The notes beneath the pieces were generated by a model. That model did no database searches. It was not told where the DNA came from and worked only from the letters and a program-made list of their open reading frames with translations. From the NCBI GenBank assembly GCA_021018995.1, contig CM037588.1:86463765-86527764 (forward strand): a stretch of DNA of 64,000 nt. The letters run 5' to 3'. Origin of the DNA: Chloranthus sessilifolius. Taxonomy: Eukaryota > Streptophyta > Magnoliopsida > Chloranthales > Chloranthaceae. Positions 1 to 64,000 of this stretch are shown here, piece by piece (within the stretch, counting starts at the first letter, position 1; each line of letters starts with the position of its first letter). Position numbers and translations under genes: made by a program.

Positions 1-2848
1 AACGTGTATGGTTGCACATGAATGCTTAAACATGAATGCTTGAACGTGAATGCTCGAAACTGATTGCCAAAACCGGAATGCTTGACTACGAATGCTTGAA
101 TCTGAATGCTTGAAAGTGATTGCTTGAACGTGCATGGTGGAATGTGAATGCTTGAACATGAGTACTTGACCATGAATGCTTGACAGATAGTGACCCGCTT
201 GAACATGAATGTTTGAACGTGAATGCTCGAACGTGAATGCTCGAACATGAATGCTCGAACATGAATGCTTGAACATGAATGCTTGATAGAATGTGAATGC
301 TTGAACGAGAGTGCTTGAAAGTGAGTGCTTGAACCTAAATGCTTGAACGTGAATGCTTGAACATGAAAGCTTGAACCTGAATGCTTGAACACGAATGCTT
401 GAATGTGATGGCTATAGATGTGAGCGTCATTAGCTAGCGTGAATCACGAGGCGTCAATGCTTGAACAGCTTGATTTATAGTGACATGCTATAATGTGAAT
501 GCTTGAATGTCAATGCTTCAATAGGAATGCTTGAACGTGAATGCTAGAAAATTAATGCTTGAACAAAAGCTTGAAACTGAATGCTTGAACTTGAATGCTT
601 GAACATGAATACTTGAACAAGAATGCTTGAACGTGAATGCTTGACAGATAGTGATACGCTTGAACGTGAATGCCTAAACCAGAATGCTTGAATAAGAATT
701 TTTGACCATGAATGCTCGAATGTGAATGCTTGAATGTGAATGCTTGAACATGAATGCTTGATATAACATGAATGCTTGAACGTGAATGCTTGAATAGGAA
801 TACTTGAACGTGAATGCTTGAAAAAGAATGTTGGAACGTGAATGCTTGAACATTAATGCTTGAACATGAAAGATCGAACCTGAATGCTTGAACTTGAATG
901 CTTGAACATGAATACTTGAACATGAATGGTTGAACGTGAATGCTGGACAGATAGTGATACGCTTAAACGTGAATGCTAGAACATAAAACCTTGAACATGA
1001 TCGCCTGAACGGGAACACTTGAGTGATAGTGACACGCTGTAACGTGAATGCTTAAACGACAATATTTGAACGTGAATGGTTGAACATGAATGCTTGAACG
1101 TGAATGCTTGAATGTGAATGCTTTAACATGAATGCTTGAACCTGAATGGTGGAACATGAATGCATGAACGGGAATGCTTGAACATGAATGCTTGAACCTA
1201 ATTTCTTGAATGTGAATGTTTGAACCTAAATGCTAGAACGTGAATGCTTAAACATGAATGCATTAACTAGAATTCTTGAACATGAAAATGTGAATGTTGG
1301 CGTGAATGATTGAACGTGAAGGCTTAAACATGAATGGTTGAACGTGAATGCTTCATAGACAGTGAAACACTTGAACGTGAATGTTTGAACATGAAAGCTT
1401 GAACTTGAATGCTTGAACAAGAATTTTAGAATGTGTATGCTTCCACATGAATGCTTGAATGTGAATGCTCGAACGTGAATGCTTGGACGTGAATGCCAGA
1501 ACCGAAATGCTCGAATGCAAATGCTTGAATCTGAATGCTTGAACGTGATTGCTAGAATGTGCATGGTGGAACATGAATGCTTGAATGTGAGTGCTAGAAA
1601 GTGAATGCTTTAGCATGAATGCTAGAACCTAAACGCTTGAACGTGAATGTTTCAATCTAAATGCTCGGACATGAATGCTTGAACTTGAATGCTTGAACAT
1701 GAATGCTTGAACGTGAAGTCTTGAACGTGAAGGCTTGAACGTGAATGCTTGAATGTGAATACTTTGAACGCGAATGCTGGAACGTGAATGCTTGACTGTG
1801 AATGCTTGAACGTGAATGCTGAAACGTGAATGCTTGACCATGAATGCTTGAACGTGAATGCTTCAACATGAATGATTGACAGATAGTGATACGCTTGAAT
1901 GTGAATGCTTGAACATGAACGCTTGAACATGATCGGTTGAACGAAAATGCTTGATTTATGTGAATGCTTGAACGTGAATGCTTGAACAAGAATGCCTGAA
2001 CGTGAATGCTTGAACATTCATGCTTGAACATGAAAGCTTGAACCTTAATGCTTGAACATGAATACTTGAACATGAAGGGCTGGACGTGAGTGCTTGACAG
2101 ATAGTGATACTCTTGAACGTGAATGGTTGAACCTTAATGCTTGAACGGGAATGCTTGAACGTGAACGCTTGAACCTGAATGCTTGAGCTAGAATTTTTGA
2201 CTGTGAATGCTTGAACGTGAATGCTTGAAAATGAACACTTGAATATTAGTGCTCGAACGTCAATGCTTGAACCGGAATGCTTGAACGTGAATGCTTGAAC
2301 AAGAATGCTTGAACATTAATATTTAAACATGGAAGCTTGAGCCTAAATGCTTGAACTTGATAGCTTGAACATGAATACTTGAAAATGAATGCTTGACGGA
2401 TAGTAATACGCTTGAACGTGAATGCTAGAACATAAATGCTTTAACGTGATTGCTTGAACGAGAATGCTTGATTGATAGTGACGTGCTATATCATGATTGC
2501 TTGAACAGGAATACTTGAACGTAAATGTTTGAACAAGAATGGTTGAAGGATAATGCTTGGACGTGAATGCTTGAACATGAATGCTTGAACATGAATGCTT
2601 TAACATGAATCCTTGAACATGAATGGTGGAACATGAATGCATGAACGGAAATGGTTGAACATGAATGCTTGAACCTAAATGCTTGATCGTGCATGTTTGA
2701 ACCTAAATGCTAGAATGTGAATGCTTGAACATGAATGCTTTAACGTGAATGCTTGTACATGAATGCTTGAACATGAATGCCTGAACATGATTGCTTGAAA
2801 GTGAATGTCAGAATGTGAATGCTTGAACATGAATGCTGGAACATGAAT
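1..2848. repeat. 14-bp minisatellite array
   Basis: About 200 degenerate copies of a 14-bp unit, consensus TGAATGCTTGAACR, fill the first 2.8 kb. Common variants change the last two bases (GT, AT, CT) or shift one base in GCTT. The array is punctuated irregularly by a different block of roughly 20 bp, core GACAGATAGTGATACGCTT, seen near 183, 643, 945, 1879, 2095 and 2396, with shorter forms near 1023, 1354 and 2472. Three units make 42 bp, so the minus strand stays open in every frame as a 14-residue protein repeat; this is a consequence of the unit length and not evidence of a gene. Diversity between units suggests an old array. The left end lies outside the window. Confidence 0.93.
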
Positions 2849-3048
2849 ATGCGTGCATGGGCTCTCTCAGACCCATCGCGGCAATGCACACGCAATGGGA
2901 TAAAAATGTAGAGTCGCCACCTGGAGCTTTTGGTGACCCGAGAAACCTTTAAATTAATATTTTGAGCACCGAAGTGCTAAATATGACTCTGATTTACCGG
3001 TCTTTGCCAAAGGCTCTAGGGTAGGGGCTTCGGTTATCGATCGGGAAG
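2849..3048 (-). repeat. Inverted LTR end fragment
   Basis: This stretch is the reverse complement, with scattered changes, of the last 200 or so bases of element A's LTR (about 4438-4644). The match runs from the LTR 3' terminus, next to the minisatellite, inward to the block GATCGGGAAG, where element A's LTR begins at once. The simplest reading is an older Tat/Ogre-like LTR on the minus strand into which A inserted; the rest of that LTR would lie beyond A. The minisatellite, not a primer-binding site, follows its terminus, so it was a 3' or solo LTR. Confidence 0.8.
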
Positions 3049-3433
3049 TGTAGACACCCAAATTCGGCCCAAGGCCCGATCAATCTGTACTTCGGGAGAG
3101 ATGTACCCCTGTCTTTCCAATGGCACCCCCCTGAACCCTTAGGAACCTACCTAGACCAGTAGGAATCACCCTAAGACCTTTAGAGCCATTCCCCCAATCC
3201 TTAGAAGTCACCCCTACACCCTAGAATCCCTTCCCAGACCTAACCTAAACCCTTCTGGTGGTTGATGGGAGGAGAGCTACAAAATTTCACACAGACCAGT
3301 ACCATGGATGAGCCATATACCATTGGAAATAGGACTTCTTCAGCTTTCCAACAAGCCAAAGATCACCCAATTTGGAGCTACGATTCAAAAGTTATGCCGA
3401 TTGAAGTTTCACATAAAATCATAAAAATTTTAC

Positions 3434-3652
3434 TCAGGCGTAGATATTACATATGCCCAGCCATTTTTACCCCAGATTACTCAGGCGTATATATTATTAC
3501 GCCTGCCTATTTTGGGGAAAATTTGGCCAGCGTATATAATATATACGCCTAGTATAGGTGGGACCCACCACGGGCTTCATCTTCTCAAAACTCCCCTGAT
3601 TTTGGTGAAAATTACTGTTCCTAAACTCGGCGTATATAATATATACGCCCAG
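3434..3652. repeat. Palindromic motif set in LTR A
   Basis: Four copies of an inverted repeat with arms GGCGTATAT and ATATACGCC lie at about 3434-3458 (decayed), 3483-3505, 3529-3550 and 3630-3650. The same motif recurs at 5422, 5469, 5516 and 5563 in the leader and at 17685 and 17733 in the 3' region, ten in all. Copies are near identical in the arms although the sequence between them is not repeated. Confidence 0.9.
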
Positions 3653-3930
3653 CTTAGCTACAGTAACTGTCATCAGTAGCTCGAATTTCCTCCATCTAGT
3701 TTGACCCTTTGACCATCCCCTGGGTTGAGGTGGGTGTCTTGAGAATGGTTGCACCCCCTTGGAGCTTATTGGCAACCCTTAAGTCACCCATGGTCTCACC
3801 CCATCATCCGCCATTGAAACCAGTTTCCCAAAACCCTAGGACCTTGAAAACCCAAAAAAACCTTAGATGGGGGATTACCTAATTGCTAAACCAATTAGCT
3901 CTTAAGTAAGCCCCTAACCCATCCCTTCTC

Positions 3931-3938
3931 TATAAATA
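3931..3938 (+). promoter_or_regulatory. TATA box of LTR A
   Basis: TATAAATA followed by GAGAGG and a CT-rich tract, matching the LTR B box at 46352-46359 in sequence and place. Transcription would start some 30 bp downstream, making the first roughly 900 bp of the LTR U3. Confidence 0.75.
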
Positions 3939-4646
3939 GAGAGGCCTCCCTCTTCCTTAAGGGTTGGGAAAAATTGGAGGTTAAGGATTTGGAGCTTAAG
4001 AGAGAACCCTAGTGAGAGAAAATGCACACATTTTTCCAGAATTCCAGCATGCTTAGTTTATCCCTTTCAACCCATTTCCACCATTAGATCACTCCCTTTT
4101 GCTAAAGTCTAGCCTCTAGCTTCACTCTACACCCCCCACTTTATTGAATCCTAGCATTAGAACCCATTTTCACACCATTTAAGCCATCGGAAGGACGCCA
4201 AAGCGAAGATCTTCCACGGTGCAACAAGGGCCCGTGAGCGGAGCTCACCCCTCTCTTCCTCTACCTTCTTGGTGTCTCCTCCGTCCAAGGATTCAAGCCG
4301 TTACGCCGCTGAAATTTTGGTTTGGCTCAAAGCTTGATAGGACCGTATTGCCTTCGGGCAAGGGGAAACTCCGCCCTTTTTATTTTTATTTTTGGCCATA
4401 GATAGAGACCGCTACGTGTGGGTTGATCGGGTGCCTAAACCCTTCCCGATCAATAACCGAAGCCCCTACCCTAGAGCCTTTGGCACAGACCGATAAATCA
4501 GAGTCATATTTAGCACTCCGGTGCTCAAAATATCGATTTGAAGGTTTCCCGGGTCACCAAAAGCTCCGGGTGGCGACTCCACCATTTTCATTTTTAAGGT
4601 GAGCGCATAGCCGCGACGGGTTCGAGAGGATCCACGGTCGCACAGA

Positions 4647-4664
4647 TGGCGACTCCGCTGGGGA
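4647..4664 (+). other. Primer-binding site of A
   Basis: TGGCGACTCCGCTGGGGA, two bases after the LTR. The TGG start matches a tRNA CCA end. From memory, Ogre elements use an arginine tRNA with this kind of site; I could not check the tRNA. Element B has TGGGGACTCTGCTGGGGA in the same place. Confidence 0.8.
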
Positions 4665-6242
4665 TATCACCCTAGCGCTTCTCCTCTTGTTGGCCTTTCC
4701 TTTTATTTTGTTATTTTACTGACCATGGCTGTTTTTTGTTCTAATTTGCTGCTGTTTTTTGCTATTTTTTGTTGTTTTTACTAACGTACTCACCCCTACG
4801 ATTCAGTCCTTTAAGTGCCTTAGCCGTTTGGCGGGCCTACTTGCGCCTTAAATTTCAGCTTTTACGATTCTAGTCATTTAAGCCGCCTTAGCCGTTTGGC
4901 GGGCCTACTTACGCACTCTATTTTGGTCATCATATTTCACCTTTGAACGCCGGCCCGTTGAGGCAGCACGGGTTTGTCATCCCCGACCCGATTTTAGACT
5001 TAATTTCACTCCCCTATAAAAATTTGTAATTAAAAGTGAACCAACAGTATGGGGACATAATTGAATTTATTTTTGCATTTTTGGGTAGTTTTCGAGGGGT
5101 TTAGGCACAGATATAATTTACCCGGTTCCCAGTAAGGCGGCAACCCTAGTGGTGATGATCCTGAAAAGAACCACCCCTTCCAGTACCTGAGAAGGCGCTT
5201 GCGCCAGAGGTATATCGGTTGGGTTGCCAATTCCGATCAAGCCGTAAAACCCGCATTGGTGAGAGCGTAGAAAACCCAAAATTCAATTGTGTATCCCTAG
5301 GAAACGGAAAGGAGGGACCCGATAACAAACACAGCAGTCCCCGGGAGCATTTCTCTCAAGAAACCAGTTCAAAGACCCACATTCGGGCTTGCTGTCCACT
5401 GTCAAACAGAACCTTTTGCCCGGCGTATATAATATATACGCCCAGCAAAATAGCCCCAGATTTACACAGGTGTATATAATATATACGCCCAGCCAAAATC
5501 CCTAGATTTAAGCCAGGCGTATATAATATATACGCCCAGCCAAATCTTTACTTTTTTGGTTGGGCGTGCATAATATATACGCCCAGTATATACTGGGCTG
5601 CAAAAACCCGACCTGAGGCCCAATCCACCACCCCATTTCCCCGATTAGCGGTATTAGTATCCGCGGTAGCCTCCCACATTCTCTAACACCCAATACGCCC
5701 CCGCCCAATCAAAAGAAGGCGATTTCTTATTGATTTGCCCCGGGGGATCGGGTCATTTGCGTGGATTCCCTCACCTTCAATAGAACGAAAGGGTTCCCTT
5801 TCGCTTCTTCCGAAGTGTGTCGGATTCCACCGTGGGACCTACTAAAGGCACATATATCGCCCGAAACGGGAGTTGACCCTGGGCACCAGGTCATCAGTCA
5901 TCTAAGTAGAGGGGAGTTAATTGCAATTTGAAAAAAAAAAAAAAGAGAAAGAAAATCCTCATCTTCAAAAAAATCCACCTTCAAAAAAAAAAAAGAAGAA
6001 AAAATCAATCAAAATCAAAAATCACAAATCACAAAATTCACTTTTCAAAAACAAAAAAAATAATAATAAAATCATCATCACTTTCCAAAACCCAAAAAAA
6101 AAAACACACAAAAAAAAAACAATCAAAAATATACCTTGGTGTGACCGGCACTACGACGACCTCAAACCCGGCCCATAGGAGAAGAACCAGGAAGGTATTC
6201 GGCCCTTATCCGCGACATCAATACAACACTCGTTAGCAGATC
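4665..6242 (+). other. Leader of element A, non-coding
   Basis: About 1.6 kb without a convincing ORF. It starts CT/T-rich, repeats the phrase 'ccttagccgtttggcgggcctac' in two variants near 4817 and 4890, holds four palindromes of the LTR type (5422-5442, 5469-5489, 5516-5536, 5563-5583), and ends in an A-rich run with many AAAAA tracts at about 5930-6130. Element B's leader (47092-48410) aligns along most of it. The small open frames over the A-rich part are composition artefacts. Confidence 0.8.
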
Positions 6243-7849
6243 ATGTCAAGAGCCGATACATCCCCACCGTCATCCCCTTCCCATTCCTGTATAGGAGAAG
6301 ATCCAGTCTCCGACACCTTCACCCAAGCCAGGTTCGATATCACAGGCCCATTTGGGACGCCCGTGTTCACCTCCACCTCATCCCCTTCCCTTACATTCCC
6401 CCAAAATACCCCTTTTTCATCCCCTACTAAACCCCTCATTTCCCAACCGATCCTTACATCCCCATCTCCCATCCAAACACCATTACCGCATCCCCATACT
6501 TCCAAAGACCCCCCAGGGAGTCCCATCCCCCGCCTACTTCCCACATTACATCCCTCTCATCACCCATGCCCCCAACATCCTACATCCCATCCACCCCATC
6601 TCACATACCATTCCCACCACATGGCCCATCCACATCCCAACATACCCCCCCATTTACCCGGGTCATGCCCAATTTCTCCCAACCACCTCCATCCTTAAGT
6701 GATCCATCACCCCCCAATCTCACACCTAAGTCCATGCCCTCGATGGAGGACATGAGAATGATGTATGCCCTGTGGGCTGCCTCTCGCAACCCTACCTCTC
6801 AAACCCCGCATCCAAATTTCTAAAACTTCCATACCCCATTCCCTCCTAACCATGCCCAACCACCCATCGTCCATACCTCCCAAAATCCCCCACCTTAATT
6901 CCAGACCCAAACCCACACAAATCCATGGGCCCCAGCCCAAACACCACTAGAGACATGGGCCCAGGCCCAAAACCCTCAAAACCCATGGGCCCAAGCCCAA
7001 GGTTATCAAGCCCAGACCCCAGCCCAAAACCCTCAAAACCCATGGGCCCAAGCCCAAGCTTATCAAGCCCAGACCCCAGCCCAAACACCTCCAAACCCAT
7101 GGGCCCAAGCCCAGGCCCCAGCCCAAGACCCTCAAAACCCATGGGCCCAAGCCCAAACCCATGGGCCAAGCCCAAGCCCATCAGACCCAGGTCCAGGTCC
7201 AAGCCCCCCAGGGCCTTTGGACCCAAACCTATCAAACCCAAGCCCAGGGCCCATGGACACACACTCAACCCCCTCGTGGCCCAGTTACCCAAACTCAACA
7301 AGGCCCATTGGCCCAAAGTCATATTAAGCCCCACCCCTAGGCCCAAGGCCCGTCAGTCCAAGCCTTCCAAAACCATCAAACCCAAATCCCTCAAACCCAA
7401 GGCCCATCCGCCCACGCTCATCAAAGCCCATTCACTAACCCCATACCCCCTCACCAATACCCTTCATTCACCTATACCCCTTACGCCCCCATCCCACCTC
7501 CAACGGGAAATCCAATCCATCCCATTCCTCAAAACCACAACATCCCACCATCTCAATCACACCCACATCACCCCCAGAATGTGCCACCAACTCAGCACAT
7601 CACTTACCCATAAAACGCTCACCCATTTATCCCTTCTCATCCCCTACAAACCATGTGGCCCCACCAAGTCATCCAACCCATCACCCCCCAAGTCCAAATA
7701 GCAGAGCTCGCCCCTCACCAATACCACGACAATGAGAGGAGGATGAGGTTAGCAGGGAGGAACGCCGGTTTAACCCTCCCGAGCCCACCATCATCACACC
7801 TAGGGTCGAACCAAATCAAGGGGAAGCGGTCCCCGCCACAGCCTCGAAG
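6243..7849 (+). pseudogene. Gag N-terminal proline-rich region, A
   Basis: The start of the gag polyprotein. A candidate ATG lies at 6243 in the context CAGATCATGTC. The frame reads serine/proline/histidine-rich protein (MSRADTSPPSSPSHSC...), and the open frame breaks at 6698. A block around 6731-6830, reading MPSMEDMRMMYALWAASRNP, has a counterpart in B near 49050 (MAMMEEMVQAYSRWKASQNT), so this piece is conserved protein and not random open frame. The rest is repeat-driven proline-rich sequence that slips frame in the minisatellite at 6925-7200. Role: N-terminal part of a capsid precursor; no domain is recognisable in it. The base composition is extremely C-rich on the coding strand, unlike pol. 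Confidence 0.6.
6925..7200 (+). repeat. GGGCCCAAGCCC minisatellite in gag
   Basis: Degenerate tandem repeats built on ATGGGCCCAAGCCCA and AGCCCAAAACCCTCAAAACC, with units of about 27-57 bp. Element B has a related but different set at about 49220-49480 based on GGCCCATGGCCCAGACCCATCAA. Within the frame this gives proline/glutamine/serine repeats. The repeat length is not always a multiple of three, which explains the local frameshifts. Confidence 0.8.
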
Positions 7850-8995
7850 GAACCAGAGCAGCTAAAAGAACAGATAGACAGAATACAGAAGCAGCTGATG
7901 AAGATGGGAGGAATGGAACTACACTCGATGGACTTTTCAGACTTATGTCTGTTCTCTGACGTCCCCCTGCCACAGAAATTCAAGATGCCATCATTTGATA
8001 AGTATAATGGCACTGGAAACCCCATCACCCACTTGAAATCTTACTGCGGGGATATGTGCCAGTATGGCGAAGATGAACGACTCCTCATCAAAGTGTTCCA
8101 GAAGAGTTTGACGGGCCCAACACTGAGATGGTTCGCATCCCTGGAACCATCCATGATAAAAAATTGGAAAGATCTGACACGCTTATTTCAAGAACAATAT
8201 GTCTATAACATGGACATAGAACCAAGGAAGTCGGACTTGGCCCGATTAAAGCAAAGACATGATGAAACATTCAGTGCTTACTTAGGGAGGTGGAGAGCCT
8301 TAGCCGCTCAGGTAACTCATCGGATTCTCGATGATGAGCAGATTGAATTGATAACCAAGGGAGCCCTCCCAGTCATCGCACATTTTTTAGTATATTAGCA
8401 GCAATCAAGTTTTACTGATCTAGTACGAAATGCCAATCATTGCGAAGAAGCCATTAGAGAGGGCAGGTTAGGAAGGAATGTGGCCAACGAGGCCACTGGG
8501 GTTCGAAAAGCCGCCGAACCAAGAATTGAAAGAAGATCAAAGACAAAGGTACAGAACATTGTTTACCCCAGGCCAATACCAACGCCCCCCCGATACAACT
8601 CCAAGTTACACAACCACCCCAGACCCGTTTCGAGCAAGTACCAAGGCCAAGCAACGGACCAAGATCCCTGTTTACCCCGAAACAAATGAAAGCACATTTC
8701 GAATGAGTATTCACCCCGTTGGGGCAATCCTTGAGTGTCTTACTGCCGGTATTACTACAGAAAGGCCTAGTCAATTTACTCCAACCTCGCCCGCCACCCC
8801 ACCTAATATCGAGGAATTACGATCTGAATCTGTATTTCAATTTCCATCAGGGACCGGGTCACCCTACAGACCGGTGCTTCCTATAAAAGCACGCGGTCCA
8901 AGATCTGATAGAGGCGGGAAAGATCATACCACCGCCACTTCCCCAAGGGAAGAACCAGAATATCCATCAAGCCCCTCTACCACCGCACCCAGGAG
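7850..8995 (+). pseudogene. gag: Gag capsid core and zinc knuckle, A
   Basis: Retrotransposon gag domain. It begins with a short heptad-like stretch (EQLKEQIDRIQKQLMKM) and continues with the conserved capsid core at 7898-8398, including FDKYNGTGNPITHLKSY, MCQYGEDERLLIKVF, LRWFASL and FQEQYVYNMDIEPRKSDLA. The frame stops at 8396 (TAG), shifts near 8690, and resumes toward a zinc knuckle at about 8832-8880. That knuckle should be of the C-x2-H-x4-H-x4-C kind usual in this lineage (compare CNFHQGLGHPTVRC in copy G). In A the first cysteine is phenylalanine (FNFHQGPGHPTDRC), so zinc binding is probably lost. Confidence 0.85.
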
Positions 8996-10118
8996 GCCCC
9001 AGGCCTAACATACATTGGATAGAGGAAGAAGAAGAAGAGTTTGACCCTTCAAATTATATTAGCAATCAGGAGGAATTTTCACTCCCCAGGCCGAACGGAG
9101 ATGAACTATTTGTTGGGGTGATCGAGCCACTATATCTTGCTGATTATTTTCCCACACCAACTTACCAAGAGGAGCCCTTAGATTTAGGGCAGTATTTTTC
9201 CACCCCTGCTCTCGCCTATCAAATCCAAACGGGCACAGCCCCGTCGCAATCATACGCATATCCACCCCATGCCCAATTTACCCCATACACCCCTCCGTCA
9301 CACATAAATCATCATGTTCCTTACGCAATTCAGCCATCCCCATATTATCCTTCCCCATACACACCCTCAAGTACCTCCACCGAATACGATGCTCCACCAT
9401 CCTCAAGTTACCCCATGCCATACACACCTTCAAGTCCCGCCACCCAATTTACCCCATACACCCTCCATCGCCCCCGAATTACCCCGCTCCATGCAAAACT
9501 CCATCATCCTCAATCTATCCCATTTCATCTACCAACCCATCATCATCCCACCATGCCACAAACCCTTTACATCCCCCCATTCCACCCACTACCCCGCCAT
9601 GTCCCAGTCATCCCGCTCCATGCACGACTCCATCGCCCCCAATTTACCCCACTTCATCCACAAACTCGTCACCATCCCATCATACCTCCCCATATACAAA
9701 TCCTTCATACCCCCATCATCCCGTGCCCACCACACCTCAAACGTCTCCCCATCCCTCCAGCCCAGTCACACTCCCGCCATCCCTTCGCTATATTGGCCCT
9801 AATCCAACTCCACCACCACCCAGACAATCAACCCCTCACCCAATCCCCTCATCACCCAATCACCACTGGTCCTACCATGCCCAGGTAACACCAGTACAAG
9901 CCCCCTCCGTGCCCATAACTCCAATTCTGTCAATTCCCCCCACTACCATTGCACCCCCCATTGGAGTTAACCTGGTCGGACCTGAGAAACCAGTATATCG
10001 GGCCCAATCCTCCTTGGAATCCTCACGCACCCCATTTCTCATCCCAAAACTTGCTTATGACCCGCATCAAGTACCATTGAGCTATGAACAGACGGATATG
10101 AATGCCGGGTGCAACTAA
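8996..10118 (+). pseudogene. Gag-protease spacer, A
   Basis: Linker between gag and protease. It starts with an acidic patch (IEEEEEEFDPSNYIS), then VIEPLYLADYF and PLDLGQYFSTP, two short blocks also seen in copy G (VIEPLNLSDYF, PLDLRAYFPSP). About 600 bp of proline/tyrosine/threonine-rich imperfect repeats built on CAATTTACCCCATACACC follow (about 9270-9800). Frame breaks lie in the repeats and at 10118. Function is unknown; conservation of the two short blocks between two diverged copies suggests they mattered. Confidence 0.6.
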
Positions 10119-11665
10119 GAAGAGGTTGTTGAATTTGTTACTCGATTGGGCCAGATTTCTGCCCAGCCAGAAGCATCAGGGGAAGTCAGAGGAGAAGAAA
10201 AGAAGAAAGAACAGGCCACAGGAAATCCCTTTGAAAAAATGGTCAGGGAACATATACTGGAGACACAGCTCAAGAGAACGCCCGCACATATTACCGTGTG
10301 GGATTTATTGATCATGTCTCCACTCCACTTTCAAGCCCTAATGGGAGCACTCAAGGGCGCGCATGTCTCCACCCATGTAACTCCAGATGAATTAGGGGAA
10401 ATAATAGGGCAAGTGTTGGCCCCAAACGCCATCTCTTTCACCGATGCAGACCTACCGATCGAGGGGAATGACCATTCTAAACCCCTGAATATAACAGTGG
10501 AAGTAGGGAACTTGGTGGTGCCGTTGGTCCTGATCGACAACGGGTCAACGCTGAATGTATGCCCTCTAAGGATGGCAATCAAAATTGGGGCAAACCCTGA
10601 CACCTTCCGGCCATCCATATCAAGCGCACGGGGATTCGACAACACTAAAAGGGAAATCATAAGAGTAGTAGACCTTGACCTGATCCTCAGACCGCAAACC
10701 TTCACCACCCCCTTTCAAGTGATGGACATCAAGTCTACCTTTAATCTGCTGTTGGGCCGGTCGTGGATACATAAGCTCGGAGCAATACCATCTACCCTGC
10801 ACCAAAAGCACCGATTCATCTTAGAAGGAAAAATTGTCACCATCATAGGTGAGAGCAAAGAAGACATGGGGAAGAGCACTCTGCACATTGAGAATCTGAA
10901 AGTGTTGAACATACCGCACACAGCTGAGGACGCCGATCTCCATCGATTTGAGTATGACTTCTCAAATGTTGCCCTCGAACCAACTGAAAGGACCTCGGAT
11001 AAAACTGGAGGAGGAATGGACGCAGCTGTGTTCATGCTCCACAGATGGGGCCATCAAAAAGGGAAAGGACTGGGCCCACGCCTTCAAGGAAGAAGAGACC
11101 CCGTCAAGGCCAAGGGGCAACAAACTAAATTCGGCTTAGGCTACAGGCCCAGAGAAGAGGAAGTCAGAGAAGCCAAGGAGAAGATGAGAGCCACCGCAAC
11201 AGCCGCCAAGGCTAGAGGAATCATCTTGGAAGAGGAACCTCACGCTCGCCCCCACATCCTTGAAACCTTTGTGAGCGCCGGGGTAGTAAAAATTGATCTG
11301 AATGGGGAGACGAGGGTAACCCCACATAAGCCTACTTCAATCCACCCCACCAATCCCTACATCATCCCCCCAGACTTCGAAATGGACTTAGTCGCCCTTT
11401 CCTTGTTTGAGGAAGAAGTGCCCCGATCCACCCCTCACTTCAGCACCAACCACTCTGGGCCCCTCCTAACCGTAGAGGACAAGGTCCCGGAGGATCCCTC
11501 TGTAAATATGTTGAGGGAGGAAATGCAAGAGCCTACCGATGCTGCTACCGATCGAAGAGGTAAAGGCCAGGCCTCGCAGGTGAGTAACTGGGCATCCTTG
11601 CCTCAACTCTTGAGAGCCACCAAATGCCATGAAAATGGCACCGACTCTCTAAAAACAAACAACCT
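10119..11665 (+). pseudogene. pro: Protease and G-patch region, A
   Basis: Open from just after the stop at 10118 to 11669. A conserved stretch precedes the aspartic protease (EEVVEFVTRLGQISAQPEAS, HITVWDLLIMSPLHFQALM). The protease active site reads VLIDNGSTLNVCPL near 10530; DNGS in place of DTGA is usual in Tat-type elements. The flap-side and C-terminal motifs ARGFD and LLLGRSWIHKLGAIPS follow. A G-patch domain lies near 11028-11145, with WGHQKGKGLGPRLQGR and FGLGYRP; G-patches bind RNA or RNA helicases and are known after retroviral proteases. The region ends with a stop at 11667-11669 that copy G shares. Codon use and integrity make this the best kept protease in the window. Confidence 0.87.
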
Positions 11666-11712
11666 GTAAAAAGTGAGGTTAGCCTCTGGACCACTCTACC
11701 TTGTATATATAG
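11666..11712 (+). other. Protease/RT frame junction, A
   Basis: The protease frame ends CTG-TAA within AACCTGTAAAAAGTGAG, identical in copy G. RT lies in the -1 frame. Two readings fit: a -1 frameshift before the stop, or removal of a 47-nt segment starting GTAAAAAG and ending TATATATAG, which joins the frames in phase in both A and G. Ogre is known for a spliced intron at this border, but 47 nt is shorter than usual plant introns. Confidence 0.5.
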
Positions 11713-12934
11713 AGATCCACCTCGCCAGGGGCTGACCTCCGAAAAAATACAAAAGATCATAAAAATAGAAATAATACCAATTCCAAAAATATTGTCCTTT
11801 AAAATTCCCAATAAAATTAAAATCAATGTCGTGATACCCGTCCCATATGAAGCCAACCCCTTCCCTGTAGAAATACAAGAAGAGGTAGGAGTCACGAGTC
11901 TGGACGAGGAAGGCCAAACCGACGAGCTCCCTAATGAGCTCCTCAAATAATTTGCCGATTTTGAGCATGGCCCTACCCCGATTGTCGAAGAGACAGAGGA
12001 CATCAATTTGGGCACCAGAGAGGCCCCCAGAATCACCAAAATTGGAATGTCGCTGTCCCCTGAGGAGAGGAAAGGTATGATAGACTTCCTTCGGTCATAC
12101 CAAGACGTCTTCGCATGGTCGTATGAAGACATGCCTGGTTTTGATACCGATTTGGTTGAGCATGAGTTGCCACTCTACCCCGATGTTAGGCCGATGAAAC
12201 AAAGGCTGAGACGACTCTGACCCGAATGGATGTTGAAGGTGAAGGATGAGGTCATTAAACAGTATGACGCAGGTTTCCTCATGGTGTCCAAGTACCCGCA
12301 GTGGCTAGCCAATATCGTCCCCGTACCAAAGAAGGATGGAAAGGTTCAAATGTGTATCGACTTCCGAAATCTCAACAAGGCGAGCCCTAAGGATGATTTC
12401 CCACTACCACACATCGATATCTTGGTCGATAACACAGCTAAGCACGGGAAGCTCTCATTTATGGATGGATTCTCAGGATACAATCAGATAAAGATGGCAG
12501 AGGTTGATCGCGAGAAGACAGCGTTCATTACCCCCTGGGGAACCTTCTGCTACAAAGTAATGCCATTCGGGTTGAAGAATGCTGGGGCGACCTATCAAAG
12601 AGCAATGACGGCCCTGTTCCACGACATGATGCATCGAGAGATCAAAGTATACGTCGACGACATGATTACCAAATCGCCAGAAAGGGAGGACCACTTGATA
12701 AACCTACAGAAACTATTTGAGAGACTGAGAAAATACAGATTGCGGTTGAATCCCCATAAATGTGTGTTTGGCGCTATGTCCAAAAAGCTACTGGACTTTA
12801 TTGTCAGTAGGAGAGGGATCAAGGTCGATCCGACCAAGATCAAGGCCATCACTGAAATGCCACCACCATCTTCAGAGAAGGAAGTCAGAGGCTTTTTAGG
12901 CAGGATCCAGTACATCAGTCGATTCATCGCATAG
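11713..12934 (+). pseudogene. RT: Reverse transcriptase, A
   Basis: Copies element RNA into DNA. After a linker (VEIQEEVGVTSLDEE, HGPTPIVEETEDINLGT) with a stop near 11948, RT runs with VFAWSYEDMPG, PQWLANIVPVPKKDGK, DFRNLNKASPKDDFPLPHID, FMDGFSGYNQIKMAEVDREK and MPFGLKNAGATYQRAM. The catalytic box is YVDD at about 12649-12660 and the thumb-side motif is KVDPTKIKAI. Two in-frame stops break it: TGA at 12218-12220 (RRL-stop-PEW) and TAG at 12932-12934 (RFIA-stop-LTPI). Copy G has stops at both same positions. Otherwise all catalytic residues are present. Confidence 0.92.
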
Positions 12935-14284
12935 TTAACTCCGATATGCACACCATTCTTCAAGCTGCTGAGAAAGGACTCACCAGTTGAGTGGAATGAT
13001 GACTGTCAGGCTGCATTCAACAAGATTAAAGGTTATCTCCTGAAACCTCTGGTATTGGTACCACCCGTACCTGATAGACCCCTGATAATGTACTTGTTCA
13101 CGACTGAGTTTTCCATGGGCTGTGTGTTAGGACAGCATGATGAGACGGGAAGAAGAGAGCAGGCCATCTATTACCTAAGCAAGAAATTCACTGATTACGA
13201 GACGCACTATTCTCATCTAGAGAAAGCATGCCTGACGCTCGTTTGGGCTACTCAGAGACTTCGACACTACCTGTTATCCCAGGCTGTTCTACTTCTAGCA
13301 CGGATGGATTCGTTGAAGTACCTATTCGAGAAACCTGCTCTCACTGGTCGAACCGCATGTTGGAAACTACTCCTATCCGAGTTTGACATTACTTATGTCA
13401 CCCAGAAGTTGGTTAAGGGGCAAGCACTTGCCGATCATCTTGCTGAGAACCCTCTGCCGAACTATGAGCCTCTAAGGACCGAATTCCCCGATGAAGACAT
13501 TTTTTTCATGACCGACGAGGATACAGAGGAAACGGAGGAGCCCTGGGTAATGCACTTCGATGGGGCATCGCATGTTGAGGGCCAAGGAGTTGGCACCATT
13601 CTTATCTCACCAAAAGGATCCCATATACCCATCTTAATCAAATTGAACTTCTCATGCACCAACAATATGGCTGAGTATGAGGCCTGTACAGCTGGTTTAC
13701 AGGCGGCTCTTGATCTACATATAACTCACCTTAGGGTCTTTGGAGATTCACAGTTAATTATATGCCAAACCAACGGGGATTGGAAGACCAAGGATGAGAA
13801 ACTGATCCCATACCATGAACATCTGGAGGATCTGATAACTTGCTTTGAGGAAGTCACCTTCTCTTATGTGCCACGAGCAAGAAATCGGTTTGCTGATGCC
13901 CTGGCCACCCTGGCCTCTATGATTGAGATTCCATATGGAGTGGTGATGAAGCCAATCATGATAGAGCAGAGGAACGAACCGGCTTTCTGTCACCTGATCG
14001 AAGGACCTACGGAGATAGAGGATGAACCACCCTGGTTCTCAGACATCAAGAATTTCTTCGAGACCCGAACTGTCCAGGAAGGAACATCAAAGGTAGACAA
14101 ACACACCATCCAGCGATTGGCAACAAACTATATCATCTGCGGCGATCTCCTGTATAGACGGTCTCACGACAATATTCTGCTCCGATGCCTAACCCAGAAA
14201 GAAGTGATTGAGATCATGAAGGAGATTCATGAAGGGGTCTGCGGAGCCCACGTCAGTGTCACATTCTTGCTAAGAAAATTCTAA
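12935..14284 (+). pseudogene. RNH: RNase H and second RNase H, A
   Basis: The longest open block of the window, 409 codons from 13055. First comes the usual gypsy RNase H (CVLGQHDETGRREQAIYYLS, YSHLEKACLTLVWATQRLRHY), then a linker (DEDTEETEEPW), then a second RNase H of the 'archaeal-like' plant type. Its four carboxylates are visible in MHFDGASHVEG, NNMAEYEAC, VFGDSQLI and RNRFADAL. This dual arrangement defines the Tat lineage. After it the frame enters the integrase N-terminus (RRSHDNILLRCLTQKE, EIHEGVCGAH) and breaks at 14284 by a frameshift. The second domain is better preserved than the first, as expected if it took over RNA removal. Confidence 0.9.
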
Positions 14285-15281
14285 GGCAAGGATACTTTTG
14301 GACTACTTTGGAGACTGATTGCTGCAAGTACGTACAGAAGTGCTACAAATGCCAAGAGCACTCCAGCCTAATACACGCTCCGGCCATTGACTTGCATAGC
14401 ATGGCCACCCCTTGGCCGTTCGCCACCTGGGGTCTCGACGTCGTCGGCAAGATCAATCCTAAGGCTTCCAATAGACATCAATTCATCCTCGTCACTGTGG
14501 AATACTTTACAAAATGGGTAGAGGTGGCCTCCTATACGAGCATTAAAGCTAGCCATGTTGAGAAGTTCATCAAGAACAACATCATTTGCAGATTCGGCGT
14601 ACCCAAAGATATCATCACTGATAATGGCACTAATTTCGCTAATAGGCGCATCCGGGCCTTGTGTGAGCGGTTCAAGATCAAGCATCATCATTTATCCCTG
14701 TACAGGCCTCAGACAATGGAGCAATAGAGGCAGCCAACAAAACTCTGATCCGCATCCTGGAGAAGATGGTAGTTACTTACAGAGATTGGAGTGAGCAGTT
14801 ACCCTTCACACTTTGGGCCTATAGAACGTCTATCCGCACCGCAACAGGGGCAACACCATTCTCCCTTGTGTATGGGACCGAGGTCGTGCTACCCGTTGAG
14901 GTCGAGGTACCGTCACTTCATATCCTTTTAGAATCCCATCTACCTGAAGCTGAGAGGGAAAGAGCTCGTTTTGAATAGCTAGACTTGATTGACGAGAAAA
15001 GACTCCTAGCCTTATGCCACACTCAGGTCTATCAGAGGAGAATTGCACGTGCTTACAATAAGCGCGTCCGCGGTCGAGACCTGAAGATAGGAGACACTGT
15101 ACTGAAGAAAAATTGTCGGTCTCTCCACGCCGATCCGAGAGGGAAGTTTAGGCCAAATTGGGAAGGACCCTATGTCATCCGAGAAGTTCTGCCAGGATAC
15201 GCCGTTCACCTCGCCACCATGGACGGAGACCACTTTCCTGAGCCCATCAACGCTAGATACCTCCGTAAGTTCTACTCGTAG
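14285..15281 (+). pseudogene. IN: Integrase, A
   Basis: Inserts element DNA into the genome. The zinc-binding end continues with CCKYVQKCYKCQEHS. The catalytic core has D in WGLDVVGKI, D in DIITDNGTNF and E in the NGAIEAANKTLIR segment, the last in another frame because of a one-base loss near 14707. After LPFTLWAYRTSIRTATGATP and LVYGTEVVLPVEVEVPS a TAG at 14976-14978 interrupts (RFE-stop-LDLIDEKR); copy G has TAG at the same codon. The C-terminal GPY/F-type module reads PNWEGPYVIREVLPGYAVHLA and the protein ends NARYLRKFYS. No chromodomain is seen. Confidence 0.9.
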
Positions 15282-15564
15282 GTCTTGGGACAAGGTAAGT
15301 TTTGATAAAAGTAGATGTGTGACCGCTTAAGGGCTCCATAAAAGAGGCCATCATTTCAAAGTCAAGTGGCCAAAAAGAATATTCCCTAAAAACCTTTACC
15401 CCTTTTTTGCTACACACTTCGGGCCAACAACCATTTCTTTCATATACCCCACCCAAAATTCCAAAAAAGAAGAAGAAGAGAAGGGAGGAAAAATCCAAAC
15501 CAAAAGAAGAAGAAGAAGGCGCCCCCCAAAAAAAAACAACAACAAAGAAAAAGAGGGGTACCCG

Positions 15565-15602
<38 letters not shown>

Positions 15603-16397
15603 AAAATGATGACTGGGGCATAAAAGGCCTTTGGAAAGAAAGAGGAGTCACCCAATCTAGAAATCAGTCCAAACTTAGATTCAAATCCCCATAAAAACCC
15701 AACCTATTTGAACCCCAACCACATTACAACCCGGAAGAAAGCCCTCTTTAAGGTCCACAAGCGGTTATAACATCTACTACATTAGAACAAGCCGAGTTAA
15801 CAAACCGCACAGAACTTCATTCAGCCGGCTATGACGGAATCGACGCCCATGTCGTGGCTTTCTGGTTCTAAAAAAAAAAAAAAAGAAGAAGAAAATTAAT
15901 TTGAGTTCAAAGTAAGAAGGACGTGGTGAAAACCCGAAAGGCGCTCTGGTAAAAACAATGAACTCACGGACGGTGAAAACCGAAGGGCACTGGTAAGAGA
16001 GCGAACCCATGGACGTGGTGAAAACCCGAAAGGGCGCTACGGGTAAAAACAGGGATGACAGGCATGGCGAAAACCCGTCTTAGGCGCTATGAGCAAAAAT
16101 GTCAAGAAAAGAGAGATTAGGAGAAGGTCTGTCCCAGCCCGCCTATTTCAGTTTGGATCCCTTAAGCCTCTTCTCTCCTTTGATGGGCTACTCATGTTGG
16201 AAATTGGATCGGATCCCAATAAAGTATGTCATCTCTACCGCAGCATCTGACGCATGACCAAAGGGAAAGACAGAGGACTGCACCAATCCCAGGGCAGCTG
16301 ACCTTCCCATGTTTAACGGAAAAAACCTGTGCCTCACCAACAGGGTTCGACCATGCTCAAAATAGGACCCACTGGTTTGGCTTCATAAAAAAAAAAA
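15282..16397 (+). other. A 3' region with GNRA-type hairpin repeats
   Basis: Non-coding. A pure-A run of about 30 sits at 15570-15600. The block GCCGGCTATGACGGAAT at 15823 recurs in copy G at 63771. From about 15920 to 16085 lie roughly four units of 45-50 bp with the core GGTGAAAACCCGAAAGGGC; CCC-GAAA-GGG can form a stem closed by a GAAA (GNRA) tetraloop. Copy G repeats this after its own pol. Nothing else is recognised up to 16397. Confidence 0.7.
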
Positions 16398-17065
16398 CCT
16401 CACCCTGTGAGGAAGAAAATTCCAAAAAAGAAAATAGATTTCCCTTTCCCATAAAAAAACCTCACCCTGTGAGGAAGAAAATTCCAAAAGAGATAATAGA
16501 TTGCCCTTTCCCATAAAAAAACCTCACCCTGTGAGGAAGAAAATTCTAAAAAAGATAATAGATTTTCCTTTCCCATAAAAAAACCTCACCCTGTGAAGAA
16601 GAAAATTCCAAAAAAGATAATAGATTTCCCCATAAAAAACCTCACCCTGTGAGGAAGAAAATTCCAAAAAAGATAATAGATTTTCCTTTCCTATAAAAAA
16701 ACCTCACCCTGTGAGGAAGAAAATTCCAAAAAAGATAATAGATTTTCCTTTCCCATAAAAAAACCTCACCCTGTGAGGAAGAAAATTCCAAAAAAGATAA
16801 TAGATTTCCCTTTCCCATAAAAAACCTCACCCTGTGAGGAAGAAAATTCCAAAAAAGATAATAGATTTCCCTTTCCCATAAAAAACCTCACACTGCGGAG
16901 GAGAAAATTCCAAAAAAGATAATAGATTTCCCTTTCCCATAAAAAACCTCACACTGCAGAGGAGAAAATTCCAAAAAAGAAAATAGATTTCCCTTTTCCA
17001 TAAAAAGCCTCACACTGTGGAGGAGAAAATTCTAAAAACAAAAAAAAAGAAGAAGAAAATAGATT
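16398..17065 (+). repeat. 62-bp tandem hairpin repeats
   Basis: About eleven copies of a 62-bp unit, starting near 16398, 16460, 16522, 16584, 16640, 16702, 16764, 16825, 16886, 16948 and 17008. Each carries the perfect inverted repeat CCTCACCCTGTGAGG, an A-rich part and TTTCCCTTTCCCATA. The last three copies change to CCTCACACTG(C/T)(G/A)GAGG but keep paired CCTC/GAGG ends. Tandem arrays in the 3' untranslated region are known in Ogre-type elements, where they can seed new satellites. Confidence 0.9.
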
Positions 17066-18204
17066 CCCCTTATCCATAAAAAAGAAAAAGAGAAACCCCA
17101 CTAGGTGAAAAAAAGAAAAGAAAAAAATCCTCATAAAAAGTCTTACATTACAGAATTACAAAAAGAAAAACAAGAGCGCATGTATAGATTTCATTCCCTT
17201 TCTTTACAAGTGTTGCCCGCTGAGTGTTACGTCCCAAAAAGATAACGACATGACACACTTTCTATTTTGCTGCTTTCTTTACAACAAAAAAACAAAGCCC
17301 AAAATGTATATAGCTGTATATATATGAAAAAAAGAGAAGAAGAAAGAAAAGAAAAAAAAAAGAAAAAATAGGAAATATAGGCATCACAAAGCATTTCATC
17401 AAAAAGAAAAGAAAGAGGCAATAGCATCAAAAATTCGAAAGAAAAATAAGGGGAAGGTAATGGTTACCTTCAATGGGAGAGAAAAACAAATAGCGGCGGA
17501 GGATAAGAGCCTTTCAATCCACACCCGCGGCCGCCGGTAATAGAACTCAAGCCAAATAAAATGAAAAAACCCTAAGGGGTTGTCCCGGACTCAAGAAGAA
17601 AGGAGGGAGGAAGAGAGAATTTGAAAAGAGGGGCCCCTTTTGTGCTCGGGCTCTAGCAGTTTTGTAACTGCTAGATTTTAGACGGGCGTATATAATATAT
17701 ACGCCCGACCATTTTTCGCCAGATTTTGGTCAGGCGTATATATTATATACGCTCGACCAAAAATGGCAGTTTTTAAACTGCCTGACTTCCTTTTTCGATC
17801 ATAAGGCCCAACGGCCCCCTTGTATGCTATGGACCTCGATCCGGACCCCCTTCGAGGCCCACGTGTCGTCGGCCATGGTGCACGCATCCCCAAATGACCC
17901 TTCGAGTTTCCTTCGATTGGCCCAAAGGGACCGTGCTACAATTAACGGATCTAGATCCGTAGGCACCCACCTAATGCGCCCACAAAATAAAAAAAAAAAA
18001 AGAAAAAAAAAAAGAGAAAAAAATAATGAAAGAAAAAATATAATAAAAAAATACAACGCTGGTTCTCAAAAGATCGTCGCAACACTTGTTTGCCCCACTC
18101 CGAGAGCCGTGTTAAATCAATTCGGAATGATCGGGTTCACCCAAAAGCTCTCGAAACCCGTTTCAGGCAGGGACATTTTTGTACCTGACCCGGCAGGCAG
18201 GTAA
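17066..18204 (+). other. A distal 3' region, non-coding
   Basis: A-rich sequence to about 17460, then a unique stretch. Between 17650 and 17785 four inverted repeats stand in a row: CTAGCAGTT/AACTGCTAG, two LTR-type palindromes (17685-17705, 17733-17753), and GGCAGTTT/AAACTGCC. More A-rich sequence lies at 17990-18050. The match with anything Tat-like ends around 18204, where the inverted Athila-like fragment D starts. No polypurine tract or 3' LTR is found. Confidence 0.6.
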
Positions 18205-18364
18205 TTTTTCCCATGGGTGAGTTGTAGAGGATTAGGCAATAGAGAATAGAGAAGGGAGGAGGGGGCTCGAAAGTGCTTAGTGGAACTAGGGAAAAGAAGA
18301 GATGAAATGAAGAAACTAAAAAATCACAAGGTTTAAATGAAAGAACCCGTGCTTCACGCGGTTC

Positions 18365-18745
18365 TTGCCAGGTACTCACGATTCTATATTTTCTCGCGCA
18401 GTATGAATGCCACCTCGGGAGAAATATTTCTCCAGATACAAAAGAGTCTCGCGAGGGCACTTCACAGAGTTGAATCAGGGCCTCGCGAAGTATTGAACAT
18501 TGTAGGCTTCAGAGTTCTTTTTGCTCGCGAGGCTCTTGCATAGTACAACATGTGTGATTCCCAATTGGCGCGCAGCTCATTATCATGAAGAAGATGTAGC
18601 CTCGTGAGGATCCATCTTTTGTTTCCTTCAGGCAATTCACTCACGGGGATTTCACGAGGCAACATGGGGGGTCATTATACAACCCCGCGAGAAAGCTCAA
18701 AATTGACTCACGGCTATAAAATTTAGGCTTTTGAGCCTCGCGACA
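18365..18745 (-). promoter_or_regulatory. CTCGCGAG array, D internal promoter
   Basis: Several copies of the CTCGCGAG-type motif: near 18392 (CTCGCGCA), 18448 (CTCGCGAGG), 18481 (CCTCGCGAAG), 18524 (CTCGCGAGG), 18685 (CCCGCGAG), 18735 (CCTCGCGA), plus decayed forms with CTCACG. It stands about 500-850 bp after the end of integrase, as in C (26980-27420). On the minus strand a TTTAAA box near 18333 follows. Confidence 0.7.
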
Positions 18746-19214
18746 AGTCAAGATTCTTTCTTTCTCAGTGCTACACATCGGTCAGTGCATCCATACTGAC
18801 TTGCACCTAGCCATTGTGCATCAGCACCACTTTCCTCAAATTTAATCCATTTCATAATTATAATTTTATGCCCATCACCCACATATGCATAGCAAAAAAT
18901 AATTTAGAATGCTAAAGATTTTCAATTATATCAAATTCATGACATTTACAATGATAGCACCTCAACCACTCAACCAGAAATAGAACATGCATATCAACAT
19001 CAGGTCCAGGCACATCAAATTCAGATGACAACACATGCACATCACATCATAACTCACAACTCAAAACAAAATAGAACAAAACATGCAAATCAACACAATA
19101 AAAACACTACATGACAGATTTTTAAACAAAACAAAACACAAATTCAACAAATATAGTACACAGTGTATAGAGTTGTGGATCATTAAGCAGTGAGGGTTCA
19201 TGTAGGTGAATAGC

Positions 19215-20330
19215 CTAAGGAGGCTGCACTGAATTTTCTGTACAAAGTTTCAGCCTTTGACCATTCACTTTCATGATCTTTCCAGACATGAGATCTAAGA
19301 TGTCCACAGCACCAGGTGGGGAGGGATAGATGATAGTGTAAGGTCCATCCCATCTAGATTTTAACTTTCCTGGAAAGAATTTTAATTTGGAGTTGAAAAG
19401 CCAAACCTTGGTACCCGCATTGAAGTCCTTCCTCATAAGTTTCTTGTCAAAGAGTACCTTAGATTTCTCCTTATAAATTCTGGCATTTGCATAGGCTTCC
19501 AGTCTCAATTCATCAAGCTTCGACATTTGCAATTTATTGTGAGAACTAGTAGTAGTTAGATCAGAATTCAGTATTTTGATAGCCCAGTACGCTCTGTGTT
19601 CTAACTCCACTGGTAGGTGGCAAGCCTTGCCATAGACTAGCCTAAAAGGGGGCATACCAATAGGGGTCTTATAGACAGTCCTGTAAGCCCACAAAGCATC
19701 ATTCAATTTTTATGCGCAGTCTTTTCTATCTATCCTCACAGTCTTTTCCAAGATGTGTTTGATCTCCCTATTAGAAATTTTAACTTGCCCACTGGTCTAT
19801 GGGTGGTAGGGAGTTGCAATTCTGTGTGTAACAGAATACTTTTAAAGTAGATTCTCAAAAGACTTGTTACAGAAATAACTCCCCCCATCACTAATGATAG
19901 CTCTAGGGGTGTTAAATCTGAAAAAGATATTGTCCTTTAAAATTTTAAGGACAACTGTGTGGTCATTAGTTCTTGTGGCAATGGCTTCTACCCATTTAGA
20001 CACATAGTCCACTGCCACAAGTATAAAGTTGAAACCCATAGAAGGAGGAAAGGGGCTCATAAAATCAATGCCCCAGATGTAAAAAAGTTTTACCACAAGG
20101 ATGGGTTACAAGGGCATTAAATCTTTCTTGGAAATGCCTCCCAACCTTTGACATCTCTCACAGGCTTTATAATGTATGTGTGTATCTTTGAACAAAGAGG
20201 GCCAATAAAACCCACATTATAAAACTTTTGCAGCTATCTTTTTGCTACTAAAGTGACCTCCACAAGCTTGCTCATGGCACTTAAAAAGAATACTGTGGAA
20301 CTCACTTTCAGGCACACATCTCCTTACAAC
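19215..20330 (-). pseudogene. IN: Integrase, D
   Basis: Read leftwards from about 20330: zinc-binding end with CERCQRLGGISKKDLMP, core with D in [12 protein letters not shown] and D in [12 protein letters not shown], then a frame break near 19842 and a segment reading GQVKISNREIKHIL. The third catalytic residue should be glutamate in the QVE position; here it is lysine (GAA to AAA), so strand transfer is disabled. The C-terminal part (19706-19215) is open for 163 codons: [58 protein letters not shown] and VNGQRLKLC, all typical of Athila. Stops and frameshifts separate the pieces. Confidence 0.88.
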
Positions 20331-20621
20331 TTGATCTGCACGATGCTTATATAGGTATGGATCCTACCACAGAAAATGTTTGCCCTGAGAGAAAAACAGG
20401 TCTTTATCCATCTTGGACGAGTGAGGGGGGATCCTACCAATAGCAAGAAAATTTACAATATGTGCAAACCAGAGCACACTAGACTGCATAGCAAATAACT
20501 ACTCATCTGGGAACAATTTATTGACAGGTGCTACTGTACATTCTTTCAAAACAATTTTAGAGAGGTGGTCAGCCACCACATTTTGAACTCCTTTTTTATC
20601 CTCGATCTCAAGATCAAACTC

Positions 20622-21155
20622 CTATAATAGGAGGATCCATCTGATCAACCTTGGTTTGGCATCCTTCTTGGCCAACAGGTATTTCAGGGCTGAGTGATCA
20701 GTAAAAATAATAATTTTAGATCCAAACAAGTAGGGTCTAAACGTGTCCACAACAAACACCACAATAACCAACTCCTTCTTAGTGGTGGTGTAGTTGAGCT
20801 GAGCCTCAGCTAGTGTTTTGCTTGTATAATAAATCACTGCAGGCAGCTTATCTTTTCTCTGTCCTATGATAGCACATATGGCCAAGTCTGATGCATCATA
20901 CATCAATTCAAAAGGGAGTGAGTAATCTGGGGCCTGGATTACAGGAGCAGTGGTGAGGCACTTTTTTAAAACTTTAAAGGTCTCAAGGTACTCAGCAGAA
21001 AATTCAAATGGCACATCCTGACACAACAGGTGGCACAATGACTTAGCAATTTTACTGAAGTCCCTAATGAACCTCCTGTAAAATCCGACATGTCCTAAGA
21101 AGGATCTGATTTGCTTAACAGTCCTGGGTGGGGCTAGGTGTGAAATCAGGTTCAC
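20622..21155 (-). pseudogene. RNH: RNase H, D
   Basis: A 177-codon open piece covering the RT connection ([20 protein letters not shown]) and RNase H. Catalytic carboxylates are visible in [19 protein letters not shown] and [11 protein letters not shown]. It ends in [11 protein letters not shown] before a stop; the same line normally continues to integrase. A single RNase H only, which separates this element from A and B/G. Confidence 0.88.
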
Positions 21156-21999
21156 TTTAGCCTTGTCAACCTCTATTCATCTGTGAGAGACCACATAGCC
21201 TAACACAATTCCTTATGTCACCTTAAAGTTACTCTTTTCCCAGCTTAGGACCAAATTGGTCTCCTCATATTTTTGTAAAATCAGGTCCAGGTGACTCAAG
21301 CATTGGCTAAAGCTATCCCCATATACTGAAATATCATCCATGAAGATTTCCAGGAACTTGTCAATCATGTCAGAAAAAATTATAAAAATGCACCTCTAAA
21401 ATGTGGATGGGCATTGCACAGTCGAAAAGGCATTCTCTTATAAGCAAAGGTGCCAAAGGGATATGTGAAAGTAATTTTTTCTTGATCTTGAGGATACACA
21501 GGGATTTGGTTATACCCTGAGTATCCATCAGGAAAGCAATAAAATGCCTTCCCAGCAGCTTATCTAGAATTTGGTCTATGAAAGGGAGAGGGAAGTGGTA
21601 TTTCCTGGTCTTGGAGTTGAGTTTTCTGTAATCAATGCAAACTCTCCAGTCAATGGTGTCTCTGGCTGGCATCAACTCCCCAGAATTAGAATTAATAACT
21701 GTTATGCCTGACTTTTTGGGAACCTAGATAGGTGACTCCCACTCAAAATTTGAAATGAGGTAAATCACCCTGCATCCAACAGTTTTACTATCTCTTTCAA
21801 GTCCACCTCTTATATGTGAGGGTTAATGTTACTTTGCATCTCCCTTGAGGGTTTTGCACCCTCTTCCAAGTGAATTTTGTGTATTCAAACTGAGGCATCA
21901 ATGCCCCCTAGATCAGCAATTGTCCACCCCATTACCTTTGTATGCTTTTTGAGAACACATAGTAATTCCTTCTTCTACTCACTAGTGAGAGAGGAAGAG
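21156..21999 (-). pseudogene. RT: RT with protease end, D
   Basis: Athila-like reverse transcriptase broken by stops and frameshifts. Visible parts, in order, are VMGWTIADLGGIDASV, EEGAKPSREMQSNINPH, DWRVCIDYRKLNSKTRKYHF, a frameshifted middle (PFRLCNAHPHF), the catalytic FMDD in FLEIFMDDISVYGDSFSQ near 21330-21350, and SWEKSNFKVT. The N-terminal side is cut by LTR C at 21999. The catalytic box is intact although the reading frame is not. Confidence 0.85.
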
Positions 22000-22334
22000 T
22001 GTTATTCACTGAAAAGTATGACTTTTCACCTCTTAACCTAGCCCTTATTGGACCTTGAAGCTGACTAATAACTCTTGCTTAGCCTATTTTGTAGATTAGT
22101 AATGACTTATGCAGCTTAACACAAAGTCCATGCCTATAGTACCAAGAAGAGAGAATTCAAGCAAAAGATGACAGTTGAACCAGAGAGTGATAGAACACCA
22201 TGGTGGTACACACCATGTTGACTATTTTGCATGTCATAATGGACCAAGAAAGTCCAGCAGATGAAAGAAGTATAGAAGAGAGTGGAGGAAGCTGCAACAG
22301 AAGCAGCTGCATAGCAGCAGAAGAGCAAATGAGC

Positions 22335-22760
22335 TATCTCGCACAGTTGAGGTGTTGCCTCGCATGGCTAAAGCTATAGCAGAAGTTATCTCGCATAGCT
22401 AAAATGTGCTACACAAGAGAGCTCACGATGCATTCGCGTGCTAACCCTTCAGAATTCCAGCTCGCGAAGTTTTCATGAGGATCAAGGCTTAGATTAACTG
22501 CACGCACAATCTTGGGAGGCCCATATGCATAGAGAACGACAGGAACCTCGCGAAGTCCTTGCATGGTTAAGGAGGAGAGAGATGCTCAAAAATTCCCTCA
22601 CACAGCTCTCATGCACTTTCAAGCTACTCCCTCTACCTAGCGAGTTGTGGTATTCATCTGACAAATAGCAAGAGAGAGAGTGAAGATCTACTATGCGAGT
22701 ACCTTGCGAAAAGAAAACTTCTAAAGTCCTACTGCACGAGCAGGCCAAGCACTACAAGCA
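22335..22760. promoter_or_regulatory. CTCGCGAAG motif array in LTR C
   Basis: Intact copies stand at 22461 (CTCGCGAAG) and 22546 (CCTCGCGAAG). Around them lie decayed forms such as CTCGCACAG, CCTCGCATGG, CTCGCATAGC, GAGCTCACGATG, TAGCGAG and CTTGCGAAAAG. Most decay steps are CG to CA or TG, as expected from cytosine methylation and deamination. The array stands a few hundred bases before the putative TATA. Confidence 0.65.
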
Positions 22761-23574
22761 CTTCTGCACGAGTGCATTCAAAGCTAAAGCAACTGCGTGA
22801 CAGTCTTAAATCCTTCTGCGTGAGAAAGCAGCATTCAAAGCCAAATTTTACCCCACGAATACTCTGCAAGCCACGCAAGAGAATTAATGTTGAGAATCCA
22901 GCCTCACAAAGATCGAGCTCTCCACTTCTCAATCTTACCTCAAGGACCTTTTGGGAATTTCCCTAGGTTTAGGGCACACATTCTGAGGCACTGATCTCGA
23001 GGCACACATCCCAAGACATCCAAGGGTTGTAACAGTATCACATCTGCTAAAACAATTAGGATTTACTCTTCTCTCAACCACAGCATTAGGACTGAGCATA
23101 TAAGTTGTGCTTGTAACTTAGAACTTATCAATCTCTCCTTCAACCTCTGTCGACTGAGAGCTCAAGCAGATTAGGGTTAAGTTTAGGGTTTGATCACTTG
23201 TTTTTTCATTTTTTCTTCTCTCTTAGCCTAACACTTACTGGTTAAATCTTTGGTAAGCAATTAGGTATAGTTTCATTTAGTTTTGTAATGGATCATCTAA
23301 ACATTGGGAGTTTGTGAAGAGCTGTTGTGCATACGGCTGCTGCCTTGAGAAATTACATTGTAGGTAATTTTGATCAATGGAATTTGTATCTTAAATGTTC
23401 ATTCAATCTATTATTATTCTATTTGCCCATAGTTTTATTCAAGCTGTAGAATATATTTAGGATTTGAGCTTATTGAAAGGCCCATAGAAGCTTGAGCTTG
23501 TAGCCCTGTGACCATGGTGACAACAGCAGTTTATATATTCCATCTCAGTCATCTGTGGGTAAGGCAGCCTCTGT

Positions 23575-24140
23575 GGATAGCCTGTGACCATTTGAGTGAA
23601 CAGACTATAGCCCTAAGGCAGGTCTTGATCACAGATCTGAGAAGGATTCTTCTCCTCTGCACTTGTGCTTATAGCCTAGTGAGAGGTTGTTGCAGGAACA
23701 GGCTCCCCTCTATTATACTTGACCACTATCAGATGTTAGATTGGCTTCTCTATAGTGATTACAGACTTGTGTGCTGAGTCATTGTAGGCCTTTTGTAGCA
23801 ATGACCAGCTGAGTCTAAATCCTCATTCAGCCTGAGATACCTTATGGTTCCCACCAAGTTTTCAAGGTCTGTTTGCTCCTATGACTGTTGACAGACCTGT
23901 TATAGAACTGGGGTGGTTGTAGCCTGACAAACATAGTGTCTATAATGGTATTCATGATCTGATTTAGTTCTTTGGTTGGAGAAAATCTATTGGATAGTAT
24001 GTGATTATTTAAGTGAATAGATTATAGCCTTAAGATCAGACCACTCCTTTGGATGAAGTTAGTTTTCTGATTTAATCAATGGGATTTAACAAACTCTATT
24101 GGATAGTCTGTGACCATTTAAGTGGGCAGGTTATAGCCTT
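23575..24140. repeat. Triplicated hairpin region in LTR C
   Basis: Three degenerate copies of a segment of about 36 bp, near 23576-23610, 23993-24028 and 24103-24138, with ATAGYCTGT before and AYAGRYTAT after a centre CCATTTAAGTGG or similar. LTRs E2 (42903-42934) and F (56793-56824) have one copy. The arms pair in each case, though in one C copy weakly. Confidence 0.7.
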
Positions 24141-24654
24141 AAGAGTAGTCTAAATGGCATGGGTTAAATTGGATTCTTCTACCTTGCTGTGGTTTTTGAT
24201 AGCACTTCAGTAAGGATTTGCTACAAAGACAGCCCTAAATCTGAGTTGCATAACTAAATGAACCTTAGCTTAGACTGCTTACTTCCCATCCTTTTATTTT
24301 TATTTTAATACACCATCGCCACCTTCTCCATAACCCTTTCTTAGGATAGGACTGCACTTTATTTATTTTCCTTTAGTAGGTAATTTTGTGTAGTTGTGAC
24401 ACCCAACTCTCTTTAGGATTGTCAAATCTGTAGCCAGATCTAGAGGCCTACTATTATAGCCCATTTTGGATTCTAGATCAATTTCTCTGTGGGACAAACT
24501 CTTATTTTTTAAAACATGCTACAATAGTCCTGTATCTTGCAGGTCCAGGACTATTTTAGCTTTATTGTTTCCATCTTTTATTTTACTTTGATTTTAATTT
24601 ACTTTCACCACACAATAAATTAGCACACACTGGATAGTAACAACAACAAATTTT

Positions 24655-24672
24655 TGGTGCCGCTGCCGGGAA
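24655..24672 (+). other. Primer-binding site of C
   Basis: TGGTGCCGCTGCCGGGAA after AACAACAAATTTT. It is a decayed form of TGGCGCCGTTGCCGGGGA, the site complementary to aspartate tRNA, which E1 keeps exactly. Confidence 0.85.
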
Positions 24673-24970
24673 TATTGATCTTTTTAGTAGACCTGAGTTG
24701 TATTATATTTTATTTTAAAAAATTCTTTATAGCTGTGCCATAAGTAGAATAAAAGTATTACTAATTTTTTTGGAATTTTGCAGAATTGGACAACTAGAGC
24801 TGCAGCTAGAGTTTAACTAGCTCTGTTTGCACTTCTTTTACCCTAAAATTCAGTCTTTTAATATTGAATTCCCTGTAATTAGTCTAGTTGTAAAGTTGTT
24901 TAGTTGTTAATTTAGTTTGAAAATTCTTTATGTGCTATGAGCATTTTCTTTACTTCCTGAGTTTGTGTGT

Positions 24971-26500
24971 ATGCTTGGAAGAAGGTCTCTTAACCCTGAG
25001 TTGGAACCTCCAAATCCTGAGGTTGAAAGAGTCCTTAGACCAAGAAACATCACACAAGGCCCTATTATTGAAACTGAACTAGCTGTCATGGCTGAGAGGC
25101 AAAGAACCCTGAAGGAATACAATGCACCTGGGGATTATACATCTCTCTTTTGCATACAATTCCCTTCAGTTGAAGGAAACTATGAAATCAAGTCCTCTAC
25201 CATCAACATGTTGCCATCTTTTCATGGGCTCAGTCAAAAAGATCCTTACAAATACATTGACCAATTTTTGGTACTTTGCACCACTTTCAATATTACTAGC
25301 CTGGGACCTGAAGCCACCAAACTGAGGCTTATTCCTTATTCCCTAAAGGACAAAGCCAGCACCTAGCTCTCTAAGCTCCCAGCCAATAGCATTCAAACAT
25401 GGAGTGAACTCCAAAGCCTGTTTCTGGCTAAATTCTTTCCCATAAACAAGACTATTCAGATGAGGACAAACATTTTATCATTTACTCAGTCCTCAACTGA
25501 GAATTTTTATGAAGCATGGGAGAGGTTTCAGGAGATGTTAAAGCAATGCCCTCACCATCAAATTCCACAGTGGCAATTAGTGTAAGTATTTTACCAAGGA
25601 ATTAATCCCAAGAGTAGGGATATAGTGGATGCCTCATGTGGTGGTAGTTACCTCCACAAGATAGCTAATGAGGCTTGTGAGTTGTTTGACATCATAGGAG
25701 AAAATTTCATGCAGCAGGAGTCACTGTCTCGCAATGACAGTCAGACCCCAGCTAAATTGGTGAAAGAGTCCACCCCTAGAGGTGCAATGTATGAAGTTAA
25801 GGTGCAAAGTGATTTGGAAAAGAAGGTGGACAATCTAAGTTTAAAGTTTGACAAATTAATGAATGTGATGCAGCCTCGGATGGTTGAACAAGTGAAGGAG
25901 ACATGTCTGATATGCCAATCTCCCACACATTTACTCCAGGATTATCCATCAGCCAACCAATTACCAGATTTTGTTATGGAACATGCTAATGCTGCCCAAG
26001 CATATGGCCAGCAGCGTGTTGGGTACTAATGGAGAAATCACCCAAATTTGAGGTGGAGACAAGATGCATACCCTCAGCCCCTGTAGCAGTAGTTGGTAGC
26101 TCCATACAGGCCTCAGCACTAGTTTAACCAAAGATACCCACCTAGATAAAAATTTCAGTTTCCTGCTCCACAGTCCAACCAGTTGGCCTTGCCCCCACAA
26201 CAGCCCAGATCCTCTTCCTTTGAAGAGAAAATGCTAACATCTATGCAGAATTTGAGGAACCTGATCCAAACTGTGAACTCCCATGAGCAAAGCATTAAAA
26301 AAATAGAGGACTAGTTGGGATCAAATCTATAGTACTTTGAATAAAAGAGAGGAGGGTAGACTACCTAGTCAACCCTTAGCCAACCCCAAAGGGCAGTACA
26401 TGATTGGAGAGGCATACTCTACCCATGAGGAGGCTAATGCAATCACTACCCTGAGGAATGGTACAGTGATTGATAATTTAGGAGGACAAGTCAACTGATG
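24971..26500 (+). pseudogene. gag: Gag, C
   Basis: Athila-type gag. First ATG at 24971 (MLGRRSLNPELEPPNP). Recognisable blocks are RTLKEYNAPGDYTSLFCIQF, FHGLSQKDPYKYIDQFLVLC and LRLIPYSLKDKAS, then a stop near 25364, QSSTENFYEAWERFQEML, another stop near 25587, and the coiled-coil-like SDLEKKVDNLSLKFDKLMNV. The zinc knuckle reads CLICQSPTHLLQDY; the fourth ligand, normally cysteine, is tyrosine. A more decayed glutamine/proline-rich tail follows and ends at AITTLRNGTVIDNLGG, close to where protease should begin. Confidence 0.85.
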
Positions 26501-27796
26501 AGGTCATAGAGAGCAAAAATGAAAAAAAGGTGAGTGGTGAAGAACCAAAGAATGTGTGTAACATATGTGTTGATTGTGTGTTTTGTTTTTCTTTGTTGCT
26601 TAGAAAATTTTCAATTACTATTTTTAGGGTGAAGATTTGCTTGATTGCTTTAGTCTGTTTTGCTTTATTCTGTTTTGAATACATGTGCATGTCTGTCATC
26701 TAAATTCAATGTTCAAGTCTATTGTTGATGGTTGAGATGCTCTCACAATACATATCATGAATTTGATCTGAAAGATTATCTTTGGAATTCTGAATTTGTG
26801 ATGTTTCAATGTTGATAAAGGATAACTAAATTATCATGATGAAATTGACTACATGTCAAGGAGTTAGTGCTTATGCACACTGAATTGGTGCATGACATTG
26901 TATATGTAAAGGCCAAGGCACAATGTGAGAGAAAAGGTTAAGTGTTGCCTTCTCATGAGGCTAAATGGCCTAAATTTCAAGCTCGCGAGCCACTTGTAGG
27001 CTTTCTCATGGAATTCTGAGAGAAGTTTTGTTCCTCACAAGCAAAAGATACCTGCTGAAGCCTGACATTGAGCCTCGCGAGGCTCTATCCTGTCAGCAAT
27101 AGGGAACTGCACAAAAAATGGAATTCACATTTATGTACTGCGCGAGAGCCTCGTGAGCTATCATTCTGAAGGCCACACCATTAAATAGCCTCTCGAAGTC
27201 CCTGATACTCCAAATGGATGTTCCTCGTGAAAATCACAAGTTAAGCTACGCGAGAGATGAGAAACTGCTTCGCGCGCTTAGGCCCAAATTCAACTCTTCG
27301 AAGTACCTCGCGAGGCTCATAAAGCTTCTAAATTTGAACTTCGCAAAGCTTTTTTCTCGTCCGCGATAGCACTTCTCACGAGATTAGTTGTGTACTGCAC
27401 GAGAATTATACTTCATGAGAACCTGGCGACAGCTGCGCGAACCACAGGTTCAACCCTATAAATTCAGTGATTTCTCCATTCTCGTCATTTTATTTCTATT
27501 TGCCCTAGCCTCCATTGCGCATTTTTGAGCTCCCTCTTTTCCCCTTTCTTCTATACAACCCATTCCACTCAATCTCAGCTAGTTTCCTCATACCATTTTA
27601 CTCCCCATCACCTCCTGGTCACTTTGAGCTAGGTTTAGGGGGATTTGAACATTTGTGTAATGTGTGAGGTGAAACCCTAGCTCCAGTTTGGTAAGATTTC
27701 TCACTCTCTCTGTTGAGTCGATTAGTTATTAATTGAGTGTTAAGTAGAGAAGAATTTAGGTGATTTTGCATTTGTAAAGAGTGTATTACACAAGCA
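26500..27796 (+). promoter_or_regulatory. C post-pol spacer and internal promoter
   Basis: Non-coding. The first part aligns with D's post-pol spacer. From 26981 to about 27420 comes an array of GC-core palindromes: GCTCGCGAGC (26981), GCCTCGCGAGGC (27072), CCTCGCGAGG (27306), with CGCGAGAG, CTCTCGAAG, GCGCGC and CTCGTCCGCG variants between. A TATA box, TATAAATT, stands at 27457, followed by a CT-rich start region and the ORF at 27797. The same motif array occurs in LTR C. An internal promoter for the second ORF is the natural reading. Confidence 0.7.
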
Positions 27797-28662
27797 ATGG
27801 CCAAAAGCTCAAAGTTCACAGACACGTTAGCTGCTATGCTAAACCCTCCAAATACTGGCAGCCCTGGGGTAACTCAAAAATTAATAAGGATTGCAGAGGC
27901 CTCCATAGTGGAGACCTCTGATATGCCTATTCAAATGGTTGAATCCCAGATGGAGCAACCAGCTAAGAAGAAATCCGCCCCAAAGAAGAGGGCCAGAGAG
28001 CACCAATCTGCCAAAAGCTCTAAAAAATCAATGAAGAAACAGAAAAAGGGCAAGACTGTGGCCCATGAGGTCCCTGAGGATGAAGAGGAAGAAGATAATG
28101 AATACCTCAGGATCCCCTCTGAATTTATTACAGCAATTAAGCTAAAGGCAGAGACAATTTTTGATAACAACTGCCTCCATGGAGTACCTCACAAGAGCCA
28201 CATTGCTGCCCCTACTGAGGCCCCCAATGCAACTAGTCTTCCCTAGACTAGTGCAATTATTTTACCAAAATATCAGAGTCAAGACTGGGGATGATGGGAA
28301 CCCAACATTACTGGTGTTGATCAACAAATTTAAGATGTTGTTCAATTAGGCAGCCATTGCTATAATACTTGGGATACCTGCCAAGTACAGCCCTGTGTGT
28401 GGCTTGGGTCCCCCATTGACAGCCACCATCCCCAAAATTGCTAAGGAACTGACTAGAGAAGTCGTTGCATCAGGGGTATCAATCAGGAAGAGAGATATGC
28501 AACCCAACCTCAGATTTATGGATGGGGTGCTAAGGAAAAATGTGTTTTGCTCTGGAGATGAGCAAGAGAGGAGGTCTCCTATTGCTGATGTACTCTTTTC
28601 ATTCCACATGAATCACTACTTGGATGCTGCCAAGTTAATTTTTGAATGGATGAAAGGCCAAA
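27797..28662 (+). pseudogene. Second ORF of C, first part
   Basis: Starts at ATG 27797 and is open to 28246, then shifts frame. Residues about 50-92 form a strongly basic tract (KKKSAPKKRAREHQ, KSSKKSMKKQKKGK) that could be a nuclear localisation or nucleic-acid-binding segment, followed by an acidic patch (PEDEEEEDNEYL). After the frameshift comes LVQLFYQNIRVKTGDDGNP and, past a stop, AIILGIPAKYSPVCG; the pattern 'FY-N ... LGIP' is that of the putative plant transposon protein family found in Athila-type elements. The part ends at AKLIFEWM where LTR E1 begins. Function of the family is unproven. A counterpart in the env position of Athila elements is well known; I see no signal peptide here. 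Confidence 0.7.
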
Positions 28663-30392
28663 AAGAAACAACCTCAGCAATGGCTAAAAAGGGTCTAAAA
28701 GAGCAGACAAAGACCTGAAAAAAAGAGAGAGAGCCATTCGCAAAGAAGAATGGGAGCCTAGAGTCCAATTCGCAAAGAACTTTTACTATTCGCAAAGAAC
28801 CTTGATCTTTGCGAAAAGAAGAAAACACTCCTCGAATAGAAGATTTACCTCTGCGAAAAGAACTTCTGAAGCCAAAGTCCTTTGCGAAAAGAACTTCTGA
28901 AGCCAAAGTCCTTTGCGAAAAGAACTTCTGAAGCCAAAGTCCTTTGCAAAAAGAAGTTCTGAAGCCAAGATGCTTTGCAAAAAGAACTTCTGAAGCCAAA
29001 ATGCTTTGCGAAAAGAACTTCTGGAGCCAAACTACTTTGCGAAAAGACCCTTAAACTCTGCGAAATGGCATCTTGAGGATTCTGACCACTTTGAAGGGCA
29101 TTCGATAAACTCGCATGCGCCCTAATGTAATTAAAAGCCCAAAGACATTCCGAAAGATTCCAAGCACAAACCAAAGGCATATTCACGTGAAAATCCAAAG
29201 ATGAAATCACTTGGCGGGAACTTCTAAAGCTCAAACAAACTTTTGAATTCCCATACAAAATTGATGCTTCTAACGCTTTGATTGGCTAAACCGGATCGAG
29301 CATTTTCATTGGCGGAAACAGATCCGGATCCCGTGCTCATGACCATTGGGCAATCGGATCTGAGCCCGATTGGTCAATTGACCTTGTGCGAGGATAGAGG
29401 AAAGCTATAAATTGAGAAGACATTTGCCCAATTGAGGCATCCAGATTTTAGAGTTTTCATCTCTGTTTCCCCATTCGGTCGAAAGCTCATCGATTCCTGT
29501 AATCCCTTCTTGTATTTTACCTTTGAGAGCCATTGCAGTGATTTGTACTTCCAAGTTCGGATTCAAGATCAGAATCGAGGGCTCTACGAGAAGCTCGAGA
29601 CTATAAGTCCGAGGGCTCTCTAAAAGCCGTGCTCTGTAATTGTAACGTTGGATTTTAAAAGGTTCGTAATTTGTGTCTTCTCCATTGGAGTCATGTCGAG
29701 GGTTAATGTTCACCTTAGTGCATTAGACTTCTTTAGATTCACTCATCCGCATCCAACTTCCCTTAATTCATCATCCTGCGAATTAGCGTTGGTAACCTAA
29801 TTCAAGCGGCATTCTGATGATGTTCATGTTACGAAATAAAGAATAGGCCTGACTAGGCGATGATGCATGTGACAAATCACGACCATAAGTCTAAACCTAT
29901 TCCTTAATTCGGATTTATTTCTCTTACATCTGTCTTTGGTAGCGGATGAAGATTGAATCTGCTTTCTGTTGAACTCTGATTCTCCATTAAAATTCAAAGG
30001 CTAAAATACATGAAGCTATTATTTGCATTTGTCTTATTTTAAACACCTCCACAACTCGGATCACGGATCACGTAGTTAGTTCTTTTCTTTATTTGCTTTT
30101 AGTTAAACGTGACAAAACCCAACACTCTCTTTTATCTATTCTTTATTTTAGATAATTATAGAGCCGGATCTGGTAGCAGATCGAAGGTTTATCTCTCATT
30201 TTAGACAAACTTCTCTGTGGACGATCTTGAAATACTTACTTTTAAAACTTGCTACAATTGGCCCTGATCTTGCAGGCCAGTGTTAGCCCCAATGTGCTGA
30301 TATCCCTTTCATAAGTTAAGATCCATATAATTTAGCATTCTTTAATTCTTTAATTTTTTGCACACATTTTTGGCACACTTGGAGCGTCAACA
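28663..30392 (+). repeat. E1 5' LTR, start lost
   Basis: Aligns with the 3' LTR from its position about 34875 on, ending TCAACA. It has the TTTGCGAAAAGAAC array (28736-29062), TATA box TATAAATT at 29406, a hairpin region near 29855-29885 and the R/U5-like end. Differences from the 3' LTR are mostly small insertions and deletions. Confidence 0.88.
28736..29062. repeat. 31-bp repeats with TTTGCGAAAAGAAC
   Basis: First come isolated TTCGCAAAGAAC copies in both orientations (28736-28830), then about six tandem 31-bp units from 28853, each with CTTTGCGAAAAGAACTTCTG and AAGCCAAAGTC. Later units change CG to CA. The 3' LTR carries the same array at 34940-35290 with more irregular units. The array lies 350-650 bp before the TATA box. 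Confidence 0.9.
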
Positions 30393-30398
30393 AGTTTT

Positions 30399-30416
30399 TG
30401 GCGCCGTTGCCGGGGA
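30399..30416 (+). other. Primer-binding site of E1
   Basis: TGGCGCCGTTGCCGGGGA, six bases after the LTR end. An exact complement of the aspartate tRNA 3' end as used by Athila-type elements. Confidence 0.93.
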
Positions 30417-31860
30417 AGGTTGTTCTAAAATTGGTAGACCTAAGTTTTGTTTCTATTTTGTAGATTTGATTTTTAATTTTTTCTTTAAACTCGCACTTTG
30501 CATTCCAAGTGCTTGATTAAATGTCTGACTGATTTTGTATAGAAAACACATTTCTTCTGCAGGAATTTTTTTTTTTTTTTATTTTTACGAGTTTTATTCT
30601 TTTGCCTTCTAGTTATTTGAATAAATCTGCCACTCTTTTGTCTTTTGTCAAATTTGGGCGTGCTTTGAGTTTTTCTTTTATTTTTGTCAATACTTGAATA
30701 AAGATCACTGCAGCTTTTGGATGTTTCAGAGATCCGAGCAGGCCCAACAAGGAACATCTGGACCAAAGTCGAGCAGATCTTGAGTTTGCATCCTTCTCCT
30801 TTGCATTCATTTTCTATTTTTAAATTCTTGAGAACCAGTGATTCTTCTGTGTTTAATGTTTGTTTTGATTATAATTTTCTTTTAGGCATCCGATTTTTTT
30901 ACAAAACCAAATACAAAATAAAAGAAGCTGAAAACACAAATAGAAAATCTTTGAGTTGTTTCTCATTATTTTCAGAAGTAGTAAATAAGGGCTCTTGTTG
31001 AGCGGGGCTGATCAAAACAAGTAAAAAAAAAAGTATAATAAAAATTAGAAAATTATAAAACAATATAGATATCTTAGGATGAAATGTTTTTCTCCATTTG
31101 CATCCACTTTTCCCATCTGGACTCTTGAGATCATTTTTTTTTAGGAATCATGTAGGATTATGAGTAGTGGATCATAGGTTTTGTATATTCAATGGACTCA
31201 CTAATTTTATTTTCCTTGAGATTTCTTCATCATAAATGGGTCTCGGTGTGTGTGAACCTGTTTTTAATATGTGCTCCCATGCTTCATTATTTTTTTTCAT
31301 ACCCATCATCAACAAAGGGTCAATCTTATGAATCTTATGAATCATTTGGCATTAGATTTTCGGTTTTAGGAATTTTAGTTTCAAATTCGCTTTTTAGATC
31401 GCTGAATTTTTTTCTTTCTTAGGTTAATGTGTCCTCGTTTCTTGATTTTCGTCATTTTTACGTGAGTATAGCTAGTTTCTAACTTTGTTTTCTTATTTTG
31501 CATTCACAAATTCAGTTTTGTATCAACACTTTTCTTTTCTTTTTTAACTTTGTATTCCTTACCTTGCTTTTCTTTGTTTCTACTGTTATTAGCATTAGTT
31601 TCCTTTCATTTGCATAGTAATCCTTCTATTTGTTAGATTTTATTTAGCAGTTCTAGCATTGTTTTGTTGATTTTTCTTGCATTTGTATATCATGTTTTCC
31701 ATTTCCTTGCTCATATCTTGATTTTACATTTTTATTTTCTGCATATAGTTTAGATTTTTACATTCTTAGTTTTTCTTTCTTCTTTTACCTACTTGCCTCG
31801 AGCCAGTCATTTGTCCCCATTACCCATTCCTTTGGTTTTGCCTAACCCATTCATTGATGC
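30417..31860 (+). other. E1 leader, non-coding
   Basis: AT-rich leader with no supported ORF. It aligns in many places with F's leader (51488-52560): TTTTGTAGA, TTTTGTATAGAAAAC, the phrase CAAACAAATAAAA-type A-runs after GGGCTCTTG, GGTCTCGG near 31240, and the end TTTCTTAGGTTAATGTGTCCT (31417). In fuller relatives gag starts in this distance from the primer site; here none is left. Confidence 0.75.
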
Positions 31861-32936
31861 CCGAAGCTCATACGAGCTATTGGTGGATGAAACTTTTTCT
31901 CCTCCAAACTGATTCGTGCTATCTTTAAGATATCTCGGGGAGGCTTCCTCAACACCATCCTCACTCCATTACACGAGAAAATTTACCCAAGGATGACAAA
32001 GCTGTGGTATCGTAACCTCACCACAGTCACAGAGGAACATCTTGATGTGCCAACCCTAGTTATTTTTATAGACAAGCTGTGACTTAATGTGACTGCTGAG
32101 GACATTGGACATGCCCTAGGGATACCTTTTCAATTCAATCTGATGGCTTGCCTCCTCGAAGTTGCCTCTTTCGGAGAGATATGGCTGCCCATTTGACACG
32201 GGCATGGTGGGTTACGGGCAATCAATAATGAGAAGAGATCTGCCGCAATATCTCGATGGATTCCATACTCAGGGAGTTTTTATGTTCTTGGGCACACCCA
32301 AGAGAGGCGAACCCCATCTTAGAAGCCCTCTTTCACTTCTCTAAGGGGCAATTCTTCAATGCCCCATCATCGATCTGAAAGCAATGGGTGATGTGAGTGC
32401 CAAGGTAAAAAGGACAGAAGATTGCGGCCTCCCTTTGGAAGACTCATTCTGACCCTCTTAAGAGCCAAGTTTGACATTAATAGGGAAGAGCCCTTTGAGA
32501 TACTCACTCCTCACAACTTTGGCAAGAAAGCACGGACCACAAGTCGGGCCATGTTAAGAAGAATGAGGAAGTAGGAGAACCAGCCCATGCCCTGCTGCTC
32601 GCTGCACCTATTCTGCCCTATGCTTTGAACCCACTTTTGAGCAGAGCTAGTTCTTCTTCTTGAGCATGAGAGAACCAAGCCACAGAAAGTGTGGGTGGGC
32701 ATCTGCAGAAGTGGAAGTGTTGTGGAGCCTCAACCAGCCTGAGCCTCGGCCAGCCCCTACAGGTTTACAAGCCCAACTCCTGTGGTGACATTTCGTTAGC
32801 TGCACCACTTGCACTAGTCCACACAGGTCCTGAGGTAGCTAGTTTACAAGCCCAATTACATCAATTGTCTCTTTCTTATTTTCTTATTTTCCTTTTTTAT
32901 TCTATTGCAATTTTTTACTGTTATAAGTGTGCCTAA
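31861..32936 (+). pseudogene. Second ORF of E1, degenerate
   Basis: Remains of the putative plant transposon protein. In one frame LPNPFIDARSSYELLVDE, then in another IFKISRGGFLNTILTPLHEK, MTKLWYRNLTTVTEEHLDV and, past a stop, LNVTAEDIGHALGIPFQFN. The 'WY-NL ... LGIP' pattern matches C's FY-N ... LGIP. Downstream pieces (GGHLQKWKCCGASTSLSLGQ, PEVASLQAQLHQLSLSY) are out of frame with each other. Multiple stops and shifts leave it non-functional. There is no internal motif array or TATA box in front of it comparable to C. Confidence 0.65.
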
Positions 32937-33089
32937 CGGTCATTTTTTTGTTCTCCCCTATTTGGAAAAACTTACAACCCTCCCCTACTCCCTTTCCCTT
33001 TTTCCTTTTATTTTCTATCCAAATTTCGATGTGCTTCTTTCAGAATCCGGATTATTGTTGTTTCTTTGTCTTCCCTAATAATTGTCCAC

Positions 33090-33137
33090 CACCTTTGAAC
33101 GGTGAGGACCTTTTTCCCCATAGGTTTGGGGGTGTGG
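33090..33137 (+). other. Internal polypurine tract of E1
   Basis: AGGTTTGGGGGTGTGG at 33122-33137, preceded by GGTGAGGACC. Nearly the same block stands at 40023 (E2) and 52828 (F), and resembles the terminal tract at 34687. It lies 1.57 kb before the 3' LTR. Confidence 0.75.
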
Positions 33138-34698
33138 CGGACAAGTCTGCCTAGGGAATAGTTAACATAAGGCGAGAATCACCTAAGTAATTAGGAAATG
33201 TATTAATTTACTTTAGAATCATGACAACTAGAAAATTTAAAATTTCTTTGCCAAATGTAGACATCATAAACCTTTCAATATTCTACATTTCCACGATGCT
33301 AGCACCATGAAAACCCTCTGGTATCGGCATTTAGCAAGTCAAAGGAAGAGAAAAGGTAAAGATATACTTAAAAGCTCAAGGAAAAACCATAACCGGTGAG
33401 AATTGAGCCCATATATTTTCCATTGAAGAGTGTGAGGCAATTTTTACGATTCAAAGGATTGGTGAGGCATTAGATCCACTAGAAGTTAGGAAACTCCAAA
33501 TTAAAACAAGTATGACACTCATGAAGCCGAGGAAAAGATCAAGGCCTTCTTTGAATGACTTGAACCTAACAGAACCAACCAAGAAAAATCTGCCCTGTTT
33601 GTACCCCATTTGAGTATAAATCCTACAATTCTTCATCAAAATACTCAAAAGTACTTGCACGAACCTATGGAACCAATTCAACCTTCCCTCACTCTGAGAA
33701 TTCAGAAGGTAAAGGAGAAAAAAGCGAAGATGGACCATTTCGGGCAACATCAAGAAAATGAAGAGAAATACCTCAAAAGCAGGCAATATGGTGACTGAGA
33801 AAAGAAGAGACAAACAATGTGAAAAGTTGCAAGCAAAAAGGCAAAAAAGGGACTTTATGTTGAAAATTCAAGATCAAAGAAAGAACTGATCACCGTGAAT
33901 GTGAGAATCTCGAAAAGAAGAAGAAAGAAGCTAAACTCAAAAGGTGGAGTCATGAACCATCTCCACTTCCCGAGTTCTCAAATTCAAACCTCTGTTCAAG
34001 CGCCTTTCCTTGAAACTTCACTCCATAAGCCATACAAACAAACCTAGATTAAAAGCCCTTGTGATCCAAAGTTGAGTGAGCTGTCATGTGGAGATAAGAA
34101 GTGACCTAATCTATGGTGAGGAGATGTCAATGATGCCATTGCCTAAGAATCATGCCTATGCTCATGCTTACAGATCCATTTAGGAGATGTAAGCGCTCTT
34201 GAGCTTGAGTGAAAATGAACCCCTCAACAAAAACAACGATGAGAGTATACCTGGTGAGTGTTTGGGTTGGAACTTGAGCACCTTAAGTATGACTTATAAC
34301 CTAATTTTTATCCATAGGATGAGCTTCTTCTGGCACATTTGTATGAGTTTCTATGATTTGTTCACATGATTGGAAATATTGAAACATTCATGAGGTTTAT
34401 AAATGTTTAAATCCTGTGCAAACAATAATCAAATTTCTGTTTCATCATTGATTCAAGAGTAACTAACTGCTCCTTGATTGCTCATTTGATAATATTGCGA
34501 TGTTAAGCTGTTTCATGGAGAAGTTTGTGGGTACCTTCACTTGAAAACCCTCAGAGACTTCACTCCTCCTCTAGGGATCACCTAGGGGTTTAAAAGGCTT
34601 GTTGCATATGCTAAATGCACTGCTTCCTACAAAAGTGGCTCTTTATTTTGCTTTTATGTTTCTTTGCTCGGGGACTAGCAAAGCTTAGGTTTGGGGTG
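33138..34698 (+). other. E1 inter-tract region and terminal PPT
   Basis: About 1.56 kb without ORF but clearly related to the same interval in E2 and F. Conserved islands include TGAGAATTCAGAAGGTAAAGG (as in E2), CACATGGAGATAAG-like sequence near 34085, ATGCCTATGCTCATGCTTAC, and a 120-bp block at 34519-34640 (GGGTACCTTCAC ... CTAGGGATCACCTAGGGG). Then CTTTGCT/AGCAAAG arms and the terminal tract AGGTTTGGGGTGTG (34687-34700) just before the LTR. Confidence 0.75.
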
Positions 34699-36589
34699 TG
34701 TTAAGTAGTGAAAATACCATTTTTACCCTAAACATGAGCTTTGAAAGACCCTTGAGAAGACTAAATAAGTGCTTTAGTGTGCATTTCTGACTAACCAATT
34801 AGGCAGTCCAAGTCCGAAAAGCATCCTAAAATGATCAAAAAGCTAACAACTCATGTCAAGTGAAAGATGGATTGAAGAAACAACCTCGAATGGCTAAAAG
34901 GGTCTAAAAGAGCGAGATAAAGACACGAAAAAGAGAGAGCCATTCGCAAGAAGAAGAATGGGAGCCTAGAGTCCAATTAAAGAACTTTTACTATTCAAAG
35001 AACCTTGATCTTTGCGAAAAGAAGAAAACACTCCTCGAATAGAAGATTTACCTGCGAAAAGAAGAGAAGTCCTGCGAAAAGAACTTACGAAGCCAAAGTC
35101 CTTTGCTAAAAGAACTTACGAAGCCAAAAGTCCTGCGAAAAGAACTTGAAGCCAAAGTCCTTTGCGAAAAGAAGTTACGAAGCCAAGATGCTTTGCAAAG
35201 AACTTCGAAGCCAAAATGCTTTGCGAAAAGAACTTACGGAGCCAAACTACTTTGCGAAAAGACCCTTAAACTCTGCGAAAATGGCATCGAGATTTCTGAC
35301 CACTTTGAAGGGCATTTCAAGAACTCAGACGCGCCCCAATGTAATTAAAAGCCCAAAGACATTAAAGATTCCAAGCACAAACCAAAGGCATATTACGTGA
35401 AAATCAAAGATGAAATCACTTGGCGGGAACTTCTAGAAGCTCAAACAAACTTTTGAATTCCCATAACGAATTGATGCTTCTAACGATTGGCTAAACCAGA
35501 TCGAGCATTTTCATTGGCGGAAACGGTCTGGATCCCGTGCTCATGACCATTGGGCAATCGGATCTGAGCACGATTGGTCAATTGACCTTGTGCGAGGATA
35601 GAGAAAGCTATAAATTGAGAAGACATTTGCCCAATTGAGGCATCCAGTTTTAGAGTTTTCATCTCTGTTCCCCATTCGGTCAGAAGCTCATCTGATTCCT
35701 GTAATCCCTTCTTGTATTTTACCTTTGAGAGCCATTGCAGTGATTTGTACTTCAAGTTCGGATTCAAGAAATCGAGGGCTCTTCGAGAAGCTCATTTGTA
35801 AGTCCGAGGGCTCTCTAAGCCGTGCTTTCTGTAATTGTAACGTTGGATTTTAAAAGGTTCTTTGTAATTTGTGTCTTCTCCATTGGAGTCATGTCGAGGG
35901 TTACGAATGTTCACCTTAGTGCATTAGACTTCTTTAGATTCACTCATCCGCATCCAACTTCCCTTAATTCATCATCCTGAATTAGCGTTGGTAACCTAAT
36001 TCAAGCGGCATTCTGATGATGTTCATGTTACGAAATAAAGAATAGGCCATACTAGGCGATGATCGTGACAAATCACGACCATAAGTCTAAACCTATTCCT
36101 TAATTCGGATTTATTTCTCTTACATCTGTCTTTGGTAGCGAGATGAAGATTGAATCTGCTGTTGAACTCTGATTCTCCATTAAAATTCAAAGGCTAAAAT
36201 ACATGAAGCTATTATTTCTGCATTTGTCTTATTTTAAACACCTCCACAACTCGGATCTGGATCACGTAGTTAGTTCTTTTCTTTATTTGCTTTTAGTTAA
36301 ACGTGACAAAACCCAACACTCTCTTTTATCTATTCTTTATTTTAGATAATTATAGAGCCAGATCTGGTAGCACAGATCTGGAGGTTTATCTCTCATTTTA
36401 GACAAACTTCTCTGTGGACGATCTTGAAATACTTACTTTTAAAACTTGCTACAATTGGCCCTGATCTTGCAGGCCAGTGTTAGCCCCAATGTGCTGATAT
36501 CCCTTTCATAAGTTAACATCCATATAATTTAGCATTCTTTAATTCTTTAATTTTTTGCACACATTTTTGGCACACTTGGAGCGACAACA
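34699..36589 (+). repeat. E1 3' LTR
   Basis: 1891 bp, TGTTAAGTAG to GCGACAACA. Complete at both ends. TATA box TATAAATT at 35609; hairpin TCGTGA-CAAA-TCACGA at 36063-36076 with outer arms AATAGG/CCTATT. C's second ORF resumes right after it. Confidence 0.9.
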
Positions 36590-38440
36590 GGGGTACCAAT
36601 TTCAAATGTATGAAGAAACCATTGCCTTGGACCCCAAAAAATGTGGAAAGAAGCAATGGGGTATTAGTGGCACTCTCATTGAGCAAAAGAAGAAGAAGGT
36701 AGATTTAATAGCCACCTCTGAAGCCATTGCCTCACCATCAACCCCTTCAACTTCCATGCCAGCCACTACCCCCTTAAACACAACCTCACAACCTCCCATA
36801 GTCCCATTACCTGCACCCCAGCCAATTCTACCTACTCCCACAGCCCCCATACCTATAGCCACCTTAACCTCATTACCCATACCTGCACCCTTGCCTACTT
36901 ATCCAGCTCACCTCAGTCTGCCTATGAAGGCAACCTATCAAAAGAAAAGAAAATTAACCTAAGCCCACATATTGCCCCAACCTACCTATATATCTCAAAC
37001 CATCCCAATTCTTGAAACCACAATCATACCAAACCCAACCATTGGCCTACCACCAACCTCACCAGCCCAAGCCTTTGAGCCTAAGCCTCACACCTTTGAA
37101 ATCCCACACAGCTCCCCACTACACCCCCCCTCCCCAGCCCATTGCACGCTCCACACATGAGTTCCTTGAACCTTTAGACCAATCCATTCCACCCTCACCT
37201 ACCCATACCAAATCCCTCTTTCAGAAGAGGGATACTCAGCCATGATGTCCTCTATCATAGGGGACATCAACTATGAGTTTACACCTCTCCCAGACTCCTC
37301 TCCCCCCCTTCACTTCACCCCCCATCCACATTCGCCACAGCCCACCATCTTCACTCATGCACCCACTTCCCCATTTCAACCAATTCCCCCCACCATGCCT
37401 GATTTCCTACCACAAATCTTTAACCTATTATTCTCCCTCAAGCCCAAGTGTGGCAAACTCCCAAACCCAATCATCCATTGATGCCAACCTGCATGCCATG
37501 AACTCCACCCTCCCAAACCAAGACTCAATCCAAACTTGCTTACAAGCCATCCAATCCACTTTATCACTTTTAACTCAAACACCACAACAGCCACATATCC
37601 CTCCACCCACCCAATTACCTACCCTGCCTCCTTCTCCCCAACCCATAACCTCAGCTGCCACCATCCCTCCTATGACCTTTACCAATGCATCCACTCAAAC
37701 TGAAGCTGAACCTGAACCAGAATAACAACCTGATCTCTCACCTATTGTAGCTACCTCTGATGCTACCACAGATGTGGAAGACCTCATCCCAACCTCCCCC
37801 ATTCCTACCCAAACAGACCCAGAGCCTAAACCTGCAGTCCATCACCCTTTACCCTCAATATTCACCCCACCCAAGCCATCATCCATCCCCTCTCCTTTGC
37901 TGGTTGGCCCTTCCTCGAGTGATCAAAAGCCCATCCTACCTGCGTCATCCTTCTTCATACCTCCATACTCCACTCTCCCTCATGCCATACAAGAGAACCC
38001 ATACCTGAAGAATGATGTCATTAAAGGCATGGCTATCATCAGAACTTCCATCAGACAGCCCTAAGAAGAGAAAATCAGTCGGATAGAGTTTGATCACTGA
38101 GTTTAACTGCTGGGTATATCTAAAGGATGGGGTAGAATTTTGATCCAATATGAAGCTGAAAAACATACTGCAGCAACGGAGAAGTTGAGAGAAGATGGCC
38201 TAGAAAAATGATTAGTTGCCTCTAAAGATGTCGCAAAGGCTACCAGGGAACTCTATGAAACTAGAACTCTGTTTGCTGAAAAGAAGGCAGAAATCTTTGA
38301 AAGGAGGCTTGCTGAGATAACTAGCATAGCACCTCCACAAGCAACTGAGCCTGCCCCTCCTGCTAGTTCTACTGTTGCTCCTAAAGAGAAAGTGAAAGGA
38401 AAAGGACCCCAAGTCAAGACTAAGCCAGCAGATAATTAAG
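36590..38440 (+). pseudogene. Second ORF of C, second part
   Basis: Continues the ORF broken by E1. Begins GVPISNV or, in the other frame, GYQFQMYEETIALDPKKCGK, then a basic turn (IEQKKKKVDLI) and a long proline/threonine/serine-rich region. Near the end AIQENPYLKNDVIKGMAIIR matches E2's AMEDNPYIFRDVLKGIADFH, showing real protein conservation. The last 80 codons look helical and charged (EAEKHTAATEKLREDGLEK, ELYETRTLFAEKKAEIFER) and end KGPQVKTKPADN-stop at about 38440. Several stops and shifts interrupt it (36960, 37725, 38062). Confidence 0.6.
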
Positions 38441-38885
38441 ATGTTTAGATTTGCACCTGTAGTTAGTTAGGTTGTCTTTGCATTATTTTTTATGTAGTTC
38501 TTTTCCCTTACATTGTACAATAGAATCAAGTGAGTGAGAAATATATAGAGTTGTGGTCACCTAAGAAACTTTGGAAAGGAAGAAATTTAAAAATTTTACA
38601 GACATTTAGGCATTAAAATAAAAATAAAAATAAAGTGAGTGTAGCAGCTGAGAAGAGGGTGGCATTCCAGAAAAAATAAAAATAGAAATAAAAAAAAAAT
38701 TCTCCAAAAGAAAAACAGAAAAAAAATAATGAAAGGTAAGAGAGAGGAGTCAAGAGGAAATTTCATTGAAAAAAGTAAAAATAAGAGGAGAAGCTGGCCA
38801 CTTCAAGTCTGAAAAATGTCAAAGAAGAAGAAATGTGTTGAACTAAAGAAGGTGAAATCATGAATCACCTCCTTCACCTGCTGAT
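38441..38885 (+). other. C tail after second ORF
   Basis: Non-coding, A-rich. It aligns with the part of the inter-tract region of E2 at about 40640-40910 (GTGGCATTCCAG, GGCCACTT, GAAGAAGGTG, CTGATTTCTCAATTTT), but the internal polypurine tract expected between ORF and this part is missing. At CTCAATTTT it passes abruptly into ORF sequence of E2. Confidence 0.65.
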
Positions 38886-39838
38886 TTCTCAATTTTACAT
38901 ACCTGATCCTCCTCATTTCACCCATTTGGCTACTTCTCCTTTTACAGCCATTGCCCCTCAACCATCTACATCAATTTTACCAGCCCCTACTTTACATACC
39001 ACACCCACACCTGAATCAATTAGCCAAATCTTTACTTTTCTCCAATCCATCCAAGCCCAACTACAGATCAACAAAGACAATCAGTCTGTGACAAATTCCC
39101 TTCTCCAAACCTTAGCCTCCACATCCCAAACACCCACTTTAGCCACTGTACCTTCTGTTTCTGACCAAGCAACCCAAACAGATCCAAAGGTAATAGTTTT
39201 AGATTCACCCATCCCCACTATTTCTGACCATGCTACCCAATTTGAACCTGAGGCATTACCTTTGGATACACCTACACCCACCCTTAATGTCTCTACTCAA
39301 GCCCCCCAAACTAACCTTGAACTAGTGCTTGTAGATTCATCTTCCCTTTCCCCCACTGCTGGAATACATTTGGTCCCCTACCACTCCATTCCCATCCCAC
39401 GTTTTGCCACTCTTAAAAGGGCCATGGAAGATAACCCTTACATCTTTCGTGATGTCCTTAAGGGGATTGCCGATTTCCACACTTACATAAAAACCCCTTT
39501 TGAAGACCAGATTCTTAAAGAGTCTGAAATTTGAGAGAGAGAAGATGCAAGACCTGTTGGGCCAACCCTTTCAGATGGTTAGGAGTGAACAGCACAAGGT
39601 TACCATGTTGCAAGCACAGCTTGAACAGGAAAAATTGAGGGCTACTAGACTAGAAAAATATATTGGCCTCACCAAAAAGATCAAATCTGAGGAATACACC
39701 GAGCTGCAAGCCACAATCCAGGAGAAGGCTAAATCGAGTTCAGACTCCAATACTGACTCAAGTTCTAACTCTAACAGTGATTCCAATTCTGATCCCATTG
39801 AACCAACTTATGATACAGATTTTGACCCCAGTTATTAG
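38886..39838 (+). pseudogene. Second ORF of E2, C-terminal part
   Basis: Two overlapping open pieces (to 39534, and 39500-39838) separated by one frameshift. The first is proline/threonine-rich with repeats of SDQATQTDPKVIVLDSPIPT-like phrases and ends in RFATLKRAMEDNPYIFRDVL, shared with C. The second begins with a long coiled coil (QHKVTMLQAQLEQEKLRATR, KKIKSEEYTELQATIQEKAK) and closes with a serine/aspartate/asparagine tail ending DFDPSY-stop. The open frame continues 26 bp upstream over the junction from C's tail, so its apparent ATG at 38860 is not native. No enzymatic domain is seen. Confidence 0.65.
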
Positions 39839-39999
39839 AATACATTGTACATGTTTGTTTTGTGGATCTGTAATATGTAATTCCTGTTTTCTGTTAACTT
39901 TTATTAATTAGTAATTACTGTGCATTTCTTTTCTTTCTTCTCTGTCATTATAATTTATGTTTGTTGTTTTTTCTTTTCTCTTTGCTTATGCACTTCTGA

Positions 40000-40038
40000 C
40001 CAGTGAGGACCCTACTCATCATCGGTTTGGGGGTGTGG
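40000..40038 (+). other. Internal polypurine tract of E2
   Basis: CGGTTTGGGGGTGTGG at 40023-40038 after CAGTGAGGACC (from about 40000). It stands 185 bp after the ORF stop and 1.58 kb before the 3' LTR. Confidence 0.75.
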
Positions 40039-40727
40039 CAGAATAATATGATTTAGTTAAAATCAACGACTTATGATCACGAAATTTTTAAAGATAAAGT
40101 AATTTCACACCTGTTGTTTTGAAAAATGAGGAAGTTAAAACTTTTTAAAACTTATTTTTAGTGTAATTCCAATACTTTCATGAAGTGAATGTCAGAAAAT
40201 TTTCAAAATAAAATTGATGTTTTAGTAAACCTAAAAAGAGAGAAAACAGTGATGATATACCTCAGGAATTTGATAAAAAACTACACCCAGTGAGACTTGG
40301 GCCTAAAATGTATTCTTTGGAGATATGAATTGGCAATTTTATTTGCTCTAGGGACTGTTTGAACCTGCTTACTATCACTAGAAGTTACACATATTCAAAT
40401 TGAAATAACTTGACAACAATCATGATATTAAGGACATGATGTAAGGCCTCCTTTTGAACAGTTTGAACTTCAATAAGCCCCACCTTTTGAAACTGCCTTT
40501 GATACACACCAGTTGAGCTTTATAAATCCAAGATTTCTTTGAAACCTCATCAACCAACCTAATCAACCTCATTTGGCCTAACCCTCACTCTGAGAATTCA
40601 GAAGGTAAAGGAAAAGAAGCTGAAGAAAGGAGAGTTGGGAAACAGTTTGGTAAAAGAAGAAGAAAAATAATTGAAGGCAGTGATGTATCAACAAAAGAAA
40701 TGTGGCAATCCAGTCAATGTTGCTTTG

Positions 40728-40764
<37 letters not shown>

Positions 40765-41613
40765 GGAAAAGTCATTTCATTGGAAATTTGAAAAAAGAAA
40801 GAGAAAAAGATGGCCACTTTGGCTCTGAAAATTCAAAGAAGAAGATGAAATTGTGTTGAAATGAAGAAGGTGTGTCTACCACCTCCTGACCTTGACTGAC
40901 TTCTCAATTTTGAACTCCATTCCACCTCTTTATTCTTGATAAATTTCACCCATAAGCCACATTACAACCCAAGTTAAAGTCCTTACTGATCAATGATGGA
41001 TTGAGCTGTCACATGGAGATAAGGATTTGTGTAATCTATGGTGGAAAGCGGTAAATTCAGGCGAAAAGCAATGCCTATGCTCACCTTACGTTCTATTTGA
41101 GATAGAATCGCTTGCTTGAGCTGTGTGAAATAGTACAACCCTCCTATTTGCATGATGAGTGAAAACCCTGGTGAGAGTTGAGTTTGAAATCAAATTATTT
41201 GGGGTAACATCAAAACTGAATTTTCAAATAGAAGGCAAGCTTTTCATTAATTTTTCTTGTAAAAACTTTGACACAAACTGAGTGAATGGTAAAAGGAATT
41301 ACAGCAGAATTTTAGTTTTAAACTGATGTTTTCTTGAAGATCTTTTTCTGACTTGGTGATGCAGGTGTGAATAATCATTTGGATAAAAGTCGCTTTAATA
41401 ATGCATTGATATTAACTGATTTATTGGAGAAGTTTGTGGGTACCTTCACTGAAAACCCTCAGGAGACTTCACTCCTCCACTAGGGATCACCTAGGGGTTT
41501 AAAAGGCTTGTTGCATATGCTATATGCAACTGTGTTCCCTACAAAAGTGGCGTTTCATTCTATTTTTAATTTTTTCTTTGCTTAGGGACTAGCAAAGCTT
41601 AGGTTTGGGGGTG
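40039..41613 (+). other. E2 inter-tract region and terminal PPT
   Basis: Non-coding. Contains an A-run at 40731-40757, islands shared with E1 and F, the conserved block at 41425-41552 with hairpin arms GTTGCATA/TATGCAAC (41510-41530), arms CTTTGCT/AGCAAAG near 41577-41597, and the terminal tract AGGTTTGGGGGTGTG at 41601-41615. Confidence 0.75.
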
Positions 41614-43465
41614 TGTTGAGAACTGGAAAATACCATTTTCCACCCCTTAACATGGGTCTTGATAGACCTTTGAGAGAACTAAATAAGTATTTTAAGTGTT
41701 TGTTTCACAGCTAATAATAAAGGTAGGCTTAACCCTGAAAGCAACCTAAAAGTGCCAAAAAGATGATGATCCATGTTGATCCGGAGGAAGAAGGAGAAGG
41801 GACAACCTCACTAGCTGTCAAAATGCCTAAACTAAAGAGGACAAAGGCCTGGTTTCAACCTGGAAAGAGGTGTGGAGCTATTCGAACAGAAGAATGCATT
41901 ATTGCTTTTGAAAAGAATCTAAACTTTTGAAAAGAATCGAACTTTCGAAAGAACACGAACTTCTGAAAAGAACTAAAGCTCGGGCTTAGTTTTTGAAGAG
42001 CACTGAACTCTTCAAAAGGATTTACGACTTCGAAAGAAGAGAACTCCTTGCGATTACCATGCGAAAAGAGCTTGAAGTCACGATACCTTGTGAAAAGTTC
42101 TCCAAGCTGAAAATGGTACTCAAGATTCGCATCTGTAAGGGTAATTGATAATCTACGCACCCAATGCATTTAAAAACCCAGGGACATTCTGAAAGATTCT
42201 GAGCACGAACCAAAGGCATATTCCACCCCATGTGAACACCCTAAGATGAAATCACTTAGCGGGAACTTCTAGAAGCTCTAACAGATTTTTAAATTACATA
42301 ACAAAATTGATGCTTCTGTCATCTGATTGGTTGAACCAGATCAAGCAGTTCTGATTGGCCAAAACAGATCTGAATCCTTGTGCTCGACTCCTATTGGTTG
42401 ATACAGATCTAACCAATTCTGATTGGTTGATACACATCTGAGCTAGACTTGGGGAAAACTATAAATAGATGAACCATTTGCCCGATTTGGGTATCCAGAT
42501 TTTGAGTTTCATTTCTATTGCCCCATTTCCATTTCAGATAGCTTGTCTGGAAATTCTGTAATAGCCTAGCTTTTATTTGTAATTGAGAACTGTGAGATAC
42601 TTTTGTAATTCAAGTGAGAATTGTATTCAAGACTACAAATCCGAGAGCTATTTAAGTTGTGCTCTGTAATTGTAATGGTGAATTTGAAAAGGTTGCTGTG
42701 AACCGTACGTTCTCAATTGGATTTGTGTTAAGGGTTCCCTGTGATCTCCTTATTTCATTAGATTCCTTTAGATTTACTATTTTTAAAGCAATTTTCCTTA
42801 ATTCTTTATCCCTGTGAGAATTGGCGTTTGTAACCTAATTTCTCACAGCATTTGTAGTGGTGTTTTTGTTCTAAATCACGGATTCGAATTGAAGGCTATT
42901 GGATGATCTGTGTCCATTGAAGTGGACAGACCATAGCCATAAGTTCAACTCAATTCCAATCCTTGAGTTGGATTACTTTCTCTTGCATCTGTGCTGGTAG
43001 CCAGATGAAGATTGGATAATATCTCACGTGTTTTACATTTATTCTCATTCTGCAATCAATTACTAAATCGAAGTTAGATATTATTTCTCCATTCTTATTA
43101 ATTTACATCAAACCTCCCCAACTTGGATCTGGATCATTTAGTTTTAATTTTTCTTTTATCATTTAGTTAATGTGACAAATTCAACCTCCCATCTTATGTG
43201 CTTTGTAAATAGGATCAGAGGTCAAATCTGGTAGCTCAGATCTGAAGGTTTATCTTACATTTTAAATCAATTCCCTGTGGACGATCTTTTACTCACTTAC
43301 ATTTAAAACTTGCTACAATTGGCCCTGATCTTGCAGGCTAATTAAGTTCTCTCTGTGCTGATATTTCTTTATTTCTTTTTGGTTTTCCAAATTCAATACA
43401 ATTCATCATTTGCGAATCTGTTTTTAAAAACACAAATAAATTATGCACACTTAGAATCGACAACA
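41614..43465 (+). repeat. E2 3' LTR
   Basis: 1852 bp, TGTTGAGAAC to CGACAACA. An array of TTYGAAARGAAC-like motifs at 41880-42090, TATA box TATAAATA at 42460, and the hairpin ATGATCTGT/ACAGACCAT at 42903-42934. Its overall plan aligns with LTR E1, but the motif differs and E2 has no regular 31-bp units. Confidence 0.88.
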
Positions 43466-43634
43466 GTAACCCAGCCTACTTACGAGTCGCGGCCTGCATC
43501 ACTTAAATCATTACTAGTAAAGCTTTCTGCATCAAAGAGTAAGGATGACTTACAAAGGAAGGGCATGGGATAAGAGTTGTGAGCATGGAAGAAAAGAAAG
43601 ATGCCAACTAAAAAATAATATATAAAATGACAGA

Positions 43635-44654
43635 GTGGTCGTCGTAGAAAAAGAAGAGGTTGAACCACAGTCCATGGAATATAAATTTATGGTCAGTATG
43701 TGGAACCGGCCTGAGGATGACAATTCTACGCTCGTGAATACTATTTCTGGTATTGACGTCACCATAGAGAATTTAAGAGTCCTCAAGGGAAGGATGTGGC
43801 TTGACAATGAAATGATAGGCGCGTACTTCAAAGTCCTAGAGAGTAAGAATGACTCTATATTTACGGAAATGACGGATAAAAGCTGGTTTGCATCGGCCTC
43901 AACCCTGGTATTATTTTTTTCTTTATTATTTTATTTATTTATCTACCTTTAATTATTTACGTCATTCATGTCTTTCAATTAATGACTTATTCTAATGATC
44001 AATTTCAGGCCCTGATTATAGCGGACCACTCAAAATTTGAAATTTTTGTCCGTGATGAAAATCTAGGACTACTCAACGACTTAGATAGATGGGAGGCGTA
44101 TTGTGACAAGTGGCAGGTTCATCACCACTGCAAGCCACTTGAGACTCTGCTTAGGAGTACGACACATGGTATTGATGTTGTCGATTGTAGGATGATAAGT
44201 TCTTTTTTAAATTATGTTAATACTTTTTATATTTCTTAATTAACACAGTATTAATTAGATCTTCGGTTGTACATAAATTTATTTTCTAACACATAGCCAT
44301 TGGGCATTGGCTATTGTGTCTGTAGCGGACCGCGTTGTGAAGCTGATAGACTCGGCCGACCGTGAGTATTCAAAGAAGTTCAAAGCGCACAAAGAAAGTT
44401 TGTTGCATCCCCTGTCGCGACTTCTTCACACTGTCAGATTGAGTTCTGCTCTCAATCAATCGTGGCAGCTAACGGTGATGGACAGTGTCGATATTTTCTG
44501 CCAACACAATGGTTGGCACTATGGTGTTTTTGTACTAAAGTATGTTGAGTATTTTTCCGAATGGCGAATAATAGATTTCGAGGAGAAAGATATGTTGCAA
44601 TTTCGAGCCGAAATCGGACATTCATTGTTCACGTTTGGAAAAATCACTAAGTAG
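43635..44654 (+). pseudogene. Ulp1-like cysteine protease, broken
   Basis: C48-family (SUMO protease) fold, three exon-like pieces. Exon 1 gives NLRVLKGRMWLDNEMIGAYF (family signature 'WL-D-HI-A'), followed by a likely intron from GTATTA (about 43909) to TTTCAG (about 44010). The second piece gives RWEAYCDKWQVHHHCKPLET. After another intron-like AT-rich stretch ending ACATAG, the third begins HWALAIVSV with the catalytic histidine (44298-44300); aspartate follows in VKLIDS and the glutamine in FCQHNG. The nucleophile should be cysteine in DCGVF; here the codon at 44520-44522 is TAT, giving HYGVFVLKYVEYF. So the enzyme would be dead even if expressed. Ends at 44654. Confidence 0.78.
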
Positions 44655-45049
44655 TTACTTTTCTTTCACTTATATATTTTTGTATATTTTGTAAAAAGTT
44701 TCGGATAATGAATGTATATTCTTGTGTGATTTTTTCTTTATTTTTTTGCTATTGTTAGAAGATACCTTAGCAGACCGCTATGATATAACAATCTCATTTT
44801 TGCAAGTTATAAACTAAGAAATAGGTTTTATATTCTAACAAATTTATGTGAGCAGTAGTTATATCTGTATTCATTACAATTTTTATACCGTAGTGGTCAA
44901 ACTTCGCCTTTAGATCATATCCTCCTTTTTTTCGGGCGATCAGCTTGACGTATCTTGTGTGGAGGCAAAACCTCGATGTCCTCCCTTAGAACGGTCCATT
45001 GGAGAATCAACGGTCAAAACAAAGTATTATTTATAAATTTCTCTAAATA

Positions 45050-45476
45050 AGGTACTGATATACCAATGCTCACAAAATTAAGGAATCTCTTTATCCCTGT
45101 TCATGCGCGATAATACAGCAATCATATGCGAATATGGTAATCCAAGGATTGCTCAACATCTGCATGTGCACGTTCGTTTCTCTAGATTGACACTGTGAGT
45201 ATATTTCCCTCGTTTAACTTAAAATGTATCGTGACCATAGGGAACAACATTCTTTCGATGGGCCCACCCTGAATTTTGTGTTATGTGCTCTTCTGCCATC
45301 GGTGTCAATACGTGTGTCATTTTATTTCTTTCCTCCTAACGTCGAAGGTAGAATTCGGCCACCATTGTGGGAATGGTTTCTAGCATTGTCATAATTGATT
45401 CCTCCCTGACTATCTTCAATACACTATTAATACTTTCAACTATATTTTTTGTCAGCATATCATAACGCTTTCCTGG
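45050..45476 (-). pseudogene. Mutator-like transposase C-terminus
   Basis: Read leftwards from 45476: RYDMLTKNIVESINSVLKIV and SIMTMLETIPTMVAEFYLRR, the conserved segment before the SWIM zinc finger in plant MULE transposases. Further left, in another frame, VNLEKRTCTCRC, a stop, AILGLPYSHMIAVL: a SWIM finger in which the cysteine before SH is tyrosine and a tryptophan codon has become TGA. The N-terminal catalytic part is gone, replaced by LTR B. Confidence 0.78.
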
Positions 45477-45900
45477 TGTAGACACCCAAATTTGGCCCAG
45501 GGCCCGATCGAAACACATTTAGAGAGAAGCACACTTTCGAGCTTTTGATGGCATGTATGAAACCCCTTAAGAACCTTCCCAAAATCTTAAGAGTCATCCC
45601 AAACCCTTAGAAATCACTCCAAATCCCTTAGGAACCTTCCCAAAACCTTAGAAACTCATCCCAACCCTTAGAAACCATTCCGAACCTAAACCTAGCTTTC
45701 CCGATTAATAGATAAAAAGTGGTGCACCGAGACTAGCTAAGACCTTTTACTATAATCAAATCATACACCATTGAAAAATAGAAGTCCTCAACTTTCCAAC
45801 AAGCTAAGAATCACCCCAATCGGGGTTGTATGCAAGAAGATTTCGCATTCCAAAGGTCAAGGGCAAAATGGGGTTTTGAGGGAGATCCCCTTAGGGTTTT

Positions 45901-46070
45901 GGCACATCTATTAGATGCGTCAGGCCATTTCTCCCCAAAAATGGGTTGGCGCAACTAATAGTTGTGACAGCCTATAGGTGGGTCCCACCTCGGGCAGCCA
46001 ACTTTCCAAAACCCTGTGGAACACTGTTTTACTGTTCCTAAGCCTGACGCATCTATTAGTTGCACCAGGC
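45901..46070. repeat. Palindromic motif set in LTR B
   Basis: Three copies at about 45901-45923, 45946-45970 and 46044-46070 of a motif with arms TGGCGCA and TGCGCCA around (A/T)CTA(A/T)TAGT. Two further copies lie in the leader at 47872-47895 and 47920-47944. Both orientations occur. Position for position they correspond to the GGCGTATAT palindromes of A. Confidence 0.85.
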
Positions 46071-46351
46071 TTATGAATAGTGACTATGGGTTTTTGTCTC
46101 GAAATTCGAGAATGAGGTTTGACTTGTTGACCATCTTGATCTTTGGAGTGTATTTTTCTTGTTCTGTTGCATCCATTCCCTATCTATTTGTAACCCTTTA
46201 AGTGGTTTAAAGCTCTAACCTATCATCCACCATTGAAGCTAACTTTCACATATTTCAAGGCTCCAAAAATCCTATGAAACCTTAGATGGCTAAATTACCT
46301 AATTTCTAATCTAGTTTAGTCTCTAAACACCCTCCTAACCTCTCATTTCCC

Positions 46352-46359
46352 TATAAATA
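46352..46359 (+). promoter_or_regulatory. TATA box of LTR B
   Basis: TATAAATA followed by GAGAGG, as at 3931 in LTR A. Confidence 0.75.
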
Positions 46360-47073
46360 GAGAGGTACCCCTCCCCCCTTTAAAGAGGCTTGAAAATTTT
46401 CTCAAAATAGAGATTAAGAAACCTCTCTCTCTCTCTCCTCTAGTGCACTTTTCCATATAAATTCCAGAATTCATAAACTTTCTTCCAAGCCTTACCTTTC
46501 ATCCAAAACTTCTAGGTTAGGTGTGTGCTAGACTTCCCTCTTTACCTCTTAGTTATCCATCCTAGGAGTTAGAACCCTATTTCAAACCATTCAAGCCATC
46601 AAAAGTTCACCAAAGCAAGCCAACGCAAGGCTCCACAACGGTGCAACAAGGGCCCGAGAGCTCCGGCTCTCCCCTCTATTCCTTTACTTTCTCGGTTCTT
46701 CCTCCATCCTCTCATTTGTGCCGTTACGCCGTCGAATTTTTGGTAAGAACCGGGGGGAACAAATAGGATTTTAATATCCCTTGGGCGAGAGGTGGACTTT
46801 TATGCTTCTTTTATTTTATTTTTGTTTTGGCCATAAGTAGAGACCGCATTAAGTGGGTTGATCGGGTGCCTAACACTTCTCGATCGATAACCGAAGCCCC
46901 TCCCCAAGAGCCTTTGGCGTAGTCTGGATTCAAAGTCAATTTTTAGCACCTCGGTGCTCTTTAAATTTGATTTTGGATTTCCCGGAACACCAAAAGCTCC
47001 GGGTGGCGACTCTATATTTTTACGAGTGCGCATCGTCACGACGAGTTTGATAAAAATCTACGATTACACAAAT

Positions 47074-47091
47074 GGGGACTCTGCTGGGGAG
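47074..47091 (+). other. Primer-binding site of B
   Basis: TGGGGACTCTGCTGGGGA, two bases after the LTR; two changes from the site of A. Confidence 0.8.
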
Positions 47092-48410
47092 TAGCTAGTA
47101 GAGCTTCCCCTTAAATTTTGGCCCTTTATTTTTATTTTTCTAATCTATTTTTACTATTTTTTTATTGTTTTTTTACTCACCCCTCTGATTATGTCGCTTT
47201 CTCACCCCTACCTTTACATCATTTACAAGCCTTAGCTGATTGGCAGGCCTACTTGTGCCTCGTCCTTTAAATTTCTTTACTTTTATGTCATTTAAGGTAC
47301 CTTAGCCATTTGGCGAGCCTACATGCGCACTTTAATTTCCGCAATCATATTACAAACAGTGGACACCGGTCTGTAGAGGCAGCACGGGATCAACACCCCC
47401 GGTCTTTGAACTCTAAGAAAACTCCCTTTAAAAGTGAAAACTAAAATTGAACCAACAAAGGGGACTTAATCAATTTTTACGGGGTAGATTTCTACGGGTT
47501 GGGTTGTTCTAAGCACATATACAATCTCCCCGGTCTTAGTATGGTGGCAGCCCCTAGTGGTGATGATCCGGAAAAGTCCCAGCCCACCTAGTACCTGAGA
47601 AAGTGTTTGCACTTGAGGTATATCGGGTGGGTAACCTTCTCATTACTAAGCTTAAAACTCGAAGAAAAGTGAGTGTTAGCGGACCCGCACCACCCTTGTA
47701 ACCCTTAGGATCGGTGAGGAAAGACCCGATTCATTAAAGCAGTCAGTCACCCAAAGCACAGCTTCCAAAAAAATCAGGTTAGAAGACTCATTTCGGGCTA
47801 AAAACTTTGCTATCATAAACTGTTTAGCCCCATTTTTGCCTGGTGCTAAGGCAAAAATCCCCAGAAGTGCATTGGCGCATGTATTAGTTGCGCCAGACTT
47901 AAATTTGGGTATTTTTGAATTGGCGCATCTAATAGTTGCGCCAGCACTGTGTTAGACAGTTGCAGCTCGAATCTGTGGCCTGTTTCACCTCCCGAAGTCC
48001 CCGATTAGTGATTTTAGTGCCTCTATCTAAGCCTCGTAATTTTTGACACCCAATACGCCCTCGCCGGTCAAGAGAAGGTGACTTCTTTTTTACTCGTTCT
48101 GGGAGATCGGGTTGTTTGCATTGGTTTTTGTGCCTTCAATAGATCAAGGGGTTTCCTCTGATTCTTCGGAGCATTTATCGCGAGACCTATTTAGGGTACG
48201 AGAGCCACCCAAAAAGGGAATTCAAAAGGCCCCAGAATTCTTAATCTTTTCACTTATAAAAATTCAAAAATATAATAAAAATCAAAAATCCCAAAAGTAG
48301 AGTTTTGTTGGTGTCGGTATAATGGCATCATCGTACCCTCCGTCATCCCGTATGGGAAGGAGGATGCTTTACGGGGCCCACACGACCCGTACCCTACTCG
48401 ACACCAATCC
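47092..48410 (+). other. Leader of element B, non-coding
   Basis: Aligns with A's leader, including the repeated phrase with TTAGC(C/T)(G/A)(T/A)TTGGC and the block CCTAGTGGTGATGATCC. It holds two palindromes (47872, 47920). No supported ORF. Confidence 0.75.
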
Positions 48411-49789
48411 ATGTCATGGGCTGTGGACCCGACCTATGCCATTCCCGACTCATCGTGCCACATTCCCCGATTCACTCCCATGAGAAGAAAATGTTCACAT
48501 CTATCCCTCTCACCCAAGCACCCTTTACCGTTACTGGCTCATTCGGCGCTCCCATTTTTCCATCTACCACCTCCCAAAATCCAACCCCCCATTCCCTATA
48601 ATTTTTCCAAGCCATGCCCTCATGCATGGCCATTCCCAACCCAGCTCACCTTCCATCCACACCCGTTCAAAACCCAGCCCAATCCTCCACCTTCACCAAA
48701 TTTTCCATCCGCCCGACGCAAACCCAATCCACCTGTATCTACCCATGCTACATCCGATCCCCCATACATCCCTCCATCTACCCAGGTCATGCCAATTTTT
48801 ATCCGGGTCATGGCCAGCTTTTTTCTCTCATCCTCCACATCTATGCCCCATACATCCTCCCCACACATGCCTAATCCATCCCCATTCACCAATACCCCAC
48901 CTCATTTCTCCAACCCACCCCATATCCCACCACTTACCCTCGGTCATGCCCGATTTTATCGAGGCCATGCCCTAATTTTCTCTCCTCATCCACCCCATCC
49001 ATACCCCTCCAACCTTTAAATACATCATCTCCATCCGATCCCCCTTCCATGGCCATGATGGAGGAGATGGTCCAAGCCTACAGTAGGTGGAAAGCCTCCC
49101 AAAACACTCCCTCTCATCCACACCACACATCCATGGATCCATCCCATACCCTTTCAAGCCTCCATGTCTCATTCCCCCATGACCCCCATCAATCACCCAT
49201 CATCCACACCATCCAAACCCCCATTACCCACACACCCCAAGGCCCAATGGCCCAAAACCCCATCATCCATACCCATCAAGGGCCTATAGCCCAAACCTAC
49301 CAAGGGCCCATGGCCCAGACCCATCAGACCCAGGCTCAAACCTATCAATGGCCCATGACCTAGACCCATCAAGGCCCACTGGGCCATACCTATCATGACC
49401 AAGGCTTTATGGCCCAATCTCCCCAAAGCCCCATAGGCCAAACCCAATAAACCCAAGGCCTTATAGCCCAACCCTCCCAAGGTTTTATGGTCTAAATCCA
49501 AGCGCAGCATGACCCTAGCCTTGGAGTCTCACACTCATACCCTCCACAATTCCTTCAAAATTTCATTCACCCTCAACCCGCATTCCCGGCTCAAACTCAT
49601 ACCCTACATCAACCTCAATTCACCCATATCCCTACATCCCAAAGTCAGTTCCAAACTTTCCCCCATACCCAATGGCCTCATCAGACCCCACCCCAAAATC
49701 TGACTTCCACTCATCCCATCACCCAATAAACCTTCCCTCACATTCAATGGACTCACCCAACCCCCATTCAGACCATTCCCATCCAGTCC
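48411..49789 (+). pseudogene. Gag N-terminal proline-rich region, B
   Basis: Counterpart of 6243-7849. It reads proline/histidine/serine-rich in several frames. Conserved islands are MAMMEEMVQAYSRWKASQNT (49049) and the repeat QGPMAQTHQ-like phrases at 49220-49480 (GGCCCATGGCCCA minisatellite). Stops and shifts at 49019, 49363 and later. No domain recognised. In B the repeat phrase keeps the reading frame better than in A and shows the glutamine/proline/alanine repeat that both may once have coded. Confidence 0.6.
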
Positions 49790-50998
49790 ATGCAACACCA
49801 ACAAGAGAATCCTGCCCTCAATGCACCTTATGTAGATCAGCAGTATGAAGAGGACGAGATTAGGAACAGTGGTACTTATGTCAGGGCATTGGCCAGTACT
49901 AATCCTCCACCTATAGTTGCCCACCACCTGATAACCCAGAGTGAAGCCCAACCAACTACTGAGAGAACGACCCCCATGTCCAAAGAGTTAGAACAGTTGA
50001 ACGAACAGCTTGACAAAATTCAGAAGCAGTTGTTGAAGATGAGTGGTGCTGAAATCCACGCCATGGACTTCTCATATTTATGTTTATTCGTTGAGGTCCC
50101 CTTGCCTCCAAAATTTAAAATGTCGATTTTTGATAAGTATAACGGCACCGGTAATCTCATCGCATACCTCAAGTCTTATTGTGGGGACATGTGCCAGTAT
50201 GGAGGGGACGAAAGACTATTAATAAAGATCTTTTAGAAAAGTTTGACTGGTCCGACCTTGAGGTGGTTCACGTCCTTAGAACCATCTATGATAAAGACTT
50301 AGAAAGACTTAACGCACTTATTTCAAGAACAGTATGTCTATAATATAGACATTGAACCGCGTAAGTCAAACTTGGCCAGTTTAAAGCAGAACCCGAATGA
50401 AACCTTTAGCGATTATTTAAGGCGATGGAGAGCAGTGGCAGCTCAGGTTAGAAATAAGATACCTGATGACGAGCAAATAGAAATGATTTCTAAAAATACT
50501 TTGCCAGTGATCTCGGACTTTCTAGTGTCCCAGTAGCAATCCAGCCTTGCTGATCTAGTAAGGAACGCAAATCGCTATGAAGATGCTCTCAGGGAAGGTC
50601 GCTTGAGCAAGAGCGTGCCTGGGAGAGCCAGTGAAGTTAGGAGGTTCTCGGAGCAGAGAAACGAGAAGAGTGCAGGGGCCGATGTCCAAAACATTGCCAA
50701 CACCAAGCCTAATAATAATATAATCCCGTTCCAATTTAAGGCAACCCAACCAGCTCCAATTATAGCTGAGCCAATGCAGAGAACATGGAATGGGCAGGGG
50801 ATGCAGATGACTCCAGAGCAGAGGAAAGCCCGCTACGATCGAGTTTTTATACCCCTAGGGCAGTCATTGAATGTACTTTTATCTTTGCTAATAGAAAAGG
50901 GACTAGTTATCGCCCTCCAACCACGACCTCCTCAAAATCCTATCCCGAAGAACTATGACCCCAACACTCATTGTAATTTTTATCAAGGTTCGGATCAC
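49790..50998 (+). pseudogene. gag: Gag capsid core, B
   Basis: Starts with ELEQLNEQLDKIQKQLLKM and continues MDFSYLCLFVEVPLPPKFK, FDKYNGTGNLIAYLKSY, MCQYGGDERLLIKIF, then a stop (50236), LTGPTLRWFTSLEPSM, a stop, LFQEQYVYNIDIEPRKS, RRWRAVAAQV, and a stop at about 50536. Then QSSLADLVRNANRYEDALRE to the zinc knuckle start CNFYQGSDH, cut by element F at 50998. About as conserved to A as expected for an old family member. Confidence 0.87.
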
Positions 50999-51463
50999 TA
51001 TTGAGCACTGTTTTATACCATTTTATATCCCTTAAACCTGGCTTTTGCTAAGCCTCAGAGTATTAAGGAAGTAATTGCAACCTTAGTGTAGTTTTCAATT
51101 AAAAAGTGCCATTCAGGGGGAATTTGGAATCATTTAAGAGCAGAGAGAGAGATGTGCTTTCACACATAAAGAAGAAGTACAGCAGTAGGTTCTTGGACCT
51201 CATGAACTGTAGCAGCACTATCTTGAGCAGCCCAAGTTGATCCAAGCAATGTCTGTGCACACCAGCTGCACATTAACTGCATGTCAAAACAGATCCAGAA
51301 CAGCTGAACCTCTTGATGGATTGTTGAACTCTCTATTTCACCTGATCAAATGTAGCTCCAACATTTCCAAATGGAAACAGCATGTTCTTGAAAGTGATAA
51401 AATACAGCAGCTGAACCCTCCAAGCTGTGATCCTGTCGAGCTGTAGTCCATGCAGCAGCAACA
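50999..51463 (+). repeat. F 5' LTR, internally deleted
   Basis: Starts TATTGAGCACTG (TG changed to TA) and its first 260 bp match the 3' LTR at roughly 85-88 percent by eye. It then passes to a short end with one CCTGTCGAG copy (51432) and CAGCAGCAACA. The motif array, TATA box and hairpin of the 3' LTR are missing. Confidence 0.75.
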
Positions 51464-51469
51464 AGTTTT

Positions 51470-51487
51470 TGGCGCCGTTGTCAGGGG
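51470..51487 (+). other. Primer-binding site of F
   Basis: TGGCGCCGTTGTCAGGGG after AACAAGTTTT; two changes from the E1 site. Confidence 0.9.
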
Positions 51488-52827
51488 TTTTGATCTAGGT
51501 AGTAGATCTGAGTTTTTCATTTTGTAGATCTAATTTTTCTTTAGTTTTATTGTTGTTTTTGTTTTAAATTTGTATACTGCATTCAAAGTGTTTGAGTATA
51601 TGTTTGCTGCAATTTTTGTATAGAAAACCTGTTTTAAACTACAGTAATTCTGAATTTTCTGAGTTTTTATTTTTTGGCCTTCTAGTTGTTTGAATAAATG
51701 TTGTTGTAGCCCTTCTTACCAAACTACAATAGTAGCTTGAGCTTATTACATTTAATATGCTATTTTTATTTATTTTTTTTGAATAAGGTACTGATGCAGT
51801 TTTTCAATTATTGCAGATCTGGAGCAGTGACCACAAGTGGAGCTTATGGATTGCAGTTGGAGCAGATCTGCCTGAGTTTGCATCACTTCTCCTTTGCATT
51901 CATTTTCAAATTTTAAATTCTTTAAAACCAGCAGTTTTGTTGTATTTAGTGTTTGTCTTGATTTTAATCTCTGCTGTTATTTAAGGCATGCTGATTTTTT
52001 TTGTAAAATAACAAAACCAAATAAAAAATAAAAGAAAATGTAAACACAAATAAAAAATTTCTGATTTATTTCTTATTATTTTTCAGCAGCAGTAAATAAG
52101 GACTCTTGAGAGCCCCGACTGATCCAAAAACAAATAAAAAAATAGAAAATTATAAAAACATAAAAATTTTCAGATGGGCTATTTTTCTTTGTTGTCATTC
52201 ATATACCTCATCTGGAACTGTTGAGATCATGGTTTTTAATTTTTGAATCATGAAGGTTAATGAGCATTGGATCATATTTTTGCTTTGAAATTCATTGGAG
52301 CCTCTGCATTCATTCACTTTCAAGATTTTTTTAGCATAAATAGGTCTCAGCTATGTATGAATCCTATTTTTAACTGTGTGCATTCAGGCTTACATCACTT
52401 TGCAATTCTTAATGATCTATACACACCCACATCAGGTTCTTAGTACCAAACACACACAACAACACAGGGTTTTCTCTTAGCACAGGTGTCTAAGGAATTT
52501 GGCTTAGGATTTTTTGTTTTAGGACTTTTAGTTTAAATACTATTTTTAGATTGCTGATTTTTCTTTCTTAGGTTAATATGTGTCCTAGTTTTACTATTTT
52601 TCTTCATTTTTGTAGTTTTGTATTCAATTTTTTTTATCTTTGTTTTGCTGTTTTTCTATTTTTAGCAGTAATTTTCCCGCATTTATATATCATTTTTTCT
52701 ATTATTTTTGTTCATATATTCAGTTTTGCATTATTCTTTGTTGCATATTGCTTTTATTGTTCTTTCTTACTTTACTATGCTACCCCTGGTTACTCACTGT
52801 GTAAACATTAAGGACAATGTTCATCTT
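51488..52827 (+). other. F leader, non-coding
   Basis: AT-rich, aligned with E1's leader. The second ORF found at the corresponding place in E1 is absent; T-rich sequence runs straight into AAGGACAATGTTCATCTTAGG and the internal tract. Confidence 0.75.
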
Positions 52828-54482
52828 AGGTTTGGGGGTATGGCAGGTATGCCAATGGAGTAGTGAATGCTAGTGCAACTATGTTAAATAAAATTTGTGA
52901 AAATAAAGTGAATTTTCACCTGATTTTTTTTTTTAAATAAAGGAAATTAAAAACTTTTTAAAACTGAAATGTGTTATAGTTCTAACACTTTTATGAAGTA
53001 AATGTCAAGAATTTTCAAAAATTGGCTTAGTGAACCTGAAAAGAGATTTGTGAGGATATACCCTCGAAATTTGATGGAAGACCATACCCAGTGAGATTTG
53101 GGCCTGAAAAATTTTCCTTGAGGAGTGTCTTGGCAATTTTTCTGCTCTAAGGACTAATTGGATCTAATTTTGCTCACTAGAAGTTAGACAAATCCAAGTT
53201 AAAACAGTTTGACAACATTCATGACATTAAGGACATGAAATAAGGCCATCCTTTGAACATTTTGAGCTTGAAATTTTCCACCTTTGAACTGCCCTTGATA
53301 CACACCATTTGAGCCTTGAAAACCTAAGTTGTTCTTTGACAAGAAACCAAAGTATTTTTTTCCCTGAACCTCTTAACCTTTTTCAGTTCACCCTCCATCT
53401 GAGAAGTCAAGAAGTAAAGGGAGAAGTAAGGTTGGAGGAGTAAGGTTTTATATTTGGTGGAAGGAGAAGAAAACACATTAAAAGGTAGTTGTGTATTAGA
53501 TGTATAGTTGTGGCATTCCAGTCCATAAAAAAAAATACAAAGGAAAAGCATACAAAAAGAAAAAGAGAAGGAAAACAGAAAAACAAAACAAAAGAATGAG
53601 AAAGAGAAGTCATTTCATTGAAAGATTGAAAAAAAAAAAAAAAAAGATTAAAAATTGATCACTTCAAATCTGAAAATTCAAGAAGAAGATGAAGATGAGC
53701 TGAAATGAAGAAGGTGTTGTCATGACCACCTCCTTATTTTACTGATTTCTCAATTTTGAATCCCATTCTACCCTTTCATTCTTTATAAACCTCACCCATA
53801 ACCCACATTACAACCCAATAAAAAGACCCTACTTATCTGAAATGGATTGAACTATCATGTGGAGATGAGGATTTGTTTAATATATGGTGAAAAGAGTTGA
53901 AAAATTTTAGGAATTAGAGCAATGCCTATGCTCATGCTTGCAGTCCTATTTGAGGGCTATAACTGCTCTTGAGTTGTGTGAAATGATGCACCCTTCTATT
54001 TTTTGTCAGTGACTGCCCTGGTAAGACTTAGGTCTAAAATTGAATTTGCTTGGGGCATTATCAAAACAGAATTCTCAATTTAATGGTAAGCTCTGCATTA
54101 ATTTTCATGCACAATGCCTTGACATAAGTTGATTGATAGTGAAGGAATTACAGCAGAATTACAAGTTTAAATTGTTGTTTTTCTGCTGAGAATCCTCTAA
54201 AATTGAATGCACAAGGTGTGAAATGAATTTTATTTTATTTGAACTCTGTTTTAGCATGTTGCATTAGTATTAACTGATTTTATTGAAGAAGCTTGTGGGT
54301 ACCTTCACTGAAAACCCTCAGGAGACTCTACTCCTCCACTAGGGATCACCTAAGGCTTTAAAAGGCTTGATGCATGTGCCAAATGCACCCGTGTTCCCTA
54401 CGAAAGTGGCATTTGGTTTTGTAGGTTAGTTGTTTTAAATTTCACTTTGCTCGAGGACTAGAAAAGGTTAGGTTTGGGGGTG
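52828..54482 (+). other. F internal PPT, spacer, terminal PPT
   Basis: Internal tract AGGTTTGGGGGTATGG at 52828-52843. A 1.6-kb non-coding spacer follows with the islands seen in E1 and E2, including GCCTATGCTCATGCTTGCAG near 53925 and the block at 54285-54410. The terminal tract AGGTTTGGGGGTGTG lies at 54470-54484. The arm pair before it is weakened (CTTTGCT/AGAAAAG). Confidence 0.75.
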
Positions 54483-55041
54483 TGTTGAGCACTGATTTTT
54501 ACCACATTTTACTCCTTTAACCTGGCTTTTGCTAAGCCTCAGAGTATTTAATAATTGCATTTAAATATTGATTTGCAGTTTGGAAGAATGTACATCCTTA
54601 GTGCAGTTTTCAGTTAAAAAGTGTCATTAAGGAGGAATTTGGAAATCATTTAAGAGCAGAGAAAGAGAGATGTGCTTTCACACATGAAGAAGTGCAGCAG
54701 TAGGTTCTTGGACCTCATGAACTACAGCAGCACTGTTTTGAGTAGCCCAAGTTGAACCAAGCAATGCATGTGAACACAAGATGCATACTAGTTGCACATT
54801 TCAGAAGATTGCACACTACAGTGGATGTGCATACAAGCTGCAAGCACTCCAAATTAGAGCTATTAACCTTCAAAGCATCTTCTTGGACTGTGGAGCTGAC
54901 AAAAGCAAACATTTGCACACTAAAGAACTGTGTGCACACTAAAGCAACACAGCTGTTGTAAGCATTCAAGCAGATCTTAAGCAGTGCTGAAATAAATTGA
55001 AGAGGAATAGATCTGTCAAGTTAAAGAAAGGGCTGAAGCAA

Positions 55042-55763
55042 CCTATCGAGTGGTAGCTTGGAGCTTTTAGCATCCTATCGAATGGATAAGCTACCAATAG
55101 AACCTGTCGATGTGCATTCCAGTCCCCAGCAATCCTATCGAGCAGATGTAGACTTCCCAACTCTTTAACCTCTAGAGCAAAAGCAGTTTTAAACCTGTCG
55201 AAAGCTATCTCTTCTACAGATTTTATCCTCTCGAGTGGATACCCATCAACTCCAAAACCTCCCATTGTACCTATCGACCAGCAAAGATCCAAAGTCTTCC
55301 AAGCCTTACAACCTGTCGAGCCTTTAAGCTGCTCCATCCTCCCATCCAACCTGTCGACTATTTGTTTTAAAAAGCTTCACCAAACCTATCAACAGCTACC
55401 TGCACTCACACTCCCCAGCAACCTGTCGACAAGATCCCCAAATCCACACTATAACCTGTCGACTTTCCAGCCCCTTGAACGTCTTGAAGAGCAGCAGCCT
55501 CCAAACGTCTCAACCTGTCGAGGTTTTGCACTCCAACTCCAAACCTGTCGAAAAGCAGTTAGCTACCTTCAACCAACTGCTCAACCAGTAGCCATAATCC
55601 CCTCCATCCTCTCGAAATGCCACTCTCATCCTCACGGAACACTTACCTTAAGCTATTGGGTTTTCAAGAACCTCTCGACCAGCAGCTCACACCTTCAGCC
55701 AACCTCACGAAATGGATGGAATCCATCACAGAACCTGTCGACCGTCAGCTCCCATCCTCACGA
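55042..55763. promoter_or_regulatory. CCTRTCGA motif array in LTR F
   Basis: Sixteen exact CCT(A/G/C)TCGA copies start at 55042, 55074, 55103, 55134, 55194, 55227, 55270, 55312, 55350, 55422, 55455, 55514, 55544, 55618, 55671 and 55734; decayed ones at 55385, 55630, 55703 and 55756. All are in one orientation. Typical spacing is 29-43 bp or about twice that, and the sequence between is unique. The array ends 590 bp before the TATA box. Confidence 0.92.
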
Positions 55764-56353
55764 AATGTACCTGAAGCTACAGTCATATAAAACTGCAATC
55801 TAATCTTTCAAGCCAATACTTCTCTGCTGCAGTTTGCACTCTTTCAAAGTTGATCCAACCCGGGCCCACCAAACTCCATTGAGTCTCAACTAATAAGCTA
55901 GTCGAGGTGTGCAGCCATTTGATTGAACACCTTCAAGACCCCAACAGATTAGCAAATCGGGTTCTATTTGGGGGCTGTTTTGGTAATAAACAGCAGAATG
56001 ATTATTTTGGTACAAGGCAGCCAATAAGATTAAGAGTTTAATTTGTGAATATTCTCAGCAGTTCGGGCAAGTATTTTAGGTGTGCAGCTGGAGTTACATT
56101 TTTAGGTTTCATAAAGTAAAATAATTTTGGTTGACAACGGCATTTTTGGGAACTCCAAGCATACAAGGAATTCTGCACATGGGCAAGAACTGATTTGTAG
56201 TTCTTGGCGAGAAGCTTCAGCTGAGCATAACTGAATGAATCTATTTCTACTCTCTGATTGGTTGAAATGCTATAATAGGGATTAGCACAAACTGAATTGA
56301 AGAATCTCTCCTCTAATTGGCTGCGATCCAAAGCACATGGATCACTGCATTTG

Positions 56354-56361
56354 TATAAATA
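56354..56361 (+). promoter_or_regulatory. TATA box of LTR F
   Basis: TATAAATA followed by AGGCTCC and a CT-rich stretch, matching in place the boxes of E1 (29406, 35609) and E2 (42460). Confidence 0.7.
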
Positions 56362-57277
56362 AGGCTCCTTGCTGCTGTAATTTCTCAATAAGGAATCCAT
56401 AGAATAACTTTGGTTCTCCTTAGCTCATTTAGGTTTAATTTAGCTTTTATTTTTCCTTTTTCTCTTCCTCCTCTCTCTAATCCAGCTTGTTGGATTAGAT
56501 CTATATAAGCAGTCCAGATCTGGTTTGTAACTATAAATTGAGAGTTTCAAAGGCTTTGTAAATGGATTGGATGTTACACAGATTATAGATCTGAGCACAA
56601 TAGGCTATAAGTTGTATAATTACAGTAATTGTGGTTTTTAAAGCTGATTCTAATCTAAATTTTAATTTTTCGTATTTGATTTCCCTGGATTAGATATCCC
56701 TATAGATGCTTGAGCTTGTAGTTTGGCACCCACAGCATCTGTAATAGTTTATCTGTTCCAATCAAGATCCTTGAATTAGAACAATATTTGGGATGATCTG
56801 TGACCATTCGAGTGGATAGATCATAGTCTTAAGATTGCTCCAATTTTTTGGTTAAGATTAGATTCTTATACCTTGCATCTGAGCTTGTAGCCAGATGAAA
56901 GATTGTAGCAAATATTTCCTATGCTATGCCTTTGAACCAATTGATTTTCAGTAAAAACCAATCCCTAGTTGCCTATTTCCCACCATTTTCTATTTTATTT
57001 TACCATTCATCTTCCTCAATCTTTTATATTTAGTTTTATATTTCAATTTTGTAAATTAGATCTAGTGACACCCGACAAACTCTCTTTCTTTCTTAGAATT
57101 AGGCTAAAATTGTCAGGAGGTCTACTATACACCTCTTAGGTTTTAGATCCCTACTCCCTGTGGGACAAACTCTTACTTATTAAAACTTGCTACAAATGGA
57201 CCTTATATCTTGCACGTCTAGGATAATTTTAGTGTGCTGAATTCATCTCTATTTTACTTTGATTTTAATTTGCTTTC

Positions 57278-58090
57278 ACCCCAACACTCACTGTAATTTT
57301 CATCAGGGTCTGGGTCACCCGACTGTTCGCTGCTTCCCATTGAAGCATGCAATCTAAGATTTAATTGATGCCAGAAAAATCATTCCACCTGCACCTTCTC
57401 AAGTGAACCAGCATGAAAATATACATCATGTCCCATTACCCCCGTACCCTACCGGAGGAGCAGGTCCAAGACCCACCATCGAGATGATAGAGGAATGTGA
57501 GGAAGAGTTTGAATTTGACTCGTCAGATTATATCAATGACTGGGGGAGTTATGTGAAACCCTTACAAAGAAATAGTGAAGAAAGGAGTATTGGGGTAATT
57601 GAACCTCTGAATTTGTCAGATTATTTTTCCAACCCAGCACCACAAATTAAACCCTTAGATCTTAGGGCCTATTTCCCATCACCCACACCCATCAATTATG
57701 TGCAAATAAATACATACCAACCATACACTACCACCCCCATCAATTACCCAATAGCCCATCAGGTCCCCCATCCCCCAGCATCACCTATTAGTTATCAGTG
57801 ACCCACTCCTACTCCATTACCTCCAGCACAACCACCCGCAAACTTCACCACCCCTACATGGCCCAATTTTTCCACCCACCCATCTATCACCAAAGTTAAA
57901 CAAGCCTTACCCACCCATCCTAAGTCATCAGTACAAGTGCACCAAATATCGGCAGCTACTCTGTTTAAGAGTTCAATACCAACCTATAATCCTCAACAGG
58001 TCCCACTGAGTTATAAGCAGACAGATGTCAACACCGACAGCAACAAAGAAGGGGCAATAGACTTTGTTACCAGATCAAGGAAGATCTCAA
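57278..58090 (+). pseudogene. Gag zinc knuckle and spacer, G
   Basis: Begins inside the zinc knuckle, reading CNFHQGLGHPTVRCFPLKHA, a complete C-x2-H-x4-H-x4-C set. It continues with an open stretch from 57403 (acidic EMIEECEEEFEFDSSDYIND, then VIEPLNLSDYF and PLDLRAYFPSP) and a short proline/tyrosine-rich part that lacks the long repeat seen in A. A stop at 57799 and later shifts break it. The first 41 bp overlap the left half of the element at 50958-50998. Confidence 0.75.
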
Positions 58091-59607
58091 AGTAATCAGA
58101 AGCACCAGCAGCAGCACAAGCCCAACCAGAGGGGAAGAAAGATAGTGCAGTTTTTGAGAAAATGAGCCTGGAACATATACTTGAAACACAATTGAGAAGA
58201 ATGTTGACTCATATCACGGTTTGGGATCTACTAATGACGTCCCCGCTTCATTTTTAAGCTTTTATGGGAGAGTGAAAGAATGCGCACATATTACTTCAAG
58301 TAAGCCCCAATGAAGTTAGGCAGATAATTGAACAAGTGACGGCTCCCCGTGTCATTTCGCTTTCAGATGTCGATTTATCGGATGAGGGAAGTAGTCACTC
58401 AAAATCCCTCAATATTGTTGTGGAGTATGGAAATATGATAATCCCCTTGGTGTTAATTGATAATGTGTCTGCTTTGAATATATGCCCGCTGAGAACCGCC
58501 ACCAAGATTGGGGTAGATCCTTGCATGTTGAGACTTACCAGAACTAGTGCCCGAGGCTTCAACAATACACATAGAGTGATAAAGGGAGAAGTTGACCTTG
58601 ATCTATTGATTGGGCCAATGACCTTCTCCATATTATTTTAAGTAATGGACATTAAATCCTCGTTCAATCTATTGTTAGGGTGACCATGGTTGCATGAAGT
58701 TGGAGCGATCCCATCCACGTCGCATCAAAAGCTCAAATTTGCTTCTTGGCACAAGATTATCACCATCATAGGTGAGGGGCACAGTGAGAAAGAAAAGGCC
58801 ATCAACAGCATTGAGAAGCCAAAAGTGCTGGAAGTGCCACACACAACTGAAGATATTGACCTCCACAGTTTCGAGTACGAGGTATCAACAGTACTCCCGA
58901 AGCATATGGATAGCATCATTCTAAAAATCGTCGGAGGAATGGAAGCCGCAGTGGCCATGCTCCAGAAGTCGGGCTATCAAAAAGGAAGAGAATTTGGGCC
59001 TAGACTGCAAGGCAGAAGAGAGCCAATCATAGCCAAGGGTGGTCAGAAAGTCAGATTTGTGTTAGGTTATAAACCTACAGAAGAAGAGGTGCGAGAGGCT
59101 AAGGAGAAAGTCCATGCCATGGCAGCTACAAGAGTTAGGGGGATACACATAGAGGAGAAACCCTGTCCCAGGCCTCACATTAGAGATTCATTCATGAGTG
59201 CCGGGGTTGTGAAGATCGACCGGAACGGGGCAACCCAATTAACCGGAACGGGGCAACCCAATTAACCCCACACAAACCCACAACATTCGTTCACCCCATT
59301 ACCCTTCCAAGCCTAGAAATAGACCTAGCCACATTATCCCTCTTTGTGGAACGACATTCCCTACCTAAACAATCTCCCCCTGTGGAAAATCACCACAAAA
59401 CTATATTGACGTTTGAGGGCATAATCTCAGACGAACCCAGGATCAACATGATGGAGGCTAACTCCGAAGAGCCGTATCAGTCAGCACCCCCATCCGAATA
59501 GGTAAAGGAGCGGCATCTCAAGTATACAATTGGGCATCTTTGCCCCAAACTCTGGAAGTAGCAGGTGGCCTAAAATTCAGCACCCATTTCCCAAAAAAAA
59601 ATAACCT
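58091..59607 (+). pseudogene. pro: Protease and G-patch region, G
   Basis: Counterpart of 10119-11665. MTHITVWDLL-like and VISLSDVDLSDEG are readable. The protease active site is IPLVLIDNVSALNICPL (58439-58490): the glycine of DNGS is valine, likely inactivating. ARGFNN follows, then a stop at 58641. A second open stretch (58690-59265) holds HEVGAIPSTSHQ and the G-patch, damaged at two of its glycines (KGREFGPRLQGRR, RFVLGYKP). Near its end a short duplication of ACCGGAACGGGGCAACCC lies at 59219-59260. The frame ends at the same TAA context as A (59609). Confidence 0.82.
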
Positions 59608-59654
59608 GTAAAAAGTGAGATAAGCCTTTGGCAGGCAATATCGTGTATATATAG
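59608..59654 (+). other. Protease/RT frame junction, G
   Basis: AACCTGTAAAAAGTGAG as in A. The segment GTAAAAAG ... TATATATAG is again 47 nt, and removing it, or slipping -1, again joins the frames. The -1 frame across it is open in both copies and several differences between them are silent in that frame. Confidence 0.5.
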
Positions 59655-60883
59655 GGACCTGCTTTGCCAAAGGCCCGTTTCCAAAGAAAACAAAAATTCA
59701 AAAAACATAGAGAAAATACAAAATCAAAAAATATTATCTTTCAAGTTTTTGAATAAAATCCCACAAAAAGATGCCTTAATCGAAATGCCCGTCCCACGTG
59801 AAATCGACCCCTTTCCTGTAGCAATACAAGAAAATGTAGAAATTACGAGTCTGGATGAGGATGTCCCTTTTGAGGAGCCCCCCAATGAGCTCCTTGACCG
59901 GTACACCAACTTTGAGTATGGCCCTATCCCCATTGTTGAAGAAACAGAGGATGTCAATCTAGGGACTGAGGAGATTCCCCAAATTACCAAGATCAGAACG
60001 TCGCTATCTCCCGAAAGAAAAAAGCATGATCGATTTCCTTCAATCACACCAAGACATTTTTGCCTGGTCGTATGAGGACATGCCCGATTTGGATACCGAT
60101 TTGGTCGAGCATGAGTTGCCACTCTACCCTGATATAAATTCGGTCAAGCAAAAGTTAAGACGTCTCTGACCCGAGTGGATGCTAAAAGTCAAGGATGAGG
60201 TCATTAAACAGTATGATGCGGGATTTTTCATGGTATCTAAATACCCACAGTGGCTAGCCAATATCATCCCAATACCGAAAAAGGATAGAAAAGTCCGTAT
60301 GTGCATTGATTTCTGTAATTTGAACAAGGCGAGCCCGAAGGACAATTTCCTGTTGTCGCACATCAACATCTTGGTCGATAACACTGCTAGGCATGGGATG
60401 CTTTCTTTCATGGATGGATTCTCTGGATACAACCAGATAAAGATGGCAGAGGCCGACTGAGAAAAGATGGCATTCATCACCCTTTAGGGATCCTTTTTCT
60501 ATCGAGTCATGCCATTTAGGCTAAAGAATGTTGGGGCAACGTACCAAGGAGCTATGACTGCACTGTTTCACGACATGATTCACCGAGAAATTAAAGTGTA
60601 TGTCGATGATATTATAGCCAAGTCACCGGAGTGAAGCGAACACTTGGTAAACCTCCAAAAGTTGTTTGAGAGGCTAAGAAAGTACAGGTTACGTCTGAAT
60701 CCACAGAAGTGCGCATTTGGTGCTATGTCTAGAAAACTGTTAGGATTCGCTGTCAGCAGGAGAGGTATCGAAATCGACCTAGTCAAAGTAAAGGCCATCA
60801 CAGAAATGCCGCTACCGTCTACTGAGAAAGAGGTCAGAGGGTTCTTGGGCAGGATACAGTATATTAGTTGATTTATTGCATAG
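59655..60883 (+). pseudogene. RT: Reverse transcriptase, G
   Basis: Linker (VPREIDPFPVAIQENVEITS, EYGPIPIVEETEDVNLGTEE), then RT with QWLANIIPIPKKDRK, NLNKASPKDNFLLSHIN, MDGFSGYNQIKMAEAD, KVYVDDIIAKSPE (catalytic YVDD near 60597-60610) and RLNPQKCAFGAMSRK. Stops include TGA 60167-60169 and TAG 60881-60883, both shared with A, and private ones near 60459, 60486, 60634 and 60869. Catalytic residues remain, but the frame is beyond use. Confidence 0.88.
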
Positions 60884-62090
60884 CTGACTCCAATCTACAC
60901 GTCGATCTTCAAGCTACTTCGAAAGAACTCACCCGTTGAATGGAACAACAATTGTTAGGTAGCATTTGATAAAATCAAGAGCTACCTCCTCAATCCACCT
61001 GTGTTGGTACCACCCGAGCCGGGGAGACCACTCTTGATGTATCTCTCCACAACAAAAGTTTCGATGGGATGTGTCCTAGGACAGCATGATGAGACAGAAA
61101 GAAGAGAGCAGGCTATCTACTAGCTGAGCAAGAAGTTCGCTGACTACGAGACGCGTTATTCTCATCTGGAGAAAGTATGCCTAGCTCTTGCCTGGGCCAC
61201 ACAGATGCTCCGCCATTACTTGCATTCTCAAGTCGTTCTACTACTTGCCCAAATGGACCTGTTGAAGTACTTATTTGAGAAGCCAACTCTTACTGGATGA
61301 ACTGCACGATGACAATTTTTATTGTCTGAGTTTGATATCACTTACGTCACTCAGAAGTCAATCAAGAGGCAGGCACTCGCTAATTATCTTGCTGACAATC
61401 CATTACCAGATTATGAGCCCTTGAGAATCGAGTTCCCTGATGAAGACATCTTGTTCATGACGAAAGATGATACTGAAGAAGCAGAAGAATCGTGCATAAT
61501 GCACTTGACGGGGTAGCAAATGCCAAAGGTTAGGGAGTTGGCGCCATTATGATTTCGTCGAGAGAATCCCACGTACCAATCTTTATCAAACTCAACTTCC
61601 CTTACACTAATAACATGGCCGAGTACGAAGCTTGTGCGGCAGGCCTATAGGTAGCACTCGATCTGAACGTAATTCACCTCCGAGTATTCTGCGATTCATA
61701 GCTGATCATTTGCCAAACAAATGGAGATTGGAAGATGAAAGATGAGAAACTAATCCCTTACCATGAGCATCTCAAGCACCTGATTGCATGTTTTAAGGAT
61801 GTCACGTTCTCCTATGTCTCGTGAATAAGGAATCATTTTGCCGACACATTAGCAACTTTTGGCGTCAATGATAAAGATCACCTATGGTGTTGAGATGAAA
61901 TCCATCATAATTGAGCAAAGGAATGAACCTGCCTTCTGCCTGCAGATTGAGAAACCTCTAAAGCCTGATGATGAGCCACCCTAGTTCTCAGATATCAAGA
62001 ATTTCCTTGAGACTCGTACTTTCCCTAAGGATACATCTAAAACAGACTGACGGACCATCCAACGTCTGGCGACGGCTATGTCATCTGCAA
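60884..62090 (+). pseudogene. RNH: RNase H and second RNase H, G
   Basis: Matches A's 12935-14150. Readable parts are GQHDETERREQAIY, FDITYVTQKSIKRQALANYL, DYEPLRIEFPDEDILFMTKD, NNMAEYEACAAGL and ICQTNGDWKMKDEKLIPYHE. Both RNase H domains can be placed, but stops fall every 50-100 codons (for example in IY-stop-LSKKF, MHLTG-stop, VALDLN region, YVS-stop). The MHFDGA motif of the second domain is changed to MHLTG. Clearly dead. Confidence 0.8.
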
Positions 62091-63200
62091 CGACTGCCTT
62101 TACAAGCGATCCTATAATAACATATTGCTCTGATGTCTTACTGAGAGCAAAGCGGTCAACATCATGAAGGAAATCCACAAAGGGGTATGCGGGGCCCACG
62201 TTAGCGAACACATGCTCACTAAGAAGATCCTACAGCTACGATACTTCTGAACCACTATAGAGTCTGACTGTTGCAAGCACGTTCAAAAATGCTACAAGTG
62301 TTGGGAACACTCTAGTTTGATACATGCTCCTGCCATCGATCTGCACTGCATGACCACTCCTTGACCCTTCGCCACTTGGGGCCTCGACGTCGTCGAAATG
62401 ATTAATCTGAAGGCCTCAAATGGACATCGATTCATCCTCGTCACCATCGAGTACTTCACCAAATGGGTAGAGGCAGCATCCTACGCCAACATCAGGGTCG
62501 TGCACGTCGAGAAATTCCTTAAGAGCAATATTGTGTGCCGATTTAGAGTGCCCAAGGATATTATCACGGACAATGGCACAAACTTCACGACGAAGCGCAT
62601 CCGGACCTTCTACGAGCAGTATAAAATCAAGCACCATCGCTCGTCGCCTTACCGACGGCAAACCAATGGAGTTGTAGAAGCTGCAAATAAAATGATCATC
62701 CGCATCCTTGAGAAGATGGTCGTCACCTACTGAGATTGGAGTGAAATGCTACCCTTTGCATTACAAGGGTAACACCATTCTCCCTTATGTATGAAACCGA
62801 GGCCATCTTGCCAGTTGAGGTTGAAGTACCCTCACTCTGCATCCTCATGGAATCGGGCCTATCTGAAGCTAAAAGAGAGAGATCCTGCTTTGAGTAGTTG
62901 AACCTGCTGGATGAAAAAAGGCTACTAGCCTTGTGTCATACCCAAGTTTACCAAGGGAGAATCGCATGTGCTTACAATAAACGTGTCTGCGGTCAAGATC
63001 TAAAGGTGGGAGACACAGTGCTGAAGAAAATCTTCCCTTCTCTCCACGCCGATCTGAGAGGAAAGTTTAAGCCTAACTGGGAGGGACCTTCTGTCATCAA
63101 GGAGGTACTGTCGGGATACGCCATCCGCCTCGCCACCATAGATGGAGATCATTTTTCTGAGCCCATCAACGCTAGATATGTCACACGATTCTACTCTTAG
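62091..63200 (+). pseudogene. IN: Integrase, G
   Basis: Zinc-binding end CCKHVQKCYKCWEHSSLIHA, core with D in WGLDVVEMI, D in DIITDNGTNFTTKR and E in NGVVEAANKMIIRI. All three catalytic residues stand, and the 62398-62733 block is open for 111 codons. Then stops at 62731 and in the following segment, TAG at 62895-62897 shared with A (CFE-stop-LNLLDEKR), and an open C-terminus (62898-63200) with NWEGPSVIKEVLSGYAIRLA and NARYVTRFYS. Confidence 0.88.
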
Positions 63201-64000
63201 TCTATCGTGACAAAGTAAGTATTGGTGAAACAGATGCGTGACTGCTTAAGAACCACACAAAAAAGGCCATCATTCCAAACCCAGTAACCAAAAAGCGTCC
63301 CTGAAACGATCATATCTTTTGCTACACCATTTGAGCCTTACCCTTTCTTTCAATAAACCCTTCCCCGAAAGAAAAAAAAAAAAAAAGACAAAAAGCATGT
63401 ATATATACAAAATAAAAATTAAAAAAAAAAAGAGGAAGTAGAATTACTATCAAAAATTAAAAAAGATTAGAAAAGCAAAACATCAAAAAGATTACCTGAA
63501 ATAAAATAAAGGAATTAAAAAATGTATATATAGAAAAGAAAGAGAAATCATGGGATTTGTACAGTAAAAATCCCCCAAGGAAGAAGTGTGTTGTGAAAAA
63601 CTGAAACCGTATCAAGGAAACCTTTTTATCCCAGCATACCTTCAAATCCTAACCTGACCCATGGCCAAGCTACACCCTGAAGAAAGCCCTCTTTTTAGGT
63701 TCACAAGCAGTTATAGTATCTGTTAAGTCAATATGAGCCAAGTTGTGAGACAACACCAGAACCCCATCTAGCCGGCTATGACGGAATTAACGTCTATGTC
63801 ATGACTTTTAATAAGACAAAAAAATAAAAATAAAAAAGTTAAATAAAATAAAATACAAGCTCAAAGCTAGATGGACGTGGTGAAAATTCGAAATGGCACT
63901 ACGGGTAAAAAGAGCGAGTTTATGCGGACCAAGTGAAAACCCGAAAGGGCGCTTGGGATAAGAGAGCTAAAACCATGGACGTGGTGAAAACCCGAAAGGG
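63201..64000 (+). other. G 3' region with GNRA-type hairpin repeats
   Basis: A-rich, then GCCGGCTATGACGGAAT at 63771 as in A, and from 63873 to the window end three units of 45-50 bp with GGTGAAAACCCGAAAGGGC-like cores (CCCGAAAGGG intact at 63929 and 63990). The window ends inside this array. Confidence 0.72.

Follow-up and report, generated by a model that had tools for sequence, protein, structure and literature searches.

Family-specific CG-motif arrays as putative methylation-sensitive promoter modules of Athila-like Ty3/gypsy retrotransposons

The U3 of Tnt1, a Ty1/copia element, changes fast and carries subfamily-specific repeated activator boxes, and these tandem boxes define the Tnt1 subfamilies; we know of no CG-island background for them. 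In Sireviruses, which are also Ty1/copia elements, RM boxes form clusters in the LTR and, if ENV is present, before that gene as well (Bousios et al. 2010, PMC2829016). Methylation is reported to abolish the promoter activity of the vertebrate CGCG element TCTCGCGAGA (PMC6192621). Here we analyse arrays of short CG-containing motifs in a 64-kb stretch of DNA (the window) and in related genomic copies. Our favoured reading, to which we give a probability of about 0.6, is that the arrays are homotypic clusters of putative binding sites that act as methylation-sensitive promoter or enhancer modules of Athila-like Ty3/gypsy elements.

With dinucleotide shuffles as the null, motif arrays occur far above chance in the window. 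The LTR arrays and one isolated site are as follows.

22335..22870, + strand: C-family LTR U3 array of CTCGCR/TCGCGA/GCACGAG sites, a CpG island in an LTR otherwise purged of CG
28736..29062, + strand: array of the E1 5′ LTR, a 31-bp tandem unit with TTTGCGAAAAGAAC
34940..35290, + strand: array of the E1 3′ LTR
41880..42120, + strand: array of the E2 LTR; its motif class is that of E1, in altered form in the window copy
51432..51439, + strand: lone F motif in the remnant of the F 5′ LTR
55042..55763, + strand: F LTR array, 18 copies of CCTNNCGA in a single orientation with ~31.5-bp phasing

The motif marks the family: CTCGCGAG, which is palindromic, belongs to C, and the directional motifs AACCTRTCGA and TTTKCGAAAAGAAC belong to F and to both E1 and E2, respectively. 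All 18 CCTNNCGA sites of the F array are on the + strand and none is on the − strand, against 0.23 expected from dinucleotide shuffles; 13 of them read CCTRTCGA, whose sole further occurrence within 64 kb is at 51432. The E1 arrays contain GCGAAAAG six and seven times (~0.1 expected), mostly as the 31-bp tandem repeat, and the C LTR array has six CTCGCR-type sites (0.5 expected) and two TCGCGA sites (0.07 expected). The preliminary description was correct in reporting CGA-core arrays, whose counts prove to be well beyond chance, but it missed their CpG-island character and the internal arrays described below. Two of the exact motifs it gave do not occur where it placed them. Exact CTCGCGAG is absent from the C LTR array at 22335-22760; in the window it is found at 18448, 18524, 26982, 27074 and 27307, all in internal regions. 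Exact TTYGAAARGAAC, given for E2 at 41880-42090, has no occurrence there or elsewhere in the 64-kb window.

The motif clusters of E1, E2 and F lie in the upper half of the LTR ahead of the TATA box, and the C array occupies the same half of an LTR with no TATAAA at 22760-23400. The 200-700 bp originally proposed between array and TATA box fits E1 and E2 (~320-370 bp) and F (~590 bp; a further TATAAA lies 23 bp past the array). A CCT-N(1-3)-CGA signature, picked post hoc and weak in the window E2 copy (one site), is common to the families, and on this ground suggests that a single ancestral site type may lie behind the family motifs.

Further genomic copies of C, F and E2 were located through flanking sequence alone, and the best-scored ones were examined. 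Among these best-scored copies, 29 of 30 have the C-family internal array (window copy included), and the counts are 20 of 20 for the C LTR array (12-34 CG per 620 bp, with exact CTCGCGAG in 15), 19 of 20 for the F array and 12 of 12 LTRs for the E2 array, so that other copies of these families do carry the arrays. The one exception among the C-family internal regions, the locus L051, was rejected as an array-less copy because an E2 LTR is inserted at the array position. In the 12 other E2 LTRs the motif is TTT(T/G)CGAAAAGAA(C/T), which is the E1 motif; E1 and E2 therefore do not have separate codes. The motifs of C, F and E differ consistently, as had been claimed, and recur in other copies, but the notion of four different codes was rejected, the post hoc CCT-N(1-3)-CGA pattern also linking the families.

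The arrays are islands of CG in DNA that otherwise has little. In the window their CpG observed/expected ratio (o/e) is 0.63-1.39, compared with 0.00-0.24 for C, F and pol/ORF2 DNA; the C LTR has 16 CG in 426 bp of array (o/e 0.69) and 10 in 2238 bp elsewhere (0.12). The clusters are the CpG islands of the element for C, D, Cm, F and E2 in the window and for the internal copies of the C family. The two E1 arrays show no clear enrichment over their own LTRs (o/e 0.83 versus 0.81, p 0.86; 1.11 versus 0.69, p 0.054), and the entire E1 LTR is CG-rich. In the C-family internal region, 29 of 30 flank-found copies have 12-35 CG in 560 bp of array as against 0-9 in the 659-677 bp upstream. Because 54% of array CGs are common between copies, compared with 1% in the upstream and 14% in the downstream flank, the sampled copies go back to a common ancestor that was poor in CG outside a CG-rich array. 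When C-family arrays are compared between copies, CG ranks with the less conserved dinucleotides (D 0.54, others 0.47-0.74; C LTR 0.45, others 0.40-0.71), which we attribute to decay of the copies. Motif CGs decay with the age of the copy: across five LTR pairs, deamination has struck one LTR at 27 of 79 comparable motif CGs, and the rate of motif-CG decay in dead copies is not cleanly different from that of other CGs. The sites therefore have no lasting protection, and the idea that every insertion keeps its array CGs shielded was rejected.

The F family shows how the motif fares as its surroundings change. In the window, conservation of the array is highest at the CG core, kept in 18 of 19 motif-like sites among diverged spacers, and the LTR around the array is CG-purged. 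The 20 flank-found F copies have 231 intact sites and 77 with TG/CA in place of CG. In 20 F loci chosen by array match, o/e is 0.36-0.61 in the densest 800 bp and 0.08-0.60 in the remainder of the fetched stretch, the two being about equal in three loci (L009, L014 and L022). Orientation is nearly uniform, with 267 + and 7 − sites in the array-matched loci and 231 + and 5 − in those chosen by flank. When the window F LTR is aligned with 20 other F loci, coverage is 24% in the array, only 20% in the preceding U3, 53% in the stretch that follows the array and 84% on the U5 side. On this alignment, the F U3 turns over as a whole and the motif persists within it. To call the array the fast-changing part was therefore too narrow, and the array was rejected as the sole fast-changing part of the F LTR, since the U3 ahead aligns no better. 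The remainder of the LTRs is, as had been stated, alignable between E1 and E2 (68% over ~1.2-1.3 kb), but for C and F the similarity to the other families is confined to blocks of ~40-180 bp.

The C family has an additional array inside the element, in the following setting.

18340..18760, − strand: internal CTCGCGAG array of a second element, after its pol, homologous to the array at 26930..27450
19215..21723, − strand: pol pieces (RNase H and neighbours) of this minus-strand element
24941..26029, + strand: C-family gag-region pieces, so named by position, CG o/e ~0.04
26930..27450, + strand: C-family internal array upstream of the second ORF, three CTCGCGAG sites, 26 CG in 521 bp
27457..27463, + strand: TATA box right behind the internal array
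27797..28246, + strand: start of the second ORF, behind the internal array, env-like by position only and interrupted by E1

The flanks of the minus-strand array align to 26555-27007 (64%) and 27393-27536 (71%); no TATAAA stands behind that array. As a raw count, 22 of 30 internal copies have their first TATAAA 406-587 bp past the flank that precedes the array, and only two of 30 have TATAAAT or TATAAAA at that place. The start region of the second ORF was recognised in 25 of 30. An extra cluster after pol and ahead of the next ORF was found in the C family only; the internal regions of E1 and F, as far as the window contains them, have none.

The minus-strand pol piece matches PF17917/PF17919, which are RT/RNase H families, and plant proteins, of which one is named transposon opus. 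From these matches, the primer site and the ORF order we take the elements to be Ty3/gypsy, and we presume them to be Athila-like from their long LTRs, the TGGCGCCGTTG-type primer site and the ORF after pol. Pfam gave no match for the gag-region pieces at 24941..26029, no useful match for the E1 pieces and no family above the curated cut-off for the ORF2 pieces, in which no DNA-binding domain was recognised; the N-terminal ORF2 piece has no homologue at E <= 0.001. The conserved block that precedes the PPT was checked for a fold, and three sequences of it showed no covariation.

From this organization we infer that the arrays bind protein, are sensitive to methylation and have promoter activity, and that the propagating copies were under selection. 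One module would lie in U3, upstream of the promoter for the genomic RNA, and the C family would have another in front of an internal promoter that serves the second ORF. Transcription would be driven by nuclear factors of the host that bind the motif in its unmethylated state, and CG methylation would turn the module off. Long methylation would have removed CG from almost everywhere else in the lineage, and the copies that kept CG in their array sites would be those that were transcribed and propagated. The different motif variants of the families would presumably engage different factors; we considered E2F, CAMTA, ARF and DREF-like factors as possible candidates.

Several other explanations have to be weighed against promoter modules. 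The arrays might be neutral young U3 minisatellites, high in CG merely because their units are recent and undecayed. Ordinary tandem arrays are indeed what E1 (31-bp unit, TRF score 316) and E2 (19-bp unit, TRF score 83) have, and the F array probably also began as one, since its spacers resemble one another somewhat more than shuffled spacers do (mean local score 6.44 versus 5.55; 0 of 200 shuffles as high). However, the F units share little beyond the 10-bp motif and must therefore be old, yet their CG is mostly kept. The C-family arrays in the window have no significant period, they persist between elements with 64-71% identical flanks, and the identical internal position is filled in 29 of 30 copies. 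A tandem minisatellite alone fits E1 and E2 but not F or C, and we regard neutrality as quite unlikely overall. It is very unlikely that the arrays are handles for the host, recognised by silencing machinery (CG-methyl readers or RdDM initiation) and kept as a by-product rather than for activation. The CG islands are the main CG-methylation substrate in these elements, and deamination in old copies suggests that they were once methylated; but selection should then have purged their CGs, as selection or mutation did elsewhere, and yet they were present in the ancestor from which the sampled copies descend.

The preliminary description proposed an analogy with VANC, in the form of a self-recognition code for a host or element-encoded DNA-binding protein; in the element-encoded version a protein, perhaps that of ORF2, would bind its own array and lift silencing, motif and protein diverging together. 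The account of the motifs stands in that they are short, clustered in U3, with a CG or CGA core, and family-consistent; they also recur in other copies, and in F they have one orientation and persist through the turnover of U3. The arrays are also dense and non-coding, with one orientation in F and E and repeat turnover, as is reported for VANC targets; the C motif is found in the LTR as well as ahead of ORF2, whose N-terminal piece has a lysine-rich basic stretch that we read as NLS-like; and a sunflower Athila clade is reported to show a drop in LTR methylation in all contexts. An anti-silencing protein encoded by the element is not supported by the Pfam and homologue results for ORF2 or by the deaminated motif CGs of old copies, and the published VANC motifs (YAGTATTAY and AGTTGTCC/AGTTGTAC) lack CG. 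We therefore consider such self-recognition unlikely. We are very doubtful of a combined scheme, in which lineages purged of CG save for one or two family islands would use these as both self-recognition and methylation switch, with an ORF2-encoded or co-opted host protein reading its own array and activating genomic RNA and second ORF through a separate channel per family.

If the promoter-module reading is right, it would point to a general route by which retrotransposons in methylated DNA could keep an on-switch that methylation can read, and gives a testable answer to how the extra ORF is expressed. Because the background is CG-purged, candidate sites are visible without experiments, and the identical scan can be applied to other plant genomes.

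The C motif CTCGCGAG is the 8-bp core of the vertebrate CGCG element TCTCGCGAGA, which is likewise set in CpG-island promoters and works with a TATA box in one promoter (PMC6192621); that element serves vertebrate housekeeping promoters. The VANC targets of VANDAL21 and VANDAL6 are reported to be short, family-specific, dense, non-coding and uniformly oriented, with tandem turnover (Hosaka et al. 2017, PMC5735166). Their one-orientation tandem character is shared by F and E, whereas C is palindromic and aperiodic; VANDAL, moreover, is a DNA transposon whose motifs lack CG and whose cognate protein is known, and the ORF2 pieces here revealed no such protein. By analogy, Sirevirus RM boxes are the closer precedent, and one within LTR retrotransposons. 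They too are high-copy short CG-core motifs that form CpG islands ahead of the LTR TATA box and vary between elements, and their extra cluster precedes ENV as that of the C family precedes a second ORF that is env-like by position only. The core is CGA/CGCGA here and CGG-CCG there; the Sirevirus motif is palindromic with CGG-CCG, the C motif palindromic without it, and F and E directional. The RM-box-like layout, known from Ty1/copia, is by this comparison found here in Ty3/gypsy elements. If so, two unrelated groups with an extra ORF after pol, Sireviruses and Athila-like elements, would have reached the same regulatory design, in which one CG-motif island precedes the LTR promoter and a second one precedes the extra ORF.

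The window is plant DNA in which LTR retrotransposons are nested in one another. The LTRs that a preliminary description had named, belonging to four families designated C, E1, E2 and F, are real, with borders established from sequence reading and pairwise alignment. We provisionally label these elements Athila-like, and the second open reading frame (ORF2), which follows pol, env-like by its position. The two E1 LTRs are 92% identical over aligned stretches (blastn), and E1 inserted inside the second ORF that starts at 27797. An RNase H piece has many plant protein matches, at no more than 71% identity among the 120 matches listed.

LTRs in the window, from sequence reading and blastn
28663-30392, + strand, E1 5' LTR
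about 34695-36595, + strand, E1 3' LTR, the fuller one
about 41620-43470, E2 LTR
about 51001-51465, F 5' LTR remnant
about 54481-57280, F 3' LTR

Directly 5' of the polypurine tract (PPT), E1 (34511-34646), E2 (41420-41555) and F (54279-54414) share a non-coding block, about 136 bp long, with 77% (E1) and 90% (F) identity to the E2 copy; folding of three sequences gave no covariation. The block also occurs on the minus strand of the genomic stretch L033, where it flags a fifth relative. A Ulp1-type protease (Peptidase_C48) fragment at 44277-44654 lies near the E2 LTR, and a 62-bp tandem repeat (10.6 copies, 16391-17038) follows the pol region of another gypsy element. A satellite with a 14-bp unit (ATGCTTGAACATGA), possibly pericentromeric, fills window positions 1-2848 and runs about 20 kb further upstream (L030-L031).

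We compared motif counts with dinucleotide-preserving shuffles of each U3 array (200 in one run, 500 in another). The F array holds 18 copies of CCTNNCGA on a single strand where 0.23 are expected, the E1 arrays hold 6 and 7 copies of GCGAAAAG (about 0.1 expected), and the C array holds 6 CTCGCR-type sites (0.5 expected) and 2 TCGCGA (0.07 expected). Some motifs were not recovered as first described: CTCGCGAG, assigned to the C LTR, has no exact copy in the C interval proposed for it and five in two internal regions, while TTYGAAARGAAC has no exact copy anywhere in the 64-kb window. The window copy of the F array is almost invariant over its 10-bp motif but not in the neighbouring columns, and CG is kept at 18 of 19 motif-like sites. 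This array is phased at about 31.5 bp (simulation p = 0.0055), near the 31-bp unit of E1, and its spacers are slightly more alike than shuffled ones (similarity 6.44 versus 5.55), which fits an old tandem origin.

The two E1 LTRs (28663-30392 versus 34875-36595) are separated by 33 gap events and 84 substitutions (57 blocks), in the form of clustered short indels and substitutions that often place CTG or CAG in one LTR and CG in the other. Judged by eye, differences of the same kind set the window E2 array (41880-42170) apart from 12 other E2 copies. These CTG/CAG differences look like local assembly consensus errors rather than mutation; CHG methylation may play a part in them, and the motif letters as initially read may have been changed by such errors.

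We then extended the analysis to the 2.17-Gb assembly (32 contigs; the window is on contig C5). The samples for C, F and E2 are best-scored matches rather than random draws, and some sampled loci are probably two LTRs of one element (for example on contigs C1, C3 and C10 for E2; C2 and C15 for F; C3 and C8 for C). The C flank (22880-23500) gave 5837 candidates, of which the best 40 were scored and 20 of the 39 other places cut out. All 20 carry 12-34 CG per 620 bp (observed/expected CpG, o/e, 0.55-0.98), with TCGCGA in 19 and exact CTCGCGAG in 15; CCTRTCGA and GCGAAAAG were each found in none of the 20. For F (flank 55800-56420; 2367 candidates, best 40 scored, 20 of 39 others cut out), 19 of 20 copies have 7-21 CCTNNCGA on the plus strand and 0-1 on the minus strand, at an o/e of 0.31-0.64, and L079 has no intact motif and four decayed forms. 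The 20 copies together hold 231 CCTNNCGA on the plus strand, 5 on the minus strand and 77 sites with TG/CA instead of CG; TCGCGA occurs in one and GCGAAAAG in none. A further 20 F loci, a biased sample picked out of 46 array matches, have 4-21 CCTNNCGA each on the plus strand (267 in total) and 7 on the minus strand. Their o/e is 0.36-0.61 in the densest 800 bp and 0.08-0.60 in the remaining stretch, the two being about equal in L009, L014 and L022. The E2 flank (42150-42700; 5535 candidates, best 40 scored) found 39 other places at 94-97% identity, and all 12 that were cut out have a TTTKCGAAAAGAA-type array with 7-15 CG per 351 bp and neither TCGCGA nor CCTRTCGA. On C1, C3 and C10, probable E2 LTR pairs are spaced by about 12.4-12.7 kb, and the family appears young. 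The fifth relative, located through the pre-PPT block in the 60 kb beside the window, has a U3 cluster of three AAAATYGYRATT (0.0 expected; one LTR, with the motif picked after looking), and its array has 10 CG in 290 bp (o/e 1.59 versus 0.62).

The window arrays (o/e 0.63-1.39) are CpG islands on a CG-purged background. The o/e is 0.04-0.14 in C gag, C R-U5, ORF2, the minus-strand pol, the F internal region and 38450-41600, and in the F LTR it is 0.00 on the 5' side of the array and 0.24 on the 3' side; two other gypsy regions of the same window reach 0.6. Relative to the rest of the stretch, CG is enriched (Fisher p at most 6e-4) in the arrays of C (16 CG/426 bp versus 10/2238), F (22/722 versus 11/2082) and E2 (10/211 versus 18/1641), a contrast drawn from window copies and, for F, the 20 array-matched loci, and in two internal arrays, at 26930-27450 (26/521 versus 3/723) and 18340-18760 (23/421 versus 2/484). 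The E1 arrays show no clear excess over their own LTR, which is CG-rich throughout (p = 0.86 and 0.054). CG is low even where stop-free frames still span 117-184 codons, so the purge is probably a trait of the propagating lineage rather than the result of post-insertion decay alone.

The two internal arrays, one on the minus strand (18340-18760) and one on the plus strand (26930-27450), are CTCGCGAG clusters within homologous stretches, whose flanks align at 64% and 71% by blastn and whose array centres do not align. The former follows a minus-strand pol, and no TATAAA was found behind it; the latter is followed by a TATA box (27457) after about 20 bp and by ORF2 after about 350 bp. A genome query with the pre-array flank alone (26555-26930) gave 1550 first-look candidates; the best 40 were scored and 30 cut out, including the window's own. 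The array is present in 29 of the 30 (12-35 CG per 560 bp, at least one TCGCGA each), with 0-9 CG in the 659-677 bp upstream and mostly 1-12 in the 916-1844 bp downstream. The downstream exceptions are L048 (25 CG), L059 (53) and L061 (21), in all three of which the ORF2 start was unrecognised. The thirtieth copy, L051, was rejected as an array-less copy, an E2 LTR being inserted there, and L060-L062 are three matches in about 3 kb and hence not independent. The ORF2 start region was recognised 722-989 bp downstream of the query flank in 25 of 30 copies. As a raw count, 22 of 30 have their first TATAAA 406-587 bp past that flank, and the stricter TATAAAT or TATAAAA occurs in 2 of 30. C-LTR and internal-array matches are found on the same strand 7.2 kb apart at C8:40.54 Mb and 3.66 kb apart at C14:36.21 Mb (3.68 kb in the window), and thus both arrays very likely belong to one family. 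The two shorter spacings (window 22880-26930; C14:36209813-36213838) are too short for a full pol, and such loci are perhaps a mobilised pol-less subfamily.

When 20 F loci selected by array similarity were compared with the window F LTR, the aligned share was 84% on the U5 side, 53% just after the array, 24% in the array and 20% in the U3 before it. It is thus the whole U3 that turns over, with the motif persisting inside it. In the internal regions, CG is common to copies in 54% of comparisons for the array (omitting L051, L061 and L062), 1% for the upstream flank and 14% for the downstream flank (26 copies, omitting L048, L059, L061 and L062). Within arrays, CG is among the less conserved dinucleotides (0.54 versus 0.47-0.74 for others in copies of the internal array at 26930-27450; 0.45 versus 0.40-0.71 in the C LTR), as expected of decaying, methylated copies. 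Across five presumed F LTR pairs (90-94% identity), motif CGs were kept, deaminated or otherwise changed in 52, 27 and 4 cases, and other CGs in 31, 40 and 38; the kept-versus-deaminated difference has p = 0.008, with new CG gains in one LTR as a confounder. Dead copies thus lose motif CGs, and retention is probably decided by which copies propagate.

The simplest account of these sequence patterns is that the arrays are clusters of CG-containing putative binding sites acting as promoter activators. They would activate the LTR promoter and, in the C family, additionally an internal ORF2 promoter, and CG methylation could silence them. The vertebrate TCTCGCGAGA element, whose core is the C-family motif CTCGCGAG, loses promoter activity when methylated and, in one promoter, acts jointly with a TATA box (PMC6192621).

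The preliminary description had instead likened the arrays to a VANC-like self-recognition code. VANC targets are likewise family-specific tandem motifs, but the published motifs lack CG and their cognate protein is known (PMC5735166, PMC10398659). A methylation drop in the LTRs of one sunflower Athila clade, reported in PMC12844716, would fit either a methylation-sensitive promoter or a VANC-like system. Among the listed titles and abstract openings of open-licence papers, none described such arrays in Athila-like elements, a search that does not show their absence from print. The layout of the window arrays matches that of Sirevirus RM boxes, which are present in many copies with a CG core, form CpG islands and stand 5' of the TATA box in the LTR, with additional copies upstream of ENV (PMC2829016). 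The same paper describes RM boxes as specific to Sireviruses and lacking in 'classic' retrotransposons. The window elements, however, are assigned to Ty3/gypsy, their motif core is CGA/CGCGA and two of the three motif classes in the window are directional. Thus, the arrays are not members of the Sirevirus RM-box system, but the likeness of design holds.
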